Below, one piece after another: positions 1 to 54,098 of a DNA stretch of 54,098 nt. Under the pieces are notes generated by a model, which saw nothing but the letters and a program-made list of their open reading frames with translations, was not told the origin of the DNA and did not search any database. Location: NCBI GenBank assembly GCA_011390955.1, contig JAABRM010000049.1, positions 1-54,098 on the forward strand, read 5' to 3'. The DNA is from Oscillatoriales cyanobacterium. Its GTDB lineage: Bacteria; Cyanobacteriota; Cyanobacteriia; Cyanobacteriales; Laspinemataceae. The translations under genes and the position numbers were made by a program. The first letter of the stretch is position 1. Every line of letters starts with the position of its first letter.

Positions 1-189
1 AACCTGAGTGGGGCTAATTTGAGTGGGGCTGACCTGAGTGAGGCTGACCTTGAAAAAGCCACAGTTTTCAAAGCTCGTTTTGGATCGAACCAAGGTATTG
101 ATGAAGTTCTAAAAAAGGCTCTTATCGAAAAAGGTGCAATTTTTGAAGATTCTCCAGGAGATCGCTCCCTCGTCCCAACCCGCGTCTAA
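1..189 (+). CDS. C-terminal end of a pentapeptide-repeat protein (5' truncated by window edge)
   Basis: Frame 1 is open from the first base to a TAA at 187-189 (62 codons). The first 20 codons follow the A(D/N)LSxA-type pentapeptide pattern (NLSGA, NLSGA, DLSEA, DLEKA). A non-repeat tail of about 40 residues follows, with a helical stretch reading GIDEVLKKALIEKGAIF. Pentapeptide repeats fold as a right-handed beta-helix and are very common in cyanobacteria, usually without an assigned function. The start codon and most of the gene lie outside the window, so function cannot be inferred. The frame is clear and family membership is well supported by the repeats that remain. Confidence 0.8.
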   Translation, partial: NLSGANLSGADLSEADLEKATVFKARFGSNQGIDEVLKKALIEKGAIFEDSPGDRSLVPTRV

Positions 190-494
190 TCCAGCACCTT
201 CCCACGGTTAGAGCAAATCCTCCCGGATAACTATCAGACCCAACACTTATCGGAGCAAGCGGATATCTGTTCTAGGGTTCTGTTTCTAATCCATGTTTCT
301 TGCAGGGGACAATTGAACAAAAACAGTAAAAGCGATCGCTTACAGAAAATGGGCGATTCCCTACGGGATAGCTTCGCTTACCGCTTTTTAATTACTGATG
401 AATAAATTTCTCTCTGGCAGGGGACAAGTTATAAAATGACAAAAGATGATTTTTGCAAATACTGGACAACCGAAGCAATTTTTGTGAGGCAACC
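190..494. other. Intergenic stretch with small palindromic repeats
   Basis: No convincing gene. It holds a HIP1 octamer near 331 and a 32-bp element at 353-384 (GCGATTCCC ... TTACCGC) containing the hairpin TCCC-TAC-GGGA, which looks like a dispersed cyanobacterial palindromic element. The motif GCAGGGGACAA occurs twice, near 303 and 418. Confidence 0.5.
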
Positions 495-915
495 ATGAAC
501 GTAGAGTTGCTTTCTATTGAACCCACTGACCAACTTAGAACTTATCAGACTTCGGTATAAATTGCCGATCGCCCATACTTTACAATGACCGTTGAAATTG
601 CCCCGATTGTCGGTCAAAAGATTCAAGTGATTAATGGCGATGCGTCTTTCTTAGCAATAGGTTTAATCCACAAATAGCTGGCCAAATTTCCCGATTAGTC
701 TTAGATGCTTATAACGGTGAAACGGTTAATTTACCGGCAATAATTAGCGAATTTAAAAGCGAATTTAAAAACGAATTTAACAATGAGGCGATCGCAAAAG
801 ATAACCAAAGAATAACAATTAGTCAAGAAATCAAGACATTGTTAAGATTTAATACAATTTTATTGATAATTTTCGCAAAAAGCTTGACGAAGTTATGCGG
901 GTTGTGCTAAATTAA
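495..915 (+). pseudogene. Decayed protein gene with one in-frame stop and two frameshifts
   Basis: An ATG at 495 sits behind a good ribosome-binding site (GTGAGGCAACC). The frame reads MNVELLSIEPTDQL... and hits TAA at 558-560. The same frame then continues plausibly through MTVEIAPIVGQKIQVINGD (from 585) until TAG at 675-677. Coding-like sequence resumes in another frame from about 656 (FNPQIAGQISRLVLDAYNG...). It appears to shift once more to IDNFRKKLDEVMRVVLN with TAA at 913-915. Together these would give a protein of about 135-140 residues. I do not recognise the family. The alternative is a chance run of short frames. The codon-like composition and the good ribosome-binding site favour a broken gene. 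Confidence 0.45.
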
Positions 916-1273
916 AAATATCAAGTGTCAGGGGATTACTGTGCCTATCCGCCAAAAAAAACGGCCATAACCCCGATTATACGGTAATTTTAGCTCTTTT
1001 TTGCCCTAATTCTCAGCCTATTGTTCGACAAATTTTAGGCTAAGGCTGGATTGGCTTTTTTTGCCCCCCTTGACAAATTGGCTGATTTATGCTTTGGGGG
1101 ATTTGAACCACTGCTGACCTTTGCTGACCTTGCGATCCGATCGCAGCTATCCTCTGGATAGCAGACCAGTCGCACAGTTGGAACAATTGCCTGAGATTTT
1201 TCGACTGAAAGAATCGCACGTGAGCCATTATTATAGCTAAAACTCACTATCACCAAACAAGAGAAAATCACCC
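916..1273. other. Intergenic region upstream of the TPR gene
   Basis: No supported gene. A 32-codon open stretch ending with TAA at 1041-1043 (reads NGHNPDYTVILALFCPNS) lacks a credible start and may be another gene remnant. An AT-rich TATTAT box near 1230 could be the -10 element for the TPR gene at 1274. A T-loop-like string (revcomp GGTTCAAATCCCC) near 1100 is not surrounded by a tRNA fold. Confidence 0.4.
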
Positions 1274-2509
1274 GTGCATAAGCAAAAGATTTTTGGAGTC
1301 AGTCTCCTATTTTTAGGAATTTCGATCGCTCCTTTGCCCACCTTAGCCCAAGTACCGGAATTCCCACCGGAAACTATCCCCCAAATCATCAGCCAGAATA
1401 ACGCTCAGAATAATAGTCAAAGCCAGAAAAAACAACTCAGCGAGTTGCTCAAAAAAGGGCGGGAGTTAGTGGATACGGGAGATTATGCGGGGGCATTAGC
1501 CATTTACCAACAAGCCGCCACCTTGGATGGGGAAAATGCCCGAATTTTTGCTGGCATTGGTTATTTGGAAGCTACCCAGCAAAATTTTCCTGCCGCCGTT
1601 GAAGCTTATCGAAAAGCCGTGGGTTTAGACCCAAATAATGCTGATTTTCAATATGCTTTGGCATTTAGCTTGGCCAATTTAGAAGATTATGAAGCCGCTG
1701 AAGCCGCTTATCGACTTACGGCGCAACTAGATCCAGATAATTTAAATGCTTATTTGGGAATTGCGGTCGTCCGGCTGAAAAGAGGGGATTATGAAGCCGC
1801 TTTAGCTATGTATGAATATATCACCCAGTCTCGCCCGGAATATTGGCAAGCATATGAATATATTGGCGCTGCCTTGATGGAGCAAGAAGAGTTCGATCGC
1901 GCAATTGTGGCTTTTAATGAAGCCTTGGAAATCGCCCCAAATGAAAGTCGTCTCTATGTGAGTTTAGGGAATGCTTTTTTAAAAAAACGTGATATTTCTC
2001 AGGCGATCGCGCAGTTTGAAAATGCGGCTCAACTCGACCCTAATAATGCTTTAATTCACTTACAAATTGGCAAACTTTTACAAGCACAAAACGATCTTAA
2101 CGGGGCAATTTCTGCTTATCAATTAGCCGCTAGACTCGATAGTCGCAACCCAGATATTCATTTTCAAATTGGCCAAATGTTGCAATTTCAAGGGGATCTG
2201 GATGGGGCGATCGATAGCTATCAGCGGGCTGTATCTCTCAACCCGGATTTACTGGAAGCTCAACTGGAACTGGGCAAAATTCACCTGAAACGAGACGAAT
2301 ATATTCCAGCAATTGTCGCCTATCGTCAGGTGATTAAGTTGTCTCCAGATAATGCCGAAGCTCATTATGGACTGGGACTGGCTTTGCAAGCACGAGGACG
2401 CGCTGAAGAAGCGATCGCGGCTTTGCAAGAGGCCAAAAAACTCTATCAACAGCAAGACGACGCTGAAGGGGTAGAAAAAGTCCAGGAAGCACTGAATAAT
2501 CGTCCTTGA
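1274..2509 (+). CDS. Exported tetratricopeptide-repeat (TPR) protein
   Basis: 411 residues with a GTG start. The N-terminus is a typical Sec signal peptide: basic MHKQK, hydrophobic core, and a predicted cut after TLA at about residue 25. A Q/N-rich linker to about residue 55 is followed by roughly ten consecutive 34-residue TPR units (about 60-400) with the usual W/L-G-A-Y-A-P pattern, for example YAGALAIYQQAATLDG and YEAALAMYEYITQSRPE. TPR arrays form superhelical protein-binding scaffolds. An exported one would act in the periplasm or thylakoid lumen, but the partner is unknown. The repeats are regular and undamaged. It is the last plus-strand gene before a convergent, repeat-filled gap. 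Family is certain, cellular role is not. Confidence 0.88.
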   Translation: MHKQKIFGVSLLFLGISIAPLPTLAQVPEFPPETIPQIISQNNAQNNSQSQKKQLSELLKKGRELVDTGDYAGALAIYQQAATLDGENARIFAGIGYLEATQQNFPAAVEAYRKAVGLDPNNADFQYALAFSLANLEDYEAAEAAYRLTAQLDPDNLNAYLGIAVVRLKRGDYEAALAMYEYITQSRPEYWQAYEYIGAALMEQEEFDRAIVAFNEALEIAPNESRLYVSLGNAFLKKRDISQAIAQFENAAQLDPNNALIHLQIGKLLQAQNDLNGAISAYQLAARLDSRNPDIHFQIGQMLQFQGDLDGAIDSYQRAVSLNPDLLEAQLELGKIHLKRDEYIPAIVAYRQVIKLSPDNAEAHYGLGLALQARGRAEEAIAALQEAKKLYQQQDDAEGVEKVQEALNNRP

Positions 2510-3006
2510 CCCGCGTCTGCACGAGGCTGACGGTTGTTAGTTGTTTGTTGTTAGTTGTTAGTTGTTTGTTGTTTGTTGTTAGTTAAGTTTACGAGCAGAA
2601 ATAAATGCACCGCAGACCAAATTAGAAGAAAAACTGTCATTCCCGCGAATGCGGGAATCCACAGCCTATCGGCGGGGAACGAAAAGTGCAATTAATTATG
2701 TTCACCTACTTGTTTGTTCTTACTGTTCGCCAACAACAACCAACCACCAACCAACAGGGAACAGGGAACAGGGAACAGGAAAGGAGAGAGTGAAGAGTGA
2801 AGAGTGAATAGTGAATAGTGGTATTTCATTGAAATGCATCACTTTTCACTTGTACGGGCGAATGGCCATTCGCCCCTACGAATTTCCCCAACCAACAACC
2901 AACAACCATCAACAACCAACAACCATCAACCAACAATCATCAACAACCAACAACCAAAGAATCCCTACCCAACAACCAACACCCCTACAGACTAATGACT
3001 AATCAA
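2510..3006. repeat. Convergent gap filled with heptamer arrays, a palindrome and a dispersed element
   Basis: The gap separates the 3' ends of the TPR gene (+) and the DUF928 gene (-). A GTT-type heptamer array (TTGTTAG/TTGTTTG) lies at 2533-2584. A complementary CAAC-type array lies at 2731-2754 and about 2887-2990. Between them are GGGAACA heptamers (about 2755-2779), AGTGAAG heptamers (about 2788-2821) and a perfect 20-bp palindrome at 2856-2875 (GGGCGAATGG/CCATTCGCCC). The dispersed element at 2583-2711 is listed separately. Any short frames here are translations of repeats. Confidence 0.85.
2583..2711 (-). mobile_element. Dispersed element with terminal inverted repeats, copy 1 (reverse orientation)
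   Basis: One end reads TTAAGTTTACGAGCAGAAAT and the other, inverted, AAGTAGGTGAACATAATTAA. It matches the copies at 9870, 26438, 39117 and 47093 in the opposite orientation, including the central hairpin CATTCCCGCGAATGCGGGAA. It carries no gene, so it resembles a MITE-like or REP-like element. Confidence 0.75.
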
Positions 3007-3756
3007 TTAATTGAACTCAGAAATAACGTTAGGATTTAAGGGTTCTAATGCCAGGTCATCCAGTTGCACCGATCGCAGAAGTTCTTCCCATTCCTGGGTT
3101 AACAGAGAATCACCGGGATTAGATCGCCGTAAGTTGGCTAATTCCGCGATCGTGTCATACCAAAAGCCCGCATTGGCATAAAGATTAACTCGTTCTATGG
3201 CCGATGCTTGCGCTAACTGTTGTTGTAAACTAGCACTAGGTTCCATCCGTCTGATTAACCCTTCAACAAAAGGATTAGCCTGCCAATTACGGCGATCGCA
3301 CATAATCGTAAACGACCAATAATAATCTTTACCAACTTCCAAAGGCGGTAAACTAGCATTTTCTGGCAAACTGAGGCTAACAATGCCAGTTTCTCCACTG
3401 GTTTTCAGGTTACTTTCATAAACAATTTCCCCACTACTATCATCAATCAGATTAAACGAAATCATCGTGGCCGAATTTGGTGGTACATACCAAAAAAACG
3501 TGGGATAATTTTGGCTCGTTAATGCTACATCTACTTTTGGTACTAAAGCCGTAAGTTTTTTTTGACTATCTGCGACACAAGTTTGTGGTGATGCTGCCGT
3601 ACCGCGTACAGCCCCACCAACTCTTCGGCCCGGAGGGGGAGTATTGGGAGCGGAAAACTCCACTGCTTGTACGGAAGGTAATCCCAACCAAAGAGAATTG
3701 AGCAATAGGGCAAAACCGATATTGGTCGCTAAAGTTTTCCGAATTTTCCTAATCAT
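3007..3756 (-). CDS. DUF928 family protein, probably exported
   Basis: 249 residues. The N-terminus has a basic start (MIRKIRK), a hydrophobic stretch and a likely signal cut after VQA near residue 31. The mature part has a Pro/Arg-rich entry (PPPGRRVGG) followed by the beta-rich segment with YPTFFWYVPPNSA and DYYWSFTIMCD, which are hallmarks of the cyanobacterial DUF928 family. The C-terminal third is helical. No enzymatic motif is visible. An AGGAG ribosome-binding site lies upstream of the chosen ATG. The gene lies 475 bp downstream of the CHASE2 cyclase on the same strand. DUF928 and CHASE2 genes are commonly neighbours in cyanobacteria, so a role in a sensory or envelope-stress pathway is a reasonable inference, but it is unproven. 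Confidence 0.82.
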   Translation of the reverse strand: MIRKIRKTLATNIGFALLLNSLWLGLPSVQAVEFSAPNTPPPGRRVGGAVRGTAASPQTCVADSQKKLTALVPKVDVALTSQNYPTFFWYVPPNSATMISFNLIDDSSGEIVYESNLKTSGETGIVSLSLPENASLPPLEVGKDYYWSFTIMCDRRNWQANPFVEGLIRRMEPSASLQQQLAQASAIERVNLYANAGFWYDTIAELANLRRSNPGDSLLTQEWEELLRSVQLDDLALEPLNPNVISEFN

Positions 3757-4231
3757 CTGGTGTTTATCTCCTATATTCTGTGATTTTTTTATTCAATTTT
3801 TAGTTGAGATTCATAAATTTTTGTAAACAACTTTTAATAAAAATTAAACCGAAAAATTAGGCGTTAATCAAGTAATTTTTTGAGTATATTTACTGAATTA
3901 TTCATGTTTAAATTATTTTTAATTCACATTAAATTTATCATAATCGACATGAATTTTATGGGAGATGTAAACGGTTTTCCCCGCTCGTCCGCTTTCTTCC
4001 TGGCAAAGCGATGGTCGATCTACCCCCCTGGGAGTTCTCGCAATCATCAGAGCATAAAATATTACTCTCTGAGTAGAAAATAATCCCCCGAAATCAGGGC
4101 AAAAAATTCCCAGGTATCAATGGGGCTATCAGTGGGGCGCATTAATTATTATAAAACTGATGAGGGAATAATTTTACTCAAGATTAAAGAATTTACCATA
4201 TCTTTAAAAATCAACTGGAAATTCTAAAATT
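3757..4231. other. AT-rich gap between DUF928 and cyclase genes
   Basis: No supported gene. A short plus-strand frame at 3880-4083 has no coding character. The stretch is strongly AT-rich at 3780-3960 and probably holds the promoter of the DUF928 gene. A GC-richer patch at about 3970-4140 has short dyads (CCCCCGAAATCAGGGC) but no recognised riboswitch. Confidence 0.4.
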
Positions 4232-6319
4232 TTATTGAGGTTGGGGGACGGTGTGCGGATTTAAAGCAATTACCCGGTAAACATTTACCGTTTGTTGTTT
4301 GCCTTTGAGGGCTAATGCCCCCCAAGACTCAATTTTAAATTCTGCCTTGTCTGGGAGAGAATCAAGGGTTTCTTGAGCAATCAAAACCCGGCAAATACTG
4401 ACTTGGCGGTCTTTTTCACAGCTTTCTAGTCGCGAGGCAATATTCACGCTGTCGCCAATGATGCCATATTCTAAACGCTGTTTGCCCCCAAGACTTCCGG
4501 CAACAATTGGACCTGTGAAAATACCCACGCGCATTTGCACCACAGGTAAACCCCGTTTTCGCCATTGGGGATTGAGTTCTTTGAGGCGATCGCCCATTGC
4601 CAAACCACAAGCGACGGCATTGCGGGCATCTTCAGCCACTTGTTCCGGGCGATCGCTCACCATTGGCACCCCAAAGGCCGCCATAATTCCATCCCCGGTA
4701 AACTTATTAATAATGCCATTATGGGCTTGTACCGTCTCAGTCATGGCGCTGAGATATTCATTTAACCAGTCAAACAGGGCTTCTGGGGTCATTTGTTCCG
4801 AGATGGTGCTAAAGTTTTTCAGATCCGTAAACAACATCGTCGCCACCACCTTTTGACCGGAAAGTTTGCCGTCTTTGAGCAGAGTATCTCGACTATTCCA
4901 GAGGGCGTCTGCCACTGCGGGGGAAGTGCTTTGCCCCAGGAGTTTCATCACAATTTGTTTTTGTTGTCCCGACTGATAACCCCGATAAGCGATCGTGGCG
5001 CCACTAGCCATCAAACAGCCGATTAGTGGGGCAAAGACTGGCACCCATGCGGCATTGAGAAACAAAATCCAACTGCTGCCGAGGACAGTGCCCAGGAATG
5101 CGGTGCCACTGATGGCTAACGCTAGGGGATGCCGAAAGATCCAGGCCCCGGTAGCGCCGATCGCCGTCCAAGAGACAATCCAAATCACTTCTGCCCATTC
5201 GGGCCAAAACCAAAATAAGGGGCGATCGTCTAAAACCGCACTGAGAATTTGACTCAGCATTTGGGTATGAATCATCACCCCCGGCATGGTGGGATTTTGG
5301 TCGGCAGCGGGACTATAAGGAGTTAAAAAAGAATCTTTTAGAGACGAGGCAGTGGTGCCAATCATCACGATTTTGTCTTTGATTAATTCCGGATCCACGG
5401 AATCATTTAAGACTTCGTGTAAGGTGACGGTGGGGGCAAGCTGATTGGCCGAGCGGTAATTGAGGATAATTTGATAACCGCCATTATCGGCATTGGTATA
5501 GCCACCGGAATTTTTTTCCAGGCGATCGAAAACGGCTTTACCCCAGATCAGTTGATAGGGTTTTTTTCCCGGTTCTGGGGAAATTCCCAAGGTTTCTAGA
5601 TAACTCAAGGCCAACTTAAGGGAAAAAGAGGTCTGGTTGCCTTCGTCGGTGGAAAATGACATCAAGTTACGGCGGATGGTGTTATCGGCATCCAAGACCA
5701 AATCATTAAAACCAATCCGTTCCGCTGGTAGAGTTGGTGGTGGATTGACTCCCTCCGCATCATTGCGAATGCCAATCACATTCGGTGCCTCTAGTTGGGC
5801 GGTGAATTTCTCATATCCCGTTCCTTGGGGCAAATCCCGATAGATATCCAACCCAATTAATTTTGGCTGATGGGATTGCAATTTGGCAAAGAGTTGCGCC
5901 ATAATCTCATCGGAAACCGGCCATTTTTGCAGTTGTTGGATATCTTGTTCCGTAATTCCCACGACGACGATCCGAGGATCCAGTGGTTCCTCTGGACGCA
6001 AGCGGATCATTTGATCGAAGATAGCCAGTTCCAACCGTTCTAGACCATGAAAATGCCGCACCCCCAGCACGGCGCCACTGGTGACTAAGGTGGCGATCGC
6101 CACGACTGCGAGTCCAGTTAAGTCCGGCCATTTTTTGGCCAAAACCTGCCGCAAAAACTTGGAGAAGAAAATAGTCGCCATGCTAGGGAAACGTAATTTT
6201 TTTTCTTGATCGATCGTACCCAAGGGTTTGGAATCAACGGTCTTGCCAGATTCAAGGCTGTTGTCATTTAAGTTCGACTCCTCAAATCTGGTGTCGATCG
6301 GGTCTTTTTGACGCACCAT
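4232..6319 (-). CDS. CHASE2-domain class III nucleotide cyclase
   Basis: 695 residues. One transmembrane helix (about 66-88) precedes an extracytoplasmic CHASE2 sensor (about 90-370). Three hydrophobic helices (about 375-455) then lead to a C-terminal class III cyclase domain (about 490-690). Metal-binding Asp are at 499 (LFTDLKNF) and 543 (FTGDG). The base-recognising Lys is 539 (INKF), and the transition-state pair is Asn626/Arg630 (VNIASRLE). The second purine-selecting position, normally Asp or Thr before IxG, appears to be Gly619 (LEYGIIGDS), so cAMP versus cGMP specificity is uncertain. The protein would sense a periplasmic signal and make a cyclic nucleotide in the cytoplasm. The DUF928 gene downstream is a likely functional neighbour. 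Confidence 0.92.
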   Translation of the reverse strand: MVRQKDPIDTRFEESNLNDNSLESGKTVDSKPLGTIDQEKKLRFPSMATIFFSKFLRQVLAKKWPDLTGLAVVAIATLVTSGAVLGVRHFHGLERLELAIFDQMIRLRPEEPLDPRIVVVGITEQDIQQLQKWPVSDEIMAQLFAKLQSHQPKLIGLDIYRDLPQGTGYEKFTAQLEAPNVIGIRNDAEGVNPPPTLPAERIGFNDLVLDADNTIRRNLMSFSTDEGNQTSFSLKLALSYLETLGISPEPGKKPYQLIWGKAVFDRLEKNSGGYTNADNGGYQIILNYRSANQLAPTVTLHEVLNDSVDPELIKDKIVMIGTTASSLKDSFLTPYSPAADQNPTMPGVMIHTQMLSQILSAVLDDRPLFWFWPEWAEVIWIVSWTAIGATGAWIFRHPLALAISGTAFLGTVLGSSWILFLNAAWVPVFAPLIGCLMASGATIAYRGYQSGQQKQIVMKLLGQSTSPAVADALWNSRDTLLKDGKLSGQKVVATMLFTDLKNFSTISEQMTPEALFDWLNEYLSAMTETVQAHNGIINKFTGDGIMAAFGVPMVSDRPEQVAEDARNAVACGLAMGDRLKELNPQWRKRGLPVVQMRVGIFTGPIVAGSLGGKQRLEYGIIGDSVNIASRLESCEKDRQVSICRVLIAQETLDSLPDKAEFKIESWGALALKGKQQTVNVYRVIALNPHTVPQPQ

Positions 6320-6754
6320 ATTTACCTTCGATTTTCTAGTATGACATTTTTTGACTAGGGCTGAGGGCTATAACCCTTGATTGGGGGATTTCCCTGGATC
6401 CAAAAAGCCGCATCCGAAATCCCACCAAAGTAGCGATCGCGCTAAAGCCAATTTTGTGCCAATGCTTGATGTGTTAATACTTGATGCCAAAGATATTTCG
6501 GCAATTTCTTTATCCAAGTGAAAATATCCAGTATCCGGATCGACCATCCGGGGCGATCGCGAACCTATCCGCATGAGAAAAGAGGCTCGTAGGAGAGGGG
6601 GAAGAGAGGAGATAGAATAGAGAATAGAGAATAGAGAATAGACTATGCAAATCTTTCCTCTGTGTTATTCTGTGCCAGAAGTGGTTCAAATCTGATTATT
6701 CACCTCTTTCATTACTCACCTCTTTCATTGACATCTCTGCAATATCTTCAGGTA
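6320..6754. other. Divergent gap between cyclase and uvrC with AGAATAG heptamers
   Basis: Promoter-containing gap for two divergent genes. No gene is supported; a 68-codon minus-strand frame at 6368-6574 has no ribosome-binding site or recognisable content. GAATAGA-type heptamers run at about 6614-6643. Two short direct copies of CACCTCTTTCATT lie at about 6701-6728, upstream of uvrC. Confidence 0.5.
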
Positions 6755-8722
6755 ATGATGACTGCCAAACCCAATATTCCATTAATCAAAAATCCAGACC
6801 GGAAAAGTCGCATCCTCCAAGAGATCCCTAATGAACCAGGGGTTTATTTAATGCGAGATGCGGGGGAGAATATTCTCTATATTGGTAAATCTAAAAAGCT
6901 GCGATCGCGGGTTCAGTCTTATTTCCGGGATGGACAAGATCGCAGCCACCGCATTGCGGTAATGGTGACGCAAGTTTATGAAATTGAATTCATTGTCACC
7001 GATAGTGAAGCCGAAGCGTTGGCCCTAGAAGCAAACTTAATCAAACAACACCAACCTTATTTTAATGTTCTGCTCAAAGACGATAAAAAATATCCGTTTC
7101 TTTGTATTACTTGGTCAGAAGCATATCCCAGAGTTTTTATTACCCGCAAACGACAGAAAGGAAATCCTCAAGACCGCTACTATGGCCCCTATGTAGATGG
7201 GCATCAACTGCGAAATACTTTGAACTTGGTGAAACGAATTTTCCCCTTGCGGCAGCGTCCCCAACCTTTATTTAAAGACCGCCCTTGTTTGAATTATGAT
7301 ATTGGGCGTTGTCCCGGGGTTTGTCAAGGGTTAATTACCCCGGAAGATTATCATCAAACGGTGCAAAAAGTGGCGATGGTGTTTCAAGGTCGCACTGCCG
7401 AACTGATCGAAAATTTAACCACCCTGATGGAACAAGCGGCTGAGTCGATGAATTTTGAACAAGCGGCGATAATTCGCGATCGAATTATTAGTTTAAAAGG
7501 GTTAGAAGTTCAGCAAAAAGTGGCTTTGCCCGATGATACAATTTCGCGAGATGCTGTGGCTTTGGCTACCAATGGTCAATATACTTGCATCCAGTTATTT
7601 CAAATTCGGGCTGGTCAGTTAGTCGGTCGCTTAGGCTTTGTGGTGAGATTCTCTGGGGTAGATATCCCCCAAAATAATGGCGTTAAACCAGCCGGTAAAA
7701 GTGATAATATTAGTGATAAGATTAGCGATCAAATTAGTGATAAGATTGCCGAGTTTGGTGAAATTTTACAGCAGATTTTAGAAGAGCATTATCAAGGAGT
7801 GGATGCAGTAGAAATTCCCAGAGAAATATTGGTACAATATGAGTTAAAAGATGAGGATTTTTTGGCAAGCTGGTTAAGCGATCGCTTAGGGAGGAAAGTG
7901 TCAATTTTAACCCCCCAAAGACAAAGCAAAGCAGAATTAATTGAAATGGTAGAACGGAATGCTTACCATGAATTGCATCGGCTGCAAAAAGTGAGCGATC
8001 GCCATAAGCAAGAGATGCAAGATTTAGCGGAAATTCTTGACCTTGCCGACCTACCTCACCGCATCGAAGGCTATGATATTTCCCATATTCAAGGGTCAGA
8101 TGCCGTCGCTTCTCGCGTGGTATTTATTGACGGTTTACCGGCAAAACAACATTATCGTCATTATCAGATTAAAAATCCCGAAGTTCATGCCGGTCATTCC
8201 GATGATTTTGCGAGTATGGCTGAAGTGATTCAGCGGCGATTTCGTGACTGGAACTCGGCAAAAAATTCCTCAAACTCTATCCGGGAAGACCTACCAGATT
8301 TAGTGATGATTGATGGAGGAAAAGGTCAGTTATCGGCAGTGGTTAAAGTATTGAGCGATTTGGGATTAATGGCAGATTTACGAGTGGTTAGTTTAGCCAA
8401 AAAACGCGAAGAGATTTTTTTACCCGGAGCATCTTTGCCCCTGAAAACTGACTCAGAACAACCGGGGGTGCAATTATTACGTCGAGTCCGGGATGAAGCC
8501 CACCGATTTGCCGTTAGTTTTCACCGGCAAAAGCGCACAAACCGAATGCGGCGATCGCGTCTGGATGAAATTCCCGGACTGGGACATCATCGGCAAAAAC
8601 AACTCTTGGCTTATTTTCGTTCCGTTGACTATATTAGAATGGCCACTCCGGAACAACTGGCTGAAGTTCCGGGAATTGGCCCAGTTTTAGCCCAGGAAAT
8701 TTATCAATATTTTCATCCTTGA
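6755..8722 (+). CDS. uvrC: Excinuclease ABC subunit C
   Basis: 655 residues from the ATG-ATG at 6755; an upstream in-frame extension to 6662 has no ribosome-binding site and is not family-like. UvrC makes the dual incisions of nucleotide excision repair with UvrAB. Seen in order: the GIY-YIG nuclease (GVYLMRDAG...ILYIGKS, residues 29-46), which makes the 3' cut; a UVR domain ([11 protein letters not shown], near 240); the RNase H-like 5' nuclease ([28 protein letters not shown]); and tandem helix-hairpin-helix motifs at the C-terminus (EIPGLG, EVPGIGP). Length is slightly above usual because of a repetitive insert ([15 protein letters not shown], near 312-328) before the UvrC-specific region. 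It stands alone, as is common in cyanobacteria. Confidence 0.97.
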
Positions 8723-9044
8723 CGTTGAATTGAAAGACATTGTTGGTTGTTGGTTGTTGGTTGTTATTTGTTGGTTGTTGGTTGTTGGTTGTTATTTGTT
8801 GGTTGTTGTTTGTTGTTTGTTGGTTGTTGTTTGTTGTTTGTTGTTTGTTGTTTGTTGGTTGTTGGTTGTTGTTTGTTGGTTGTTGTTTGTTGTTTGTTGT
8901 TTGTTGTTTGTCAAGATTCAACGATAAACCACCAACAACCAACCATCAACAATCAACCATCAACCATCAACAATCAACCACCAACCATCAACAACCAACA
9001 ATCAACAATCAACAATCAACAACCAACAACCAACCATCACATTT
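8723..9044. repeat. Mirror-image heptamer array between convergent genes
   Basis: From about 8742 to 8910 the plus strand is a run of TTGTTGG, TTGTTTG and TTGTTAT heptamers. From about 8930 to 9043 it is the complement type (CAACAAC, CAACCAT). The two halves can pair into a long imperfect hairpin centred near 8920. Transcripts from uvrC (+) and from the DUF3318 gene (-) both meet G/U-rich heptamers first after their stop codons. Open frames across this region are repeat translations, not genes. Confidence 0.9.
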
Positions 9045-9746
9045 TTAATAAAGCTTGTCGTAACGAGAGGTTTCGGCTTCCGGGGCTGGGCGATCGTATA
9101 AATAATCTGCTCTGGGATTATCCTGAGTCGATTTGGATTTAGCTTTAGCTTTAGCCGCACTGCGTTTGAGGGCTTGTAAGCGGGCTTCATATTTCGCCCG
9201 GAGTCGCTTTTTCGGGGTTTGTTCGATTAAAGTTTTCAGGGCACTACCCAGACTCTTGTAAGCATTAGGCAGAGAATAGCCAAAGCGAGTGGCGATCGCG
9301 ATCGCTCGTTCGTCCGCGTCAATAGCTTCTTTTAAAGTCTTTTCGCCGTTATTTTTCTGATAAAGACGATAACCAGAAACTCCACATAATGCCAAAGCCA
9401 ACAAGAGGAGTAAACCATCTTGAACCCAAAGTTCACCAACCGCCCCCCCCAAACCAATTGCCAGGGCAGCCATTTCCCAGCCTTCTCTAGGAATCGTATC
9501 GTTTTGAATCCGCGCCACTTCATGCCAAAGCAACAAGTTACGCTGATCCATCGCTAAATTTTCCCAGCGCACCAGATCCACTTGGATTTCTACCTGGTCG
9601 CTGCCAATTTCCTCGGTACGGATCAGGGGTGGATTGACTTCCACGCTTTTTTCCACCATGACCCAGCTTTGCAATTCCGGCGGCAATAAGCCTTTTAGCC
9701 GCCGTAGTTCATTCATATCCGCTTTTGTGGTCGTAAAAGAGGTCAT
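9045..9746 (-). CDS. DUF3318 family membrane protein
   Basis: 233 residues from the ATG at 9746, which has a GGGGAG ribosome-binding site; a TTG four codons upstream overlaps that site and is less likely. The N-terminal half carries the family's conserved LWHEVARIQND and REGWEMAALAIGLGGA. A hydrophobic hairpin of two membrane segments follows (about 97-134). The rest is a basic, helical, Ala/Lys-rich cytoplasmic tail (AAKAKAKSKS). DUF3318 is essentially confined to cyanobacteria and has no known function. No operon partner: the next gene on the same strand starts after a 335-bp gap that contains a dispersed repeat element. Family assignment is good, role unknown. Confidence 0.82.
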   Translation of the reverse strand: MTSFTTTKADMNELRRLKGLLPPELQSWVMVEKSVEVNPPLIRTEEIGSDQVEIQVDLVRWENLAMDQRNLLLWHEVARIQNDTIPREGWEMAALAIGLGGAVGELWVQDGLLLLLALALCGVSGYRLYQKNNGEKTLKEAIDADERAIAIATRFGYSLPNAYKSLGSALKTLIEQTPKKRLRAKYEARLQALKRSAAKAKAKSKSTQDNPRADYLYDRPAPEAETSRYDKLY

Positions 9747-9869
9747 AACGCTCCCCAAAGGTTTGCCTACAAGAAAAAACTTGTCATAATCATAAATCGT
9801 AACAATTTTTCGGCGATCGGTGTTCTTCGGTGTTCTATCGGGTTCTATCGGGTTCTATAGCAGAGATGC

Positions 9870-10024
9870 TAAGTAGGTGAACATAATGAATTGCACTTTT
9901 CATTTCCCGACGTAAATCCTTGGATTCCCGTCGGAGTTTACCCCCGCGAAGGCCGCCATCGGCGGGAATGACAGCTTTTGATCTAATAGGGTCTGTGTTG
10001 AATTTATTTATGCACATCTACTTA
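9870..10024 (+). mobile_element. Dispersed element with terminal inverted repeats, copy 2
   Basis: Starts TAAGTAGGTGAACATAATGA and ends ATTTATGCACATCTACTTA, with the conserved core GGATTCCCGTCGGAGTTTAC and the hairpin CCGCCATCGGCGGGAATGAC. It lies between the sugar transferase gene and the DUF3318 gene. The sequence just before it (about 9812-9862) is a decamer tandem, TCGGTGTTCT then ATCGGGTTCT. Confidence 0.8.
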
Positions 10025-10081
10025 TTGCCGTGCCAGAGAGTACAAGACAGATCGGCGCCGTCCTCAAGGTAAATTGTTTAA

Positions 10082-11509
10082 TTAATAGGCTCCTTCTTTG
10101 GCGATGACCACTTTAATGGTCTGGAACAGAATCCGAAAATCTAAGGCGATCGACCAATTTTGAATATAAGTCAGGTCTAAGCGAAATACATCATCAAAAT
10201 CCACCACATCAGATCGGCCAGAAACTTGCCACAAGCCGGTAATTCCGGGCAAAACTTCTTGGCGAATAAAGTGGTGGGCGGAAAAGCGTTCCACGTCTCG
10301 CAGGGGGAAAGGACGCGGACCGACTAAACTCATTTCCCCGCGCAAAACATTAAAAATTTGCGGCAGTTCATCCAAACTATAGCGACGTAAAAATTTACCC
10401 ACACGGGTGACTCTAGGGTCATCTTTCATTTTAAACATCACCCCACCCTGGAGTTCATTTTGGGCTTCGAGTTGCTTTTGTAACTTTTCCGCATTGGCCA
10501 CCATAGTGCGAAACTTCCAAATTTTGAAGTGACTTCCCTTGAGTCCGACCCGGGTTTGTTTGTATAAGATTGGGCCGGGTGAGTCAAATTTAATGGCAAT
10601 GGCGATCGCTAAGAGAATCGGACTCAGGCACATCATAATAATGCTGCCTGCGATCAAGTCAAAACCGCGTTTGATCCAATAATCACCGCCAATAATCGGT
10701 GGAGAACGAAACCGCATCGTGGGGATGCCATTGAGCATTTTGATTTCCGACCATTGAATCGGCAATTCCAGTCCCACAGGGAGGATCCGCAGATGAATTC
10801 CCGCTGCTTTCAGTTCCCAGTAGAGGAAAATTTGATCGGTGATAAACAACTGCGAGCAAATAAACACTTCATTCACTTCTTTTCGGGTTAGCCGTTGGAT
10901 CATTGGCGACCAATCGTGTTGTGTATTTTTGACAAAAATTTCTTGGCGATCGCAAATTTTAAACTGTTGAGCCTTCTGAAGAAATTTTTGAGCCTGATAA
11001 ATATCTTTCGGTGTGCCAACTAAACCAATGCGTTGCCGAATCAACCCTTTTTGCCGTAAAGAAACAATGGTTAATTGCAAAATCAATCGTTCTACCATGA
11101 CAAAAGTCATAGTAAGCAGCCAGGACAATAAGAAGGTTGACCGGGCAATCACCGCCTCTGGCTCATAAAGATAACCCAGCATTAATAAAACAACCTGAGC
11201 CATTGTCAGGGATTTAAGCAAGTTCAAATAGTTACGCTGTTTATCATCAGTGCCGTAGATGCCTGATGAAGCAGAAATCCCCACAGTAATCAACAAGATA
11301 GGTAGCAAAAATGCTGGCTGTGAGTCATCACCCCCTAACAGATTAAAGGTATTAGTGGTATTTCCCAGATAATCTGCCATAATCCAGGCCCCGGCGATCA
11401 TCAAGCTATCGAGGATCAGAAGAGTTCCCACCCTTAACCAGCCGATGCCAGTACCGCGAGTTAGGGAAGTAATAATCGGAGCGCGTATATCAAGCCGTTG
11501 TTTAGACAT
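10082..11509 (-). CDS. Polyprenyl-phosphate sugar-1-phosphate transferase (exopolysaccharide initiation)
   Basis: 475 residues. The N-terminal third has four to five membrane helices (about 25-160). A Rossmann-like middle domain follows (about 165-260), then the C-terminal bacterial sugar transferase domain (about 275-475). That domain has a membrane entry helix (KRGFDLIAGSIIMMCLSP), KIWKFRTM, the catalytic DELPQIFNVLRGEMSLVGPR and PGITGLWQVSGR. This is the WbaP/CpsE-type architecture. The enzyme moves a sugar-1-phosphate from a UDP-sugar to undecaprenyl phosphate and so starts assembly of an exopolysaccharide or O-antigen repeat unit at the inner face of the plasma membrane. An AAGG ribosome-binding site precedes the ATG. 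No other polysaccharide genes are nearby, so the sugar is unknown. Confidence 0.93.
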   Translation of the reverse strand: MSKQRLDIRAPIITSLTRGTGIGWLRVGTLLILDSLMIAGAWIMADYLGNTTNTFNLLGGDDSQPAFLLPILLITVGISASSGIYGTDDKQRNYLNLLKSLTMAQVVLLMLGYLYEPEAVIARSTFLLSWLLTMTFVMVERLILQLTIVSLRQKGLIRQRIGLVGTPKDIYQAQKFLQKAQQFKICDRQEIFVKNTQHDWSPMIQRLTRKEVNEVFICSQLFITDQIFLYWELKAAGIHLRILPVGLELPIQWSEIKMLNGIPTMRFRSPPIIGGDYWIKRGFDLIAGSIIMMCLSPILLAIAIAIKFDSPGPILYKQTRVGLKGSHFKIWKFRTMVANAEKLQKQLEAQNELQGGVMFKMKDDPRVTRVGKFLRRYSLDELPQIFNVLRGEMSLVGPRPFPLRDVERFSAHHFIRQEVLPGITGLWQVSGRSDVVDFDDVFRLDLTYIQNWSIALDFRILFQTIKVVIAKEGAY

Positions 11510-11800
11510 TGCCTTTCTAGATGCACTTACCGCCCATCGGTGAGCTTATGTGCCGATAATATTTGTGAACTTATCTGTGTTTCTTATATAGATATACCCC
11601 GATCGACTCTCCACCAGTGTACACGCAGGTAATCAGTTTTTTACCATTTGCTCTTGGCGGATTGGCGAAAAAATCAAAACTCAGTTTCGGATCCCCAGAT
11701 ATCTAATAATTTCCTCGCCTCCGACTTAGGAATATTCAGATCCGTGTGACTTTAAAAGGAGTCGCCCCGCGTCGAATCTAGGCATGATGGAGATTTCGTT

Positions 11801-12175
11801 GTGGATATTAAGAAAAAATCCTGGCGATTCAGCATATTTCAGCATCCTAATGCCGAGATATTTATCTGCTGGAAAAATCAATCCTTATCAGTGCGATTCG
11901 CGGAAGCGATCCGCTTTGCGGAATCGCTCAATTTGAGGATACACTTATATTTGGAGCAAGAGTCTTCCCCAGGCTATTGTACTGTCCCCCGTCCATACCT
12001 GTTGCCTAAAAGCCAGCCGAGAATTGATTTTTCTGCTTTTATTCAGTTTACCCCAATTCGCTCCTCGATCGCTCAAGAATTTGCCCTCATCTTAAACCGC
12101 GATCGGGGGAATGACAATGCCCATTTCTCAACATCAAAGCCCATCATCTTCACGGCATTTGTTAATGAAATTTAA
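11801..12175 (+). CDS. Doubtful small hypothetical protein
   Basis: 124 codons from a GTG with no clear ribosome-binding site. I do not recognise the product. A dispersed palindromic element (11893-11927) lies inside it and is translated as FAEAIRFAESL. A competing frame starting ATGATGGAG at 11784 is also open until TGA at about 11935. The composition is not clearly coding and the frame ends 26 bp from the convergent neighbour. It is listed because it fills an otherwise gene-free 690-bp stretch (11510-12201), but it may well be non-coding DNA with promoter function for the sugar transferase gene. Confidence 0.25.
   Translation: MDIKKKSWRFSIFQHPNAEIFICWKNQSLSVRFAEAIRFAESLNLRIHLYLEQESSPGYCTVPRPYLLPKSQPRIDFSAFIQFTPIRSSIAQEFALILNRDRGNDNAHFSTSKPIIFTAFVNEI
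11893..11927. repeat. Palindromic dispersed repeat
   Basis: Imperfect palindrome: GCGATTC...AAGCG, ATC loop, CGCTT...GAATCGC. It is of the HIP1-related stem type that is scattered through filamentous cyanobacterial genomes. Confidence 0.6.
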
Positions 12176-12201
12176 CATTTCACCCGCTAACATTTTCGGC
12201 T

Positions 12202-12813
12202 TTAACAAATAGGCCGCCGATTGGGTTTGACCGCATGAATATACTCGCTGCCCGCATCGGGCCATCCTCGGCGATGGGCAGCGTGTGCCGGTTGACCCCA
12301 ACCTAGTTGTAAAACAATTTCCAAAAAATCCGACTTCTCCCACCGACAAAGACTAGCCCATTCGGTTCTCTGGGCGATCGCTTTGACCTCGGTGGGCAGA
12401 ATTTGCCGACAGTCTTTACCATAATTCACCATTAAATATAAATCCATCCCCTCGGTGACTTGCTGCCAAAAAGCGATCGCGGCATCCTTGAATTCCCTGA
12501 GAATCGCCAGATCCTGGGGAATAGCGATCAGCCGTTCATCTACCACTGGATACTTGAGAGTTTTCTCCTCGATCGTCAGACTATGCCAGACCAGACCGGA
12601 TACTTGATGCTCTATCTGATATCGGTGAATCATTCCTTGAAAATCTTGATAAGCCGCGAACTTTTGAATCGGTTCTGGTTTGAGAATTTTGTCAATCACT
12701 GGATTAAACTCAGAAATCGTCGCACTCAGGTTGAGACGTTTACCACTGAGGCAAGCTTGACGCTCTGATTCTAAAATTTTAATCAGTTCTTGTGTATTGT
12801 GTATCTTTTTCAT
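12202..12813 (-). CDS. Conserved-looking hypothetical protein
   Basis: 203 residues from the ATG at 12813 (MKKIHNTQEL). A TTG 23 codons upstream is also possible but gives a lysine-rich extension. I do not recognise a domain. The sequence reads as a compact mixed alpha/beta soluble protein with no signal peptide or membrane helix. Notable stretches are MIHRYQIEHQVSGLVWHSL, FWQQVTEGMDLYLMVNYGKD and a C-terminal GWGQPAHAAHRRGWPDAGS. Codon use and HIP1 density match its neighbours, so it is probably a real gene. It is followed upstream by a 416-bp gap and does not look operonic. Function unknown. Confidence 0.6.
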   Translation of the reverse strand: MKKIHNTQELIKILESERQACLSGKRLNLSATISEFNPVIDKILKPEPIQKFAAYQDFQGMIHRYQIEHQVSGLVWHSLTIEEKTLKYPVVDERLIAIPQDLAILREFKDAAIAFWQQVTEGMDLYLMVNYGKDCRQILPTEVKAIAQRTEWASLCRWEKSDFLEIVLQLGWGQPAHAAHRRGWPDAGSEYIHAVKPNRRPIC

Positions 12814-13229
12814 AGACGAATCCGATCTTTTTTTCGCTAATGTAACCTTTTTTTGCGATTTACCTAGGGCTAAAAAAGACAATATAGATCGGTGGCCGCC
12901 GATTAAATGTTACTGACGTACAATTATCCATAAACCATTAAGGAGATTTTTCCTTGGTTAAATGCGACCCCCTCAAAAATCAATCATCTGGCAATTGGAA
13001 AAAACCGCGATTTTCGGGCAAACAGCAGTCAAAACATATTTGACGTTTCAGAAATATTAAACAAGAATAAATTCAGGAGCAAAACCTGCCCAAATTGGGG
13101 TATTTTTGATTTATTGTTTGATTTTACCGAGCAGAAAATTATCAATTCAGCCTGGAGATAATGATGATGATTTCATTACCCCCAGCCTGATGCTTAACTG
13201 CCTATTTTTTGACTATTTTTAGTCAAAAT
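12814..13229. other. Intergenic region with a hairpin and a possible micro-ORF
   Basis: A strong ribosome-binding site (AAGGAG, about 12940) precedes two possible micro-ORFs on the plus strand: a TTG frame at 12954-13043 (29 aa) and an ATG frame at 12962-13060 (MRPPQKSIIWQLEKTAIF..., 32 aa). Neither is recognised. A perfect hairpin, TTTTGACTA-tttt-TAGTCAAAA, at 13207-13228 lies directly after the stop codon of the next minus-strand gene and may be its terminator. Confidence 0.4.
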
Positions 13230-13868
13230 TTACAGGGATAATTCGGTATTAAATTCATTTACCGTTCGTTGCTTCAGGTCTTGAGACTCACTGCGAATGG
13301 GCAAGTTATACATTTTACGAAAAGCATTATCTACTTCGATAAATGGCACTTGTCCTTTGGCATTAAAAACAACATTGCCCGATTGATTGAAAACTAAGAC
13401 TTGCGGCACGACTCCTTCGTAGTAGTAGCCCGGTTCTGTCTGGAGATATTTGGCTTTGACCGGAATAGAATCGACCATGATCGGCAAAATATCCGTGGAT
13501 CGGCCATAGAATGCCTGCAACTGGGAAACGACATTGGCATACTGCTTAGAATCCTGGCTATCATCCACATAAAAGACAAGAAGAGTGCCTCTCTCTTGAT
13601 TGGCCAGGGCTTGTTCTAACGTAGCCTTTGGCGGTACGAGAGAACCATTGCCCCCATACAGGGCGTAGATATTCCCATCAAAACGATCGTCTTTGAGACC
13701 AGCGATCGCCTCGGGCATTTGACTAAACACCAGAAAACTGAAAGTCATCAACAGGGTTAGCAAAACACTGGCAATCAATCGACGAGGTTGGCGATCGCCC
13801 TGGGGAATGAAATTGAAGCCACTACGGAAACGAGCAAAAAATTGAGCAAAAATTTGAGCAAAAATCAT
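13230..13868 (-). CDS. Membrane-anchored thioredoxin-fold protein, PSI-accumulation-factor-like
   Basis: 212 residues from the ATG at 13868; a TTG at 13973 would add 35 residues and cannot be excluded. One membrane helix (LIASVLLTLLMTFSFLVFSQ) is followed by a lumenal thioredoxin-like fold. The strand-helix core reads GTLLVFYVDDSQDSKQYANV, and the cis-Pro strand is VVPQVLVFNQSGNVVF. The CXXC redox pair is missing: DDSQDSKQ stands in its place. This matches the cyanobacterial family annotated as a thylakoid photosystem I accumulation factor, from memory of the Synechocystis slr1796 type; that identification is moderate. The gene sits about 125 bp after crr6 on the same strand (20 bp if the TTG start is used). 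That suggests co-expression of two photosynthetic-complex biogenesis factors. Confidence 0.75.
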   Translation of the reverse strand: MIFAQIFAQFFARFRSGFNFIPQGDRQPRRLIASVLLTLLMTFSFLVFSQMPEAIAGLKDDRFDGNIYALYGGNGSLVPPKATLEQALANQERGTLLVFYVDDSQDSKQYANVVSQLQAFYGRSTDILPIMVDSIPVKAKYLQTEPGYYYEGVVPQVLVFNQSGNVVFNAKGQVPFIEVDNAFRKMYNLPIRSESQDLKQRTVNEFNTELSL

Positions 13869-13993
13869 AGAAGTGAAACTTAAAATTTGACGGGAAATTT
13901 TGAGCCAAAATTGAGCGGGTGGAATACCGAGCAAAAATACCCCCGATAGAATGCGACGATGGAGCCGGGACAACGGAGTAAATTCCGCAAGAC

Positions 13994-14476
13994 TTAGGCT
14001 TCAGCTTCGAGAAAGTCAAACAAGGACTCATCTAAGTCGTAACCCAATAAATTGGCCATCGACATGAGTTTAGATTTGCTGGGTAGACCTTGGCATTTTA
14101 ACCATTGGGCGATCGCAAAAATTTTTTGCATCAAGAAAATTTCCAAGGCTTCTGGATTGTACTGAATTCCTTCAGTCCGATGAAACTGATGTGGCACCAG
14201 CATCGCTGCATAGCGACCGAGTTCGCCGGATTTCCAGTCCAGACAGACTGGCAACCAAGGATAACAAGCATCTAAGCGAATAAACCACATCCGAATTTCG
14301 GGAATTTCCGAAAGTTCGCGGGGATCGGTCGGTTCGCGGGGATAATCGATTTGAAACTGTAAGTCGGCTGCACAAGCCGCCACTGCATCTTGTTGCCACG
14401 GTTTAATCACTCTTTCAGCTACAGAGATATCTAAAGAACCGAAGCACTCAGAATTGACGGTGATTAGATTTGCCAT
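13994..14476 (-). CDS. crr6: CRR6 family NDH-1 (NdhI) maturation factor
   Basis: 160 residues from the ATG at 14476; a GTG two codons upstream is an alternative. The core IRMWFIRLDACYPWLPV, LDWKSGELGRYAAMLVPHQF and TEGIQYNPEALEIFLMQKIF is the signature of CRR6 (DUF1817). In plants, CRR6 is needed to assemble NdhI into the hydrophilic arm of the NDH-1 complex, which runs cyclic electron flow around photosystem I. The cyanobacterial homologue is soluble, and this one lacks signal or membrane segments. Length is normal for the family. It lies directly upstream of the thylakoid thioredoxin-fold gene and diverges from the PerR-like regulator, so promoters for both directions sit in the 288-bp gap at 14477-14764. 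Confidence 0.85.
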   Translation of the reverse strand: MANLITVNSECFGSLDISVAERVIKPWQQDAVAACAADLQFQIDYPREPTDPRELSEIPEIRMWFIRLDACYPWLPVCLDWKSGELGRYAAMLVPHQFHRTEGIQYNPEALEIFLMQKIFAIAQWLKCQGLPSKSKLMSMANLLGYDLDESLFDFLEAEA

Positions 14477-14764
14477 TGCCACCAGAAGAAGAACGAATTG
14501 CTCAAGTCAGGAATATTTTACAGTTTTCTACCCATGTAGTCTATCAAACCTCGTGCCTTGATTCAGTTGTCGATCGCTTAAAATAACTCTGTAATACAGG
14601 GATTGATTCTGGGATTTCCTCTTTGGATGCCTGCCACAAACGGCATTGACTCAATTACGATAGAATGAACCATGCAAAACTGACTGGGATGCCCCAAAAA
14701 ATGGAGCCAATAAAGTCACTGATAAAAAAATCAAGAAAGTGAGGTCAGAACCAAAGGAGTGGCT

Positions 14765-15358
14765 GTGAAAAAAATTTCCTCTTTAGAAGATGCGTTAAAC
14801 CAATGTCGAGATTTAGGGATGCGGATGAGCCGTCAGAGACGGTTTGTTTTGGAACTGCTGTGGCAGGTGCGGGAACATCTGTCGGCGCGGGAAATTTACG
14901 ATCGCCTCAATCGAGAAGGCAAAGCCATCGGTCATACTTCGGTTTATCAAAATCTCGAAGCCTTATCCGCTCAAGGGGTTATCGAATGTATCGAGCGTTC
15001 CGATGGCCGTCTCTATGGGAACATCAGCGACTCCCACAGTCACATCAACTGTATCAACACGGGTCAACTTTTGGATATTTATGTAACATTACCAGAAGAA
15101 CTGATCGAACAAGTAGAAAAGCAAACTGGCGTCCGAATTACTGATTACCGCATTGATTTTTACGGTTATCGATTGTCTGGGGCTGAAGCCTCTGAACCCC
15201 CTACCGTGAGGAATTCTCAGGATTTATCCGCATCCTCGCCTTTGGCTCCTAACGAGGATCCTCTGAGGAGCGAATCCAGCCCTCAACCGATCGCACCGAT
15301 TCCCCCTTGGTCAGAACATGGTACAGAGGAGTCATCCGCGATCGGATTAGACTTCTGA
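14765..15358 (+). CDS. perR: Fur-family regulator of the PerR/FurC type
   Basis: 197 residues from the GTG at 14765. The AAAGGAG ribosome-binding site overlaps the earlier GTG at 14759, so the later start fits better. A winged-helix DNA-binding domain (RMSRQRRFVLELLW, LSAREIYDRL, HTSVYQNLEAL, residues about 15-75) is followed by the dimerisation/metal domain with HSHINC. The text IECIERSDGRLYGNISDSHSH is typical of Synechocystis PerR and Anabaena FurC, which repress peroxide-defence genes until metal-catalysed oxidation. Unlike iron-sensing Fur, it lacks the paired CxxC zinc sites. A Pro/Ser-rich tail of about 45 residues after FYGYR is an extension beyond the usual end. Transcribed divergently from crr6. 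Confidence 0.88.
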   Translation: MKKISSLEDALNQCRDLGMRMSRQRRFVLELLWQVREHLSAREIYDRLNREGKAIGHTSVYQNLEALSAQGVIECIERSDGRLYGNISDSHSHINCINTGQLLDIYVTLPEELIEQVEKQTGVRITDYRIDFYGYRLSGAEASEPPTVRNSQDLSASSPLAPNEDPLRSESSPQPIAPIPPWSEHGTEESSAIGLDF

Positions 15359-15696
15359 GGAATTGATATTTTCTGCTGAATGTGGTAAAGCGATCGGGCA
15401 AGGTGCTTGTAAATCGGATGAGTCAGGATTTGGGATTGATTCAATGGTGACAGGGTTTTAAATCAATCTCTGGCGATCGCGAAAAAATCACCAAATCCCA
15501 ACCATATTCAGAGAAATGACTCTCGGAACTGAAGAAAGTCAGAGAATGTCAACTCAGATATTAGTCAGAATCAGCCGGAGAGGACTTAATCGGTATATTT
15601 GTTTCGGTATATTTGTTATTTAACACTTGCAAAATACTTGCAAAATGAATATTTAGGACTAAAACTGGTGTTGATCTGGTAGGGATTATATAAACT
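15359..15696. other. Intergenic region before the helical-repeat gene
   Basis: No gene seen. Its distal part carries two pairs of perfect tandem repeats (listed separately) and an AT-rich -10-like TATATAAAC a few bases upstream of the ATG at 15697. Confidence 0.5.
15590..15646 (+). promoter_or_regulatory. Two tandem repeat pairs upstream of the 15697 gene
   Basis: TCGGTATATTTGTT occurs twice back to back (15590-15603, 15604-15617). ACTTGCAAAAT occurs twice back to back (15625-15635, 15636-15646). They end 50 bp before the ATG, which fits iterated binding sites or slippage products. No regulator is assigned. Confidence 0.4.
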
Positions 15697-18048
15697 ATGG
15701 TGAAAAAACAATTTGACCAATCTAATACACAGGCAGTAAAACGATTACGCAGGCCAAAAGCCAAGCGGATCGGCAGCGCCGTGACTCAGTATTTACTACT
15801 CCATAAACACCAGATCGGCTTACAACAGGGATCTGATGGGGCAAGCGTGTTGTCTGTAGACTCACAAAATGGGCATCTGCCTAGCCCGGTGGACGATATT
15901 CTGTCTCAGCCCAAAGATGCAAAAAAAGGGATCGATCTGAAAGAGAAGGGAGTGCTTCTGCTCCGTAGTTGCGGCAAGGTGTTGGGTTATGGATCGAAAT
16001 ATATTTTTACCTGGCCGAGTCTTTGGTTGACTTTGCTCGTAGCTTGCAGCACTACCGGGGTGATGGCATTGCGTTGGTTGCTCACCATGCCACCGCCGGT
16101 TAATTGCGAGCAACCTGCCACATTGTCGAACGATCGCCAGCAGCTTTATTGTGCCCAGAAAAATGCTGAGTCCAGAAACTTAGAAGACCTGGTAGCGGCG
16201 ATCGCCTTGGTAGAAGCATGGCCCGACGATCACCCGTTAAAATCTCAGGGGGGCAAATTAGTCGGTGAATGGTCGGTGAAAATTATGGATCTTGCCCGCC
16301 AAAAATTTGTTGAGGGGGATCTTGAGCAAGCGGAAGCATTGATTCAAAAAATTCCTGCCAGTTCCCCAGTGTATGCAGCCATTCAAGATGAGGTAGCCAC
16401 TTGGCAAGGAAATTGGGCTGACGGGAAAACCCTCTACGACCAAGCCCAAGCTGCCTTAAAAAAACAAGACTGGAGACAAGCGGAAAACTATGCTCGGAAC
16501 TTATTAGAACTTGAGAATGTTTACTGGCGCAGCACTCGTTACAGTCAACTTAAGCAGCAAATTTCTACCGAAAAACAGGCTTGGGATAAATTAAAAGAAG
16601 CTCGCTACAACGCTGGATTTAAAACCGTGGCGGACTTGGCTTTTGGCATTGACCAGGCTCGGCAAATTCCCCCACAAACTTATGTGGGAGAAGCGGCGAA
16701 ACAAGATATTGTCAAGTGGAGTCGCGATTTGCTGCAAATTGCCCAAAAGCTGTGGCAGGAAAATGATTTTGACAGTGCAGTGAGAGCCGCTAACTGGGTG
16801 CCTCGGAACAATTCGGCCTTATATCGCGAAAGTCGCGATTTGATTACCCTGATCGCCGCACAGAAACTGATGAAGCAGCAGAATTCTGCCAACGATCGCT
16901 TGGCACAAGTTTTCGCTTTTTCTGAGGCGATCGCCGCTATGGGGAATATTGAACCGAGTAGCCCCTTACATAAGGAAGTTCAAGGTTTCCAAACCAAGGC
17001 CAATGAACAAATTCAAGATTTACTGCAACTGCAATTAGCCACCGTTACCGCCAGTTTTAATCATCCCTGGGCATTAAAATTGGCGATTGACCAAGCGCAA
17101 ATGGTGACAATTAGCCGCCCCAGACGGATTGATGGTCAAACTTTAGTTGCCCAATGGACTAAAGAGATTCAGCTAATTGAGGATCGGGTTTATGTCGCCC
17201 AAGCCCAGCAAATCGCTGCCCCAGGCTCCATTGAAGCGTACCAAGCCGCGATCGCTTTGGCGAGTCAGGTGGCGCAAGGCCGTCCGATGCGGATCGAAGC
17301 CCAAACTCTGATTGCGGGTTGGAATAAACAAATTCAACGAATTGAAGACCAGCCGATCTTGGATCAAGCCTTAGCTCTGGCTAAAGCGGACAAGTTGCCT
17401 GAAGCGATTACCACCGCGAAAAAAATTACCGCCGATCGCGCTTTATATAAAGAAGCACAAGTAGAAATTGGTAAATGGCAAAGTACCCTGGAAATTGCTC
17501 AAGATCAACCAATTCTCGATCAAGCCACGGCTTTGGCCGCGCAAGGCAGTTTGGGTCTGGCGATCGATACAGCATATCAAATTAGCTATGGTCGGGCGCT
17601 TTATCCTCAAGCCCAAGAGGCGATCGCTCAGTGGTCGGGACAACTAGAAGCCATTCGAGCGGAACAAGAAGCCTTGCGGCGAGCCAGCTATCAACCACCG
17701 GCTCCGGTTTATCAAGAACCACCACCACCCCGTTATCAAGAACCGGCGCCAACTTACTATCAAGAACCAGCCCCAACTTACTACGAAGAACCAGCCCCGG
17801 TTTACTACGAAGAACCAGCCCCGGTTTACTACGAAGAACCAGCCCCGGTTTACCAAGAACCGGCGCCAACTTACTACGAAGAACCAGCCCCGGTTTACCA
17901 GGAACCGGCGCCGACTTACTACGAAGAACCAGCCCCGGTTTACCAGGAACCAGCCCCGGTTTACCAGGAAGCAGCCCCGGTTTACCAGGAACCGGCAGCG
18001 TCTCAGCAATCCTATAATGATACTCCGGCAATTGATGGCATTGAATAA
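15697..18048 (+). CDS. Membrane-anchored helical-repeat protein with Pro-Tyr-Glu-rich tail
   Basis: 783 residues. A basic N-terminal cytoplasmic region (about 1-100) leads to one membrane helix (about 106-130, WPSLWLTLLVACSTTGVMAL). A long Ala/Gln-rich helical region follows (about 150-660). Its later part repeats a unit ending in IxRIEDQPILDQALALA about every 45-55 residues (starts near 500, 545, 600). The C-terminus (about 668-770) is a low-complexity run of PAPVYYEEPAPVYQEP units. Similar cyanobacterial proteins are often labelled chromosome segregation ATPase, but I see no Walker motif, so that label is not supported. It is followed 98 bp later by the receiver/DUF3685 gene, probably as a functional pair. 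The role may be a scaffold across the plasma or thylakoid membrane. Confidence 0.72.
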   Translation: MVKKQFDQSNTQAVKRLRRPKAKRIGSAVTQYLLLHKHQIGLQQGSDGASVLSVDSQNGHLPSPVDDILSQPKDAKKGIDLKEKGVLLLRSCGKVLGYGSKYIFTWPSLWLTLLVACSTTGVMALRWLLTMPPPVNCEQPATLSNDRQQLYCAQKNAESRNLEDLVAAIALVEAWPDDHPLKSQGGKLVGEWSVKIMDLARQKFVEGDLEQAEALIQKIPASSPVYAAIQDEVATWQGNWADGKTLYDQAQAALKKQDWRQAENYARNLLELENVYWRSTRYSQLKQQISTEKQAWDKLKEARYNAGFKTVADLAFGIDQARQIPPQTYVGEAAKQDIVKWSRDLLQIAQKLWQENDFDSAVRAANWVPRNNSALYRESRDLITLIAAQKLMKQQNSANDRLAQVFAFSEAIAAMGNIEPSSPLHKEVQGFQTKANEQIQDLLQLQLATVTASFNHPWALKLAIDQAQMVTISRPRRIDGQTLVAQWTKEIQLIEDRVYVAQAQQIAAPGSIEAYQAAIALASQVAQGRPMRIEAQTLIAGWNKQIQRIEDQPILDQALALAKADKLPEAITTAKKITADRALYKEAQVEIGKWQSTLEIAQDQPILDQATALAAQGSLGLAIDTAYQISYGRALYPQAQEAIAQWSGQLEAIRAEQEALRRASYQPPAPVYQEPPPPRYQEPAPTYYQEPAPTYYEEPAPVYYEEPAPVYYEEPAPVYQEPAPTYYEEPAPVYQEPAPTYYEEPAPVYQEPAPVYQEAAPVYQEPAASQQSYNDTPAIDGIE

Positions 18049-18063
18049 ATTGTATTATTTAAG

Positions 18064-18099
18064 GTTGAGTGTATGGAATGCCAAGCAGCCACACTCAAC
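18064..18099 (+). terminator. Hairpin between the helical-repeat and DUF3685 genes
   Basis: GTTGAGTGT (18064-18072) pairs perfectly with ACACTCAAC (18091-18099) across an 18-nt loop. There is no T-run, so it may be an attenuator or RNA-processing site rather than a full terminator. Confidence 0.35.
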
Positions 18100-18146
18100 A
18101 CCTTGCCCGCAACCCCTGAACAGTAAACCGTAGTAAACAGTAGTTA

Positions 18147-20003
18147 ATGAGCAATGATATTCAGGGCAAAGCCATCAGGCTAATACTAATTGACCATGAC
18201 CCAATCTTTCGACTGGGATTACGGACTTGTTTGGCTCAGGAACCCGATCTTCAAGTCCTAGTAGATGTTTCAACAGTTGCCGAAGCTTTGCATTATTTAG
18301 AGGAAATTTTCACCGCAGGATCGGCGGCGACCCCCATAGACTTGGGGATTTTGGCGGTAGGGGGAGCTGATGCCCCAGAACCGAAAATGGCCGCGATCGC
18401 CCTGATTCAAACCTTACAGAGTCAATATCCCCAACTGCCCCTGTTACTGATGGATTCGCGGCTCACATATGAAGAAATTCATGGGGCTCGTCAATTAGGG
18501 GTTAAAGGATATTTTCCCAAAGGCACGGATCCGACTATTCTCGTCAATGCCATTCGTCAAATCACTGCGGGGGTCAGTGATTGGGTTGGCGGTGATATCC
18601 CCATTCCGGCAAAACAACGACGGTTATCGGTTTCCGGGACTCCGGCAGGGACTCCGGCGGCAATGCCCGTCAATCCTCGCCGTTTATGGATGCACGATCT
18701 GCGTGTATCTGCGAATCGGCAAATGGATGCCCAAATTCAAGAATTAGATGCTCAACTAAAAAATATTGATTTATCACAGTTCGATCGGTTTTTTCTCTTA
18801 GGAAGACGGCGAGAACTCAGGGTCGCCCGTTGGATTGTCAATCAGATTTTGCCCGCGCTTAGTGAATCGGAAACTCAACTAACTTTTCCCGATCGGCAAA
18901 GCGGGTTTTCGGCGGCGCAAATTTCCTCAGTAGCAGCCAAAAATAGCACCGATTTAAGCACTGCTGAAGCGGGGGATTTACAGCGATTCCGCGCCGGGAA
19001 TGCGCCCGGAGCATCGTCCCAAATTTATCCTTTGGATTTCCCAACTTTGAAGTCGCAGCTATTCGATCGCATTTTAACTAAACTGCAATCGCGGTTAGAA
19101 AATTTAACGGATATTCCCCTAGAAATTGACCTGCTGAAACTGGAAAAGAAACAGCAACTATTCTACCTGATTCTGCGCCAATTTGAGGAAATTATCGGCA
19201 CTTTAAACTATTCCCAGATTCAGCCTGATGTTTTGCAGGAAAAACAGACAATTCTGGTGAGGGATTTATGGCAAGCAGTGCTGGGGGAATTTTTTGGCAA
19301 ATATTCTTCTCTACCCATCGGCAATCAAGCGATCGATATGGTGCCCTTAATGGAGCAAGATACCGAGACGGTCAAATCCAGTATTCTGGAGCGCATTCCT
19401 CAAGTGAGTGAATTATTTGCTTATTTGTTATTTCAAACATCTTTTACTATCGAAAATGTCGAATATTTAGCTGATAGCCCAGAAGCGTTAGATCATGCGG
19501 AGTTTTTGCTAGAAAATTTGATGATTCAAGTTGCCAATGGGACGATTTATCCGCTCTTGAATCGGTTTGCTGATGTGGAAACAATTAAACAAGATTTTTA
19601 CGATCGCCGTTGGATGAGTACGCGAGAAATTGAACGGTTTAGAAATAATTTATCTTGGCGATATCGTTGGCAAAAATATTGGCAAGAGCCAAAATCTATC
19701 TTTGAAAGTCAATATGTTTTGTTAGTTTTTGATGAGCGGGGCATCCGCAAAGTCTCCAGTTATGCCCCACGACGCCAAGAGTTAGCCCAATTAAATGGGT
19801 TACAACAAACGGTGACGCTGTGGTTAGAAACGCGAGATGCGATCGCGCCCCGTCTCGAATCCATGATGGTTTTTATTGGCAGTGGGGGTCGCTATCTGCT
19901 GATGCAATTAGGTCGAGGAATTGGGTTAATTGCTCAGGGAATTATTCAGGGAATTGGCAATTCTTTGCAAGACTTGAAAGTTAAAAAAAATCGGCAGCCT
20001 TAA
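18147..20003 (+). CDS. Degenerate receiver domain fused to DUF3685
   Basis: 618 residues. Residues about 10-135 form a response-regulator receiver fold. It has the acidic pair (LIDHDP, D16/D18) and the conserved Lys125 (GYFPKGTDP). The phospho-acceptor Asp is replaced: the strand reads IDLGILAVGG, putting Ala70 at that position. It is therefore probably a pseudo-receiver that does not take part in phosphorelay. The remainder (about 180-610) is the cyanobacterial DUF3685 region, soluble and helical, with MSTREIERFRNNLSWRYRWQ and a C-terminal FIGSGGRYLLMQLGRGIG. DUF3685 has no known activity and no DNA-binding motif is visible. It follows the membrane helical-repeat gene on the same strand. Confidence 0.82.
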   Translation: MSNDIQGKAIRLILIDHDPIFRLGLRTCLAQEPDLQVLVDVSTVAEALHYLEEIFTAGSAATPIDLGILAVGGADAPEPKMAAIALIQTLQSQYPQLPLLLMDSRLTYEEIHGARQLGVKGYFPKGTDPTILVNAIRQITAGVSDWVGGDIPIPAKQRRLSVSGTPAGTPAAMPVNPRRLWMHDLRVSANRQMDAQIQELDAQLKNIDLSQFDRFFLLGRRRELRVARWIVNQILPALSESETQLTFPDRQSGFSAAQISSVAAKNSTDLSTAEAGDLQRFRAGNAPGASSQIYPLDFPTLKSQLFDRILTKLQSRLENLTDIPLEIDLLKLEKKQQLFYLILRQFEEIIGTLNYSQIQPDVLQEKQTILVRDLWQAVLGEFFGKYSSLPIGNQAIDMVPLMEQDTETVKSSILERIPQVSELFAYLLFQTSFTIENVEYLADSPEALDHAEFLLENLMIQVANGTIYPLLNRFADVETIKQDFYDRRWMSTREIERFRNNLSWRYRWQKYWQEPKSIFESQYVLLVFDERGIRKVSSYAPRRQELAQLNGLQQTVTLWLETRDAIAPRLESMMVFIGSGGRYLLMQLGRGIGLIAQGIIQGIGNSLQDLKVKKNRQP

Positions 20004-20039
20004 TCAGAATTCAGCAGCAAAAAGACTGCTGAATTCTGA
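20004..20039. terminator. Perfect 14-bp-stem hairpin between convergent genes
   Basis: TCAGAATTCAGCAG (20004-20017) pairs with CTGCTGAATTCTGA (20026-20039) around an 8-nt loop, CAAAAAGA. It starts immediately after the TAA of the DUF3685 gene and lies 14 bp before the end of the ferrochelatase-like gene, so it probably serves both strands. Confidence 0.75.
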
Positions 20040-20053
20040 ATGATTACGCCCCT

Positions 20054-21211
20054 TTAATGACTGTGATGGTGATGTGAATGATGATGATGGCTGTGAGATG
20101 AACTCTGGTCATGGGTGTGGAAATGCGCGATCGCTGACTGAGATAAAGCAGACTCAGATAACAGCGCTTCTATTTCCTCATTCGCCCATTCTGCCGCCAT
20201 TTTCAAGAAACTGGGGCGATCGTTCACACAGGGCATTTGAATAAATGAAACCTGATTAAACCGCCGTTCTACCCCATGAATAATATGGTGAACATCCAAA
20301 AGTGTCTCGTGATTTTCCGTGGCAAATCCAATCGGCATAAACACAATCGCCTTAGCCCCTAACTGAATTAAATTCAGCGCTGCCAATTCCGCATTCGGTT
20401 GCGTCCATTTAATCAGAGGAGTTTGATGATTTAACCAACCCACAGAAATTAACGGATAGCGGTTAATTAGTTTTTTGCGGACTAATTCATAAAGTGCCTG
20501 AGATTCATCAATCCCGGAAACAAATCCTTTGGCTTCATGGGGACAGCCATGATTCATCAGCACAATGCCAATTTCTGAAGGCAAATATTTATCGGCAAGT
20601 TCCGTGGCAATTTCCGTTTCAACCATTTCCGCCATCAAATCAATATAGGCTGGTCGATCGTAAAAAGACGGAATATAACGCATCCCTTTGATCCAAGGTT
20701 CTGGATCTTGATTTAACCGATCCAATGCTTTATTTACTTGCTCAATAGCAATGCCACTGGTGAAAATCGAATCCACCACTAACAAAGGATAAATTAATAA
20801 CCGATCAAACCCTTGCTCTTTGATTTCAGCGATGACTTGTGCGGGCAAGAAAGGCGCACAAAAGTTAAAGGCTTTGAAGACTTGAACATCGCTGCCCCAA
20901 CGTTGTTGCAGTTCGGCTTCAATCCCCGCTCTTTGTTTTTCAAAAATAGCATTGTGGGGGGAAATAAAGTGTCCATGCTGGTGATTCCATTCGTGAAAAT
21001 CAAACATGGCCAATAATTTGGCAAACGGCGGATACATCCAGGTAGGAACTGGGGCAAATTTTGCGGTCAGTAAATTGAGCGCTTGTTCATTATAGTTGGC
21101 GAAATCTTCGTAGCTTTCAACTTCGCCATATCCCATCAGCAAAACAGCGATTTTATTCTTACCCTGAATTGCTTGGGGCGTTTCTTGTCGCTTTTCGGGA
21201 GTTGCAACCAC
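20054..21211 (-). CDS. Ferrochelatase-like metal chelatase with His-rich C-terminal tail
   Basis: 385 residues with a GTG start behind a strong GGAGGA site. It has the two-lobed ferrochelatase fold. The N-lobe begins with IAVLLMGYGEVES. Candidate active-site residues are His221 (LMNHGCP) and Glu299/Glu302 (FATENHETLLDVHH), where ferrochelatases carry the catalytic His and Glu. The family inserts Fe2+ into protoporphyrin IX. There is no C-terminal chlorophyll-binding (CAB) helix, unlike the main cyanobacterial HemH. The last 23 residues instead hold 13 histidines (HSHHHHSHHHHSH). Such tails usually bind Ni, Co or Zn, so another metal or a metal-storage role is possible. A palindrome lies upstream of the start. 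Family is likely, substrate uncertain. Confidence 0.78.
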   Translation of the reverse strand: MVATPEKRQETPQAIQGKNKIAVLLMGYGEVESYEDFANYNEQALNLLTAKFAPVPTWMYPPFAKLLAMFDFHEWNHQHGHFISPHNAIFEKQRAGIEAELQQRWGSDVQVFKAFNFCAPFLPAQVIAEIKEQGFDRLLIYPLLVVDSIFTSGIAIEQVNKALDRLNQDPEPWIKGMRYIPSFYDRPAYIDLMAEMVETEIATELADKYLPSEIGIVLMNHGCPHEAKGFVSGIDESQALYELVRKKLINRYPLISVGWLNHQTPLIKWTQPNAELAALNLIQLGAKAIVFMPIGFATENHETLLDVHHIIHGVERRFNQVSFIQMPCVNDRPSFLKMAAEWANEEIEALLSESALSQSAIAHFHTHDQSSSHSHHHHSHHHHSH

Positions 21212-21289
21212 TTAAGCTTCCTCCATTTGAGTGGCTGGATCGAGTGCCAACTCCGGGATAAGTTCAATTACTTAGAAGCTATACCGGGG

Positions 21290-21309
21290 TTACACTCTTG
21301 TGTAAGAGT
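21290..21309 (-). promoter_or_regulatory. Overlapping palindromes upstream of the chelatase gene (candidate operator)
   Basis: TTACAC-tctt-GTGTAA (21290-21305) overlaps ACTCTT-gtgt-AAGAGT (21294-21309). Read toward the gene, TTACAC lies 16 bp upstream of TATAGC, so the dyad overlaps a possible -35/-10 promoter about 80 bp before the GTG. A metal- or redox-responsive repressor or MerR-type activator could bind here. Confidence 0.45.
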
Positions 21310-21439
21310 TTACCATATCCCCCCCTAGGGGATTATTAAAAAATGTCACATTTAAACTATTTGATATTTGTGATGAATTTCTGACTTATGAATTTATGAT
21401 TGATGACTTTTTGATTTATGACTTTCTGAGCTATAACCA

Positions 21440-23560
21440 TTAAGCCATAACTACGCGATCGCGCCCTTCATGTTTTGCCTGATAAAGGGCCGCGTCAGCC
21501 GATCGAAGGATCGCCAATGCAGTAAATCCGTTATCGGGAAATAGTGCCACTCCTAGGGAAACGGTAATCGGTGTAATCTGTTGACCTTGATATTCTACTT
21601 CCAGGGATTTGACCTGTTGACACAAATTTTCGGCGCGGTGTTTGAGGACATCAAAAGATGTTTCTGGCAAAATTAAGGTGAATTCTTCGCCACCGTAACG
21701 ACAGGCAATATCGGAGGTGCGAATCGATTTTTGCAAAAACTTTCCTAGGTCTTTCAGTAAGAGATCCCCCGCTTCGTGACCAAAGGTATCATTCACCCGC
21801 TTAAAATAATCCACATCAAGCATAATAATCCCCACAGAATAACTATTCTGTTCGGCGCGACGGATCTCGCGATTTAAGGCTTCTTCCATATAACGACGGT
21901 TAAATAAGCCGGTGAGTGGATCGCAAATACTTTGATGTTTTAAGGATTCACGCATTTTTAAATTGGCAAACGCCATAGCAATTTGTCTGGCCAATATTTC
22001 CGCTAACTGCTGCTTTCTTTCGGTTAGTCGGTTGCCCTTGAGGGAACCTACATAGAACATTCCCAGAATTTCTCCATGCGCCACCATTGGTAAGCAGATA
22101 TATTCAGTGGGGATATGGTGAGAATCTAGGTGCTGACAAAGCAAACCAGAATTGGTTTCATGGACACAATAGATTTGCCCCCGTCGCAGGGCGATACATT
22201 GATCGGGAAAAAATGTCTTATTGCTGGTGAGCGGTTCGCCCCAATATGTCACCAATTCTACGAGATTTTTTGATTCGTCGAGGACAAAAACTCCCCCACT
22301 GAGATCGGGCAATAGTGGCTGGACTAAGGGCGGTAAGACGGTGTAAGCTTCTTGAACTGTTAAACAAGCTTGCAGCAAGTCACTGATGCGGTTGAGTCGG
22401 GCAATTTCTAGGTTGGTTTCTGATAGTTCAAAGTTGGCGATCGCCAGTTCTTGTACCAGTTGTTCCCGTTGATGGGATCGATGTACGGACATCAGCAGGG
22501 CAGTTCCCGGAATACTTGTCCATAGTAATCCTGTTAGCAGGACGCTCCAAATTAACCAGGGAGAATGAATGTATTGGTATTCTGACGTGGGTTGCAAGAA
22601 TATCCACCAGCGCCGATCGCTTATGGTAATTTTTTGGTTAATCTGCTGATTTTTTGCTCGGCAATTATCCAGATTATCGGATTGGACTCGCTGATTCTGG
22701 GAGTGATAAAAGGCGATCGGTCTAAGCTCATTTGATGTATTTTCCGCATAAATACATAAGTTTAAATGGGTTAAATTAATAGTTTGCGTAGCCTGTAATA
22801 TTACATCTTCCCAACGCAAAAATCCTAAGATAAACCCCTGAAAATCTGAGTTATTACTAAAAGTTAAATCAGAATTTGTCCGCGAGGTTGAATCAAAAGT
22901 TCCGGGAGCATACACGGGCACCAAGATGAAAATACCTTGTCGATCGCCGGGGATGTTCAGGGATTGACTGACGACTAATTGGGTAGAATTTCGGGCAGTT
23001 TCGATCGCTTCTTTGGCAATGGGATCTGATGCGATATTCCAGCCAATTGGCAGGGTTTTTTCGTGATTAGATTGCCGGTAAGTTACTGGGAAATATTCTG
23101 AACGTTGGGGGGCAACAATCCAATCACCTGCGGAATTTTGTTCCCAGATTTCTAAAGGAGCAACTGAAGATCCAGAGGTATAAGATAGGCGATCGCGCTC
23201 TAAAATACGCGGCACCCATGCCAAAGTATGCAGACTAGAATATCGGGCTAAAGTATAAGTGGCTAATTGGCGAAAGGTTTGCCGATTCAAATTTTCAGCC
23301 AAAGGATAAAAATTACCCATCGACCAGAGAACCTGAAGATCGTCATCAATACTTTGCTCGATCTGGTAAGCCAATGCCTCCGCTTGTTTTTCTTGCTCAA
23401 GGCGGCTATATTCCATTTGCCAGTTCCATAATATGATGCTGGTAAAAGTAGAAAGCAACACTCCAGCCAAAATGGTTAAACGCAGCCCCAAAGGTAAGGA
23501 GGCAGAAAACCAGATCGGACGGGTAAGTTGTTGCCACCCTGATATATTTTTGTGCATCAT
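21440..23560 (-). CDS. Membrane diguanylate cyclase: CHASE-GAF-GGDEF
   Basis: 706 residues from the first of two adjacent ATGs; the second, at 23557, is better spaced from GGAGG. Helix 1 (about 25-46) precedes a periplasmic CHASE domain (about 60-340), with LAWVPRILERDRL and FILVPVYAPG. A second helix lies near 345-365 and a short coiled coil near 370-395. A GAF domain follows (about 395-540), then the GGDEF domain (about 545-705). The active-site loop is YGGEEF and LDVDYFKRVNDTFGHEAGD is intact. An inhibitory RxxD site (RTSD) sits five residues before GGEEF. It should therefore make c-di-GMP with product feedback, controlled by a periplasmic ligand. Motility or adhesion are the usual outputs; no effector is adjacent. 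Confidence 0.95.
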   Translation of the reverse strand: MMHKNISGWQQLTRPIWFSASLPLGLRLTILAGVLLSTFTSIILWNWQMEYSRLEQEKQAEALAYQIEQSIDDDLQVLWSMGNFYPLAENLNRQTFRQLATYTLARYSSLHTLAWVPRILERDRLSYTSGSSVAPLEIWEQNSAGDWIVAPQRSEYFPVTYRQSNHEKTLPIGWNIASDPIAKEAIETARNSTQLVVSQSLNIPGDRQGIFILVPVYAPGTFDSTSRTNSDLTFSNNSDFQGFILGFLRWEDVILQATQTINLTHLNLCIYAENTSNELRPIAFYHSQNQRVQSDNLDNCRAKNQQINQKITISDRRWWIFLQPTSEYQYIHSPWLIWSVLLTGLLWTSIPGTALLMSVHRSHQREQLVQELAIANFELSETNLEIARLNRISDLLQACLTVQEAYTVLPPLVQPLLPDLSGGVFVLDESKNLVELVTYWGEPLTSNKTFFPDQCIALRRGQIYCVHETNSGLLCQHLDSHHIPTEYICLPMVAHGEILGMFYVGSLKGNRLTERKQQLAEILARQIAMAFANLKMRESLKHQSICDPLTGLFNRRYMEEALNREIRRAEQNSYSVGIIMLDVDYFKRVNDTFGHEAGDLLLKDLGKFLQKSIRTSDIACRYGGEEFTLILPETSFDVLKHRAENLCQQVKSLEVEYQGQQITPITVSLGVALFPDNGFTALAILRSADAALYQAKHEGRDRVVMA

Positions 23561-24226
23561 TGCCTCCGTGGATCAAAGTTTCGCGGCAATCAGAATAATT
23601 GCCGATTTTGCGGGAAATTCCCGGATTTTATGTAAAAGCTAAGATATTTTTGTGGTTTATTTATCTTATCTAGTCCAACAGTCTCTAATATGCGTAGGGT
23701 GGGCAAAAAGTCTTACCCACCCTACCATATATGATGGTTTACTTTTGCCCACCCTACAATATAAATGCTTTGTCTTCCTCGGCTAAAGGATGAGGTTGGT
23801 CTGGAATGGCGCGATCGCTCACGGCGCATTTTGCCGATCCCATTTCCGATCCCATTTCCGATCCCATCCCATGTAGGGACTTTGGGATCGTTTGCTGCTG
23901 CAAGCTGCTGCAAGCCGCTGTTTTGTCTGGTTCTTGGCTTCTTTTTGCGGATCCCCGGCGACCTCCGCCCCAATCCGCACAAGTTTTTTTCTGTAATTGC
24001 CCAATTGCTACCTGTAGTTCTTAAACTAGATATATGTGCCGCAGCGATAAAAATTGCGGTCAATTCGCATGGGACTTAGAATAGAAAAAGAGTTTTGGCG
24101 TCAGTCCGACTGTTCTAGCTCTCTATTCGCTCTCTATGGCAGTGGGCGAGCCTGGTTTAATTTAACCTGATGGCTGGCGCCAGTAGACTAAGTATATTTG
24201 TCAACCCGGAAAGGAAAAACAGAGTC
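23561..24226. other. Divergent gap between diguanylate cyclase and vipp1
   Basis: Contains the GTAGGGTGGGC palindromic element (listed separately) and a 12-bp tandem (CGATCCCATTTC, about 2.5-3 copies, 23834-23870). Short overlapping frames in 23722-24079 on both strands translate these repeats and show no family features. The promoter of vipp1 must lie in 24060-24226, but I cannot define its boxes with confidence. Confidence 0.5.
23694..23757. repeat. GTAGGGTGGGC palindromic element, copy A
   Basis: 64 bp with ends GTAGGGTGGGCAAAA and TTTTGCCCACCCTAC. An internal half-site ACCCACCCTACC lets it form alternative hairpins. The same 64-bp form occurs at 47583 and 52085. Confidence 0.8.
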
Positions 24227-24994
24227 ATGGGATTGTTCGATCGTCTAGGGCGTGTAGTTAAAGCGAATATCAACGATCTAGTCAGCAAAGCTGAAGATCC
24301 AGAGAAAATTCTGGAGCAAGCGATTATTGATATGCAGGAAGACCTGGTACAACTGCGTCAAGCAGTAGCCACGGCAATTGCGACCCAAAAAAGAAGCCAG
24401 AAACAGTACGAGCAAGCTCAAAGCGAAGCCAACACTTGGCAACAAAGAGCGATGCTGGCTTTACAGAAAGGAGATGAAGAACTCGCTCGTCAGGCTCTCC
24501 AGCGGAAAAAAACCAACTCTGAAACCGCTGACGCCATTAAAGCTCAGTTAGACCAGCAAGCGACTCAGGTGGATAGTCTCAAACGTAACCTGATTGGTTT
24601 GGAAAGTAAGATTTCCGAAGCCAAGACCAAGAAAAATATGCTCAAAGCCCGCGCCCAAGCAGCCAAAGCCAATGAACAATTACAAAATACCATTGGTTCT
24701 TTGAATGCCAATAGTGCTATGGGTGCCTTTGACCGCATGGAAGAGAAAGTCTTACAAATGGAAGCGCGTTCTCAAGCGGCAGCAGAACTGGGCAGTTCCG
24801 GTCTGGAGCAACAATTTGCCCTGCTGGAAGCTGGTAGCAGCGTTGATGATGAGTTGGCAGCGATGAAACAACAGTTGTTAACTGGAGGTTCTGCCGCTCA
24901 AGGTCAGTTACCCGCTTCCGGTGCCACCAGTGGCAAAAAAACCGCTGTTGATGACGAGTTGGAACAATTACGGGCTGAACTTGACGGGATGTAA
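24227..24994 (+). CDS. vipp1: Vipp1/IM30 thylakoid membrane-maintenance protein (PspA family)
   Basis: 255 residues from the ATG at 24227 (MGLFDRLGRVVKANINDLV, the standard family start). An upstream in-frame ATG at 24170 gives an atypical extension. The protein is almost wholly alpha-helical coiled coil (about 25-220), with an amphipathic N-terminal helix that binds lipid and the conserved AEDPEKILEQAIIDMQEDL. The C-terminal helix after a linker (VDDELEQLRAELDGM) separates Vipp1 from bacterial PspA. Vipp1 forms ESCRT-III-like rods and rings that remodel and protect thylakoid and plasma membranes, and it is needed for thylakoid biogenesis. It is monocistronic: a terminator follows. The gene is complete. 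Confidence 0.95.
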   Translation: MGLFDRLGRVVKANINDLVSKAEDPEKILEQAIIDMQEDLVQLRQAVATAIATQKRSQKQYEQAQSEANTWQQRAMLALQKGDEELARQALQRKKTNSETADAIKAQLDQQATQVDSLKRNLIGLESKISEAKTKKNMLKARAQAAKANEQLQNTIGSLNANSAMGAFDRMEEKVLQMEARSQAAAELGSSGLEQQFALLEAGSSVDDELAAMKQQLLTGGSAAQGQLPASGATSGKKTAVDDELEQLRAELDGM

Positions 24995-25040
24995 TCCATT
25001 TGTTGGCTATCAAATACATCCTTCGCTCGTCAGCGATCGC

Positions 25041-25076
25041 TCATCCTCTGATCTTCAGATCGGGGGATGATTTTTT
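25041..25076 (+). terminator. Rho-independent terminator after vipp1
   Basis: TCATCC (25041-25046) pairs with GGATGA (25065-25070), with an inner dyad GATCTTCAGATC and a T6 run at 25071-25076. It lies 47 bp after the vipp1 stop. Confidence 0.75.
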
Positions 25077-25171
25077 GATCCGCTTTTAGGGATCCGCCAA
25101 TTTTAATTAAATTATTGTAAACTATAAAAATCTCTTTAGCCAAACTTAAATTTTCAGGGAATCTTTATCAG

Positions 25172-26230
25172 ATGTTTTTTCAGCTAGTTGTTAATCAAAT
25201 TGCTTTTTTCGCGAGAAAGATGCGGGTATCTTTCAAACGTTTTATTACCAAAAAACCCGACCCAACGAAACTCGAAGCTATCAGAAGCGAGTTAATCGAA
25301 GAATCGGCGCTGGATTCCACCTATCTGATTTTAATTATTAGCTCCTGTATTATCGCCACATTAGGGTTACTGGCAAACAGTACCGCTGTGATTATTGGGG
25401 CGATGATTGTCGCCCCTTTAATGTTGCCCATTAGAAGTTTAGCTTTTGGGGCTTTGGAAGGGGATTTATTGCTTTTTCGTCGAGGCTTAATTGCCGTAAC
25501 GGTGGGAACTTGTTTAGCCATAGCCCTGGCTTTGTTTTTGGGTTCTGTGGTGGGACTTTCTACTTTTGGTAGCGAAATTTTAGCGCGTTCTAAACCAAAT
25601 TTATTAGATTTGGGAATTGCGATCGCTGCTGGCTGTATCAGTGGCTATGCTAAAGTACAACCAAAAATTTCTAGTAGTTTAGCCGGAACCGCGATCGCCG
25701 TTGCTTTAATGCCTCCAGTATGCGTGATTGGTTTGGGATTAGCTAATGGAAATTCAGTGCTGAGTTTCGGGGCATTGTTACTTTATTTGACTAACTTGTT
25801 GGGGATTACCTTATCTTGCATGATGGCTTTTTTCATCTCTGGTTATACTCCATTTACTCAAGCCAAACGAGCCTTAACTTTAGCCACTATTTTCACCAGT
25901 ATTCTGCTGATTCCCCTCAGTATTAGTTTTATTGATTTAGTCCGGCAAAGTCGGCTAGAAAGTAGTTTAAAACAAGCCTTACTCAATCGAACAATTACAT
26001 TTCAAAGAGTCGATTTAATCAAAACTGAAACCAATTGGTTCGTCGAACCACCTGAAGTTAGATTAACGGTTAGGACAAGAGAAACCGTCACTCCCTACCA
26101 GGTCGAACTGATTGAGGAATTTTTATTCAAGGCAATGGGTGAAAGGTTTACCTTAGTTTTTGATATTAGTCAGGTGGCAGAAGTCCGCCGAGAAGGAATG
26201 AAACCCGCGATCGAAAACCAAGATAAATAA
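25172..26230 (+). CDS. DUF389 multi-pass membrane protein
   Basis: 352 residues. A cytoplasmic N-terminal segment (about 1-45) is followed by five to six membrane helices (about 48-265). It contains the family's signature SCIIATLGLLANSTAVIIGAM...APLMLPIRSLAFG, and later SSLAGTAIAVALMPPVCVIGLGLA. A soluble C-terminal beta/alpha region (about 270-345, PPEVRLTVRTRETVTPYQ) ends the protein. DUF389 (TIGR00341) proteins are widespread and uncharacterised; a transport role has been guessed from the helix pattern only. The gene is separated from vipp1 by a terminator and from the next gene by about 390 bp, so it is probably expressed alone. Confidence 0.88.
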   Translation: MFFQLVVNQIAFFARKMRVSFKRFITKKPDPTKLEAIRSELIEESALDSTYLILIISSCIIATLGLLANSTAVIIGAMIVAPLMLPIRSLAFGALEGDLLLFRRGLIAVTVGTCLAIALALFLGSVVGLSTFGSEILARSKPNLLDLGIAIAAGCISGYAKVQPKISSSLAGTAIAVALMPPVCVIGLGLANGNSVLSFGALLLYLTNLLGITLSCMMAFFISGYTPFTQAKRALTLATIFTSILLIPLSISFIDLVRQSRLESSLKQALLNRTITFQRVDLIKTETNWFVEPPEVRLTVRTRETVTPYQVELIEEFLFKAMGERFTLVFDISQVAEVRREGMKPAIENQDK

Positions 26231-26623
26231 CTATGTTTTTATCGCTTTTCTCATCTATTCCCAGATAATATCTCTATGGCACAACCTTAAAAAAAAGTAA
26301 AAAAAACCAAGATTATAATTTTTCAGGGTATCATAAAAATAGATCGCTATTTTCAGGATGCTATCTGGGATTGCCAATGGTTGCCAATTTTAAAACCCGT
26401 CTTTGCTATGGTTTTTAGTAGTAAAATAAACCGATAATTAGGTGAACATAATTAATTGCACTTTTCTTTTCCCGCCGATAGGCTGTGGATTCCCGTCGGA
26501 GTTTACCCCCGCGAATGCGTGGGGCGGGAATGACAGTTTTTTTCTCTGATATGGTCTGTGGTGCATTTATTTTTGCCCGTAAACTTAATTATAGCGATCG
26601 CCCTCTTACCTAGGACAAAGAAT
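26231..26623. other. Gap between DUF389 and the radical SAM gene
   Basis: Mostly AT-rich. Its right part is dispersed element copy 3 (26438-26588), which ends 35 bp before the radical SAM start. The upstream in-frame extension of that gene would read through the element and is therefore rejected. Confidence 0.6.
26438..26588 (+). mobile_element. Dispersed element with terminal inverted repeats, copy 3
   Basis: Starts TTAGGTGAACATAATTAATT (lacking the first bases of the terminus) and ends GGTGCATTTATTTTTGCCC then GTAAACTTAA. The core GGATTCCCGTCGGAGTTTAC is as in copies 2 and 4. It forms part of the 5' region of the downstream gene cluster. Confidence 0.8.
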
Positions 26624-28051
26624 ATGAAAGTCAAAATGATTTTACCTGCCTTGACTGAAGCCTTGAGTCCATTTTGGCGATCGATTAAATATCACCTATT
26701 TCCGCCCTTGGGATTGGCCACAATTGCCGCTTTTTTTGATGAAAATGACGAGATTGATTTACAAGATGAGCACGTCGAAGTCTTGAAGTTGGATGACGAA
26801 CCGGATTTAGTGGTAATTCAAGTCTATATTACCTCCGCTTATCGGGCCTATGAATTAGCAGATCGTTATCGAAAAAAAGGATGTTATGTGGTCTTGGGAG
26901 GAATTCATGTCACCTCATTACCCCAAGAAGCTGCCCCACACGCTGACACCATTTTTATCGGGCCTGGAGAAGATACTTGGCCGCAATTTTTGCACGATTT
27001 TCGGGCCGGTCATCCAGAGAAAATTTATCAGTCAAAAATTCGTAGCTTAGTCGGAGTTCCCCCAGTTCGTCGGGATTTAATTAAGCGATATCATTATCTA
27101 ATTCCTAACTCGATTGTGGTGTCTCGCGGTTGTCCCCATCATTGCGATTTTTGTTATAAAGAAAATTTTTATCAGGGGGGAAAATCTTTTTATACTCAAC
27201 CTGTGGATGATGCTTTGGCGGAAATTGACCGATTACCCGGAAAACATCTCTATTTTTTAGACGATCATCTGTTTGCTAATCAAGCATTTGCTGCTGAGTT
27301 GTTTACCGGAATGCAGGGCATGGGACGGGTTTGGCAAGGGGCAGCAACGGTGGAATCAATTTTAAAACCGGGATTATTAGAAAAAGCGGTAGATGCCGGT
27401 TTAAAAAGTGTGTTTATTGGGTTTGAAACGATTAATGCTGCTAATTTGCGATCGCAGCATAAATATCATAATTTAAATCGAGATTATCATCGGGCAATTC
27501 AAAGGCTGCGGGATTATGGGGTGATGGTGAATGCCAGTTTTGTTTATGGCATGGATAACGACGATGCTACGGTATTTTCCCGCACGGTTGAATGGGCAAT
27601 TCAAGAAGGAGTAGAAACCGCCACTTTTCATATTCTCACACCCTATCCGGGAACGGCTCTTTATGGCAGAATGGTGGCAGAAAATCGCCTAACTGTTGAC
27701 AATTGGGACTTGTATGATACCCGTCATGTGGTTTACCGTCCAACTCTGATGACTCCAGAAATTTTAGCCCAAGGTTATTGGCAATCTTACCGCGATTTTT
27801 ATCGTTGGGATGCTATTTGGCAAGGGTCACGGACTAAGGAAAATTGGCGCGATCGCTTTCGCCATCTTTTATACAGTGGGGCTTGGAAAAAAGCCGAACC
27901 GATTTGGGATATTCTAATTAGACTTAAACAAGTAAATCGTTTACTGCCAATGTTAGAAAATGTCCTCAACGGCTTTAACCCAAATCAGAATTTAGCACAA
28001 AAAACCGCTGATTTCCTCATGCAACCAGATTTAAAAGGGGAAAACTACTGA
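26624..28051 (+). CDS. B12-binding-domain radical SAM protein
   Basis: 475 residues from the ATG at 26624 (MKVKMILPAL). An N-terminal Rossmann-like cobalamin-binding-type domain (about 1-130) has VVIQVYITSAYRAYELA, VLGGIHVTSLP and IFIGPGEDTWP. It lacks the base-off DxHxxG motif. The radical SAM core follows (about 160-400), with the 4Fe-4S cysteines Cys170, Cys174 and Cys177 (SRGCPHHCDFCYKE), then PYPGTALYGRM. A helical C-terminal region completes it. Members carry out radical methylations or rearrangements. The substrate cannot be read from the sequence, although hopanoid and tetrapyrrole-type enzymes have this architecture. It is 2 bp from the RNA-ligase-like gene, so the two are translationally coupled. 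Confidence 0.88.
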   Translation: MKVKMILPALTEALSPFWRSIKYHLFPPLGLATIAAFFDENDEIDLQDEHVEVLKLDDEPDLVVIQVYITSAYRAYELADRYRKKGCYVVLGGIHVTSLPQEAAPHADTIFIGPGEDTWPQFLHDFRAGHPEKIYQSKIRSLVGVPPVRRDLIKRYHYLIPNSIVVSRGCPHHCDFCYKENFYQGGKSFYTQPVDDALAEIDRLPGKHLYFLDDHLFANQAFAAELFTGMQGMGRVWQGAATVESILKPGLLEKAVDAGLKSVFIGFETINAANLRSQHKYHNLNRDYHRAIQRLRDYGVMVNASFVYGMDNDDATVFSRTVEWAIQEGVETATFHILTPYPGTALYGRMVAENRLTVDNWDLYDTRHVVYRPTLMTPEILAQGYWQSYRDFYRWDAIWQGSRTKENWRDRFRHLLYSGAWKKAEPIWDILIRLKQVNRLLPMLENVLNGFNPNQNLAQKTADFLMQPDLKGENY

Positions 28052-28053
28052 TT

Positions 28054-28644
28054 ATGGCTAATAATTCTAACACTTTTGCTAAAAAGCCATCGGATCCGAG
28101 GAAACTTTTCTTTGTTGCCCTGTTGCCTCCCACGGATCTGCAAGCAGAAATCACGGAAATTAAACAATATTTTGCCAGAGAATATCAAAGTTCTCATGCC
28201 CTAAAATCACCCCCCCATATTACCCTCTATCCCCCCTTTAAATGGTTGCCGGAAAATTTACCCCAGCTAAACCAATGTCTCTGTGAGTTTGCCGCTAACT
28301 ATGCACCAATTCCGGTGACGTTAGATGGGTTTGGGGCTTTTGCCCCCAGGGTGATTTTTATCCATCCTTTGAAAACTCCAGAATTAATGACATTGCAAGG
28401 GGATTTGATGGGCTATTTAGCAAGTAATTTGGGGCTGGTGGATGAACGGTCAAAAAATCGGTCTTTTGCTCCTCATATTACCGTGGCTTTTAAAGATTTA
28501 ACGCCGTCAGCTTTTAAAGCCGCATGGCCAAAATTTAGAGATCGCCCATTTTCGACTCAGTTTAGCGCCCATAATTTGACTTTATTAATTCACGATCGCC
28601 AACGGTGGAATATTTGCAGTGAGTTTCCTTTTTTGCCATCTTAA
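28054..28644 (+). CDS. 2'-5' RNA ligase / cyclic phosphodiesterase family (2H) protein
   Basis: 196 residues with two HxT motifs that form the active site: His55-Ile-Thr57 (PPHITLYPPF) and His141-Ile-Thr143 (APHITVAF). This is the 2H phosphoesterase fold, found in bacterial ThpR/LigT. These enzymes ligate or hydrolyse 2',5' or cyclic 2',3' phosphodiester ends of RNA; the in vivo substrate is usually unknown. Length is normal. It starts 2 bp after the radical SAM stop and is followed by a 13-bp-stem hairpin. The radical SAM gene is therefore its closest functional partner, which might hint at RNA- or nucleotide-linked chemistry, but this is inference. Confidence 0.85.
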   Translation: MANNSNTFAKKPSDPRKLFFVALLPPTDLQAEITEIKQYFAREYQSSHALKSPPHITLYPPFKWLPENLPQLNQCLCEFAANYAPIPVTLDGFGAFAPRVIFIHPLKTPELMTLQGDLMGYLASNLGLVDERSKNRSFAPHITVAFKDLTPSAFKAAWPKFRDRPFSTQFSAHNLTLLIHDRQRWNICSEFPFLPS

Positions 28645-28671
28645 CTGGAATTATCGGTGACAAGCGCTATT

Positions 28672-28710
28672 ATAGAAACCGGGTTTCCTGAGAAGTTACC
28701 CGGTTTCTAT
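28672..28710. repeat. Perfect inverted repeat with AGAAACCGGGT arms
   Basis: ATAGAAACCGGGT (28672-28684) pairs with ACCCGGTTTCTAT (28698-28710) around a 13-nt loop. It sits between the 2H gene and panB, 14 bp before the panB ATG. It is a dispersed cyanobacterial palindrome and may act as a terminator or processing site. A fragment (CCGGTTTCTATTG) recurs near 47779. Confidence 0.75.
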
Positions 28711-28724
28711 CAAATCGTAAAACT

Positions 28725-29507
28725 ATGCCAGTCACCATCCAACAATTAACTCAATGGAAAGAACAAGGGCGTCCTATTGTGGCATTGACCGCTACGGACT
28801 ATGCGATCGCCCAACTCCTGGATCAAGGCGGACTTGATTTAATCTTAGTCGGTGATTCTTTAGGAATGGTAGCCTTGGGCTATGACACCACCCTTCCGGT
28901 CACTTTAGCGGAAATGATTCACCATGCGAAAGCCGTGCGCCGAGGGGTGAAAAATGCCCTGATGGTGGTGGATTTACCCTTTCTCACCTATCAAGAAAGT
29001 CCCACTCAAGCCCTTCAGTCCGCCGGTAAAATAATTAAAGAAACTGGGGCGCAAGCGGTGAAAATCGAAGGCGGTTATCCCATCATGGCGGAAACTGTTG
29101 CCCGTCTCGTGACTGCGGGAATTCCCGTGCTCGGTCATGTGGGACTCACCCCGCAGTCGGTGCATCAATTAGGATTCAAAAAACAAGGCAAGACCCCGGA
29201 AGCTGCCGAACGGATTTTATCGGAAGCAATGGCCCTAGAACACGCGGGTGCTTTTGGGGTAGTTTTAGAACATATTCCCCCGGAATTAGCCCAACAAATT
29301 ACCCAAACTTTGAGCATTCCTACGATTGGGATTGGGGCCGGGCCGCACTGTGATGGACAGATTCTTGTCACCCATGATTTGTTAGGAATTTCTGATAAAC
29401 AACCCCCCTTTGTCAAGGTCTATGCCAATTTACGCCAGCAGATTATTTATGCCGTTCAACAATATGGCACTGATGTCAGAGAAAGGATTTTTCCCGAAGA
29501 GGCATAA
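28725..29507 (+). CDS. panB: 3-methyl-2-oxobutanoate hydroxymethyltransferase
   Basis: 260 residues, the normal length. It is the first committed enzyme of pantothenate and coenzyme A synthesis: it transfers a hydroxymethyl group from methylene-tetrahydrofolate to ketoisovalerate. Metal and substrate residues lie in [20 protein letters not shown] (Asp of VGDS), MVVDLPF, AVKIEGG and the catalytic-region Glu in VVLEHIP; the C-terminal [14 protein letters not shown] is also typical. It is a TIM barrel that forms decamers in the cytoplasm. The devC gene starts 7 bp after its stop, so the two are probably cotranscribed, although no metabolic link is evident. Confidence 0.96.
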
Positions 29508-29513
29508 ATAAAA

Positions 29514-30668
29514 ATGTTTCGTAAAATTCCCTTAGCTTGGTTACAACTGACCAGAGAAAAAAGCCGATTATGCGCCGCTTTAGCGGGGATTGTTTTTGCG
29601 GATATTTTAATGTTTATGCAGTTAGGATTCCGCGAAGCTTTATTTAATTCTAACACCCGGATGCATAAAAATTTAAACGCTGATTTAGTGATGATTAATA
29701 CGAAATCAGAATCTTTAGTTTCTGTGCAAAAATTTTCTCATCGGCGTTTATACCAAACTCTGGGTTTTTCCGAAGTGGAAGCGATCGCCCCCTTATATGT
29801 AGGTCAACTCAAATGGAAAAATCCCTTTAATCGCAAAGATCGGGTGATTTTAGTGTTTGGCATGAAACCGAGTCAACCGGCTTTTTTAATGCCAGAAGTG
29901 GCCGAAAAATCTCATTTAATTCAACTCCCAGATGTGGTATTATTTGATCGAATGTCGCGGCGGGAGTTTGGCGAAGTAGCCCAAGCAGTTGACCAAGGAA
30001 AACCTGTCACCACCGAGGTGGGAGTTAGGCGAATTGAAGTAAAAGGTTTATTTAGTTTGGGGGCATCTTTTGCCGCTGATGGGAATTTAATCACCAGTGA
30101 TTTAAATTTTATTCGCCTATTTCCGAATCGTCGCCTGGGAGAAATTGACATCGGTTTAATTAGACTAAAACCGAATAGTGACCCCACCGCAGTCTTGGCG
30201 AAAATTCGCCAATATTTACCCAGTGACGTGCAAGTTTTTACCAAACAAGGCTATCTGGATTATGAAAAATCCTATTGGGAAAAACGCACCGCCATTGGCT
30301 TTGTGTTTCGGTTTGGGGTGATTATGGGTTTTATTGTGGGCTTGGTGATTGTTTATCAAATTATTTATACTGATGTGGCGGATCATTTGGCGGAATACGC
30401 GACTCTCAAAGCAATGGGATATCAAGAGGTTTATTTTTATAGTTTAGTGCTTCAAGAAGCTTTTTTATTGGCAATTTTAGGCTATATTCCCGGAATTGTT
30501 TGTAGTTTATTTTTGTATAAAATGGCAAGGTCAGCCACTATGTTACCGATTTTAATGACCCTGCCTAGGGTGCTGACTGTTCTGGGATTGACGATTTTTA
30601 TGTGTGCGGTTTCCGGCGCGATCGCCATGCGGAAATTGCAAGAAGCTGACCCAGCGGATATTTTTTAG
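29514..30668 (+). CDS. devC: DevC-type ABC transporter permease (orphan)
   Basis: 384 residues. N-terminal membrane helix (PLAWLQLTREKSRLCAALAGIVFADILMF split around residues 7-35), a large periplasmic domain (about 40-260) and three C-terminal helices (about 263-290, 310-345, 350-370) give the MacB/FtsX-like permease pattern. LGFREALFNSN, HLAEYATLKAMGY and the end KLQEADPADIF are typical of DevC. In heterocystous strains DevBCA plus TolC exports envelope glycolipids. Here neither the ATPase DevA nor the adaptor DevB is adjacent, so partners must be elsewhere or absent. It lies 7 bp after panB and ends in a convergent heptamer array. Confidence 0.9.
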   Translation: MFRKIPLAWLQLTREKSRLCAALAGIVFADILMFMQLGFREALFNSNTRMHKNLNADLVMINTKSESLVSVQKFSHRRLYQTLGFSEVEAIAPLYVGQLKWKNPFNRKDRVILVFGMKPSQPAFLMPEVAEKSHLIQLPDVVLFDRMSRREFGEVAQAVDQGKPVTTEVGVRRIEVKGLFSLGASFAADGNLITSDLNFIRLFPNRRLGEIDIGLIRLKPNSDPTAVLAKIRQYLPSDVQVFTKQGYLDYEKSYWEKRTAIGFVFRFGVIMGFIVGLVIVYQIIYTDVADHLAEYATLKAMGYQEVYFYSLVLQEAFLLAILGYIPGIVCSLFLYKMARSATMLPILMTLPRVLTVLGLTIFMCAVSGAIAMRKLQEADPADIF

Positions 30669-30906
30669 TTATTGGTTCTTTGTTGGTTGTTCTTTGTTGG
30701 TTGTTCTTTGTTATTTGTTGGTTGTTGTTTGTTGGTTGTTCTTTGTTATTTGTTGGTTGTTGGTGGCGTAAATCCAATTAACAAATAACAATCAACAATC
30801 AACAATCAACCACCAACCAACAACAACCAACCAACAACAACCAACAACAACCAACCAACAACAACCAACCAACAACAATCAACAATCAACCAACAACAAA
30901 TAACAA
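30669..30906. repeat. Mirror-image heptamer array between devC and murQ
   Basis: TTGTTGG/TTCTTTG-type heptamers occupy about 30672-30763 and the complementary CAACAAC/CAACCAA type about 30780-30905. The array fills the entire convergent gap right up to both stop codons, with the same polarity as the arrays at 2510 and 8723. Confidence 0.9.
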
Positions 30907-31827
30907 TTATTTTTGACTGTTAAAAGCGTCTACGGCATTTCTAAGATGTCCTTGATGTTTGGCTAGGAATTGTTTGCCAGTTTCGGCATCTAGTCCAGTC
31001 CAATGCATTAATAAGGCCAATTTCACCGATCGCCCGCTTTTTTCCAGGAGATAGCCGCATTCCGTCCGGTTGAGATGGGTCAAATCTTCGAGAATGCGTA
31101 ATGAGCGATCGTGCAGTTTGCGATTAGTTACGGCTACGTCAATCATCCGGTTGCCATAAACTTTGCCCAACTTGACCATCACCCCAGTAGAAATAATATT
31201 TAAGGCCATTTTGGTGACAGTGCCCGCTTTCAGACGAGTGGAACCAGCGAGAATTTCCGGCCCCACCACGAGACGCAGTTCAATATCCGCGTTGCTGCTG
31301 GCTTGATCCGTGGGGACGCAACTCATAAAGGCAGTGGTGGCGCCCCTACTCCGAGCCGCGTCTAGGGCGCCCAACACATAAGGGGTCGTCCCTCCCGCAC
31401 TAATGCCGATCACCACATCCAATTCGGTGACACGACGATGAGCGATCGCCTCTTCCCCGTCCTCATATTTATCCTCTAAGTTTTCCGAAGACCGCACCAA
31501 AGCCCCCGCCCCCCCAGCAATAATTCCTTGGATTAATTCTGGGGGAGTGCAAAAAGTGGGGGGACATTCCGCCGCATCTAATACTCCCAAACGCCCGCTG
31601 GTGCCTGCCCCCACATAGAATAGTCTGCCTCCTTTCCTTAAAGCCGTGGCAGTGCGATCGATGACTTCTGCCAAAGGTTCTTGGGCATTCGCGATCGCCT
31701 CCAGGGTCTTGGCATCTTCCTGATTAAATAACTGCACCAACTCCAGAGAAGTCAGTTGATCTAAATTTTGACTTTTCGGATTAACCTGTTCCGTCAGCAA
31801 AAATCCTCGGTCTTCCAAGCGATTCAT
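30907..31827 (-). CDS. murQ: N-acetylmuramic acid 6-phosphate etherase
   Basis: 306 residues, the normal length. MurQ cleaves the lactyl ether of MurNAc-6-phosphate to GlcNAc-6-phosphate and D-lactate during peptidoglycan recycling in the cytoplasm. The SIS sugar-phosphate-binding domain is clear: FYVGAGTSGRLGVLDAAECPP (the Glu of AAEC is the catalytic residue), GISAGGTTPYVLGALDAAR and GSTRLKAGTVTKMALNI, followed by the C-terminal helical bundle. No anmK or transporter gene is adjacent. The region upstream of its start carries the left arm of a long inverted repeat. Confidence 0.96.
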   Translation of the reverse strand: MNRLEDRGFLLTEQVNPKSQNLDQLTSLELVQLFNQEDAKTLEAIANAQEPLAEVIDRTATALRKGGRLFYVGAGTSGRLGVLDAAECPPTFCTPPELIQGIIAGGAGALVRSSENLEDKYEDGEEAIAHRRVTELDVVIGISAGGTTPYVLGALDAARSRGATTAFMSCVPTDQASSNADIELRLVVGPEILAGSTRLKAGTVTKMALNIISTGVMVKLGKVYGNRMIDVAVTNRKLHDRSLRILEDLTHLNRTECGYLLEKSGRSVKLALLMHWTGLDAETGKQFLAKHQGHLRNAVDAFNSQK

Positions 31828-31893
31828 AGAAATTTTCCTTGATGGTTATTCGTTATTCGTGATTGGTTATGGGGAAGGGGTGTAGGGGAACAC

Positions 31894-31982
31894 AATTAAC
31901 AATTGATAATTGATAATTGACAATTAAAGAAAATTATCAATTATCAATTATCAATTATCAATTATCAATTATCAATTACACC
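31894..31982. repeat. AATTATC heptamer array, left arm of a 44-bp perfect inverted repeat
   Basis: Three AATTGAT-type units, a unique core (CAATTAAAGAAAATT) and about eight ATTATCA units. Bases 31901-31944 are the exact reverse complement of 32533-32576, and the match extends to about 51 bp with one mismatch. The arms bracket the DUF3110 gene. Confidence 0.92.
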
Positions 31983-32000
31983 CCACATACCGCCGCCAAC

Positions 32001-32390
32001 CTACAAAAGTCCTTCCAACTGACGGCGAATGCGATCGAGTTCGCTTTCGGACATAGTGCGTTCCTCCGACTCCGCAGTCTCCGCACTGCCTGGGGTGCGA
32101 TCGGGACTCCAGTCTGGGCTGTCCACATTGTTTTCCGGGGGGAGTTCTAACTGACCTTCAGAAATCAGTTTTGGCTCATAACCCGCACTAAGACAGAATT
32201 CTTCAATTTCTTCAGAATCAAACGCTTCCGGGGTGGGGGCACCAAAATCTTGCGCTTCCAGCATCAGCGCATAGCGAGTCGCATCATCTTCTGACTCAAA
32301 CATTAATACGACATTGCGATCGCCCACCTGAAGTGTATGGATCCCTTCATTATCGGTTCGGGCATTAAACAACAAAACATAGATTCGCAT
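32001..32390 (-). CDS. DUF3110 family protein
   Basis: 129 residues. The N-terminal half (MRIYVLLFNARTDNEGIHTL and FESEDDATRYALMLEAQDFG) is the conserved DUF3110 domain, a small soluble alpha/beta unit found in cyanobacteria and plastids with no known function. The acidic C-terminal half (SEEIEEFCLSAGYEPKL, then a Glu/Ser-rich linker) ends in a short helix (SELDRIRRQLEGLL). The gene is complete, has an ATG start, and is separated from murQ by the left heptamer arm and from the tamB-like gene by the right arm. Expression is probably independent of both neighbours. Confidence 0.82.
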   Translation of the reverse strand: MRIYVLLFNARTDNEGIHTLQVGDRNVVLMFESEDDATRYALMLEAQDFGAPTPEAFDSEEIEEFCLSAGYEPKLISEGQLELPPENNVDSPDWSPDRTPGSAETAESEERTMSESELDRIRRQLEGLL

Positions 32391-32638
32391 GGATCGAGCA
32401 CGATTTTCCTTACCTGAATTATTGCCTTTATCTTACAAGGGTGTAGGCTGTAGGGTGTAGGGGGGCAGGGTGTAGGGAAGCCGCCGTCGTGTAGGGTGTA
32501 GGGTGTAGGGTGTAGGGTGTAGGGAAGAGGGAATAATTGATAATTTTCTTTAATTGTCAATTATCAATTATCAATTGTCAATTATTCCCCACACCCCACA
32601 CCTCCCACACCTCCCACACCTCCCACACCTCATCCCCT
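32391..32638. repeat. Divergent gap: TGTAGGG heptamers, inverted-repeat arm and nonamer array
   Basis: TGTAGGG units at about 32441-32524, then the right arm of the 44-bp inverted repeat (32533-32576), then CACACCTCC nonamers (about 32591-32631) ending 8 bp before the tamB ATG. Promoters for both genes must be embedded in or displaced by these arrays. Confidence 0.88.
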
Positions 32639-35600
32639 ATGACTGATTCGCCAAAATCTGAAAATTCATCCTTAGATCCATTATCCAGCGCCCAGGCAAA
32701 CCCTCTTTTATCCTCTAAATTGTGGCGCCGTGGGGCCATTGGTTTGGGCGTCGTCCTAGTGGTTGGGACGGCGGGCGCTATATCATGGTTATGGATTTTT
32801 GTCAATAATGACTTAGGGCCATTAGTAGAAAAAGAACTGGGGAAACTCATCGATCGCCCGGTAAAAATTGGCCCTATTGAAGAGTTTTATCTCACGGGTT
32901 TACAAGTGGGGGCTTCAGCAATTCCCGTCACGGAAACTGACCCGGATTTTGTAGAAATTCCGACGGTAAAAGTGGGATTTGACCCTTTCATGTTGCTATT
33001 CAGACGCACGCTGAATTTAAAAATTTCTTTGCAACAACCGAAGATTTATATAGAACAAGATATTAACAATACTTGGTTAGACTTAAACCTGAAAAAATCA
33101 TCGGCTGCTCAGAAAATAGTTAATATTAATATCAAAACCGTGGAAATTATCAATGGTCAGGTAATTTTAGCCCCAAATGGCACCCGTCGCGCCCAGTTAT
33201 TTGACCTAGAAGAACCAATGGTATTGAATCCGGTGCTGTTGGAAAATGTGCAAGCCAAAGCCCGCTTTTTTAATCAGCAAAAAGAAACCCGCTATCATGT
33301 CACAGCCAAACCCAAAAGCGGCGGTAATTTAATTATTAATGGTCATTCTATTTTGTCCAATTTAGTCAGCAATATCCATCTTAAAGGCAAAAATTTAGAC
33401 GGTGCTAATATTAGCCCATTAATTGCTAATTTACCCGTGAGAGTTGACCAAGGTAAATTAAATTGTGATTTGGAATTAAACTTAGCGAAAACTACTGTCA
33501 CTGCTTGGCGGGGTAATGCTAATTTTGAACAGGTCAATGGTCAATTAGGAACCTTAGACCAACCAATTTCCCAGGCATCCGGTCAAGTCAAGTTTGAAGA
33601 TTTGCGGGTTTTTTTGAGTAAAACTGAGGCAATTTATGGGGAATTACCCCTAAAAGTGAATGGAACAATTGACACTCAATCTGATTATGATTTAGCCATT
33701 AGTATTCCCTCTTTAAGTTTAGCCAATTATATTAATACTCTGGAGTTAAATCTGCCGGTTCCGGTGACTGGGGCAGCGAGTACGGAGTTACAAGTTACTG
33801 GCCCTTTGTTGAATCCTATTTTATCGGGGATGGTGGTAGCAACGGCACCGGGAAAAGTGGATTTAATTGAGGTCGGGGCAGCGAGTGCTAGGTTTAGCAT
33901 GGAGGGAGAAGATTTAGCGATTACGGATATTCAAGTTAAACCAATTCTGGGCGGTTTTATTTATGGTCGAGGCAATATTCAGTTAACCGAAATTCCCCAG
34001 TTAGGCTTTTATTTGCTAGGGGAAAATTTACCCGGAGATGCGATCGCGCAACTGTATCGGGCAGAAAAACCGCCGTTTACTATTGGTCGAATTCATGGCA
34101 GTGCTAAAGTATTGGGACAAGCAGACCAACCCACAACTCTGGTTAATTGGCGATCGCCGGAAATGAAATATCCTGGCAGTGGAGAATTGACGATTACTCA
34201 AGACACAATTTTATTGAATAATAGCGTCTTTCAAGTAGCGGGAGGAACCGTAAACGCGATCGGCGCTATCATGCCAACCAAAGACCGCTGGCAAGCATTC
34301 TTAAAAGCGCAAAATATCGAGCTAAATCAACTCACTGCCTCTACTACAAATCCCGCAGAAAATGCCAACCAAAAAAATAATAGCCCAGAAAATAATATCC
34401 CAAAAAATAATATCCCAGAAAATAATATCCCAAAAAATAATATCCCAGAAAATACCGCCCCAGCATATCCGGCAATTTTAGCCGGTGGACTAAGACTTTC
34501 TGGGAAATTAACATCCTTAACTCCGGCAAATATTCAAGGGTCAGGAGAAGTAGAACTCACTACCCTTGACGCGAAAGTAACGGGTAGAGGCACCTTGGAC
34601 AGAGGAAAATGGCTTGCCTCATTAGGGGTGCAAACTTTACCCGGAAAAGCCCTGCGATTGAATGAATTAATTCCCGACTTACCCATACCAATGGAATTAG
34701 GTAGTGGCACTTTGGAATTATCGGGAACCGTAGACTCATTCGACCCAAAAAAATTTGACCCAAAAAAGATTGATGCCAAGGGTACTTTAAAGGTGAATTT
34801 GCCAGAAACCGGCATGGTGACAGCTTCCGCTAATTTACAACAAGGTCAAGTCACGGCAACGGCAATTTTGACCGCAACTGAGGGGCGATCGCTTTCTTTA
34901 AACCCTTGGACACCATTTATCCGCGTTCCTGTTAGTTTAACCGAGGGAAACCTAGAACTTTCTGGGGCGATCGATCCGTTATTTGACCATTTTTTTTCGG
35001 CAAAAGTCAGCCATTCAAAGTTATCCGATATAATCTTGAATACTTGGTCATTTCATAGCACCATTCAGCTATTAATTGCGGGGGCAGCAGTCACAGGAAA
35101 GGGACGCTTAGAACAAGGTGAAATAGAACTTAGCGCTATTTTAAATTCTGATAACCTTTTATCGTTAAATCCCTGGAAACAGGATTTACCTGTTCCCGTG
35201 GAATTAACAGCGGGTAGTCTGGAACTTTCCGGGTCAATTGCGCCAATTTTATCTGGGGATAAACCCGTCTCTGACATATTAAATAGTTGGTCTGGGAATA
35301 GCAATATTCAACTATTAATTGCTGGGGCAGCAGTGACCGGAAAGGGACGCTTAAAACAAGGGCAACTAGAACTTAGCGCTATTTTAAATTCTGATAACTT
35401 TTTATCGTTAAATCCCTGGAAACCGGATTTACCTGTTCCCCTGGGTGTCACCGCAGGTAATGTGGAATTTTCGGGTAAAATTGATAGTTTATTAGCTCAA
35501 TTTTATGCCGCTTATGATAAGATTAATTTTAGGGGTTTAAATACTTGGTCTGGTCGGGGCAATGTCCAATTAAATTTAGCCGGAAATGCGATCGCTGCTG

Positions 35601-38600
35601 AGGGCAATTTTATAGGCGATCGCTGGCAAGCTTCTCTGAATACAGAAAACTTAAATCTTAATTCATTAGCCCCGAATTTACCCGCAGCCATAAACGCCAA
35701 AGGTTCAATCGATTTATCTGGGTTTCTCACTTCTTTTTCTCCCCAAGATATTCAAGCAGAGGGCGAACTTACTCTGATAAACCAACCCGGTTTAAATGAT
35801 AGCCAAAGTTCGGGGTTATCTCAACTCCTTCCTTTATATAGTGAGTGGCGTTGGAATGGAGAAATTTTACAAATTGAACAAGCAAAAGCCCCTGGTTTAA
35901 GCGTAGATGGTCAATTATTTGTCCAGTGGCAAAACCAACGCCCCACGGTAAGCCAATTTGACCTTAATCTTCAGGTAAACCAATTTAATTTAGCGGCTAA
36001 TTTAGCGGCTAATTTAGCGGCTTTACCCTTGCCCGTAAATCAGGGTAAAACACCGGAACAGTTAACCCTAGAAAATTCTGGTAATCTAGAAAATAAAATA
36101 TCCCCCAGTTTGCCGTTTATGCCATTGGCGATCGCGGGTTTATTGGACTTTAACGGTCGGTTGCGAGGTCAGCTTAACTCCAATTTTTTTCACCATGAAA
36201 GCCAAACTATTCCCGAACGGCTACTAAATTCTCAGATTTGGATCGCTGGGGATTTACAGGTGCAAAATTTAGCGGTTAATAACTGGCAATTTGCCTCCTC
36301 TTTATCGGGAAAAATTAATCTGGATACTCATCAGAGTTTGCAGGTTAACCTAGAAGGAGATAACAGTCAAATTGCCTTAGCAATTAATCATCCCCTCTAT
36401 GAAAATATCTCCACCTGGTCAGCCACCGGATTGGTCAAAAATGCGGAAACGATTCTATCCGCAAATTTAGCCACGCAACAACTATCGGTTGCTGTGGAAA
36501 ATTTCCCGTTAAATCGGTTAAATATTGCCCCTGCCCCTGCCTATTATTATAATTCCGTTTCAGGGATATTCAACGGTAATTTTAATTTAAACTTAGCCAC
36601 GTTTTTGGGAGATGGCAAAATTGCGATCGCGCATCCAGCATTGGGCAATTTGTTCATGGATCAAATTCAGGCGGAAATTTATAGCGATCGCGGCAAAATA
36701 GCCATTTCCAACGCTACTTTACAAATGAACCAAAGTCTCTATCGATTAGATGCCCAATTTAACCTTAATTCTAAACCAGAGATTCAGGGAAAATTGACCA
36801 TCAACCAAGGAAATATCTCAGATGCTTTGGCGGCAATGCGCTGGTTTACCATTGACGACCTGAAACGAGGGTTATTACCCCCAAATTATAGCCATCAAAA
36901 TAGTTTGCCAACGGAGGCGGCTGGGTTGCCCAATGGGAGTTTATATGACCAATTAAGCCGCTTTTCAGAAATCAAGGCAATCCTGTTACAAATTGCCACC
37001 AAAAGAAGAGAACCAGCTTTCCCTAAATTAGCAGATATTCGCGGATTTGTCAATGGTGAAATAACCTTTAATGGGTCTTTCAATACGGGAATTAATGCCA
37101 CATTTAATCTATTAGCGAATCAGTTAGAATGGCGACCGCAACCCAGTTATGTAGTCAGTACCCCAGAAGGGTTGGAACGGGTCGATAATCGAGTGATTAA
37201 TATTGACCGGGCTATTTTTCAAGGTAGCTGGCAAGATGGTAATTTAATCGTTCACCCATTGCGGATAGAAAACCCAGAAACTTCGATTTCTTTTATTGGG
37301 ACAATTTTCGGGAAAAACCCGTCTGGACAATTACAAATTAGAAATTTATCTGGGGCAGATTTGCGTAACTTTATGGATATTCCCGGATATCGAGTAGATG
37401 GTCGGTTAAATTTAACCGCGAACCTGTCGGGAAATTGGGAAAATATCCAAGCCAAAGGAGAAATGAGTTTTTCTGAAGTGCGCTTAAATGGGGAAAATTT
37501 GGCTAATATTAAAGGAGGATTTAACTATGGTAATTCGCGTTTAGCCATTAGTACCATTGAACCGGATAATTTCCAAATTTTTACCAATTTACCCGTCCCT
37601 CCATTTCCCGGAAATGAACAATTTAGTCTGAATGTGCAGATTGAAAATGAAGGGTTGACTTTGGCGAATATTTTAACCGGGCAACAAGTGACCTGGGTTG
37701 AGGGAAATGGGGAACTGAAACTTCAGATAGCAGGTAAGTTAAACGCTGAGAAAGGAACCCTGACAGAAATTACGGCAAATGGTAGCGCGATCGCCGCTAA
37801 TGCCACCATTAATGCCCAAGCATTACCGGAACCTTTAACCAATATTAATGGGCAAGTATTTTTTAACGAAAATTTAATTTTTGTGCCAGAGATTAAAGGA
37901 GAATTTAGTCAAGGAAAAGTTTTAGCCCAAGGAGTCCTGCCAATTTTTCGACCGCTATCAAAAAACGATCTTAATCTGTTTCGTATGGGTAAATTTGCGG
38001 AGATATGGCAACAACAGTCATCAAATAATTTACCGGAAAACTCGACATTAGCACCTCCAGAAATCCTGGATTTTTTACAGGTTGATTTAGCGGGAGTTAA
38101 GATCGACTTTAAAGATTTATATCGGGGAAGAGTGGCTGGTCAATTTCAAATTACTGGCACGGCATTTTCTCCCAAAATTGGCGGCAATATTACTTTATCT
38201 GAGGGGATAGTGTTATTACCAGATTCCTCAGAAACCGCGATCGCGCGTCCGATCTTAGAAGAAATCCAAGTATTTACCCCACAGTATAAAAATTTGCAAC
38301 TCACATTAGGGGAAAATATCCGCATTGCCAATCCGCCATTGTTAGAATTTATTGGCAGTGGCGATTTATTAGTTAATGGTTTTTTTGAGGACTTAAAGCC
38401 AGAAGGAGTTATTCGCTTAAAAAAGGGTGAACTTAACTTATTTACCACCCAATTCAGATTAGCCAGTGGTTATGAACATTTTGCCGAATTTACCGGGGAT
38501 TTAGATCCGAATATTGAACTACGATTAGTCGCTTCTGTCCCGGAAGTGACTCGAAGGGAATTTTCGGCAACTTCGGCTTCAGAAATTAGAGAAGCGGTGA

Positions 38601-39097
38601 ATACTGGGATTGGAGAATTGCGGACAGTTCGGGTAGAAGCGGTGGTGAGTGGACGGTCTTCGCAAATGTTTGATGCGGTAGAATTAACCAGTAATCCCGC
38701 GAGAGATGAAGCGGAAATTGTCGCGTTAATTGGCGGCGGTTTTGCGAATACTTTGGGACGGGGAGATAGTCCATTGGCGATCGCAAATTTAGCCGGTTCT
38801 GCGGTGTTAAAAAATGTCCAAACTGAAATTGGTGATGCCTTTGGTTTAAGTGAATTTAGATTATTGCCGGTGATGGTGCAGTCCGGGGGAGATACTCGTC
38901 TAGCTTTAGAAGTTGAAGCGGGAATTGATTTAGGTCGTCAATTCTCTTTTTCCGTAGTTTGGCCGAAGCTTTTTCTAGATAATGAAAATACCCGATATAA
39001 TATTCGTTATCGATTTAACGATCGCCTTATCTTGCGAGGATCTACGGATTTTCAAGGGGATAATCGTGCTAGAATTGATTATGAATTTCGGTTTTAA
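32639..39097 (+). CDS. tamB: TamB/TIC236-like inner-membrane-anchored translocation or lipid-transport protein
   Basis: 2152 residues from the ATG at 32639; the in-frame extension to 32537 only translates repeats. One N-terminal membrane helix (about 37-60) anchors a very long periplasmic beta-rich body built of AsmA-like repeats. The C-terminal 400 residues are the TamB (DUF490) domain, with FRLASGYEHFAEFTGDLDP, VEAVVSGRSSQMFD, ARDEAEIVALIGGGF, and a terminal Phe after IDYEFRF. Such bridge-like proteins span the periplasm, with roles in outer-membrane protein assembly or phospholipid transport; the plastid relative is TIC236. It is far longer than E. coli TamB (about 1260), partly through an 81-codon internal duplication and a NNIPE/NNIPK repeat (34378-34450). 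Confidence 0.88.
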   Translation: MTDSPKSENSSLDPLSSAQANPLLSSKLWRRGAIGLGVVLVVGTAGAISWLWIFVNNDLGPLVEKELGKLIDRPVKIGPIEEFYLTGLQVGASAIPVTETDPDFVEIPTVKVGFDPFMLLFRRTLNLKISLQQPKIYIEQDINNTWLDLNLKKSSAAQKIVNINIKTVEIINGQVILAPNGTRRAQLFDLEEPMVLNPVLLENVQAKARFFNQQKETRYHVTAKPKSGGNLIINGHSILSNLVSNIHLKGKNLDGANISPLIANLPVRVDQGKLNCDLELNLAKTTVTAWRGNANFEQVNGQLGTLDQPISQASGQVKFEDLRVFLSKTEAIYGELPLKVNGTIDTQSDYDLAISIPSLSLANYINTLELNLPVPVTGAASTELQVTGPLLNPILSGMVVATAPGKVDLIEVGAASARFSMEGEDLAITDIQVKPILGGFIYGRGNIQLTEIPQLGFYLLGENLPGDAIAQLYRAEKPPFTIGRIHGSAKVLGQADQPTTLVNWRSPEMKYPGSGELTITQDTILLNNSVFQVAGGTVNAIGAIMPTKDRWQAFLKAQNIELNQLTASTTNPAENANQKNNSPENNIPKNNIPENNIPKNNIPENTAPAYPAILAGGLRLSGKLTSLTPANIQGSGEVELTTLDAKVTGRGTLDRGKWLASLGVQTLPGKALRLNELIPDLPIPMELGSGTLELSGTVDSFDPKKFDPKKIDAKGTLKVNLPETGMVTASANLQQGQVTATAILTATEGRSLSLNPWTPFIRVPVSLTEGNLELSGAIDPLFDHFFSAKVSHSKLSDIILNTWSFHSTIQLLIAGAAVTGKGRLEQGEIELSAILNSDNLLSLNPWKQDLPVPVELTAGSLELSGSIAPILSGDKPVSDILNSWSGNSNIQLLIAGAAVTGKGRLKQGQLELSAILNSDNFLSLNPWKPDLPVPLGVTAGNVEFSGKIDSLLAQFYAAYDKINFRGLNTWSGRGNVQLNLAGNAIAAEGNFIGDRWQASLNTENLNLNSLAPNLPAAINAKGSIDLSGFLTSFSPQDIQAEGELTLINQPGLNDSQSSGLSQLLPLYSEWRWNGEILQIEQAKAPGLSVDGQLFVQWQNQRPTVSQFDLNLQVNQFNLAANLAANLAALPLPVNQGKTPEQLTLENSGNLENKISPSLPFMPLAIAGLLDFNGRLRGQLNSNFFHHESQTIPERLLNSQIWIAGDLQVQNLAVNNWQFASSLSGKINLDTHQSLQVNLEGDNSQIALAINHPLYENISTWSATGLVKNAETILSANLATQQLSVAVENFPLNRLNIAPAPAYYYNSVSGIFNGNFNLNLATFLGDGKIAIAHPALGNLFMDQIQAEIYSDRGKIAISNATLQMNQSLYRLDAQFNLNSKPEIQGKLTINQGNISDALAAMRWFTIDDLKRGLLPPNYSHQNSLPTEAAGLPNGSLYDQLSRFSEIKAILLQIATKRREPAFPKLADIRGFVNGEITFNGSFNTGINATFNLLANQLEWRPQPSYVVSTPEGLERVDNRVINIDRAIFQGSWQDGNLIVHPLRIENPETSISFIGTIFGKNPSGQLQIRNLSGADLRNFMDIPGYRVDGRLNLTANLSGNWENIQAKGEMSFSEVRLNGENLANIKGGFNYGNSRLAISTIEPDNFQIFTNLPVPPFPGNEQFSLNVQIENEGLTLANILTGQQVTWVEGNGELKLQIAGKLNAEKGTLTEITANGSAIAANATINAQALPEPLTNINGQVFFNENLIFVPEIKGEFSQGKVLAQGVLPIFRPLSKNDLNLFRMGKFAEIWQQQSSNNLPENSTLAPPEILDFLQVDLAGVKIDFKDLYRGRVAGQFQITGTAFSPKIGGNITLSEGIVLLPDSSETAIARPILEEIQVFTPQYKNLQLTLGENIRIANPPLLEFIGSGDLLVNGFFEDLKPEGVIRLKKGELNLFTTQFRLASGYEHFAEFTGDLDPNIELRLVASVPEVTRREFSATSASEIREAVNTGIGELRTVRVEAVVSGRSSQMFDAVELTSNPARDEAEIVALIGGGFANTLGRGDSPLAIANLAGSAVLKNVQTEIGDAFGLSEFRLLPVMVQSGGDTRLALEVEAGIDLGRQFSFSVVWPKLFLDNENTRYNIRYRFNDRLILRGSTDFQGDNRARIDYEFRF

Positions 39098-39116
39098 TTT
39101 ATTTTGTTTATTTGGT

Positions 39117-39273
39117 TTAAGTAGGTGAACATAATTAATTGCACTTTTCGTTCCCCACCGTAAATCCTTGGATTCCCGTCGGAGTTTACCCCCGCGAAGG
39201 CCGCCATCGGCGGGAATGACAGTTTTTCTTCTGATATAGTCTGTGGTGAATTTATTTCTGCCCACCTACTTAA
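39117..39273 (+). mobile_element. Dispersed element with terminal inverted repeats, copy 4 (most complete)
   Basis: 157 bp. Left end TTAAGTAGGTGAACATAATT, right end inverted TTAAGTAGGTGGGCAGAAAT: termini agree over about 28 bp with a few mismatches. The inside has GGATTCCCGTCGGAGTTTAC and CGCCATCGGCGGGAATGACA. There is no coding capacity. Confidence 0.85.
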
Positions 39274-39281
39274 TTGATTTT

Positions 39282-39377
39282 GCCCTACTCGTAGGGTGGG
39301 CAAAACCTTGCCCACCCGACAAAATTTATAGCCCTATTCGTAGGGTGGGCAAAACCTTGCCCACCCGACAAAATTTA
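39282..39377. repeat. GTAGGGTGGGC palindromic element, two tandem copies (B)
   Basis: Two 47-bp units (39282-39328 and 39331-39377), 49 bp apart, differ at one base. Each has a hairpin GGGTGGGCAA-AACC-TTGCCCACCC. With element copy 4 they fill the convergent gap between the tamB-like and Uma2 genes. Confidence 0.85.
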
Positions 39378-39399
39378 GCTATTTTCTATTTACAGTTAC

Positions 39400-40236
39400 T
39401 TACAGTTCTTCGGGGTTAATTCCCTGCGATCGCAGTAACTCCGCTAGTCTTTCAGCCCGTTGGCGTTCCTGCTGTAACTCCAATTCGGCTTGTTCGACTC
39501 GCTGTTCGGCTTGTTCAGCCCGTTGTTCGGCTTGTTCCGCCCGGTGGCGTTCAATTCTTGCTCGTTCATCTCCGGTTAGTAGCAAATTACCTTGACTATC
39601 CCACCACCGCAGCCAAGGCAATTCTAAATTGCCATATTGTCCGGGCCAAATGCCTAATTCTACGCCCATTGGCTCAATGGGATAGTGACCTCTTTCATTC
39701 GCTGCCACTAACTCATAATGATTTTCGATCAAGTGATAGACTTCTACACTGGCTTTCTGTACTTCATAGATCGCATAAAAAGCCGGACGGATCACTTGTT
39801 CATATACCCAAAATTTACCGGGTTTCTGACGTTCTCCAGAGAGTTGGGATAAGGGAGTGCGATCGCGTTCTTCTGAACCATCTCCTGAGACAAATTCAAT
39901 GGCAATTAAAGGGGGAATATATTCCTGCCATAACACATAAGAACGTCTGAATTGTCCATCCAAAGTTGGCGGAACGTTGGGAACATAAAACCAGTCGGGA
40001 CATTCCGCCCCTTTTTCTGGGGGTTGGGTTAATCGCCAATAAATCCCACAGTCTTGACCGATCGCATATTGTTGGTCTGGATGCAGGTTATCCAGTGTCG
40101 ATTGAATCGAATCAGTCAGTAAAATACTTTGGGGATGCTCCTGAAAGTTTTTCACAAAAGTACCGTCGGAGTCAGGTAGTTGAGTATGGTCGGGAAGGCT
40201 AGTAATTCCCAGTTCTAATGATTGGGCGATGGCCAT
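39400..40236 (-). CDS. Uma2 family endonuclease-like protein with C-terminal coiled coil
   Basis: 278 residues from the ATG at 40236 (MAIAQSLELG); a longer frame to 40437 lacks support. The Uma2 (DUF820) core, a PD-(D/E)XK-type restriction-like fold, runs about 45-225, with CPDWFYVPNVPP, YIPPLIAIEFVSGDGSEERDRT, KFWVYEQVIRPAFYAIYE and LPWLRWWDSQGNLL. The C-terminus (about 232-278) is a heptad-rich coiled coil (RAEQAEQRAEQAEQRVEQAE) closing with SQGINPEEL. Uma2 proteins occur in dozens of copies in filamentous cyanobacteria and are thought to be nuclease-derived; activity is unproven. It is divergent from a DUF104 antitoxin-type gene 168 bp away. Confidence 0.85.
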   Translation of the reverse strand: MAIAQSLELGITSLPDHTQLPDSDGTFVKNFQEHPQSILLTDSIQSTLDNLHPDQQYAIGQDCGIYWRLTQPPEKGAECPDWFYVPNVPPTLDGQFRRSYVLWQEYIPPLIAIEFVSGDGSEERDRTPLSQLSGERQKPGKFWVYEQVIRPAFYAIYEVQKASVEVYHLIENHYELVAANERGHYPIEPMGVELGIWPGQYGNLELPWLRWWDSQGNLLLTGDERARIERHRAEQAEQRAEQAEQRVEQAELELQQERQRAERLAELLRSQGINPEEL

Positions 40237-40404
40237 AGTTAATTGTTTCTCATCGCAGTTTATGGGGAATATTATAGCATTTTGAGAGGATTTGATAGGG
40301 CGATCGCACCTGAAAAAAACACGATTGGTGCGATCGCTTTTGTTGATGGTAGAGCGATCGATTATAATTAACTTAAAATCTGTGGGATTATTTGATTCAG
40401 AACC

Positions 40405-40632
40405 ATGACATTTACACTGCAAGCAATTTATGAACAAGGAATGCTGCGACTCATGCAGCCCGTCGATCTACCTGAAGGAACATCAGTTAAAGTAATCATT
40501 ACTGCCAATGACTCGACTCAGGAGGTGGAAAATCCCGCCGATATTTTGGCTCAAATTGCCGCATTACCTTTAGAAGGCGATCCCGAAAATTTTTCTGGAC
40601 GCGACCACGATCGCATTCTCTATCCCTATTAG
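40405..40632 (+). CDS. DUF104/AF2212-type antitoxin-like protein, without an adjacent toxin
   Basis: 75 residues. The N-terminus (LQAIYEQGMLRLMQPVDLPEGTSVKVII) is the DUF104 beta-hairpin motif of AF2212-like antitoxins. The tail DPENFSGRDHDRILY resembles the toxin-contacting end of VapB-type partners of PIN nucleases. A perfect TATAAT at 40363-40368 could be its -10 box. Normally a VapC/PIN toxin gene follows within a few bases. Here the next 260 bp hold only a Uma2 gene remnant and a palindrome. It is therefore an orphan, either silenced after toxin loss or acting in trans. Confidence 0.75.
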   Translation: MTFTLQAIYEQGMLRLMQPVDLPEGTSVKVIITANDSTQEVENPADILAQIAALPLEGDPENFSGRDHDRILYPY

Positions 40633-40794
40633 AAATAAATCATAATATCCTTAGATTCGTCAATTTGGCTCAATAATTTGGCTCAATTATTGTCATTCCC
40701 TAAAACTGAAATTCTCAAATTTGTCGGTCAACCAGAGAGGCGATCGCTCTTGCTGTGTTGAGCAGCTTGGCGATCGCCTCTCCGCCACCGTTAT

Positions 40795-40835
40795 TTACAG
40801 TTCATCCGGGTTAATTAAGAAGCGATCGCAGTAAC
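40795..40835 (-). pseudogene. Remnant of a second Uma2-type gene 3' end
   Basis: On the minus strand this stretch reads ...CTGCGATCGCTTCTTAATTAACCCGG..., ending GATGAACTGTAA (broken here for length). It aligns with the last 14 codons of the Uma2 gene at 39400 (RSQGINPEEL-stop) with a one-base insertion and a few changes; INPDEL-stop is preserved. No upstream coding part survives. Confidence 0.6.
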
Positions 40836-40857
40836 GCAGTTATCTAAAGCAACACTT

Positions 40858-40886
40858 TAGGGTGGGCAACATTTTGCCCACCCTAC
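40858..40886. repeat. GTAGGGTGGGC palindromic element, short copy C
   Basis: TAGGGTGGGCAA then CATTTTGCCCACCCTA: a short perfect-stem version 8 bp from the stop of the WD40 membrane protein gene. It is a plausible terminator for it. Confidence 0.75.
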
Positions 40887-40893
40887 ATTAATG

Positions 40894-43797
40894 CTAGATT
40901 AATGCTAGAGATTTACTGGTTGCTTGAGTTAGCAATGGACTCCAATGAGCGATAATTTTTTTCAGGATGATTTTTTCCGGCTGGGGGATATTTGTTTCTG
41001 TGGTTAACTCCCGATCGAGTTCTTGTAAATGAATCATAGCAGCAGCGATCGCGCTTAATTTTTGCACTGGATCTGTGGTAGGTTGATTTATCGATATCTT
41101 GGCTATATCTCCTAAACGAATTAAAGCCTGAATCACAACTGGTCGAATGGCGTCCCCCCATAGGGGGGCAATAATATGCGAACCTGGGGGTATATTTCCC
41201 AAGGGTTCGATCGCCTTAACCACCTCAGCCATATCTGCCAATTCTTGCACTTTTAAGCAAGTAGCCATTGCTTGAAATGAAAGGGCAATTTCTGTGCCAC
41301 CAGGATAGTCAATCAGACGAGCATAAATTCTTTCATAATCCTGTAGGGGCGCAATGCTTGCGCCCTCGCGACTATGTGAGTGACTCTTTGTGTCCTCTGT
41401 GTCTTTGTGGTGCAAAAATTCATAAAGCATTCCGGAAAATTGGGTTAAGGGAGTGGTGCGGCGATCGCGCCAAAACCAAGTGAAAACCCATAATTTTAAC
41501 CAAACAATTCGGGAAATTAGGCGATCGATCCAATCGCTACTACAGTCAACCCAACGGTGGTCGAGTTCGCCGAGGAGTAATTGTTGACGGCTGGGTAAAA
41601 TGTGCCAATCTTGTTGACTGCTAGGAGTTGAAACGAATGCTTTTAATTCTGGGTCGGTCAAAATGGCATAAATCAGATGTAGCGGGCTGTAATTTTTTCC
41701 ATCATTTTCAGCGTCATGTAAGAATTTATGCAGGGCTTGAATAGCGAAAACTCGTTGAAAGGGGTTGCTGGCAACTTCGGCAATTAAGCGCAGTCCAGAG
41801 ATGGGGTCGCCCTTTGCCGTAAACGCTAGTAATCGCCGATATAAATATTCCTGAGTCCCCCACAAGGGAAAAATTTGTAGTTCGTCCCATTCCACGGGAT
41901 GTCCTTTGCCCCCCTTAGAAAAAATTGGCACGCTGCTATAGACAGACCAGGCAAGTTCAATGGGGTAAAATATGGCTCGCACTGCGCCAATTAAGACCAG
42001 TAAGTTGAAGCGCAAAGCAACAGTTATTCCCGTTTTTATGCCACTGTCTAGGCGAATTCGGGTGATGATTTGACTGTTACTTAATATAGTGGCTTCGAGG
42101 GCACCGATCGCAATCCCGACAATCAGAACTAGGGCGATGCTGCTGATTGGGGCGATCGCTTTTCTGCCGGTTAAATTAAACGCCACATTAAATAGCAAGC
42201 CCAAGGAAATGGCAAACCCCGCATTAATCCACTGTCGATCTAGGGCGATCGCGCCGAATACTTCTCGGAATGACGGGTTAACAGCGACCACATCCGCAGC
42301 TACGAACATCCAAGTAAAAACGATGGTGCTGCCTAAAGCCAAAACCAGAATAGTAAAGAGGCTGCCTGCAATGCCAAAAGTCATCATCCCGATCGCCAAA
42401 ATCAGGCTAACCAGAAATAGACCCGTGGCGATCGCGAAAATCATGGCGAGATAAAAACCAGTTCGGGCTAACTTGATGGTATTTTCTGCCGACTTGAGGG
42501 GAATTTCTTGACCTGCTTGCCAATCCCAAACTTTCGGTCTGGCATCTCCTGACCCAGAAATTGCCCGCTGACCATCGGGGGTGAATTGCACCATCCGCAC
42601 CCATTCCGTATGACCTGTGAGGGTATTCAATTCTGTTCCCTGTTGGAGATTCCAGACTTTCAAGGTATGGTCAGAAGAGGCGGAAATAGCTTGCTGACCA
42701 TCAGGAGTCACCGCTACGGAATTCACCCAACCTTGATGTCCTGTGAGGGTATGCAAGAGTTTTCCGGTTTGCCAGTCCCAGACTTTTAAGGTGCGATCGG
42801 CTGACCCAGAAATCACCCACTTTCCATCTGGTGTCAGGGCGATATCTTGGATGCTGTCCGTATGTCCGGTCAGGGTCCGCAGTTCTGTACCGGATGCTAA
42901 ATCCCACACCTTCAAAATCCCATCAACCGATCCGGAAATGGCTTTGTTTCCGGGCAAAATCACCACTTTTTTCACCCCAACCTGATGACCGCTGAGGGTT
43001 TTGACTTCTTTGCCGGAGGCAATGTCCCAAACTTTTAAAGTTCCATCCTCGGAAGCGGAAATCACTTGTTTTTCATCCTCGGTCAAAACGATATCGTTCA
43101 CCGAATTGGTATGACCTTCTAAGGTGAATAAGGCTTTACTGGAGTCCAGTTGCCAGATTTTTAGCGTGTTATCTGCGGAAGCCGAAACCACTCGCTGACC
43201 ATCCCCCAGAATGACGGTATCATTGATCCAACGGCGATGACCTTTCAGGGTTTTCAGTTTTGTGCCAGATTTTAAATCCCAGACAATCAATTCGCTGTTA
43301 CCGCCCCCGGAAACGATGCGTGTCCGATCCGCAGAGACAGCGATCGCATTAATCCCTCGTTTCCCAGCGGTTAAAGTATGAATCACGGCGCCGGTTGACA
43401 TGTCCCAGATTTTAATGGTAGACGGATTAAAATCACTACCCGTAGAAGCCGAAATGAATTGCGTAGAAGAAATTGGCGCCACGACATTCACCGAAGCCTT
43501 ATGTCCTTGATCCGTAGCGAGGTTATAGAAACTGGTGATTAAACTTAGCGAAATTGTTAATAACACCAAAGTTGCCCCGAACATCAGATAAAGGCAACGA
43601 TATGCCTGCACTCCCCAGGTGCGCCAGAATTTGCCGAAGCCTCCTTGGGGATGCAGGGTCGGGGCGGCTTGATAAAAATAGGAATTTAAAGCCGTAGGCC
43701 GAAAAAATATCCAATAAGCCAATAATAAATAATGGCGCGGGTTTAGTGGATTCAGTACCTTCGGCATTTCGCCGGAATAGCTGGGAAAAGTCGGCAT
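40894..43797 (-). CDS. WD40-repeat integral membrane protein
   Basis: 967 residues. An N-terminal membrane helix (about 70-92) leads to eight WD40 blades (about 100-430), each ending in the LKVWD type (IKIWD, LIVWD, LKIWQ, LKVWD). About six membrane helices follow (about 445-640), then a helical C-terminal domain (about 650-967). The blades would form a beta-propeller scaffold on one membrane face; no catalytic motif is visible. Near residues 796-820 the text HHKDTEDTKSHSHSREGASIA is encoded by intergenic-type repeats captured in frame (41341-41411). It is transcribed divergently from the GH10 gene. WD40 membrane proteins are abundant in filamentous cyanobacteria; the function here is unknown. 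Confidence 0.85.
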   Translation of the reverse strand: MPTFPSYSGEMPKVLNPLNPRHYLLLAYWIFFRPTALNSYFYQAAPTLHPQGGFGKFWRTWGVQAYRCLYLMFGATLVLLTISLSLITSFYNLATDQGHKASVNVVAPISSTQFISASTGSDFNPSTIKIWDMSTGAVIHTLTAGKRGINAIAVSADRTRIVSGGGNSELIVWDLKSGTKLKTLKGHRRWINDTVILGDGQRVVSASADNTLKIWQLDSSKALFTLEGHTNSVNDIVLTEDEKQVISASEDGTLKVWDIASGKEVKTLSGHQVGVKKVVILPGNKAISGSVDGILKVWDLASGTELRTLTGHTDSIQDIALTPDGKWVISGSADRTLKVWDWQTGKLLHTLTGHQGWVNSVAVTPDGQQAISASSDHTLKVWNLQQGTELNTLTGHTEWVRMVQFTPDGQRAISGSGDARPKVWDWQAGQEIPLKSAENTIKLARTGFYLAMIFAIATGLFLVSLILAIGMMTFGIAGSLFTILVLALGSTIVFTWMFVAADVVAVNPSFREVFGAIALDRQWINAGFAISLGLLFNVAFNLTGRKAIAPISSIALVLIVGIAIGALEATILSNSQIITRIRLDSGIKTGITVALRFNLLVLIGAVRAIFYPIELAWSVYSSVPIFSKGGKGHPVEWDELQIFPLWGTQEYLYRRLLAFTAKGDPISGLRLIAEVASNPFQRVFAIQALHKFLHDAENDGKNYSPLHLIYAILTDPELKAFVSTPSSQQDWHILPSRQQLLLGELDHRWVDCSSDWIDRLISRIVWLKLWVFTWFWRDRRTTPLTQFSGMLYEFLHHKDTEDTKSHSHSREGASIAPLQDYERIYARLIDYPGGTEIALSFQAMATCLKVQELADMAEVVKAIEPLGNIPPGSHIIAPLWGDAIRPVVIQALIRLGDIAKISINQPTTDPVQKLSAIAAAMIHLQELDRELTTETNIPQPEKIILKKIIAHWSPLLTQATSKSLALI
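41341..41411. repeat. Intergenic-type repeats embedded in the WD40 membrane protein gene
   Basis: GGGCGCAA-TGC-TTGCGCCC (41347-41365) is a perfect hairpin. 41385-41411 is the reverse complement of the non-coding 49825-49851 with one mismatch in 27 bases (ACCACA then GACACAGAGGACACAAAGA). The host reading frame stays open. Confidence 0.85.
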
Positions 43798-43837
43798 AAT
43801 CCAATATTCTCAATATTCTCAATGGTAATTTAGCAAG

Positions 43838-43869
43838 AGGATCGTTATCATCTTAGATGATGCGATCCT
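43838..43869. promoter_or_regulatory. Inverted repeat in the divergent promoter region (WD40 protein / xylanase)
   Basis: AGGATCGTTATCATC (43838-43852), loop TTA, GATGATGCGATCCT (43856-43869): arms match except for a one-base bulge. It lies 41 bp upstream of the WD40 gene start and 25 bp upstream of the xylanase ATG. It could be a shared operator or a 5'-UTR hairpin. Confidence 0.5.
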
Positions 43870-43893
43870 AGTATAACTGCCAGGAAAAATATA

Positions 43894-44985
43894 ATGAAAC
43901 ACAGATTTTTAATCAGGGCGATCGCCAAAGTGATTCTGTTCGCGATCGCGATCGCCTCTGTATGCTTAATTGCCAATTCTGTCACCGCGAAGCAGCTAGA
44001 AATTCCGGAGACTTCTTTGCGGTCTTTGGCTAGTCAGCAGGGGTTTTTAATTGGGTCAGCGGTTGGGGATAAAATGTTAGAAAGAGATTGGCAATATCGA
44101 GAAGTTTTAGCTCGCGAATTTAATACTCTGACCACAGAAAATGAGGTGAAATTTATCATTGTACACCCAGAGCGCGATCGCTATGATTTTACTCGTCCTG
44201 ATGCCCTAGTGAAGTTTGCCCAAGCCCATAATATGCTCGTGCGGGGTCATACAATTGTTTGGTTTCATGCCTTACCTCGTTGGTTAACGGAGAATCAATT
44301 TACCAGAGATGAAATGAAAGAAATTCTCCGAGATCACATTCAAACTTTAGTCGGTCGTTATCGCGGTAAAATCCAACATTGGGATGTAGTCAATGAACCC
44401 TTGGCATCAGATGGTTCCTTAAGAGATAACTTATGGATGCGAACAATTGGCCCCGATTATATTGATTTAGCTTTTCGTTGGGCGCACGAAGCGGATCCAG
44501 ACGCCAAGCTATATTTAAGTGAATATGGGGAAGGGCTGAATTCAAAAGCCGATTCCTTATATTTATTAGCCAAAGAATTAAAAGAACGTGGGGTGCCAAT
44601 TGATGGGGCAGGATTTCAAACTCATATTGGCTTTCTTTCCGCCAAAGACCCGACAGAAGTGGCAGAAAACATGAAGCGTTTTAATGAAATTGGCTTGGAA
44701 ATTGTGATTACGGAAATGGATGTTCCCGTGACACAGTTTTCGGGGACATTTGAGGAAAAATTAGCCCAACAAGCGGATATGTATCGGTATTTTTTGAGAA
44801 TTTGCTTGGAAGCGCCAAATTGTAACACTTTAAATACGTGGGGATTTACCGATCGCTATACTTGGCTAAAAAGTTTTTTAGGCACCGTGAAAGATCCGTT
44901 AATTTTTGATTTTAATTATCGCCCTAAACCAGCTTATCATGCAATGGTCGAAGAGTTAAAGTCTCATTTAAATAAGTCTAAGTAG
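43894..44985 (+). CDS. Secreted endo-1,4-beta-xylanase, GH10
   Basis: 363 residues. A signal peptide (basic MKHRFLIR, hydrophobic core, cut near VTA-K at 32) shows export. The GH10 TIM barrel covers about 45-355. The acid/base Glu168 is in HWDVVNEPL and the nucleophile Glu274 in IVITEMDV. Substrate-site residues RGHTIVWFHALPRW and TWGFTDRYTW are intact. It should hydrolyse internal beta-1,4-xylosidic or similar bonds of plant xylan or of polysaccharide sheath material. It has no carbohydrate-binding module. It is a single gene without other polysaccharide-degrading neighbours, and it ends at a convergent heptamer array. Confidence 0.95.
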   Translation: MKHRFLIRAIAKVILFAIAIASVCLIANSVTAKQLEIPETSLRSLASQQGFLIGSAVGDKMLERDWQYREVLAREFNTLTTENEVKFIIVHPERDRYDFTRPDALVKFAQAHNMLVRGHTIVWFHALPRWLTENQFTRDEMKEILRDHIQTLVGRYRGKIQHWDVVNEPLASDGSLRDNLWMRTIGPDYIDLAFRWAHEADPDAKLYLSEYGEGLNSKADSLYLLAKELKERGVPIDGAGFQTHIGFLSAKDPTEVAENMKRFNEIGLEIVITEMDVPVTQFSGTFEEKLAQQADMYRYFLRICLEAPNCNTLNTWGFTDRYTWLKSFLGTVKDPLIFDFNYRPKPAYHAMVEELKSHLNKSK

Positions 44986-44989
44986 GGAA

Positions 44990-45181
44990 TAATTGATAAT
45001 TGATAATTATCAATTGATAATTATCAATTGTTAATTAAGCATAATTGATAATTAAACTTAATTAATAATTAAACGTAATTATCAATTATCAATTATCAAT
45101 TATGTTTAATTAACAATTATCAATTGTTAATTATGTTTAATTATCAATTATCAATTATCAATTGTTAATTATCAATTGTTT
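44990..45181. repeat. AATTGAT/ATTATCA heptamer array between convergent genes
   Basis: Begins with TTGATAA units, alternates through several inverted blocks (AATTGTTAATTA, TTTAATTA spacers) and ends with TTATCAA units, so it can fold on itself repeatedly. It fills the gap between the GH10 gene (+) and the first chemoreceptor gene (-). Confidence 0.9.
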
Positions 45182-45201
45182 TCCCGATGGCGGCCCCAAA
45201 A

Positions 45202-46689
45202 CTAAACCAGAGATTTCAAGGCTTGTGCTGCTTCATTCAACTGTTGGGTACTGGTTCTCGTTTGGGCAATGCCACTGGCAGTTTCTGCTGCTCCTTGATT
45301 GATGCTGGTCATGGCTTCAACACTCTGCTGAATAGCGATCGCTTGTTGATTGGCACTCAAAGAAATTTGCTTGATATTCAAGGTAATTTCATTGATAGAA
45401 TTAACCATTTTTTTCACCAGTTTATTACCATTTTCGGTGACACTAACCGTGGATTCTGTGCTTGATTGAATATCTGCCGTCAATCCATTAATTTGCTCGG
45501 CATATTTACCACTTTGATCCGCCAGTTTCCGAATTTCCGTGGCAATGACCCCAAAGCCTTTCCCCTGCTCTCCCGCTCGCACCGCTTCCACTGCCGCATT
45601 TAGGGCTAACATATTGGTTTGATTGGCTAATTGACTCACTACTCCAGCAATGCGATCGATTTGAGTCAACTTTTCGCTTAAACTCAGCACTTGTTGAGCA
45701 ATTTGTGCCGATTGTTCCTTTAAATTTGCCTCATGTTGCAGCATCATATTTTCCGCTTTATTGCTGCCAACGGCTAACATGAGTAAGCGATCGACATTTT
45801 GGGCTGCCGCTTCCGCTTGAGCCGCTGCTTGTCGGGATGATGCCCCTAATTCATCCATTGTCGTCGTGGTTTGATTCACCGAAGCTGCTTGCTGATTGGC
45901 AATGCGTTCGTGTTCTTCCACGGTCGCGGCAATTTGTGCCGAAGATGAACTAATGGTCAAAGCTGCGCGATCGATCGGTTGAATCACTTGTCGCAAAACA
46001 AACCAAATCATCATACACACTAACAAAAAAATTGCCAATCCTGACCCAGTGGCAATCAACTTCGCCTGTTGTTGTGCCTCGATGACTATGGCTTTACGCT
46101 CATCAATAATGTGATTTTCTGCCGCTTCTATGTCTGTGAGTTCACTTCTAATTTTATCCATCAGCTTTTTTCCTAAATCAGAATTGACTAAAGCTTGGAC
46201 TTCTGCTTCTTGTCCATTCTTCTTTAGCTGGATCGTTTTGGCCATCTCTTCGAGTTTTTGTTCACTTAAATTTTCAATGATATGTAAGCGATTAAACTGA
46301 ATTGAATCATTGAGCGTTAATTGGCTTAATTCTCTAAATGTATCATCCAGAGATTCAATTGCGTGGTCATAGGGTTTTAGATATTCAGGGTTGCTCGTGT
46401 AAAGAAATCCTCGCTGGCCGGTTTCTGCATCCACTAGCTGTTTTTCTATTAACCGTAAATTTGTCTTGATTGTTTGGGCAGTTTCTACTAAATTTATAGA
46501 TTTATTAATCCGGGTCATGCTGTGTTGAGATATTCCAGCCATTAGCAAATTCAAAAAAGCGATAACTCCTAAACCAATGGGGACAACTTTTCCCAGTTTA
46601 AGATGATTTTTTTCCTGCCATTGAGCAACTTTAATCGTGTCTTGATAAGGAACTATGCGGATCTCTTCCTTCATAGGATGCAAAGTCAT
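45202..46689 (-). CDS. Methyl-accepting chemotaxis protein, CHASE3-type sensor (1)
   Basis: 495 residues from the ATG at 46689, with AGGAG upstream; a GTG ten codons earlier overlaps that site. Membrane helix 1 (about 38-58) and helix 2 (about 212-235) enclose a periplasmic helical CHASE3-like sensor (GQRGFLYTSNPEYL is typical). No clear HAMP follows. The cytoplasmic signalling coiled coil (about 245-490) contains the hairpin tip [35 protein letters not shown] (quoted here in part: [16 protein letters not shown]). It would signal through CheW/CheA for gliding or twitching motility. There is no C-terminal CheR-tethering pentapeptide. The cytoplasmic half is nearly identical to the next receptor's, whereas the sensor halves differ. 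Confidence 0.93.
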   Translation of the reverse strand: MTLHPMKEEIRIVPYQDTIKVAQWQEKNHLKLGKVVPIGLGVIAFLNLLMAGISQHSMTRINKSINLVETAQTIKTNLRLIEKQLVDAETGQRGFLYTSNPEYLKPYDHAIESLDDTFRELSQLTLNDSIQFNRLHIIENLSEQKLEEMAKTIQLKKNGQEAEVQALVNSDLGKKLMDKIRSELTDIEAAENHIIDERKAIVIEAQQQAKLIATGSGLAIFLLVCMMIWFVLRQVIQPIDRAALTISSSSAQIAATVEEHERIANQQAASVNQTTTTMDELGASSRQAAAQAEAAAQNVDRLLMLAVGSNKAENMMLQHEANLKEQSAQIAQQVLSLSEKLTQIDRIAGVVSQLANQTNMLALNAAVEAVRAGEQGKGFGVIATEIRKLADQSGKYAEQINGLTADIQSSTESTVSVTENGNKLVKKMVNSINEITLNIKQISLSANQQAIAIQQSVEAMTSINQGAAETASGIAQTRTSTQQLNEAAQALKSLV

Positions 46690-47092
46690 AAATCGTATTC
46701 TCCTGGTACGCCAATTCACTTAAATTTATCCAAATTATTCCAGCACGGTCTGTTGATTGCCGTAGCTATTTTTTTAGAAAAATTAATATCGATCTTATTG
46801 ATTTTTAAGATGATTTAAATTATTTACTTGGTTGTTCAATGAATTGTTAGATTAATTTTAATATGATTAACTTAATTATTTAATTTAAATATTATTCCGA
46901 TGTAATTGAGGTAAATGTTGGGTGCCTTGATATCTGGCGATCGCATCACCCATCCCAAAACTCAGATCCAATTAACAGCCGGGATGATTGACTCAAATTA
47001 TCTGGATCGGTGCCTGAGTATCTGAGTAATTTTGCCAACCGTAGAGATCGAGTCTTGACACGATCGCTACAGCAAACCAATCGGGTTGCTAA

Positions 47093-47252
47093 TAAGCAGG
47101 TGAAAATAATTAATAGCACTTTCCGTTCCCCGACGCAAATCCTGGGATTCCCGCATATAGGGAGGAGAGGAGAGAGAATATCTTGACTCTTGACTCTTTA
47201 CTCTTTCCTATAATGGAGTCTGTGCCCTGATTTATTTATGGACATCTACTTA
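47093..47252 (+). mobile_element. Dispersed element with terminal inverted repeats, copy 5 (rearranged centre)
   Basis: Ends TAAGCAGGTGAAAATAATTA and GGACATCTACTTA match the family. The centre after GGATTCCCGCATATAG is replaced by GGAGAGGA and TTGACTC heptamers (about 47158-47208), showing that it can acquire tandem repeats. Confidence 0.75.
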
Positions 47253-47448
47253 CCAGTAATGTTGCTGTAGATCATTATTATAAGGGTATAGCGGTTCATT
47301 TCGTTGCCGTAAAAAATTTTTTCTCGTGGGTATTTAGTCAGACGAAACAAAGCTTTACAATTCAGGTTGATGGGAGCAAAAGTCGTCTGACAATCCAGGA
47401 GAGTCCGGTTTTTCCCTGAGATGCGGGCAAGATGTTCTGTCCGGGAAC

Positions 47449-47721
47449 AACGATTTTTAAAGTATTTCAAAACTCTTACAAGATTAGCCCTTGCGTCCGA
47501 CATGGTTAGGGGCGCTTCGACGCGGCGCCCCTACAAGAAATAATACCATTTACAAAAATTCATCCAACAGCCCCTAACATTCGTAGGGTGGGCAAAAAAT
47601 TTTACCGACCCTACCGTATATGATGGTGGATTTTTGCCCACCCTACAATATGACAAGAAATAACAATCTAAAGAACGATTTTTCGTAGACGGTTTCCAGA
47701 TCCCTACAAGATTAGCCCTTG
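47449..47721. repeat. Direct repeat pair, about 45-48 bp each
   Basis: 47449-47493 and 47674-47721 both begin AACGATTTTT and end ACAAGATTAGCCCTTG, with a diverged centre of similar length. Between them lie the hairpin TAGGGGCGC/GCGCCCCTA (47507-47533) and palindrome copy D. Confidence 0.65.
47583..47646. repeat. GTAGGGTGGGC palindromic element, copy D
   Basis: 64-bp form with ends GTAGGGTGGGCAAAAA and TTTTTGCCCACCCTAC and the internal CCGACCCTACCG. It is preceded by a ACCATTTACAAAAATT motif (47546). Confidence 0.8.
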
Positions 47722-47791
47722 AAACCACCATCGGCTTTTTAGTTTGGGAAAGCCCGAATTGTCTATTGTCGCAGCAATCCGGTTTCTATTG

Positions 47792-49273
47792 CTAAACCAG
47801 AGATTTCAAGGCTTGTGCTGCTTCATTCAACTGTTGGGTACTGGTTTTTGTTTGGGCAATGCCACTGGCAGTTTCGGCGGCTCCTTGGTTGATGCTGGTC
47901 ATGGCTTCAACACTTTGTTGAATAGCGATCGCTTGTTGATTGGCACTCAAAGAAATTTGTTTAATATTTAAGGCAATTTCATTGATAGAGTTGACCATTT
48001 TTTCCACCAATTCGTTACCCTCTTCCGCGACTGTCACCGTGGATTCTGTAGCCTTCTGAATATCTGCGGTCAATCCATTAATTTGCTCGGCATATTTACC
48101 ACTTTGATCCGCCAGTTTCCGAATTTCCGTGGCAATGACCCCAAAGCCTTTCCCCTGATCTCCCGCTCGCACCGCTTCCACCGCCGCATTTAAGGCTAAC
48201 ATATTGGTTTGATTGGCTAATTGACTCACTACCCCAGCAATGCGATCGATTTGAGTTAACTTTTCGCTTAAACTCAGCACTTGTTGAGCAATTTGTTGAG
48301 ATTTGTCTTCTAAGTTTGCTTCATGTTGCAACATCATATTTTCCGCTGTATTGCTGCCAACGGCTAACATGAGTAAGCGATCGACATTTTGGGCTGCCGC
48401 TTCCGCTTGACCCGCAGCTTGTCGGGATGATGCCCCTAATTCATCCATTGTCGTGGTGGTTTGATTCACCGAAGCTGCTTGCTGGTTGGCAATGCGTTCG
48501 TGTTCTTCCACGGTCGCGGCAATTTGTGCCGAAGATGAGCTAATGGTCAAAGCTGCGCGATCGATCGGTTGAATCACTTGTCGCAATACAAACCAAATCA
48601 TGCCACAAACCAGCATAAAAATACCCGTAGAAGTGGCGATCGTCAGTACATTGGCTTGGCTTTCTGCTTGACGGGCAATTTCTTGCCGTTCACCAATAAT
48701 TTTTTGTTGTTCGTCCTCCATTTTTTCCAGTTTAATTCGGATCTGATTTCTCGTATTCTTGCTGGTGTTGTCCTGAACTGCTTTGAGCACCCCTGCGGTT
48801 TGATTAGTTTTCTTAAGCTGAATCGTTGACTCAATTTCACTTAATCTAATTTTTAGGATACTTTCCACATCATCAAGTCGTTCAAGCTGGTTTGGATCTT
48901 TGATTAATAATTTTAAATCGCTAATCACTTTAGAGAGAGATTCATCGTAATCTTCATACTGAGTTAAATATTGCGAATTACCCGTCAGCAAAAAACCCCG
49001 CTCATCGGTTTCTAATTCTAAAATTTGACTGTCCAATAAGCGAATATTTGCCTTTACTTCATGGGCAGTATTTACCCAAGTTATTGCCTCAGAAATTCTC
49101 AATATATTGGTTCTAGATATAACGGCACTGAACAGATTTAAACTGGCAATTACGCCTAGACCTATGGGAATAATTTTCCCCAGTCGCCACTGATTCTTTT
49201 GGCGATTTGTGCTGAAGAAATTTCTTTCACCTTCCGTAAAGTTAATCATTTGATTTCTAGGAATAATCTGCAT
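47792..49273 (-). CDS. Methyl-accepting chemotaxis protein, CHASE3-type sensor (2)
   Basis: 493 residues with an ATG start behind AGGAG. Membrane helix 1 (about 28-50) and helix 2 (about 205-228) flank a CHASE3-like periplasmic domain ([19 protein letters not shown]). The signalling coiled coil (about 240-493) carries the tip [16 protein letters not shown] and ends [14 protein letters not shown], exactly as in the receptor at 45202. The identity of the cytoplasmic halves continues at DNA level to the stop codon, while the sensors are clearly different. This suggests duplication with sensor swapping or later gene conversion. No HAMP domain is evident. The two genes are tandem but separated by 1.1 kb of repeats, so they are probably transcribed separately. 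Confidence 0.93.
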
Positions 49274-49965
49274 AATTGCTCATCTCCTTATTTTCAGATA
49301 TATTGGATGCCATCTATAGTTTTTTTGCCAGCAGGAATTATTCGCCTTGACAGGGCGAAAATAAATAGCATAAATAGGGAATTAAGGAGCGTAATTTAGT
49401 TGAATTCGATCCCGATTAAATTATAGCTTAAATTAGACAAATCTATAAGATAATTTTTTTTTGCTATTTTTTTGCCAAAAAAATAGTCTGGACTAATTCG
49501 GGCAAGGTGCGACGGATAACTGCACCGAAAAAGTTAGTTTTAGCTTTGAATTCTTGGCAGGACTAACACAGACTGTCGATCGCGCCCCAAAATCCGGTGA
49601 CATATAGAATTGATGCCGATAAATATGTGGGGGCTGGTTATGGTAAAATCAACCATAAATCGCAAAAAAACTTAAAAAAACTTTACAAATAACTGCCAAT
49701 TTATCCGCAATTTTCGGAGAGTAAATCAGCGATCGCGATCGCGGAGGGCGAGTCCCCTGTTCGGGAGTAAAATATTAGGATAAAATATCAAAATTAACGA
49801 TTGACATAAAATTAGACTAAAATAACCACAGAGACACAGAGGACACAAAGATCGGAGGCAGGGGCGACTCGCTGTTACATTCCCTTCACCCACTATCTCT
49901 CTATATTTCTGTGTTCTTGATGTCTGAATTGGTGAATCTTAACTTCAAGAGTTATCGATCTTTTT
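49274..49965. other. Divergent gap between chemoreceptor 2 and the kinase gene
   Basis: No gene seen. AT-rich DNA with T-runs (49450-49490), HIP1 clusters (49730-49745) and the 27-bp repeat at 49825-49851 (ACCACAGAGACACAGAGGAC...) that also occurs inside the WD40 membrane protein gene. Promoters of both flanking genes should lie at its two ends. Confidence 0.5.
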
Positions 49966-52002
49966 ATGACTATTTGCCTAAATCCTCACTGCCCCAACCC
50001 CCAAAATCCTGACCAGAATCTTTTTTGCCAAAATTGTGGCCAAAAATTACTGCTGGGGGACAAATATCGCGCTGTAAAACGGATTGGTTTTGGCAACTAT
50101 AGCCGCACTTTTGTGGGAGTTGCCGAACCAGAACCGGGAAAAGAGCAATGTATTATTAAACAATTTCGGCATCAGTCCAAGCAAACAGCTAGTTCCTTTG
50201 AAAAAGAATTAGAAATTATGTCAATTTTAGGGCAACATCCCCAAATTCCATCGCTGATTGATGCGTTGGAGACGAGCGATCGCCAGTATTTGATCCAAGA
50301 ATTTATCCCTGGCAAAAATCTAGAAGCAGAATTGATGGATACGGGAAGTTTTAACGAGGCGAATATTAGAGAATTATTAGAGTCTATTTTGCCCGTATTG
50401 CACTTAATTCATAATCATGGATTAATTCACCGAGATATTAAACCAGAGAATATTATTCATTCAAAAGAAAATAATTTTTTTGTTTTGGTAGATTTTGGCG
50501 TAGCCAAACAGATGAATTCTCTGGCCATGTTGAGCCCAGGAACGATGGTGGGCAGTGCGGAATATACTGCGCCGGAACAGTTAATGGGTCAGCCAGTTTT
50601 TGCCAGTGATATTTATAGTTTAGGGGTGACTTGCGTGCATTTGCTGACAGAAATGACGCCGTTCGATCTGTTTGATAGTTTGGAAGGGGTCTGGGTCTGG
50701 CGGGATTACCTCAGAAGTGCGATTAGTCCTACTTTAGCCCGAATTTTAGATAAAATGCTGTTGCCGGTTAGCGATCGTTACGATTCGGCCAAAGCAGTGT
50801 TAGCCGATTTAAATGTAACCCTAAGTCGTCAGCTAATTAAGCAGTTGCCTAAGTCTTATCAAGTTAAGGCCAAAAAATTCCCAAAATCCACCGCGAGTTC
50901 TTCAAATTCTCCCGCAAATTCTCCGCAACCATCCCCATTAGCTATAGAAAAAATATCCCCGCCCCAAACGGTGAATGAGTTGCCTATTTCGGTTGCGGCA
51001 AAATCTCCGCGCCTCCCTAAGTGGCAATGCGTGCAAACTTTGAATGCAAAGACCGCAGAGACGCCAGGAATTCCAGAAGTCACCGCGATCGCCTTTAGTT
51101 CCCAATGTCGGGCTTTAATCGCTGGTTGCGCTGATGGGACGATTAAATTGTGGGATTTTACCACGGGTGAGTTATTACATACTCTCACGGCAAATCCCCA
51201 TCCTGTCACCTGTTTAGCCATTACCCCCAATGGTCAGACTTTAGCCAGTGGCAGCGCGGATGGTCGGATTCTGGTTTGGCGGTTGTGGCAGTTGGGAACC
51301 GCTGAGTTACACCAAGGGGTGCCACCGACCCGGAGATTGGACTTAACAGGTCATCGCACTGTGGTAGCATCAGTAGCGATCGCCCCTGATGGATTAACCC
51401 TCGCTTCCGGCAGTCGCGACCAAACGATTTGCCTGTGGAACTTGCCGACCGGAGAATTAAAGCAAACCCTGAAAGGTCATAGTCAACAAGTCACCTGTGT
51501 GGCTTTTAATCCCAATCGTCATTTACTTGGTGATTTATTAGCCAGTGGTTCGGCAGATCAAAAGATTAAACTTTGGCAACTGGACAAAAGCAGTGACCCC
51601 GGAAAGCTGGCTGAACTAGCAGAACTGGCAGAACTAGCAGAACTGACGGGTCATCTTGGGGCTGTCTATGGGGTGGCGATCGCCCCGGACGGACGCCAGT
51701 TAGTCAGCAGTAGTTGGGATCGCACCATCAAAATTTGGGATCTTCAGACTCGCCAAGTATTACACAGTCTCACGGGTGCGATGTTGCCGAGTACCACCCT
51801 GGCGATCGCCCCCAACGGCAAAATGTTCGCCAGTGGCAGCTATGACGCCACCATTAAACTTTGGGATTTAGCCACTGGTCAATTGCAAAGTACCCTCACC
51901 GAACATAGCAAAGCCGTCACCTCCGTTATATTTAGTCCCGACGGCAAAACCCTTGCCAGTGGGTCGAGTGATGGCACCGTGAAAATCTGGAGATGTGAAT
52001 AG
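49966..52002 (+). CDS. Ser/Thr protein kinase with zinc ribbon and C-terminal WD40 propeller
   Basis: 678 residues. A four-Cys zinc ribbon (Cys4, Cys9, Cys21, Cys24) precedes a Hanks-type kinase domain (about 34-290). It has the glycine loop IGFGNYSRTFVG, Lys65 (CIIKQF), HRD at 155-157 with Lys159 and Asn162, DFG at 176-178 and an APEQ segment. All catalytic residues are present, so it should be active. A Ser/Pro-rich linker (about 300-350) leads to seven WD40 blades (about 360-678; IKLWD, ICLWN, IKIWD). A LAELAELAELAEL insert from a 9-bp tandem repeat lies in the fourth-to-fifth blade link. The propeller probably recruits substrates. No membrane helix. No partner phosphatase is adjacent. Confidence 0.95.
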   Translation: MTICLNPHCPNPQNPDQNLFCQNCGQKLLLGDKYRAVKRIGFGNYSRTFVGVAEPEPGKEQCIIKQFRHQSKQTASSFEKELEIMSILGQHPQIPSLIDALETSDRQYLIQEFIPGKNLEAELMDTGSFNEANIRELLESILPVLHLIHNHGLIHRDIKPENIIHSKENNFFVLVDFGVAKQMNSLAMLSPGTMVGSAEYTAPEQLMGQPVFASDIYSLGVTCVHLLTEMTPFDLFDSLEGVWVWRDYLRSAISPTLARILDKMLLPVSDRYDSAKAVLADLNVTLSRQLIKQLPKSYQVKAKKFPKSTASSSNSPANSPQPSPLAIEKISPPQTVNELPISVAAKSPRLPKWQCVQTLNAKTAETPGIPEVTAIAFSSQCRALIAGCADGTIKLWDFTTGELLHTLTANPHPVTCLAITPNGQTLASGSADGRILVWRLWQLGTAELHQGVPPTRRLDLTGHRTVVASVAIAPDGLTLASGSRDQTICLWNLPTGELKQTLKGHSQQVTCVAFNPNRHLLGDLLASGSADQKIKLWQLDKSSDPGKLAELAELAELAELTGHLGAVYGVAIAPDGRQLVSSSWDRTIKIWDLQTRQVLHSLTGAMLPSTTLAIAPNGKMFASGSYDATIKLWDLATGQLQSTLTEHSKAVTSVIFSPDGKTLASGSSDGTVKIWRCE

Positions 52003-52311
52003 AGAAATCCTGACTATAGGCTGACTATAGACTTACTATAAGCTGACTATAAAGTTATTTTTCCCATAACTCAGTATTTATATGGTAGGGTGGGCAAAAA
52101 ATTTTACCCACCCTACCATATACGATCGTGGACTTTTGCCCACCCTACAATGTAAATACTTATTGGTGCATAATTTTTTGTAAATGGTATAATTTCTGAT
52201 TATCCCCCCCTTTAATCCTCGACTTTCACCAAAGCAAAATTAATGCTTTATAGAGATTACATATTCTGGCATAATTCTGACATATTATTTTCTGGTTTTG
52301 TGCATCCTATT
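52003..52311. other. Gap between kinase and chemoreceptor 3 genes
   Basis: Begins with imperfect tandem GACTATA units (about 52010-52050), then palindrome copy E (52085-52148). An inverted AATTTTTTGTAAATGGTA motif lies near 52170. There is no gene; the AT-rich end holds the likely promoter of chemoreceptor 3. Confidence 0.55.
52085..52148. repeat. GTAGGGTGGGC palindromic element, copy E
   Basis: 64-bp form, ends GTAGGGTGGGCAAAAA and CTTTTGCCCACCCTAC. It differs from copies A and D at only a few positions in the centre. Confidence 0.8.
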
Positions 52312-53817
52312 ATGAATATTTCCCATCGCAACGATAACAGTCAAAAAAACTTTCTGAGTAGATTTAAACTCAGAACCCAAATGCTGATTGGCTATGGGAT
52401 CCCTGTGATTGTTTTTATTGGTTCTGCTACGGTGGTTTATCAGAACGCCAATCAAGTATTTGATGCTTTTAATCGAGTTGAAACCGTTCAAAAATCGATA
52501 ATTGAAACCAATAAAATTGCCTTATCCGGTAGTAATATGGTAGCAAATAGTCGAGCTTTCTTGCTATCATCACAAGAAAACTTTTTTGAATTATACAATC
52601 AAAATTGGCAAGATTTTCAGCAATCAACTGCGATTTTAGATCGGGAGCAAATTGTCACCGATCCTCAACAAAAACAACGGTTTGAGGATATGAAAAAAAT
52701 TGGCCAAGAATACGATCGATACGTCAATGAAGTATTTACCTTGGTCAAAACGGGTAAAAAACAAGCGGCGATGGATCTGTTTAATTCGGGAATTGGCACG
52801 AGAGCTTTGGCGGATTTTCTCAAGTTAACCAATGAATTCACTGAAACAGAAACCCAAAAATTATCCCAAGAGAATATGGCGGCGAAAAAAACCCTGGAAT
52901 TAGCGGTAAATCTCTTAATATTTGGCTCAGGTATTTCCGCTATTACCGCTTTGGTCATTGCTTGGTTAATTTCTTCTGTAGTTAGCAATAAAATCAGTCA
53001 ATCTGCCAGTTCCATTGACAATTCTGCTGGAGAAATTAATCGGGCGGTGAGTACACAAGAAAAGATTACCAATAGTCAAATGATTTCTGTGAATGAAACG
53101 ACTACTTCTATGGATCAATTAGGTGCCTCCGCTAAACAAGCAGCCCAACAAGCAGATATGTCAGCGACAGGAGCGCAACAGCTTTTACATTTGGCCGAAA
53201 GTGGTAATCAATTAGTCGCAAACACTTTAGCAGAAATGGCACAGACTAAAGAAAAAGTTCAAGGAATTGCCGAACAAACTTTACGTCTGAGCGATCGCAC
53301 CAATCAAATTGCGACGATCTCCCAATTAGTCAGTGATTTAGCCAATCAAACGAATATGTTAGCCCTGAATGCAGCGGTGGAAGCGGTGCGAGCGGGGGAA
53401 GCGGGTAAAGGGTTTTCTGTAGTGGCGTTAGAAATCCGTAAATTAGCCGATGAAAGTAAAAAATCCGCTGAGAAAATTAATAACTTAGTCAGAGATATTC
53501 AGGAATCTAGTAGTACAACGGTCATTGTCACCCAACATGGAATTCAAAGTGTGGCAAATACCGAAAAATTAGCCCAAGAAACCGCTGCTAGTTTTAATGT
53601 GATGGCGGAAAAAATTAAGGAAATTGTGATTAATTCTCGGCAAATTTCCCTGAATGCTAAACAACAAGCTTCAGCCATTGAGCAAGTGGCGATCGCCATG
53701 AATAATTTGAATCAAACCGCTCAAGATAGCAATCAAGGGATGAATCAAATTAAAATCGGCATTCAAAAATTAAGCCATGCGGCTTTAGAGTTAAATGCGA
53801 TTGTGCAGCCGGAGTAA
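52312..53817 (+). CDS. Methyl-accepting chemotaxis protein (3)
   Basis: 501 residues from the ATG at 52312 ([13 protein letters not shown]); an upstream in-frame ATG at 52243 is less likely. Membrane helix 1 (about 25-45) and helix 2 (about 197-222) enclose a periplasmic four-helix sensor (about 46-195) of the CHASE3/4HB type, with [13 protein letters not shown]. The cytoplasmic signalling hairpin (about 230-500) has the tip [18 protein letters not shown] and [18 protein letters not shown]. It is clearly more distant from receptors 1 and 2 than they are from each other. It would feed a CheA-type kinase controlling phototaxis or chemotaxis by surface motility. No che genes are in the window. 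Confidence 0.93.
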
Positions 53818-53819
53818 AT

Positions 53820-53868
53820 TTATTGCTTGTTGCTTATTGCTTGTTGCTTATTGCTTGTTGCTTGCTGT
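53820..53868. repeat. TTGCTTA/TTGCTTG heptamer array
   Basis: Six to seven TTGCTTA/TTGCTTG-type heptamers begin within 5 bases after the stop of chemoreceptor 3. They are G/T-rich in the sense direction, like the other 3'-end arrays. Confidence 0.8.
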
Positions 53869-53894
53869 TAATTTAATCTGTAACGATATTGTTC

Positions 53895-54026
53895 TACCAT
53901 TTACAAAAATTATTGCTACGATTTCGAGGTTAATTTGGGCGCTTTTCCGTAGCGCCCCTACAGATAAATCATCACATATTCAATGCTTGCGCCCCCCTAC
54001 TGTTGCATAAATTTTTGCAAATGGTA
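53895..54026. mobile_element. Second small element with terminal inverted repeats
   Basis: Left end TACCATTTACAAAAATT, right end (inverted) TACCATTTGCAAAAATT: 132 bp. The inside has GCGC-rich hairpin parts (GGGCGC, GCGCCCC). Single ends of the same motif occur near 47546 and 52170. A perfect palindrome, TTCCCAGGCT-GG-AGCCTGGGAA, abuts it at 54027-54048. Confidence 0.6.
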
Positions 54027-54083
54027 TTCCCAGGCTGGAGCCTGGGAACGAGGGCTTAATCAGCAATAAATAAATTTAATTAT

Positions 54084-54098
54084 AGATCGGAAGAGCAC
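54084..54098 (+). other. Illumina TruSeq adapter read-through at contig end
   Basis: The final 15 bases are AGATCGGAAGAGCAC, the first 15 bases of the standard TruSeq adapter. This is technical, not genomic, sequence, and it marks the true end of assembled DNA at about 54083. Confidence 0.93.

Follow-up and report, generated by a model that had tools for sequence, protein, structure and literature searches.

Heptamer arrays at gene ends of an Oscillatoriales cyanobacterium read outward with their G-bearing strand

Results

The stretch of DNA analysed here (the window) comprises 54,098 nt of contig JAABRM010000049.1 from an Oscillatoriales cyanobacterium. Genes were called with our own script, in which ORFs receive a codon-usage score with a cut-off of 18 and 5' ends are approximate; this independent calling recovered the same seven convergent gaps that the original prediction had listed. 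The weak case is gap 40633–40893, where the plus-strand ORF on the left (40404–40632) scores 22.2. Each of the seven gaps holds inverted-repeat or hairpin features, as had been claimed, and the half adjoining each gene is, as also described, G/T-rich in that gene's sense direction in all three TTGTTGG arrays (gaps 2510–3006, 8723–9044 and 30669–30906), which have a GT-rich part first and an AC-rich part second.

In the first of these gaps, a GT arm of GTTGTTA/GTTGTTT units (2532–2580, plus strand) starts about 22 nt past the stop of a TPR gene (1274–2509; Pfam). A MITE-like repeat (2588–2718, minus strand; edges approximate and set by eye) separates it from the AC side, where a short AC block beside the repeat (2730–2756, minus strand) is followed by AACAGGG and AGAGTGA heptamers and then by an AC arm of CAACAACC units (2886–2985, minus strand), whose end lies some 21 nt away from the DUF928 stop codon (minus-strand gene 3007–3756; Pfam). 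The core 26-mer of this MITE-like family has 215 genome copies at up to two mismatches. In the second gap, a GT arm of TTGTTGG/TTGTTGT units (8740–8911, plus strand; TRF) begins 17 nt after the stop of uvrC (Pfam), whose product matches that of Planktothricoides sp. SR001 at 85%, from which the genome is taken to be Planktothricoides-like, and faces an AC arm of TCAACAA and related units (8926–9041, minus strand) that comes within 3 nt of the DUF3318 stop codon (minus-strand gene 9045–9758; Pfam). In the third, the GT arm (30661–30766, plus strand) overlaps the stop codon of an FtsX-like gene (29514–30668; Pfam), and the AC arm (30780–30906, minus strand) directly abuts the stop of a minus-strand SIS-domain gene (30907–31827; Pfam). 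TRF reports period 7 at 8740–8911, 8918–9039, 30675–30762 and other places in the window, all degenerate tandem 7-nt units; by inspection, the TTGTTGG-type units have G runs of at most two.

The remaining convergent gaps are built differently. Gap 44986–45201 carries an AATTGAT..ATCAATT heptamer nest (44989–45180), and gap 20004–20053 has an ordinary 13-bp perfect hairpin (stem by eye) and no heptamer array. Gap 39098–39399 contains a second member of the MITE-like family (39123–39268, plus strand; edges by eye) and, at 39282–39377, a 49-bp unit that occurs twice and carries GTAGGGTGGGC hairpins; gap 40633–40893, bounded by the weak left gene call, has two short hairpins found by eye.

To examine polarity, 2.27 Mb of this genome were sampled (about 32% of the total; 1,479 called genes and 1,316 gaps): long stretches from five contigs, the window contig in full and, for 78 others, either the first 20 kb or the entire contig, with contigs C85–C113 outside the sample. 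The sample holds 257 dispersed, mainly intergenic arrays, of which 207 are inside gaps; among the 50 without gap assignment, 22 lie at the end of a sampled piece and 28 overlap a called gene. Intergenic period-7 arrays number 336. At 3' ends, the GT strand points away from the gene in 93 of the 97 arms lying within 30 nt, so array polarity relative to flanking genes is non-random, as predicted; at 5' ends it points away in 29 of 31 such arms, which means sense AC. Excluding the window leaves 87/91 and 29/31, respectively. The 93 outward 3' arms are tightly placed: 21 overlap the stop or last codons, 40 begin 0–3 nt, 22 begin 4–10 nt and 10 begin 11–30 nt past the stop. All 22 arrays wholly within called genes are sense AC, and those counted near starts may be start mis-calls. 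No orientation is seen in single arms farther than 100 nt from any gene (9 outward, 10 inward); 'single' arms often run on into other heptamers missed by the GT/AC caller. Gaps with both orientations of any heptamer number 104, and 96 of them have the G-first order, compared with an expectation of about 45 and a maximum of 59 in 500 shuffles.

We reject general base skew as the cause of the 3' polarity, since array-free 3' flanks are hardly skewed (GC skew 0.03–0.05 over the first 20 nt, smaller beyond). In array-free 5' flanks, T is skewed outward (0.15 over the 10 nt nearest the gene) and GC skew reaches 0.09. Past the stop, TTGTT is not evenly spread over the phases (25 of 87 cases fall in phase 0; chi-square p 7e-5), a signal too weak to claim seeding of arrays by the stop codon on this ground.

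The rule is not restricted to convergent genes. Arrays occur in 36/231 convergent, 88/855 codirectional and 20/230 divergent gaps of the sample, or in 36/199, 88/660 and 20/221 of the gaps of at least 100 bp; in this latter set, the excess in convergent gaps that was at issue in the original prediction is present relative to divergent gaps (p=0.009; 0.026 without the window) and not significant relative to codirectional ones (p=0.11; 0.24 without the window). Array bases make up 6.7% of convergent, 3.4% of codirectional and 1.8% of divergent gap bases. Codirectional and divergent gaps show the GT..AC order as well, and a matching rule governs 5' ends; we have dropped a convergent-only rule on these grounds. 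Since the rule is not confined to facing genes, it is no mark of a special barrier between them.

Perfect stems of at least 10 bp in gaps of 40–600 bp do favour convergent gaps (117/186, versus 246/609 codirectional and 36/158 divergent; Fisher p 9e-8 and 6e-14, respectively), and shuffled gaps have them in 0–4% of cases. The claim that every convergent pair is separated by inverted repeats therefore stands as a statement of stem richness and fails as a universal one, 69 of 186 gaps being without such a stem. Similarly, mirrored heptamer arrays were said to be frequent between convergent genes; the window has three, but only 36 of the 231 convergent gaps sampled have arrays.

The facing arms were compared in 38 of the 46 consecutive GT-then-AC arm pairs, those with a spacer of at most 80 nt; the assembly is a draft, from which perfect palindromes could be missing. 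Complementarity is lower between facing arms than between arms of different loci (7-mer similarity 0.305 vs 0.416 when permuted; p for a lower value 5e-5), and inside these 38 pairs the duplex energy is also weaker than after permutation (p 5e-5). A common loop or core, looked for by eye in the 38 pairs, was absent; the spacers, of 0–80 nt, are of unrelated sequence. Both arms lie in one gap in 45 cases, against 8.2 expected from independent births, and this excess suggests that arms are born as pairs. Where a pair touches one gene only, contact is at the stop codon in 16 of 17 cases (11 of 12 in codirectional gaps), and in codirectional gaps of at least 300 bp, 35 of 66 array clusters lie more than 15 nt from both genes. 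Unit regularity has a slight gradient, period-7 identity being 0.844 at the G-strand 5' end and 0.803 at the 3' end (p=0.003, 150 arms); for the 95 outward gene-adjoining arms alone, p=0.21.

A congeneric sister genome (G002) has poor synteny with ours, with 33 conserved gaps in the first 400 kb, and about a dozen gaps were compared by eye. At several orthologous gaps the sister genome has no array, or a smaller one, and in a shared mirrored pair the gene edges and centre are alike and the arms are longer in our genome. Next to the homologous DUF3318 end, the sister genome carries a short array of mirrored heptamers. At least one array (L150, 5177–5407) is, by eye, a clean insertion of about 150 bp with about 3 bp lost; at some junctions, a whole gene or old gap sequence has been lost, and at L150 5705–6134 new heptamers have been added at the centre. 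Judged from these comparisons, the gaps record both gain and growth of arrays.

The same tendency is seen with other heptamers and in other cyanobacteria, though with less consistency at 5' ends. Among non-GT/AC period-7 arrays no more than 10 nt from an ORF, G points outward in 35/41 cases at 3' ends and 5/11 at 5' ends; AATTGAT arrays within 30 nt of genes are G-out in 22 cases, C-out in 8 and mixed in 1. In G002, 24 of 25 GT/AC arms within 30 nt point outward; its stretches were picked for orthology, which makes array frequency there an unfair sample and affects polarity less. In 79 loci of other cyanobacteria, 24 of 29 period-7 arrays are outward (8/11, not significant, on the 5' side alone) and 7 of 8 gaps are sorted G-first, which is inside the shuffle range. 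Matches to array 15-mers number 1,211 in this genome, 244 and 269 in two congeners and 0–9 in 16 other genomes.

Discussion

Arrays in all three types of gap abut ORF ends with the G-bearing strand reading outward, and the point at which two arms meet is not conserved. Position, polarity, its spread across heptamers and genomes, lineage-specific abundance and the below-chance complementarity of facing arms are all directly observed. We propose, and give it about an even chance of being right, that these are STRR-type slippage arrays that have expanded in this lineage, mostly start at stop codons and fill tolerated intergenic DNA, with the gene-tolerated orientation surviving. Arrays would nucleate mostly at stop codons, their arms would lengthen internally by 7-nt slippage, and growing arrays would replace or displace dispensable intergenic DNA until halted by an ORF boundary. 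Orientation would be filtered according to what genes can tolerate: a G-bearing sense strand would bring TTG/GTG starts into leaders and hydrophobic codons into ORFs, and a C-bearing one would bring neither. The original prediction also offered, as an alternative, tolerance of such repeats at these sites, which fits this proposal well.

Our tests leave the avoidance of sense AC past stops unexplained, so that at 3' ends the rule depends on a direction of growth that is itself inferred. We found no translational reason for it and therefore ascribe the 3'-end polarity to the direction in which arrays start or grow, which it probably reflects.

Selection on the sense strand by itself would need only undirected landing and growth, with sense-G arrays removed from leaders and ORFs and sense-AC arrays from trailers. 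The uniform sense AC of the 22 intragenic arrays and of 29 of 31 start-adjoining arms is what it predicts, as is random orientation far from genes. Removal alone, however, fails to produce the pile-up at stops (61 of 93 arms overlap them or begin within 3 nt), and the removal of AC arrays past stops (4 of 97 left) has no known reason; we consider this explanation unlikely.

Rather less probable, in our judgement, is a selected bidirectional terminator or barrier between convergent genes, acting through the GUUGUUGG-first polarity and a hairpin of the two arms. Convergent gaps are indeed stem-rich (117/186) and have the highest share of array bases (6.7%), and the sister genome has its short mirrored array at the homologous DUF3318 end. 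Facing arms nevertheless pair worse than permuted ones, codirectional gaps carry arrays about as often (p=0.11), 5' ends obey the rule too (29/31), and several orthologous gaps have no array or a smaller one. We reject the hairpin barrier as the main reading because of the below-chance complementarity of facing arms and the obedience of 5' ends; with arrays also absent or smaller in sister-genome gaps, the repeat-built barrier originally suggested is not favoured. The arrays may have an incidental effect on transcript 3' ends.

A palindromic mobile element, REP/BIME- or MITE-like, that prefers sites past stops would always yield GT..AC, and the clean insertion of about 150 bp at L150 5177–5407, the strong co-occurrence of arms, the anchoring of one-sided pairs at stops (16/17) and the location of REPs, mostly between codirectional or convergent ORFs according to the available text of PMC3733652, agree with it. 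We think it improbable to a high degree: the 38 pairs show no common loop or core by eye, which leads us to reject an element with a common core, their 0–80-nt spacers are unrelated, the arms within a pair are unlike, and other heptamers share the same order. Least probable of all is the healing of double-strand breaks, whose 3' ends would be extended with G-strand heptamers and then joined into GT..AC with independent arms, a scheme that accords with the G-first order, with arms that are not copies of each other, with the gene or old gap sequence lost at some junctions and with heptamers added at the centre, but that predicts unoriented single arms near genes, runs against the slightly greater regularity of units at the G-strand 5' end than at the centre (the opposite of centre growth) and has no candidate enzyme, RVT_1 matches (6 here, 5 and 19 in the two congeners) not tracking array number, so that a reverse-transcriptase link was rejected.

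To return to stop-codon nucleation and slippage, we speculate, with considerable doubt, on a general law of bacterial heptamers, by which any unit (TTGTTGG, AATTGAT or GGGNATC) has its G-bearing strand reading away from the ORF through a start at the stop codon and a single strand-defined direction of growth until coding DNA is reached. If this law were true, gaps would be nested G-first/C-second quasi-palindromes with arms kept mutually different, and gene ends would be a directional hot spot of DNA synthesis or repair. If the outward rule reflects directed growth, stop codons would be sites of strand-specific DNA synthesis in bacteria; if it reflects selection, it would be a gauge of what genes tolerate beside their ends.

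Comparison with known repeat systems

Cyanobacterial STRR heptamers are degenerate 7-nt tandem arrays that are intergenic and vary in abundance by lineage. The present arrays resemble them in all these respects; the TTGTTGG family together with stop-codon anchoring was not met in the STRR literature searched. An intrinsic bidirectional terminator differs from them in its arms, since complementarity here is not above chance and duplex energy is weaker (p 5e-5), and mirrored arrays should not be read as terminators, given that facing arms here avoid complementarity.

The TAACTGA heptamers of Beggiatoaceae and some cyanobacteria (MacGregor 2015, PMC4679880) are, like our arrays, 7-nt direct repeats oriented to ORFs. 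As described in the available sections of that paper, they differ in lying mostly at starts (the largest class ends 1 nt upstream of the start codon), in having two to six units and in containing stops in all forward-strand frames. REP/BIME elements of the GTAG and CGTC families share with our arrays an extragenic place downstream of coding regions, mostly between codirectional or convergent ORFs, but, in the text available from PMC3733652, are palindromic repeats of 20–40 bp, those of the GTAG family being linked to RAYT transposases. Relative to REP/BIME or MITE elements, the arrays show no conserved core in 38 spacers inspected by eye, and their arms are not specifically complementary.

The closest precedent is the work on GGGNATC and GGGGA(C/T)T repeats in Xanthomonas and Nostoc PCC 7120 (Rehm et al. 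2015, PMC4692102). The polarity rule, which the original prediction had not known from elsewhere, was already published there for these other heptamers: the available text gives the outward rule for both genera and describes mirrored pairs in Xanthomonas. The outward rule in our genome is thus real and was largely known beforehand; it is shared with those repeats for either ORF direction. In the account available, the Rehm repeats have quadruplex-forming G tracts, a preference for four units and few pairs in Nostoc (PMC4692102), whereas ours have TTGTTGG-type units, long arms, many pairs and facing arms of below-chance complementarity. Our results tie the 2015 Xanthomonas and Nostoc observation to another cyanobacterium, whose repeat is different and of GT type.

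Results

The window is one entire contig of a 7.12-Mb genome in 113 contigs, and the UvrC it encodes shares 85% identity with the Planktothricoides sp. SR001 protein; judging from this value, the host is probably Planktothricoides or near kin. Genes were called by our own ORF and codon-usage script, which recovered the seven convergent gaps of the original prediction, the one at 40633-40893 resting on a short ORF with a weak score. In three of the seven, the left stop codon is followed by a GT-rich heptamer arm and the right one is preceded by an AC-rich arm. Of the remaining four, one contains a simple hairpin, one a MITE-like repeat together with a 49-bp tandem, one short hairpins and one an AATTGAT nest. 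Nine gap-flanking genes looked ordinary in a Pfam scan (TPR, DUF928, UvrC, DUF3318, FtsX-like, SIS, TamB, WD40 and CHASE3/MCP). The MITE-like repeat occurs at 2588-2718 and 39123-39268, with both orientations represented; when up to 2 mismatches are allowed, its core 26-mer is found 215 times in this genome versus 69 and 78 times in two congeners, a second lineage-specific expansion. Tandem repeats are also found inside genes, on a 15-bp base at 34356-34463 in the TamB-like gene (32537-39097) and with a 45-bp unit at 17761-17993, close to the 3' end of the gene at 15697-18048.

Gap types were compared in a 2.27-Mb sample of this genome (84 pieces, 1,479 called genes, 1,316 gaps, 257 GT/AC arrays). 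Among gaps of 40-600 bp, perfect stems of at least 10 bp occur in 117/186 convergent, 246/609 codirectional and 36/158 divergent gaps, versus 0-4% of shuffled gaps; inverted repeats are therefore most frequent between convergent genes, truly above chance. The GT/AC arrays, that is, TTGTTGG-type heptamer arrays in either strand orientation, are less selective (36/231, 88/855 and 20/230, respectively). In gaps of at least 100 bp, convergent differ from divergent gaps in array frequency (p=0.009; p=0.026 without the window), and the convergent-codirectional comparison gives p=0.11 (p=0.24 without the window).

The sample contains 207 intergenic GT/AC arms, 128 of them no more than 30 nt from an ORF. 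The original prediction held that, between convergent genes, the arm next to each gene is G/T-rich in that gene's sense direction. This polarity is real, sense GT being found at 93/97 3' ends, but its form differs from that claimed, since 5' ends obey as well, with sense AC at 29/31 (87/91 and 29/31 without the window). The G-bearing strand thus leads away from the ORF, or outward, at both ends, regardless of gene direction. Neighbouring arms in one gap run GT>AC in 46 cases and AC>GT in 1, with a single kind in 16; lone arms show no orientation once the nearest gene is over 100 nt away (9 versus 10), and arrays wholly within called genes are all sense AC (22/22). Array-free 3' flanks have a GC skew of at most 0.05, so the rule at 3' ends is a property of the arrays themselves; array-free 5' flanks have a T-outward lean of 0.15 and a partial G lean of 0.09.

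Contacts with genes concentrate at stop codons. Among the 93 outward 3'-end arms, 21 overlap the gene's stop or final codons; the others begin past the stop, 40 at 0-3 nt, 22 at 4-10 nt and 10 at 11-30 nt. Arm pairs touching one gene only do so at the stop codon in 16/17 cases, and in 11/12 of those lying in codirectional gaps, in which a start codon could have been touched instead. In codirectional gaps of at least 300 bp, however, 35 of 66 array clusters stay more than 15 nt from both genes; the stop is touched by 25 and the start by 7, including one cluster that touches both.

Across all period-7 families, 96/104 gaps holding both orientations are sorted G-first (about 45 expected). AATTGAT arrays, whose strands are distinguishable only by G versus C, are G-outward in 22 cases, C-outward in 8 and mixed in 1 within 30 nt of genes (p=0.016). 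Non-GT/AC heptamers within 10 nt of an ORF are G-outward at 35/41 3' ends and 5/11 5' ends; the 5' half of the rule is therefore weaker beyond the GT/AC family. In the congener G002, GT/AC arms are outward in 24/25 cases and gaps sorted in 16/18. In 79 loci of other cyanobacteria, gaps contain no GT/AC array recognised by our caller; of the period-7 arrays up to 30 nt from a gene, 24/29 are outward (p=0.0005), the 5' side alone giving 8/11, not significant, and 7/8 gaps are sorted, a value within reach of shuffles.

Facing arms were compared in the 38 GT..AC pairs whose spacers do not exceed 80 nt. They are less alike than arms drawn from different loci (7-mer cosine of 0.305 versus a permuted mean of 0.416, p(lower) 5e-5), form weaker RNA duplexes than permuted pairs (p 5e-5), and reach 14.4 rather than 16.8 in their longest exact complementary run (p=0.006). 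No common loop was seen by eye among these pairs. Most simply, this would mean that long perfect inverted repeats are either lost or selected against. Perfect palindromes are possibly under-assembled in this draft genome; the deficit is present already in 5- and 7-mers, far shorter than assembly words, which would disfavour an assembly artefact.

At 8723-9044, arrays occupy the place of a 234-aa ORF that follows uvrC in both SR001 and G002 and is gone here; long TTGTTGG arrays start close to the junction. In G002 this gene is followed by a mirrored TTGTTAT/ATAACAA array of about 4 units at the DUF3318 end, and SR001 is the same at this site (799/800 bases). Partial samples of this genome and G002 gave 64 reciprocal best hits, with a median gene identity of about 91.5%, and 33 conserved gaps; gene order looks strongly reshuffled. 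Nine gaps of two stretches of this genome, L150 and C1, were compared with G002 by eye. Seven of them hold GT/AC arrays here; at four of these the array is missing from G002, and at three G002 carries a mirrored array that is smaller or different. One of the gains amounts to a clean insertion of about 150 bp, and in two others the former gap sequence was replaced. A pair common to both genomes (L140, another such stretch, 5043-5312) is alike at gene edges and centre, with longer arms in this genome. Counts of the 15-mer GTTGTTGGTTGTTGG are 1,211 in this genome, 244 and 269 in two congeners and 0-9 in 16 further relatives. These comparisons and counts indicate that the arrays change fast and are missing from the sister at some sites. 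At L150 1527-1910, a 23S rRNA-intervening-sequence-type gene (PF05635) is flanked by two GT arrays; the sister has a small mirrored array only, which may point to gain or loss of the gene together with the arrays. At L150 4284-4762, a 46-bp unit (CATTCCCGCGAATGCGGGAATCC...) is present eight times, versus about 14 bp in G002.

Discussion

The best-supported account is one of slippage-grown STRR arrays, in which arrays would arise mostly at stop codons, lengthen by slippage, occupy tolerated intergenic DNA as far as the ORF and be subject to an orientation filter. Known genetics could explain the rule at 5' ends and within coding sequence, as the GT strand would bring TTG/GTG starts and hydrophobic codons; the 3' half would require directional birth or growth. 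Period-7 regularity is slightly higher at the G-strand 5' end in 150 arms (0.844 versus 0.803, p=0.003; p=0.21 in the 95 near-gene arms alone), a gradient that weakly favours growth toward the gene. Both arms are found together much more often than expected (45 gaps versus 8.2), which leaves room for arrays being born as pairs, through break healing or insertion. The proposal that mirrored arrays form a convergent transcription barrier, with a selected hairpin of GUUGUUGG and then its complement, is not supported, since facing arms pair below chance, 5' ends follow the same rule and convergent gaps do not hold arrays significantly more often than codirectional ones.

Among the papers listed by our searches, judged by titles and opening lines of abstracts, none dealt with the TTGTTGG family or with facing arms that pair below chance. 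What merits further attention is how general the outward rule is, together with the anti-complementarity of the arms. The original observation is true, and the underlying rule is wider and mostly known already. The outward rule is described for GGGNATC-type heptamers of Xanthomonas and Nostoc, with convergent mirrored pairs in Xanthomonas and few pairs only in Nostoc (PMC4692102). An orientation at start codons is described for TAACTGA heptamers of Beggiatoaceae (PMC4679880), and REP palindromes lie mainly between codirectional and convergent ORFs (PMC3733652).
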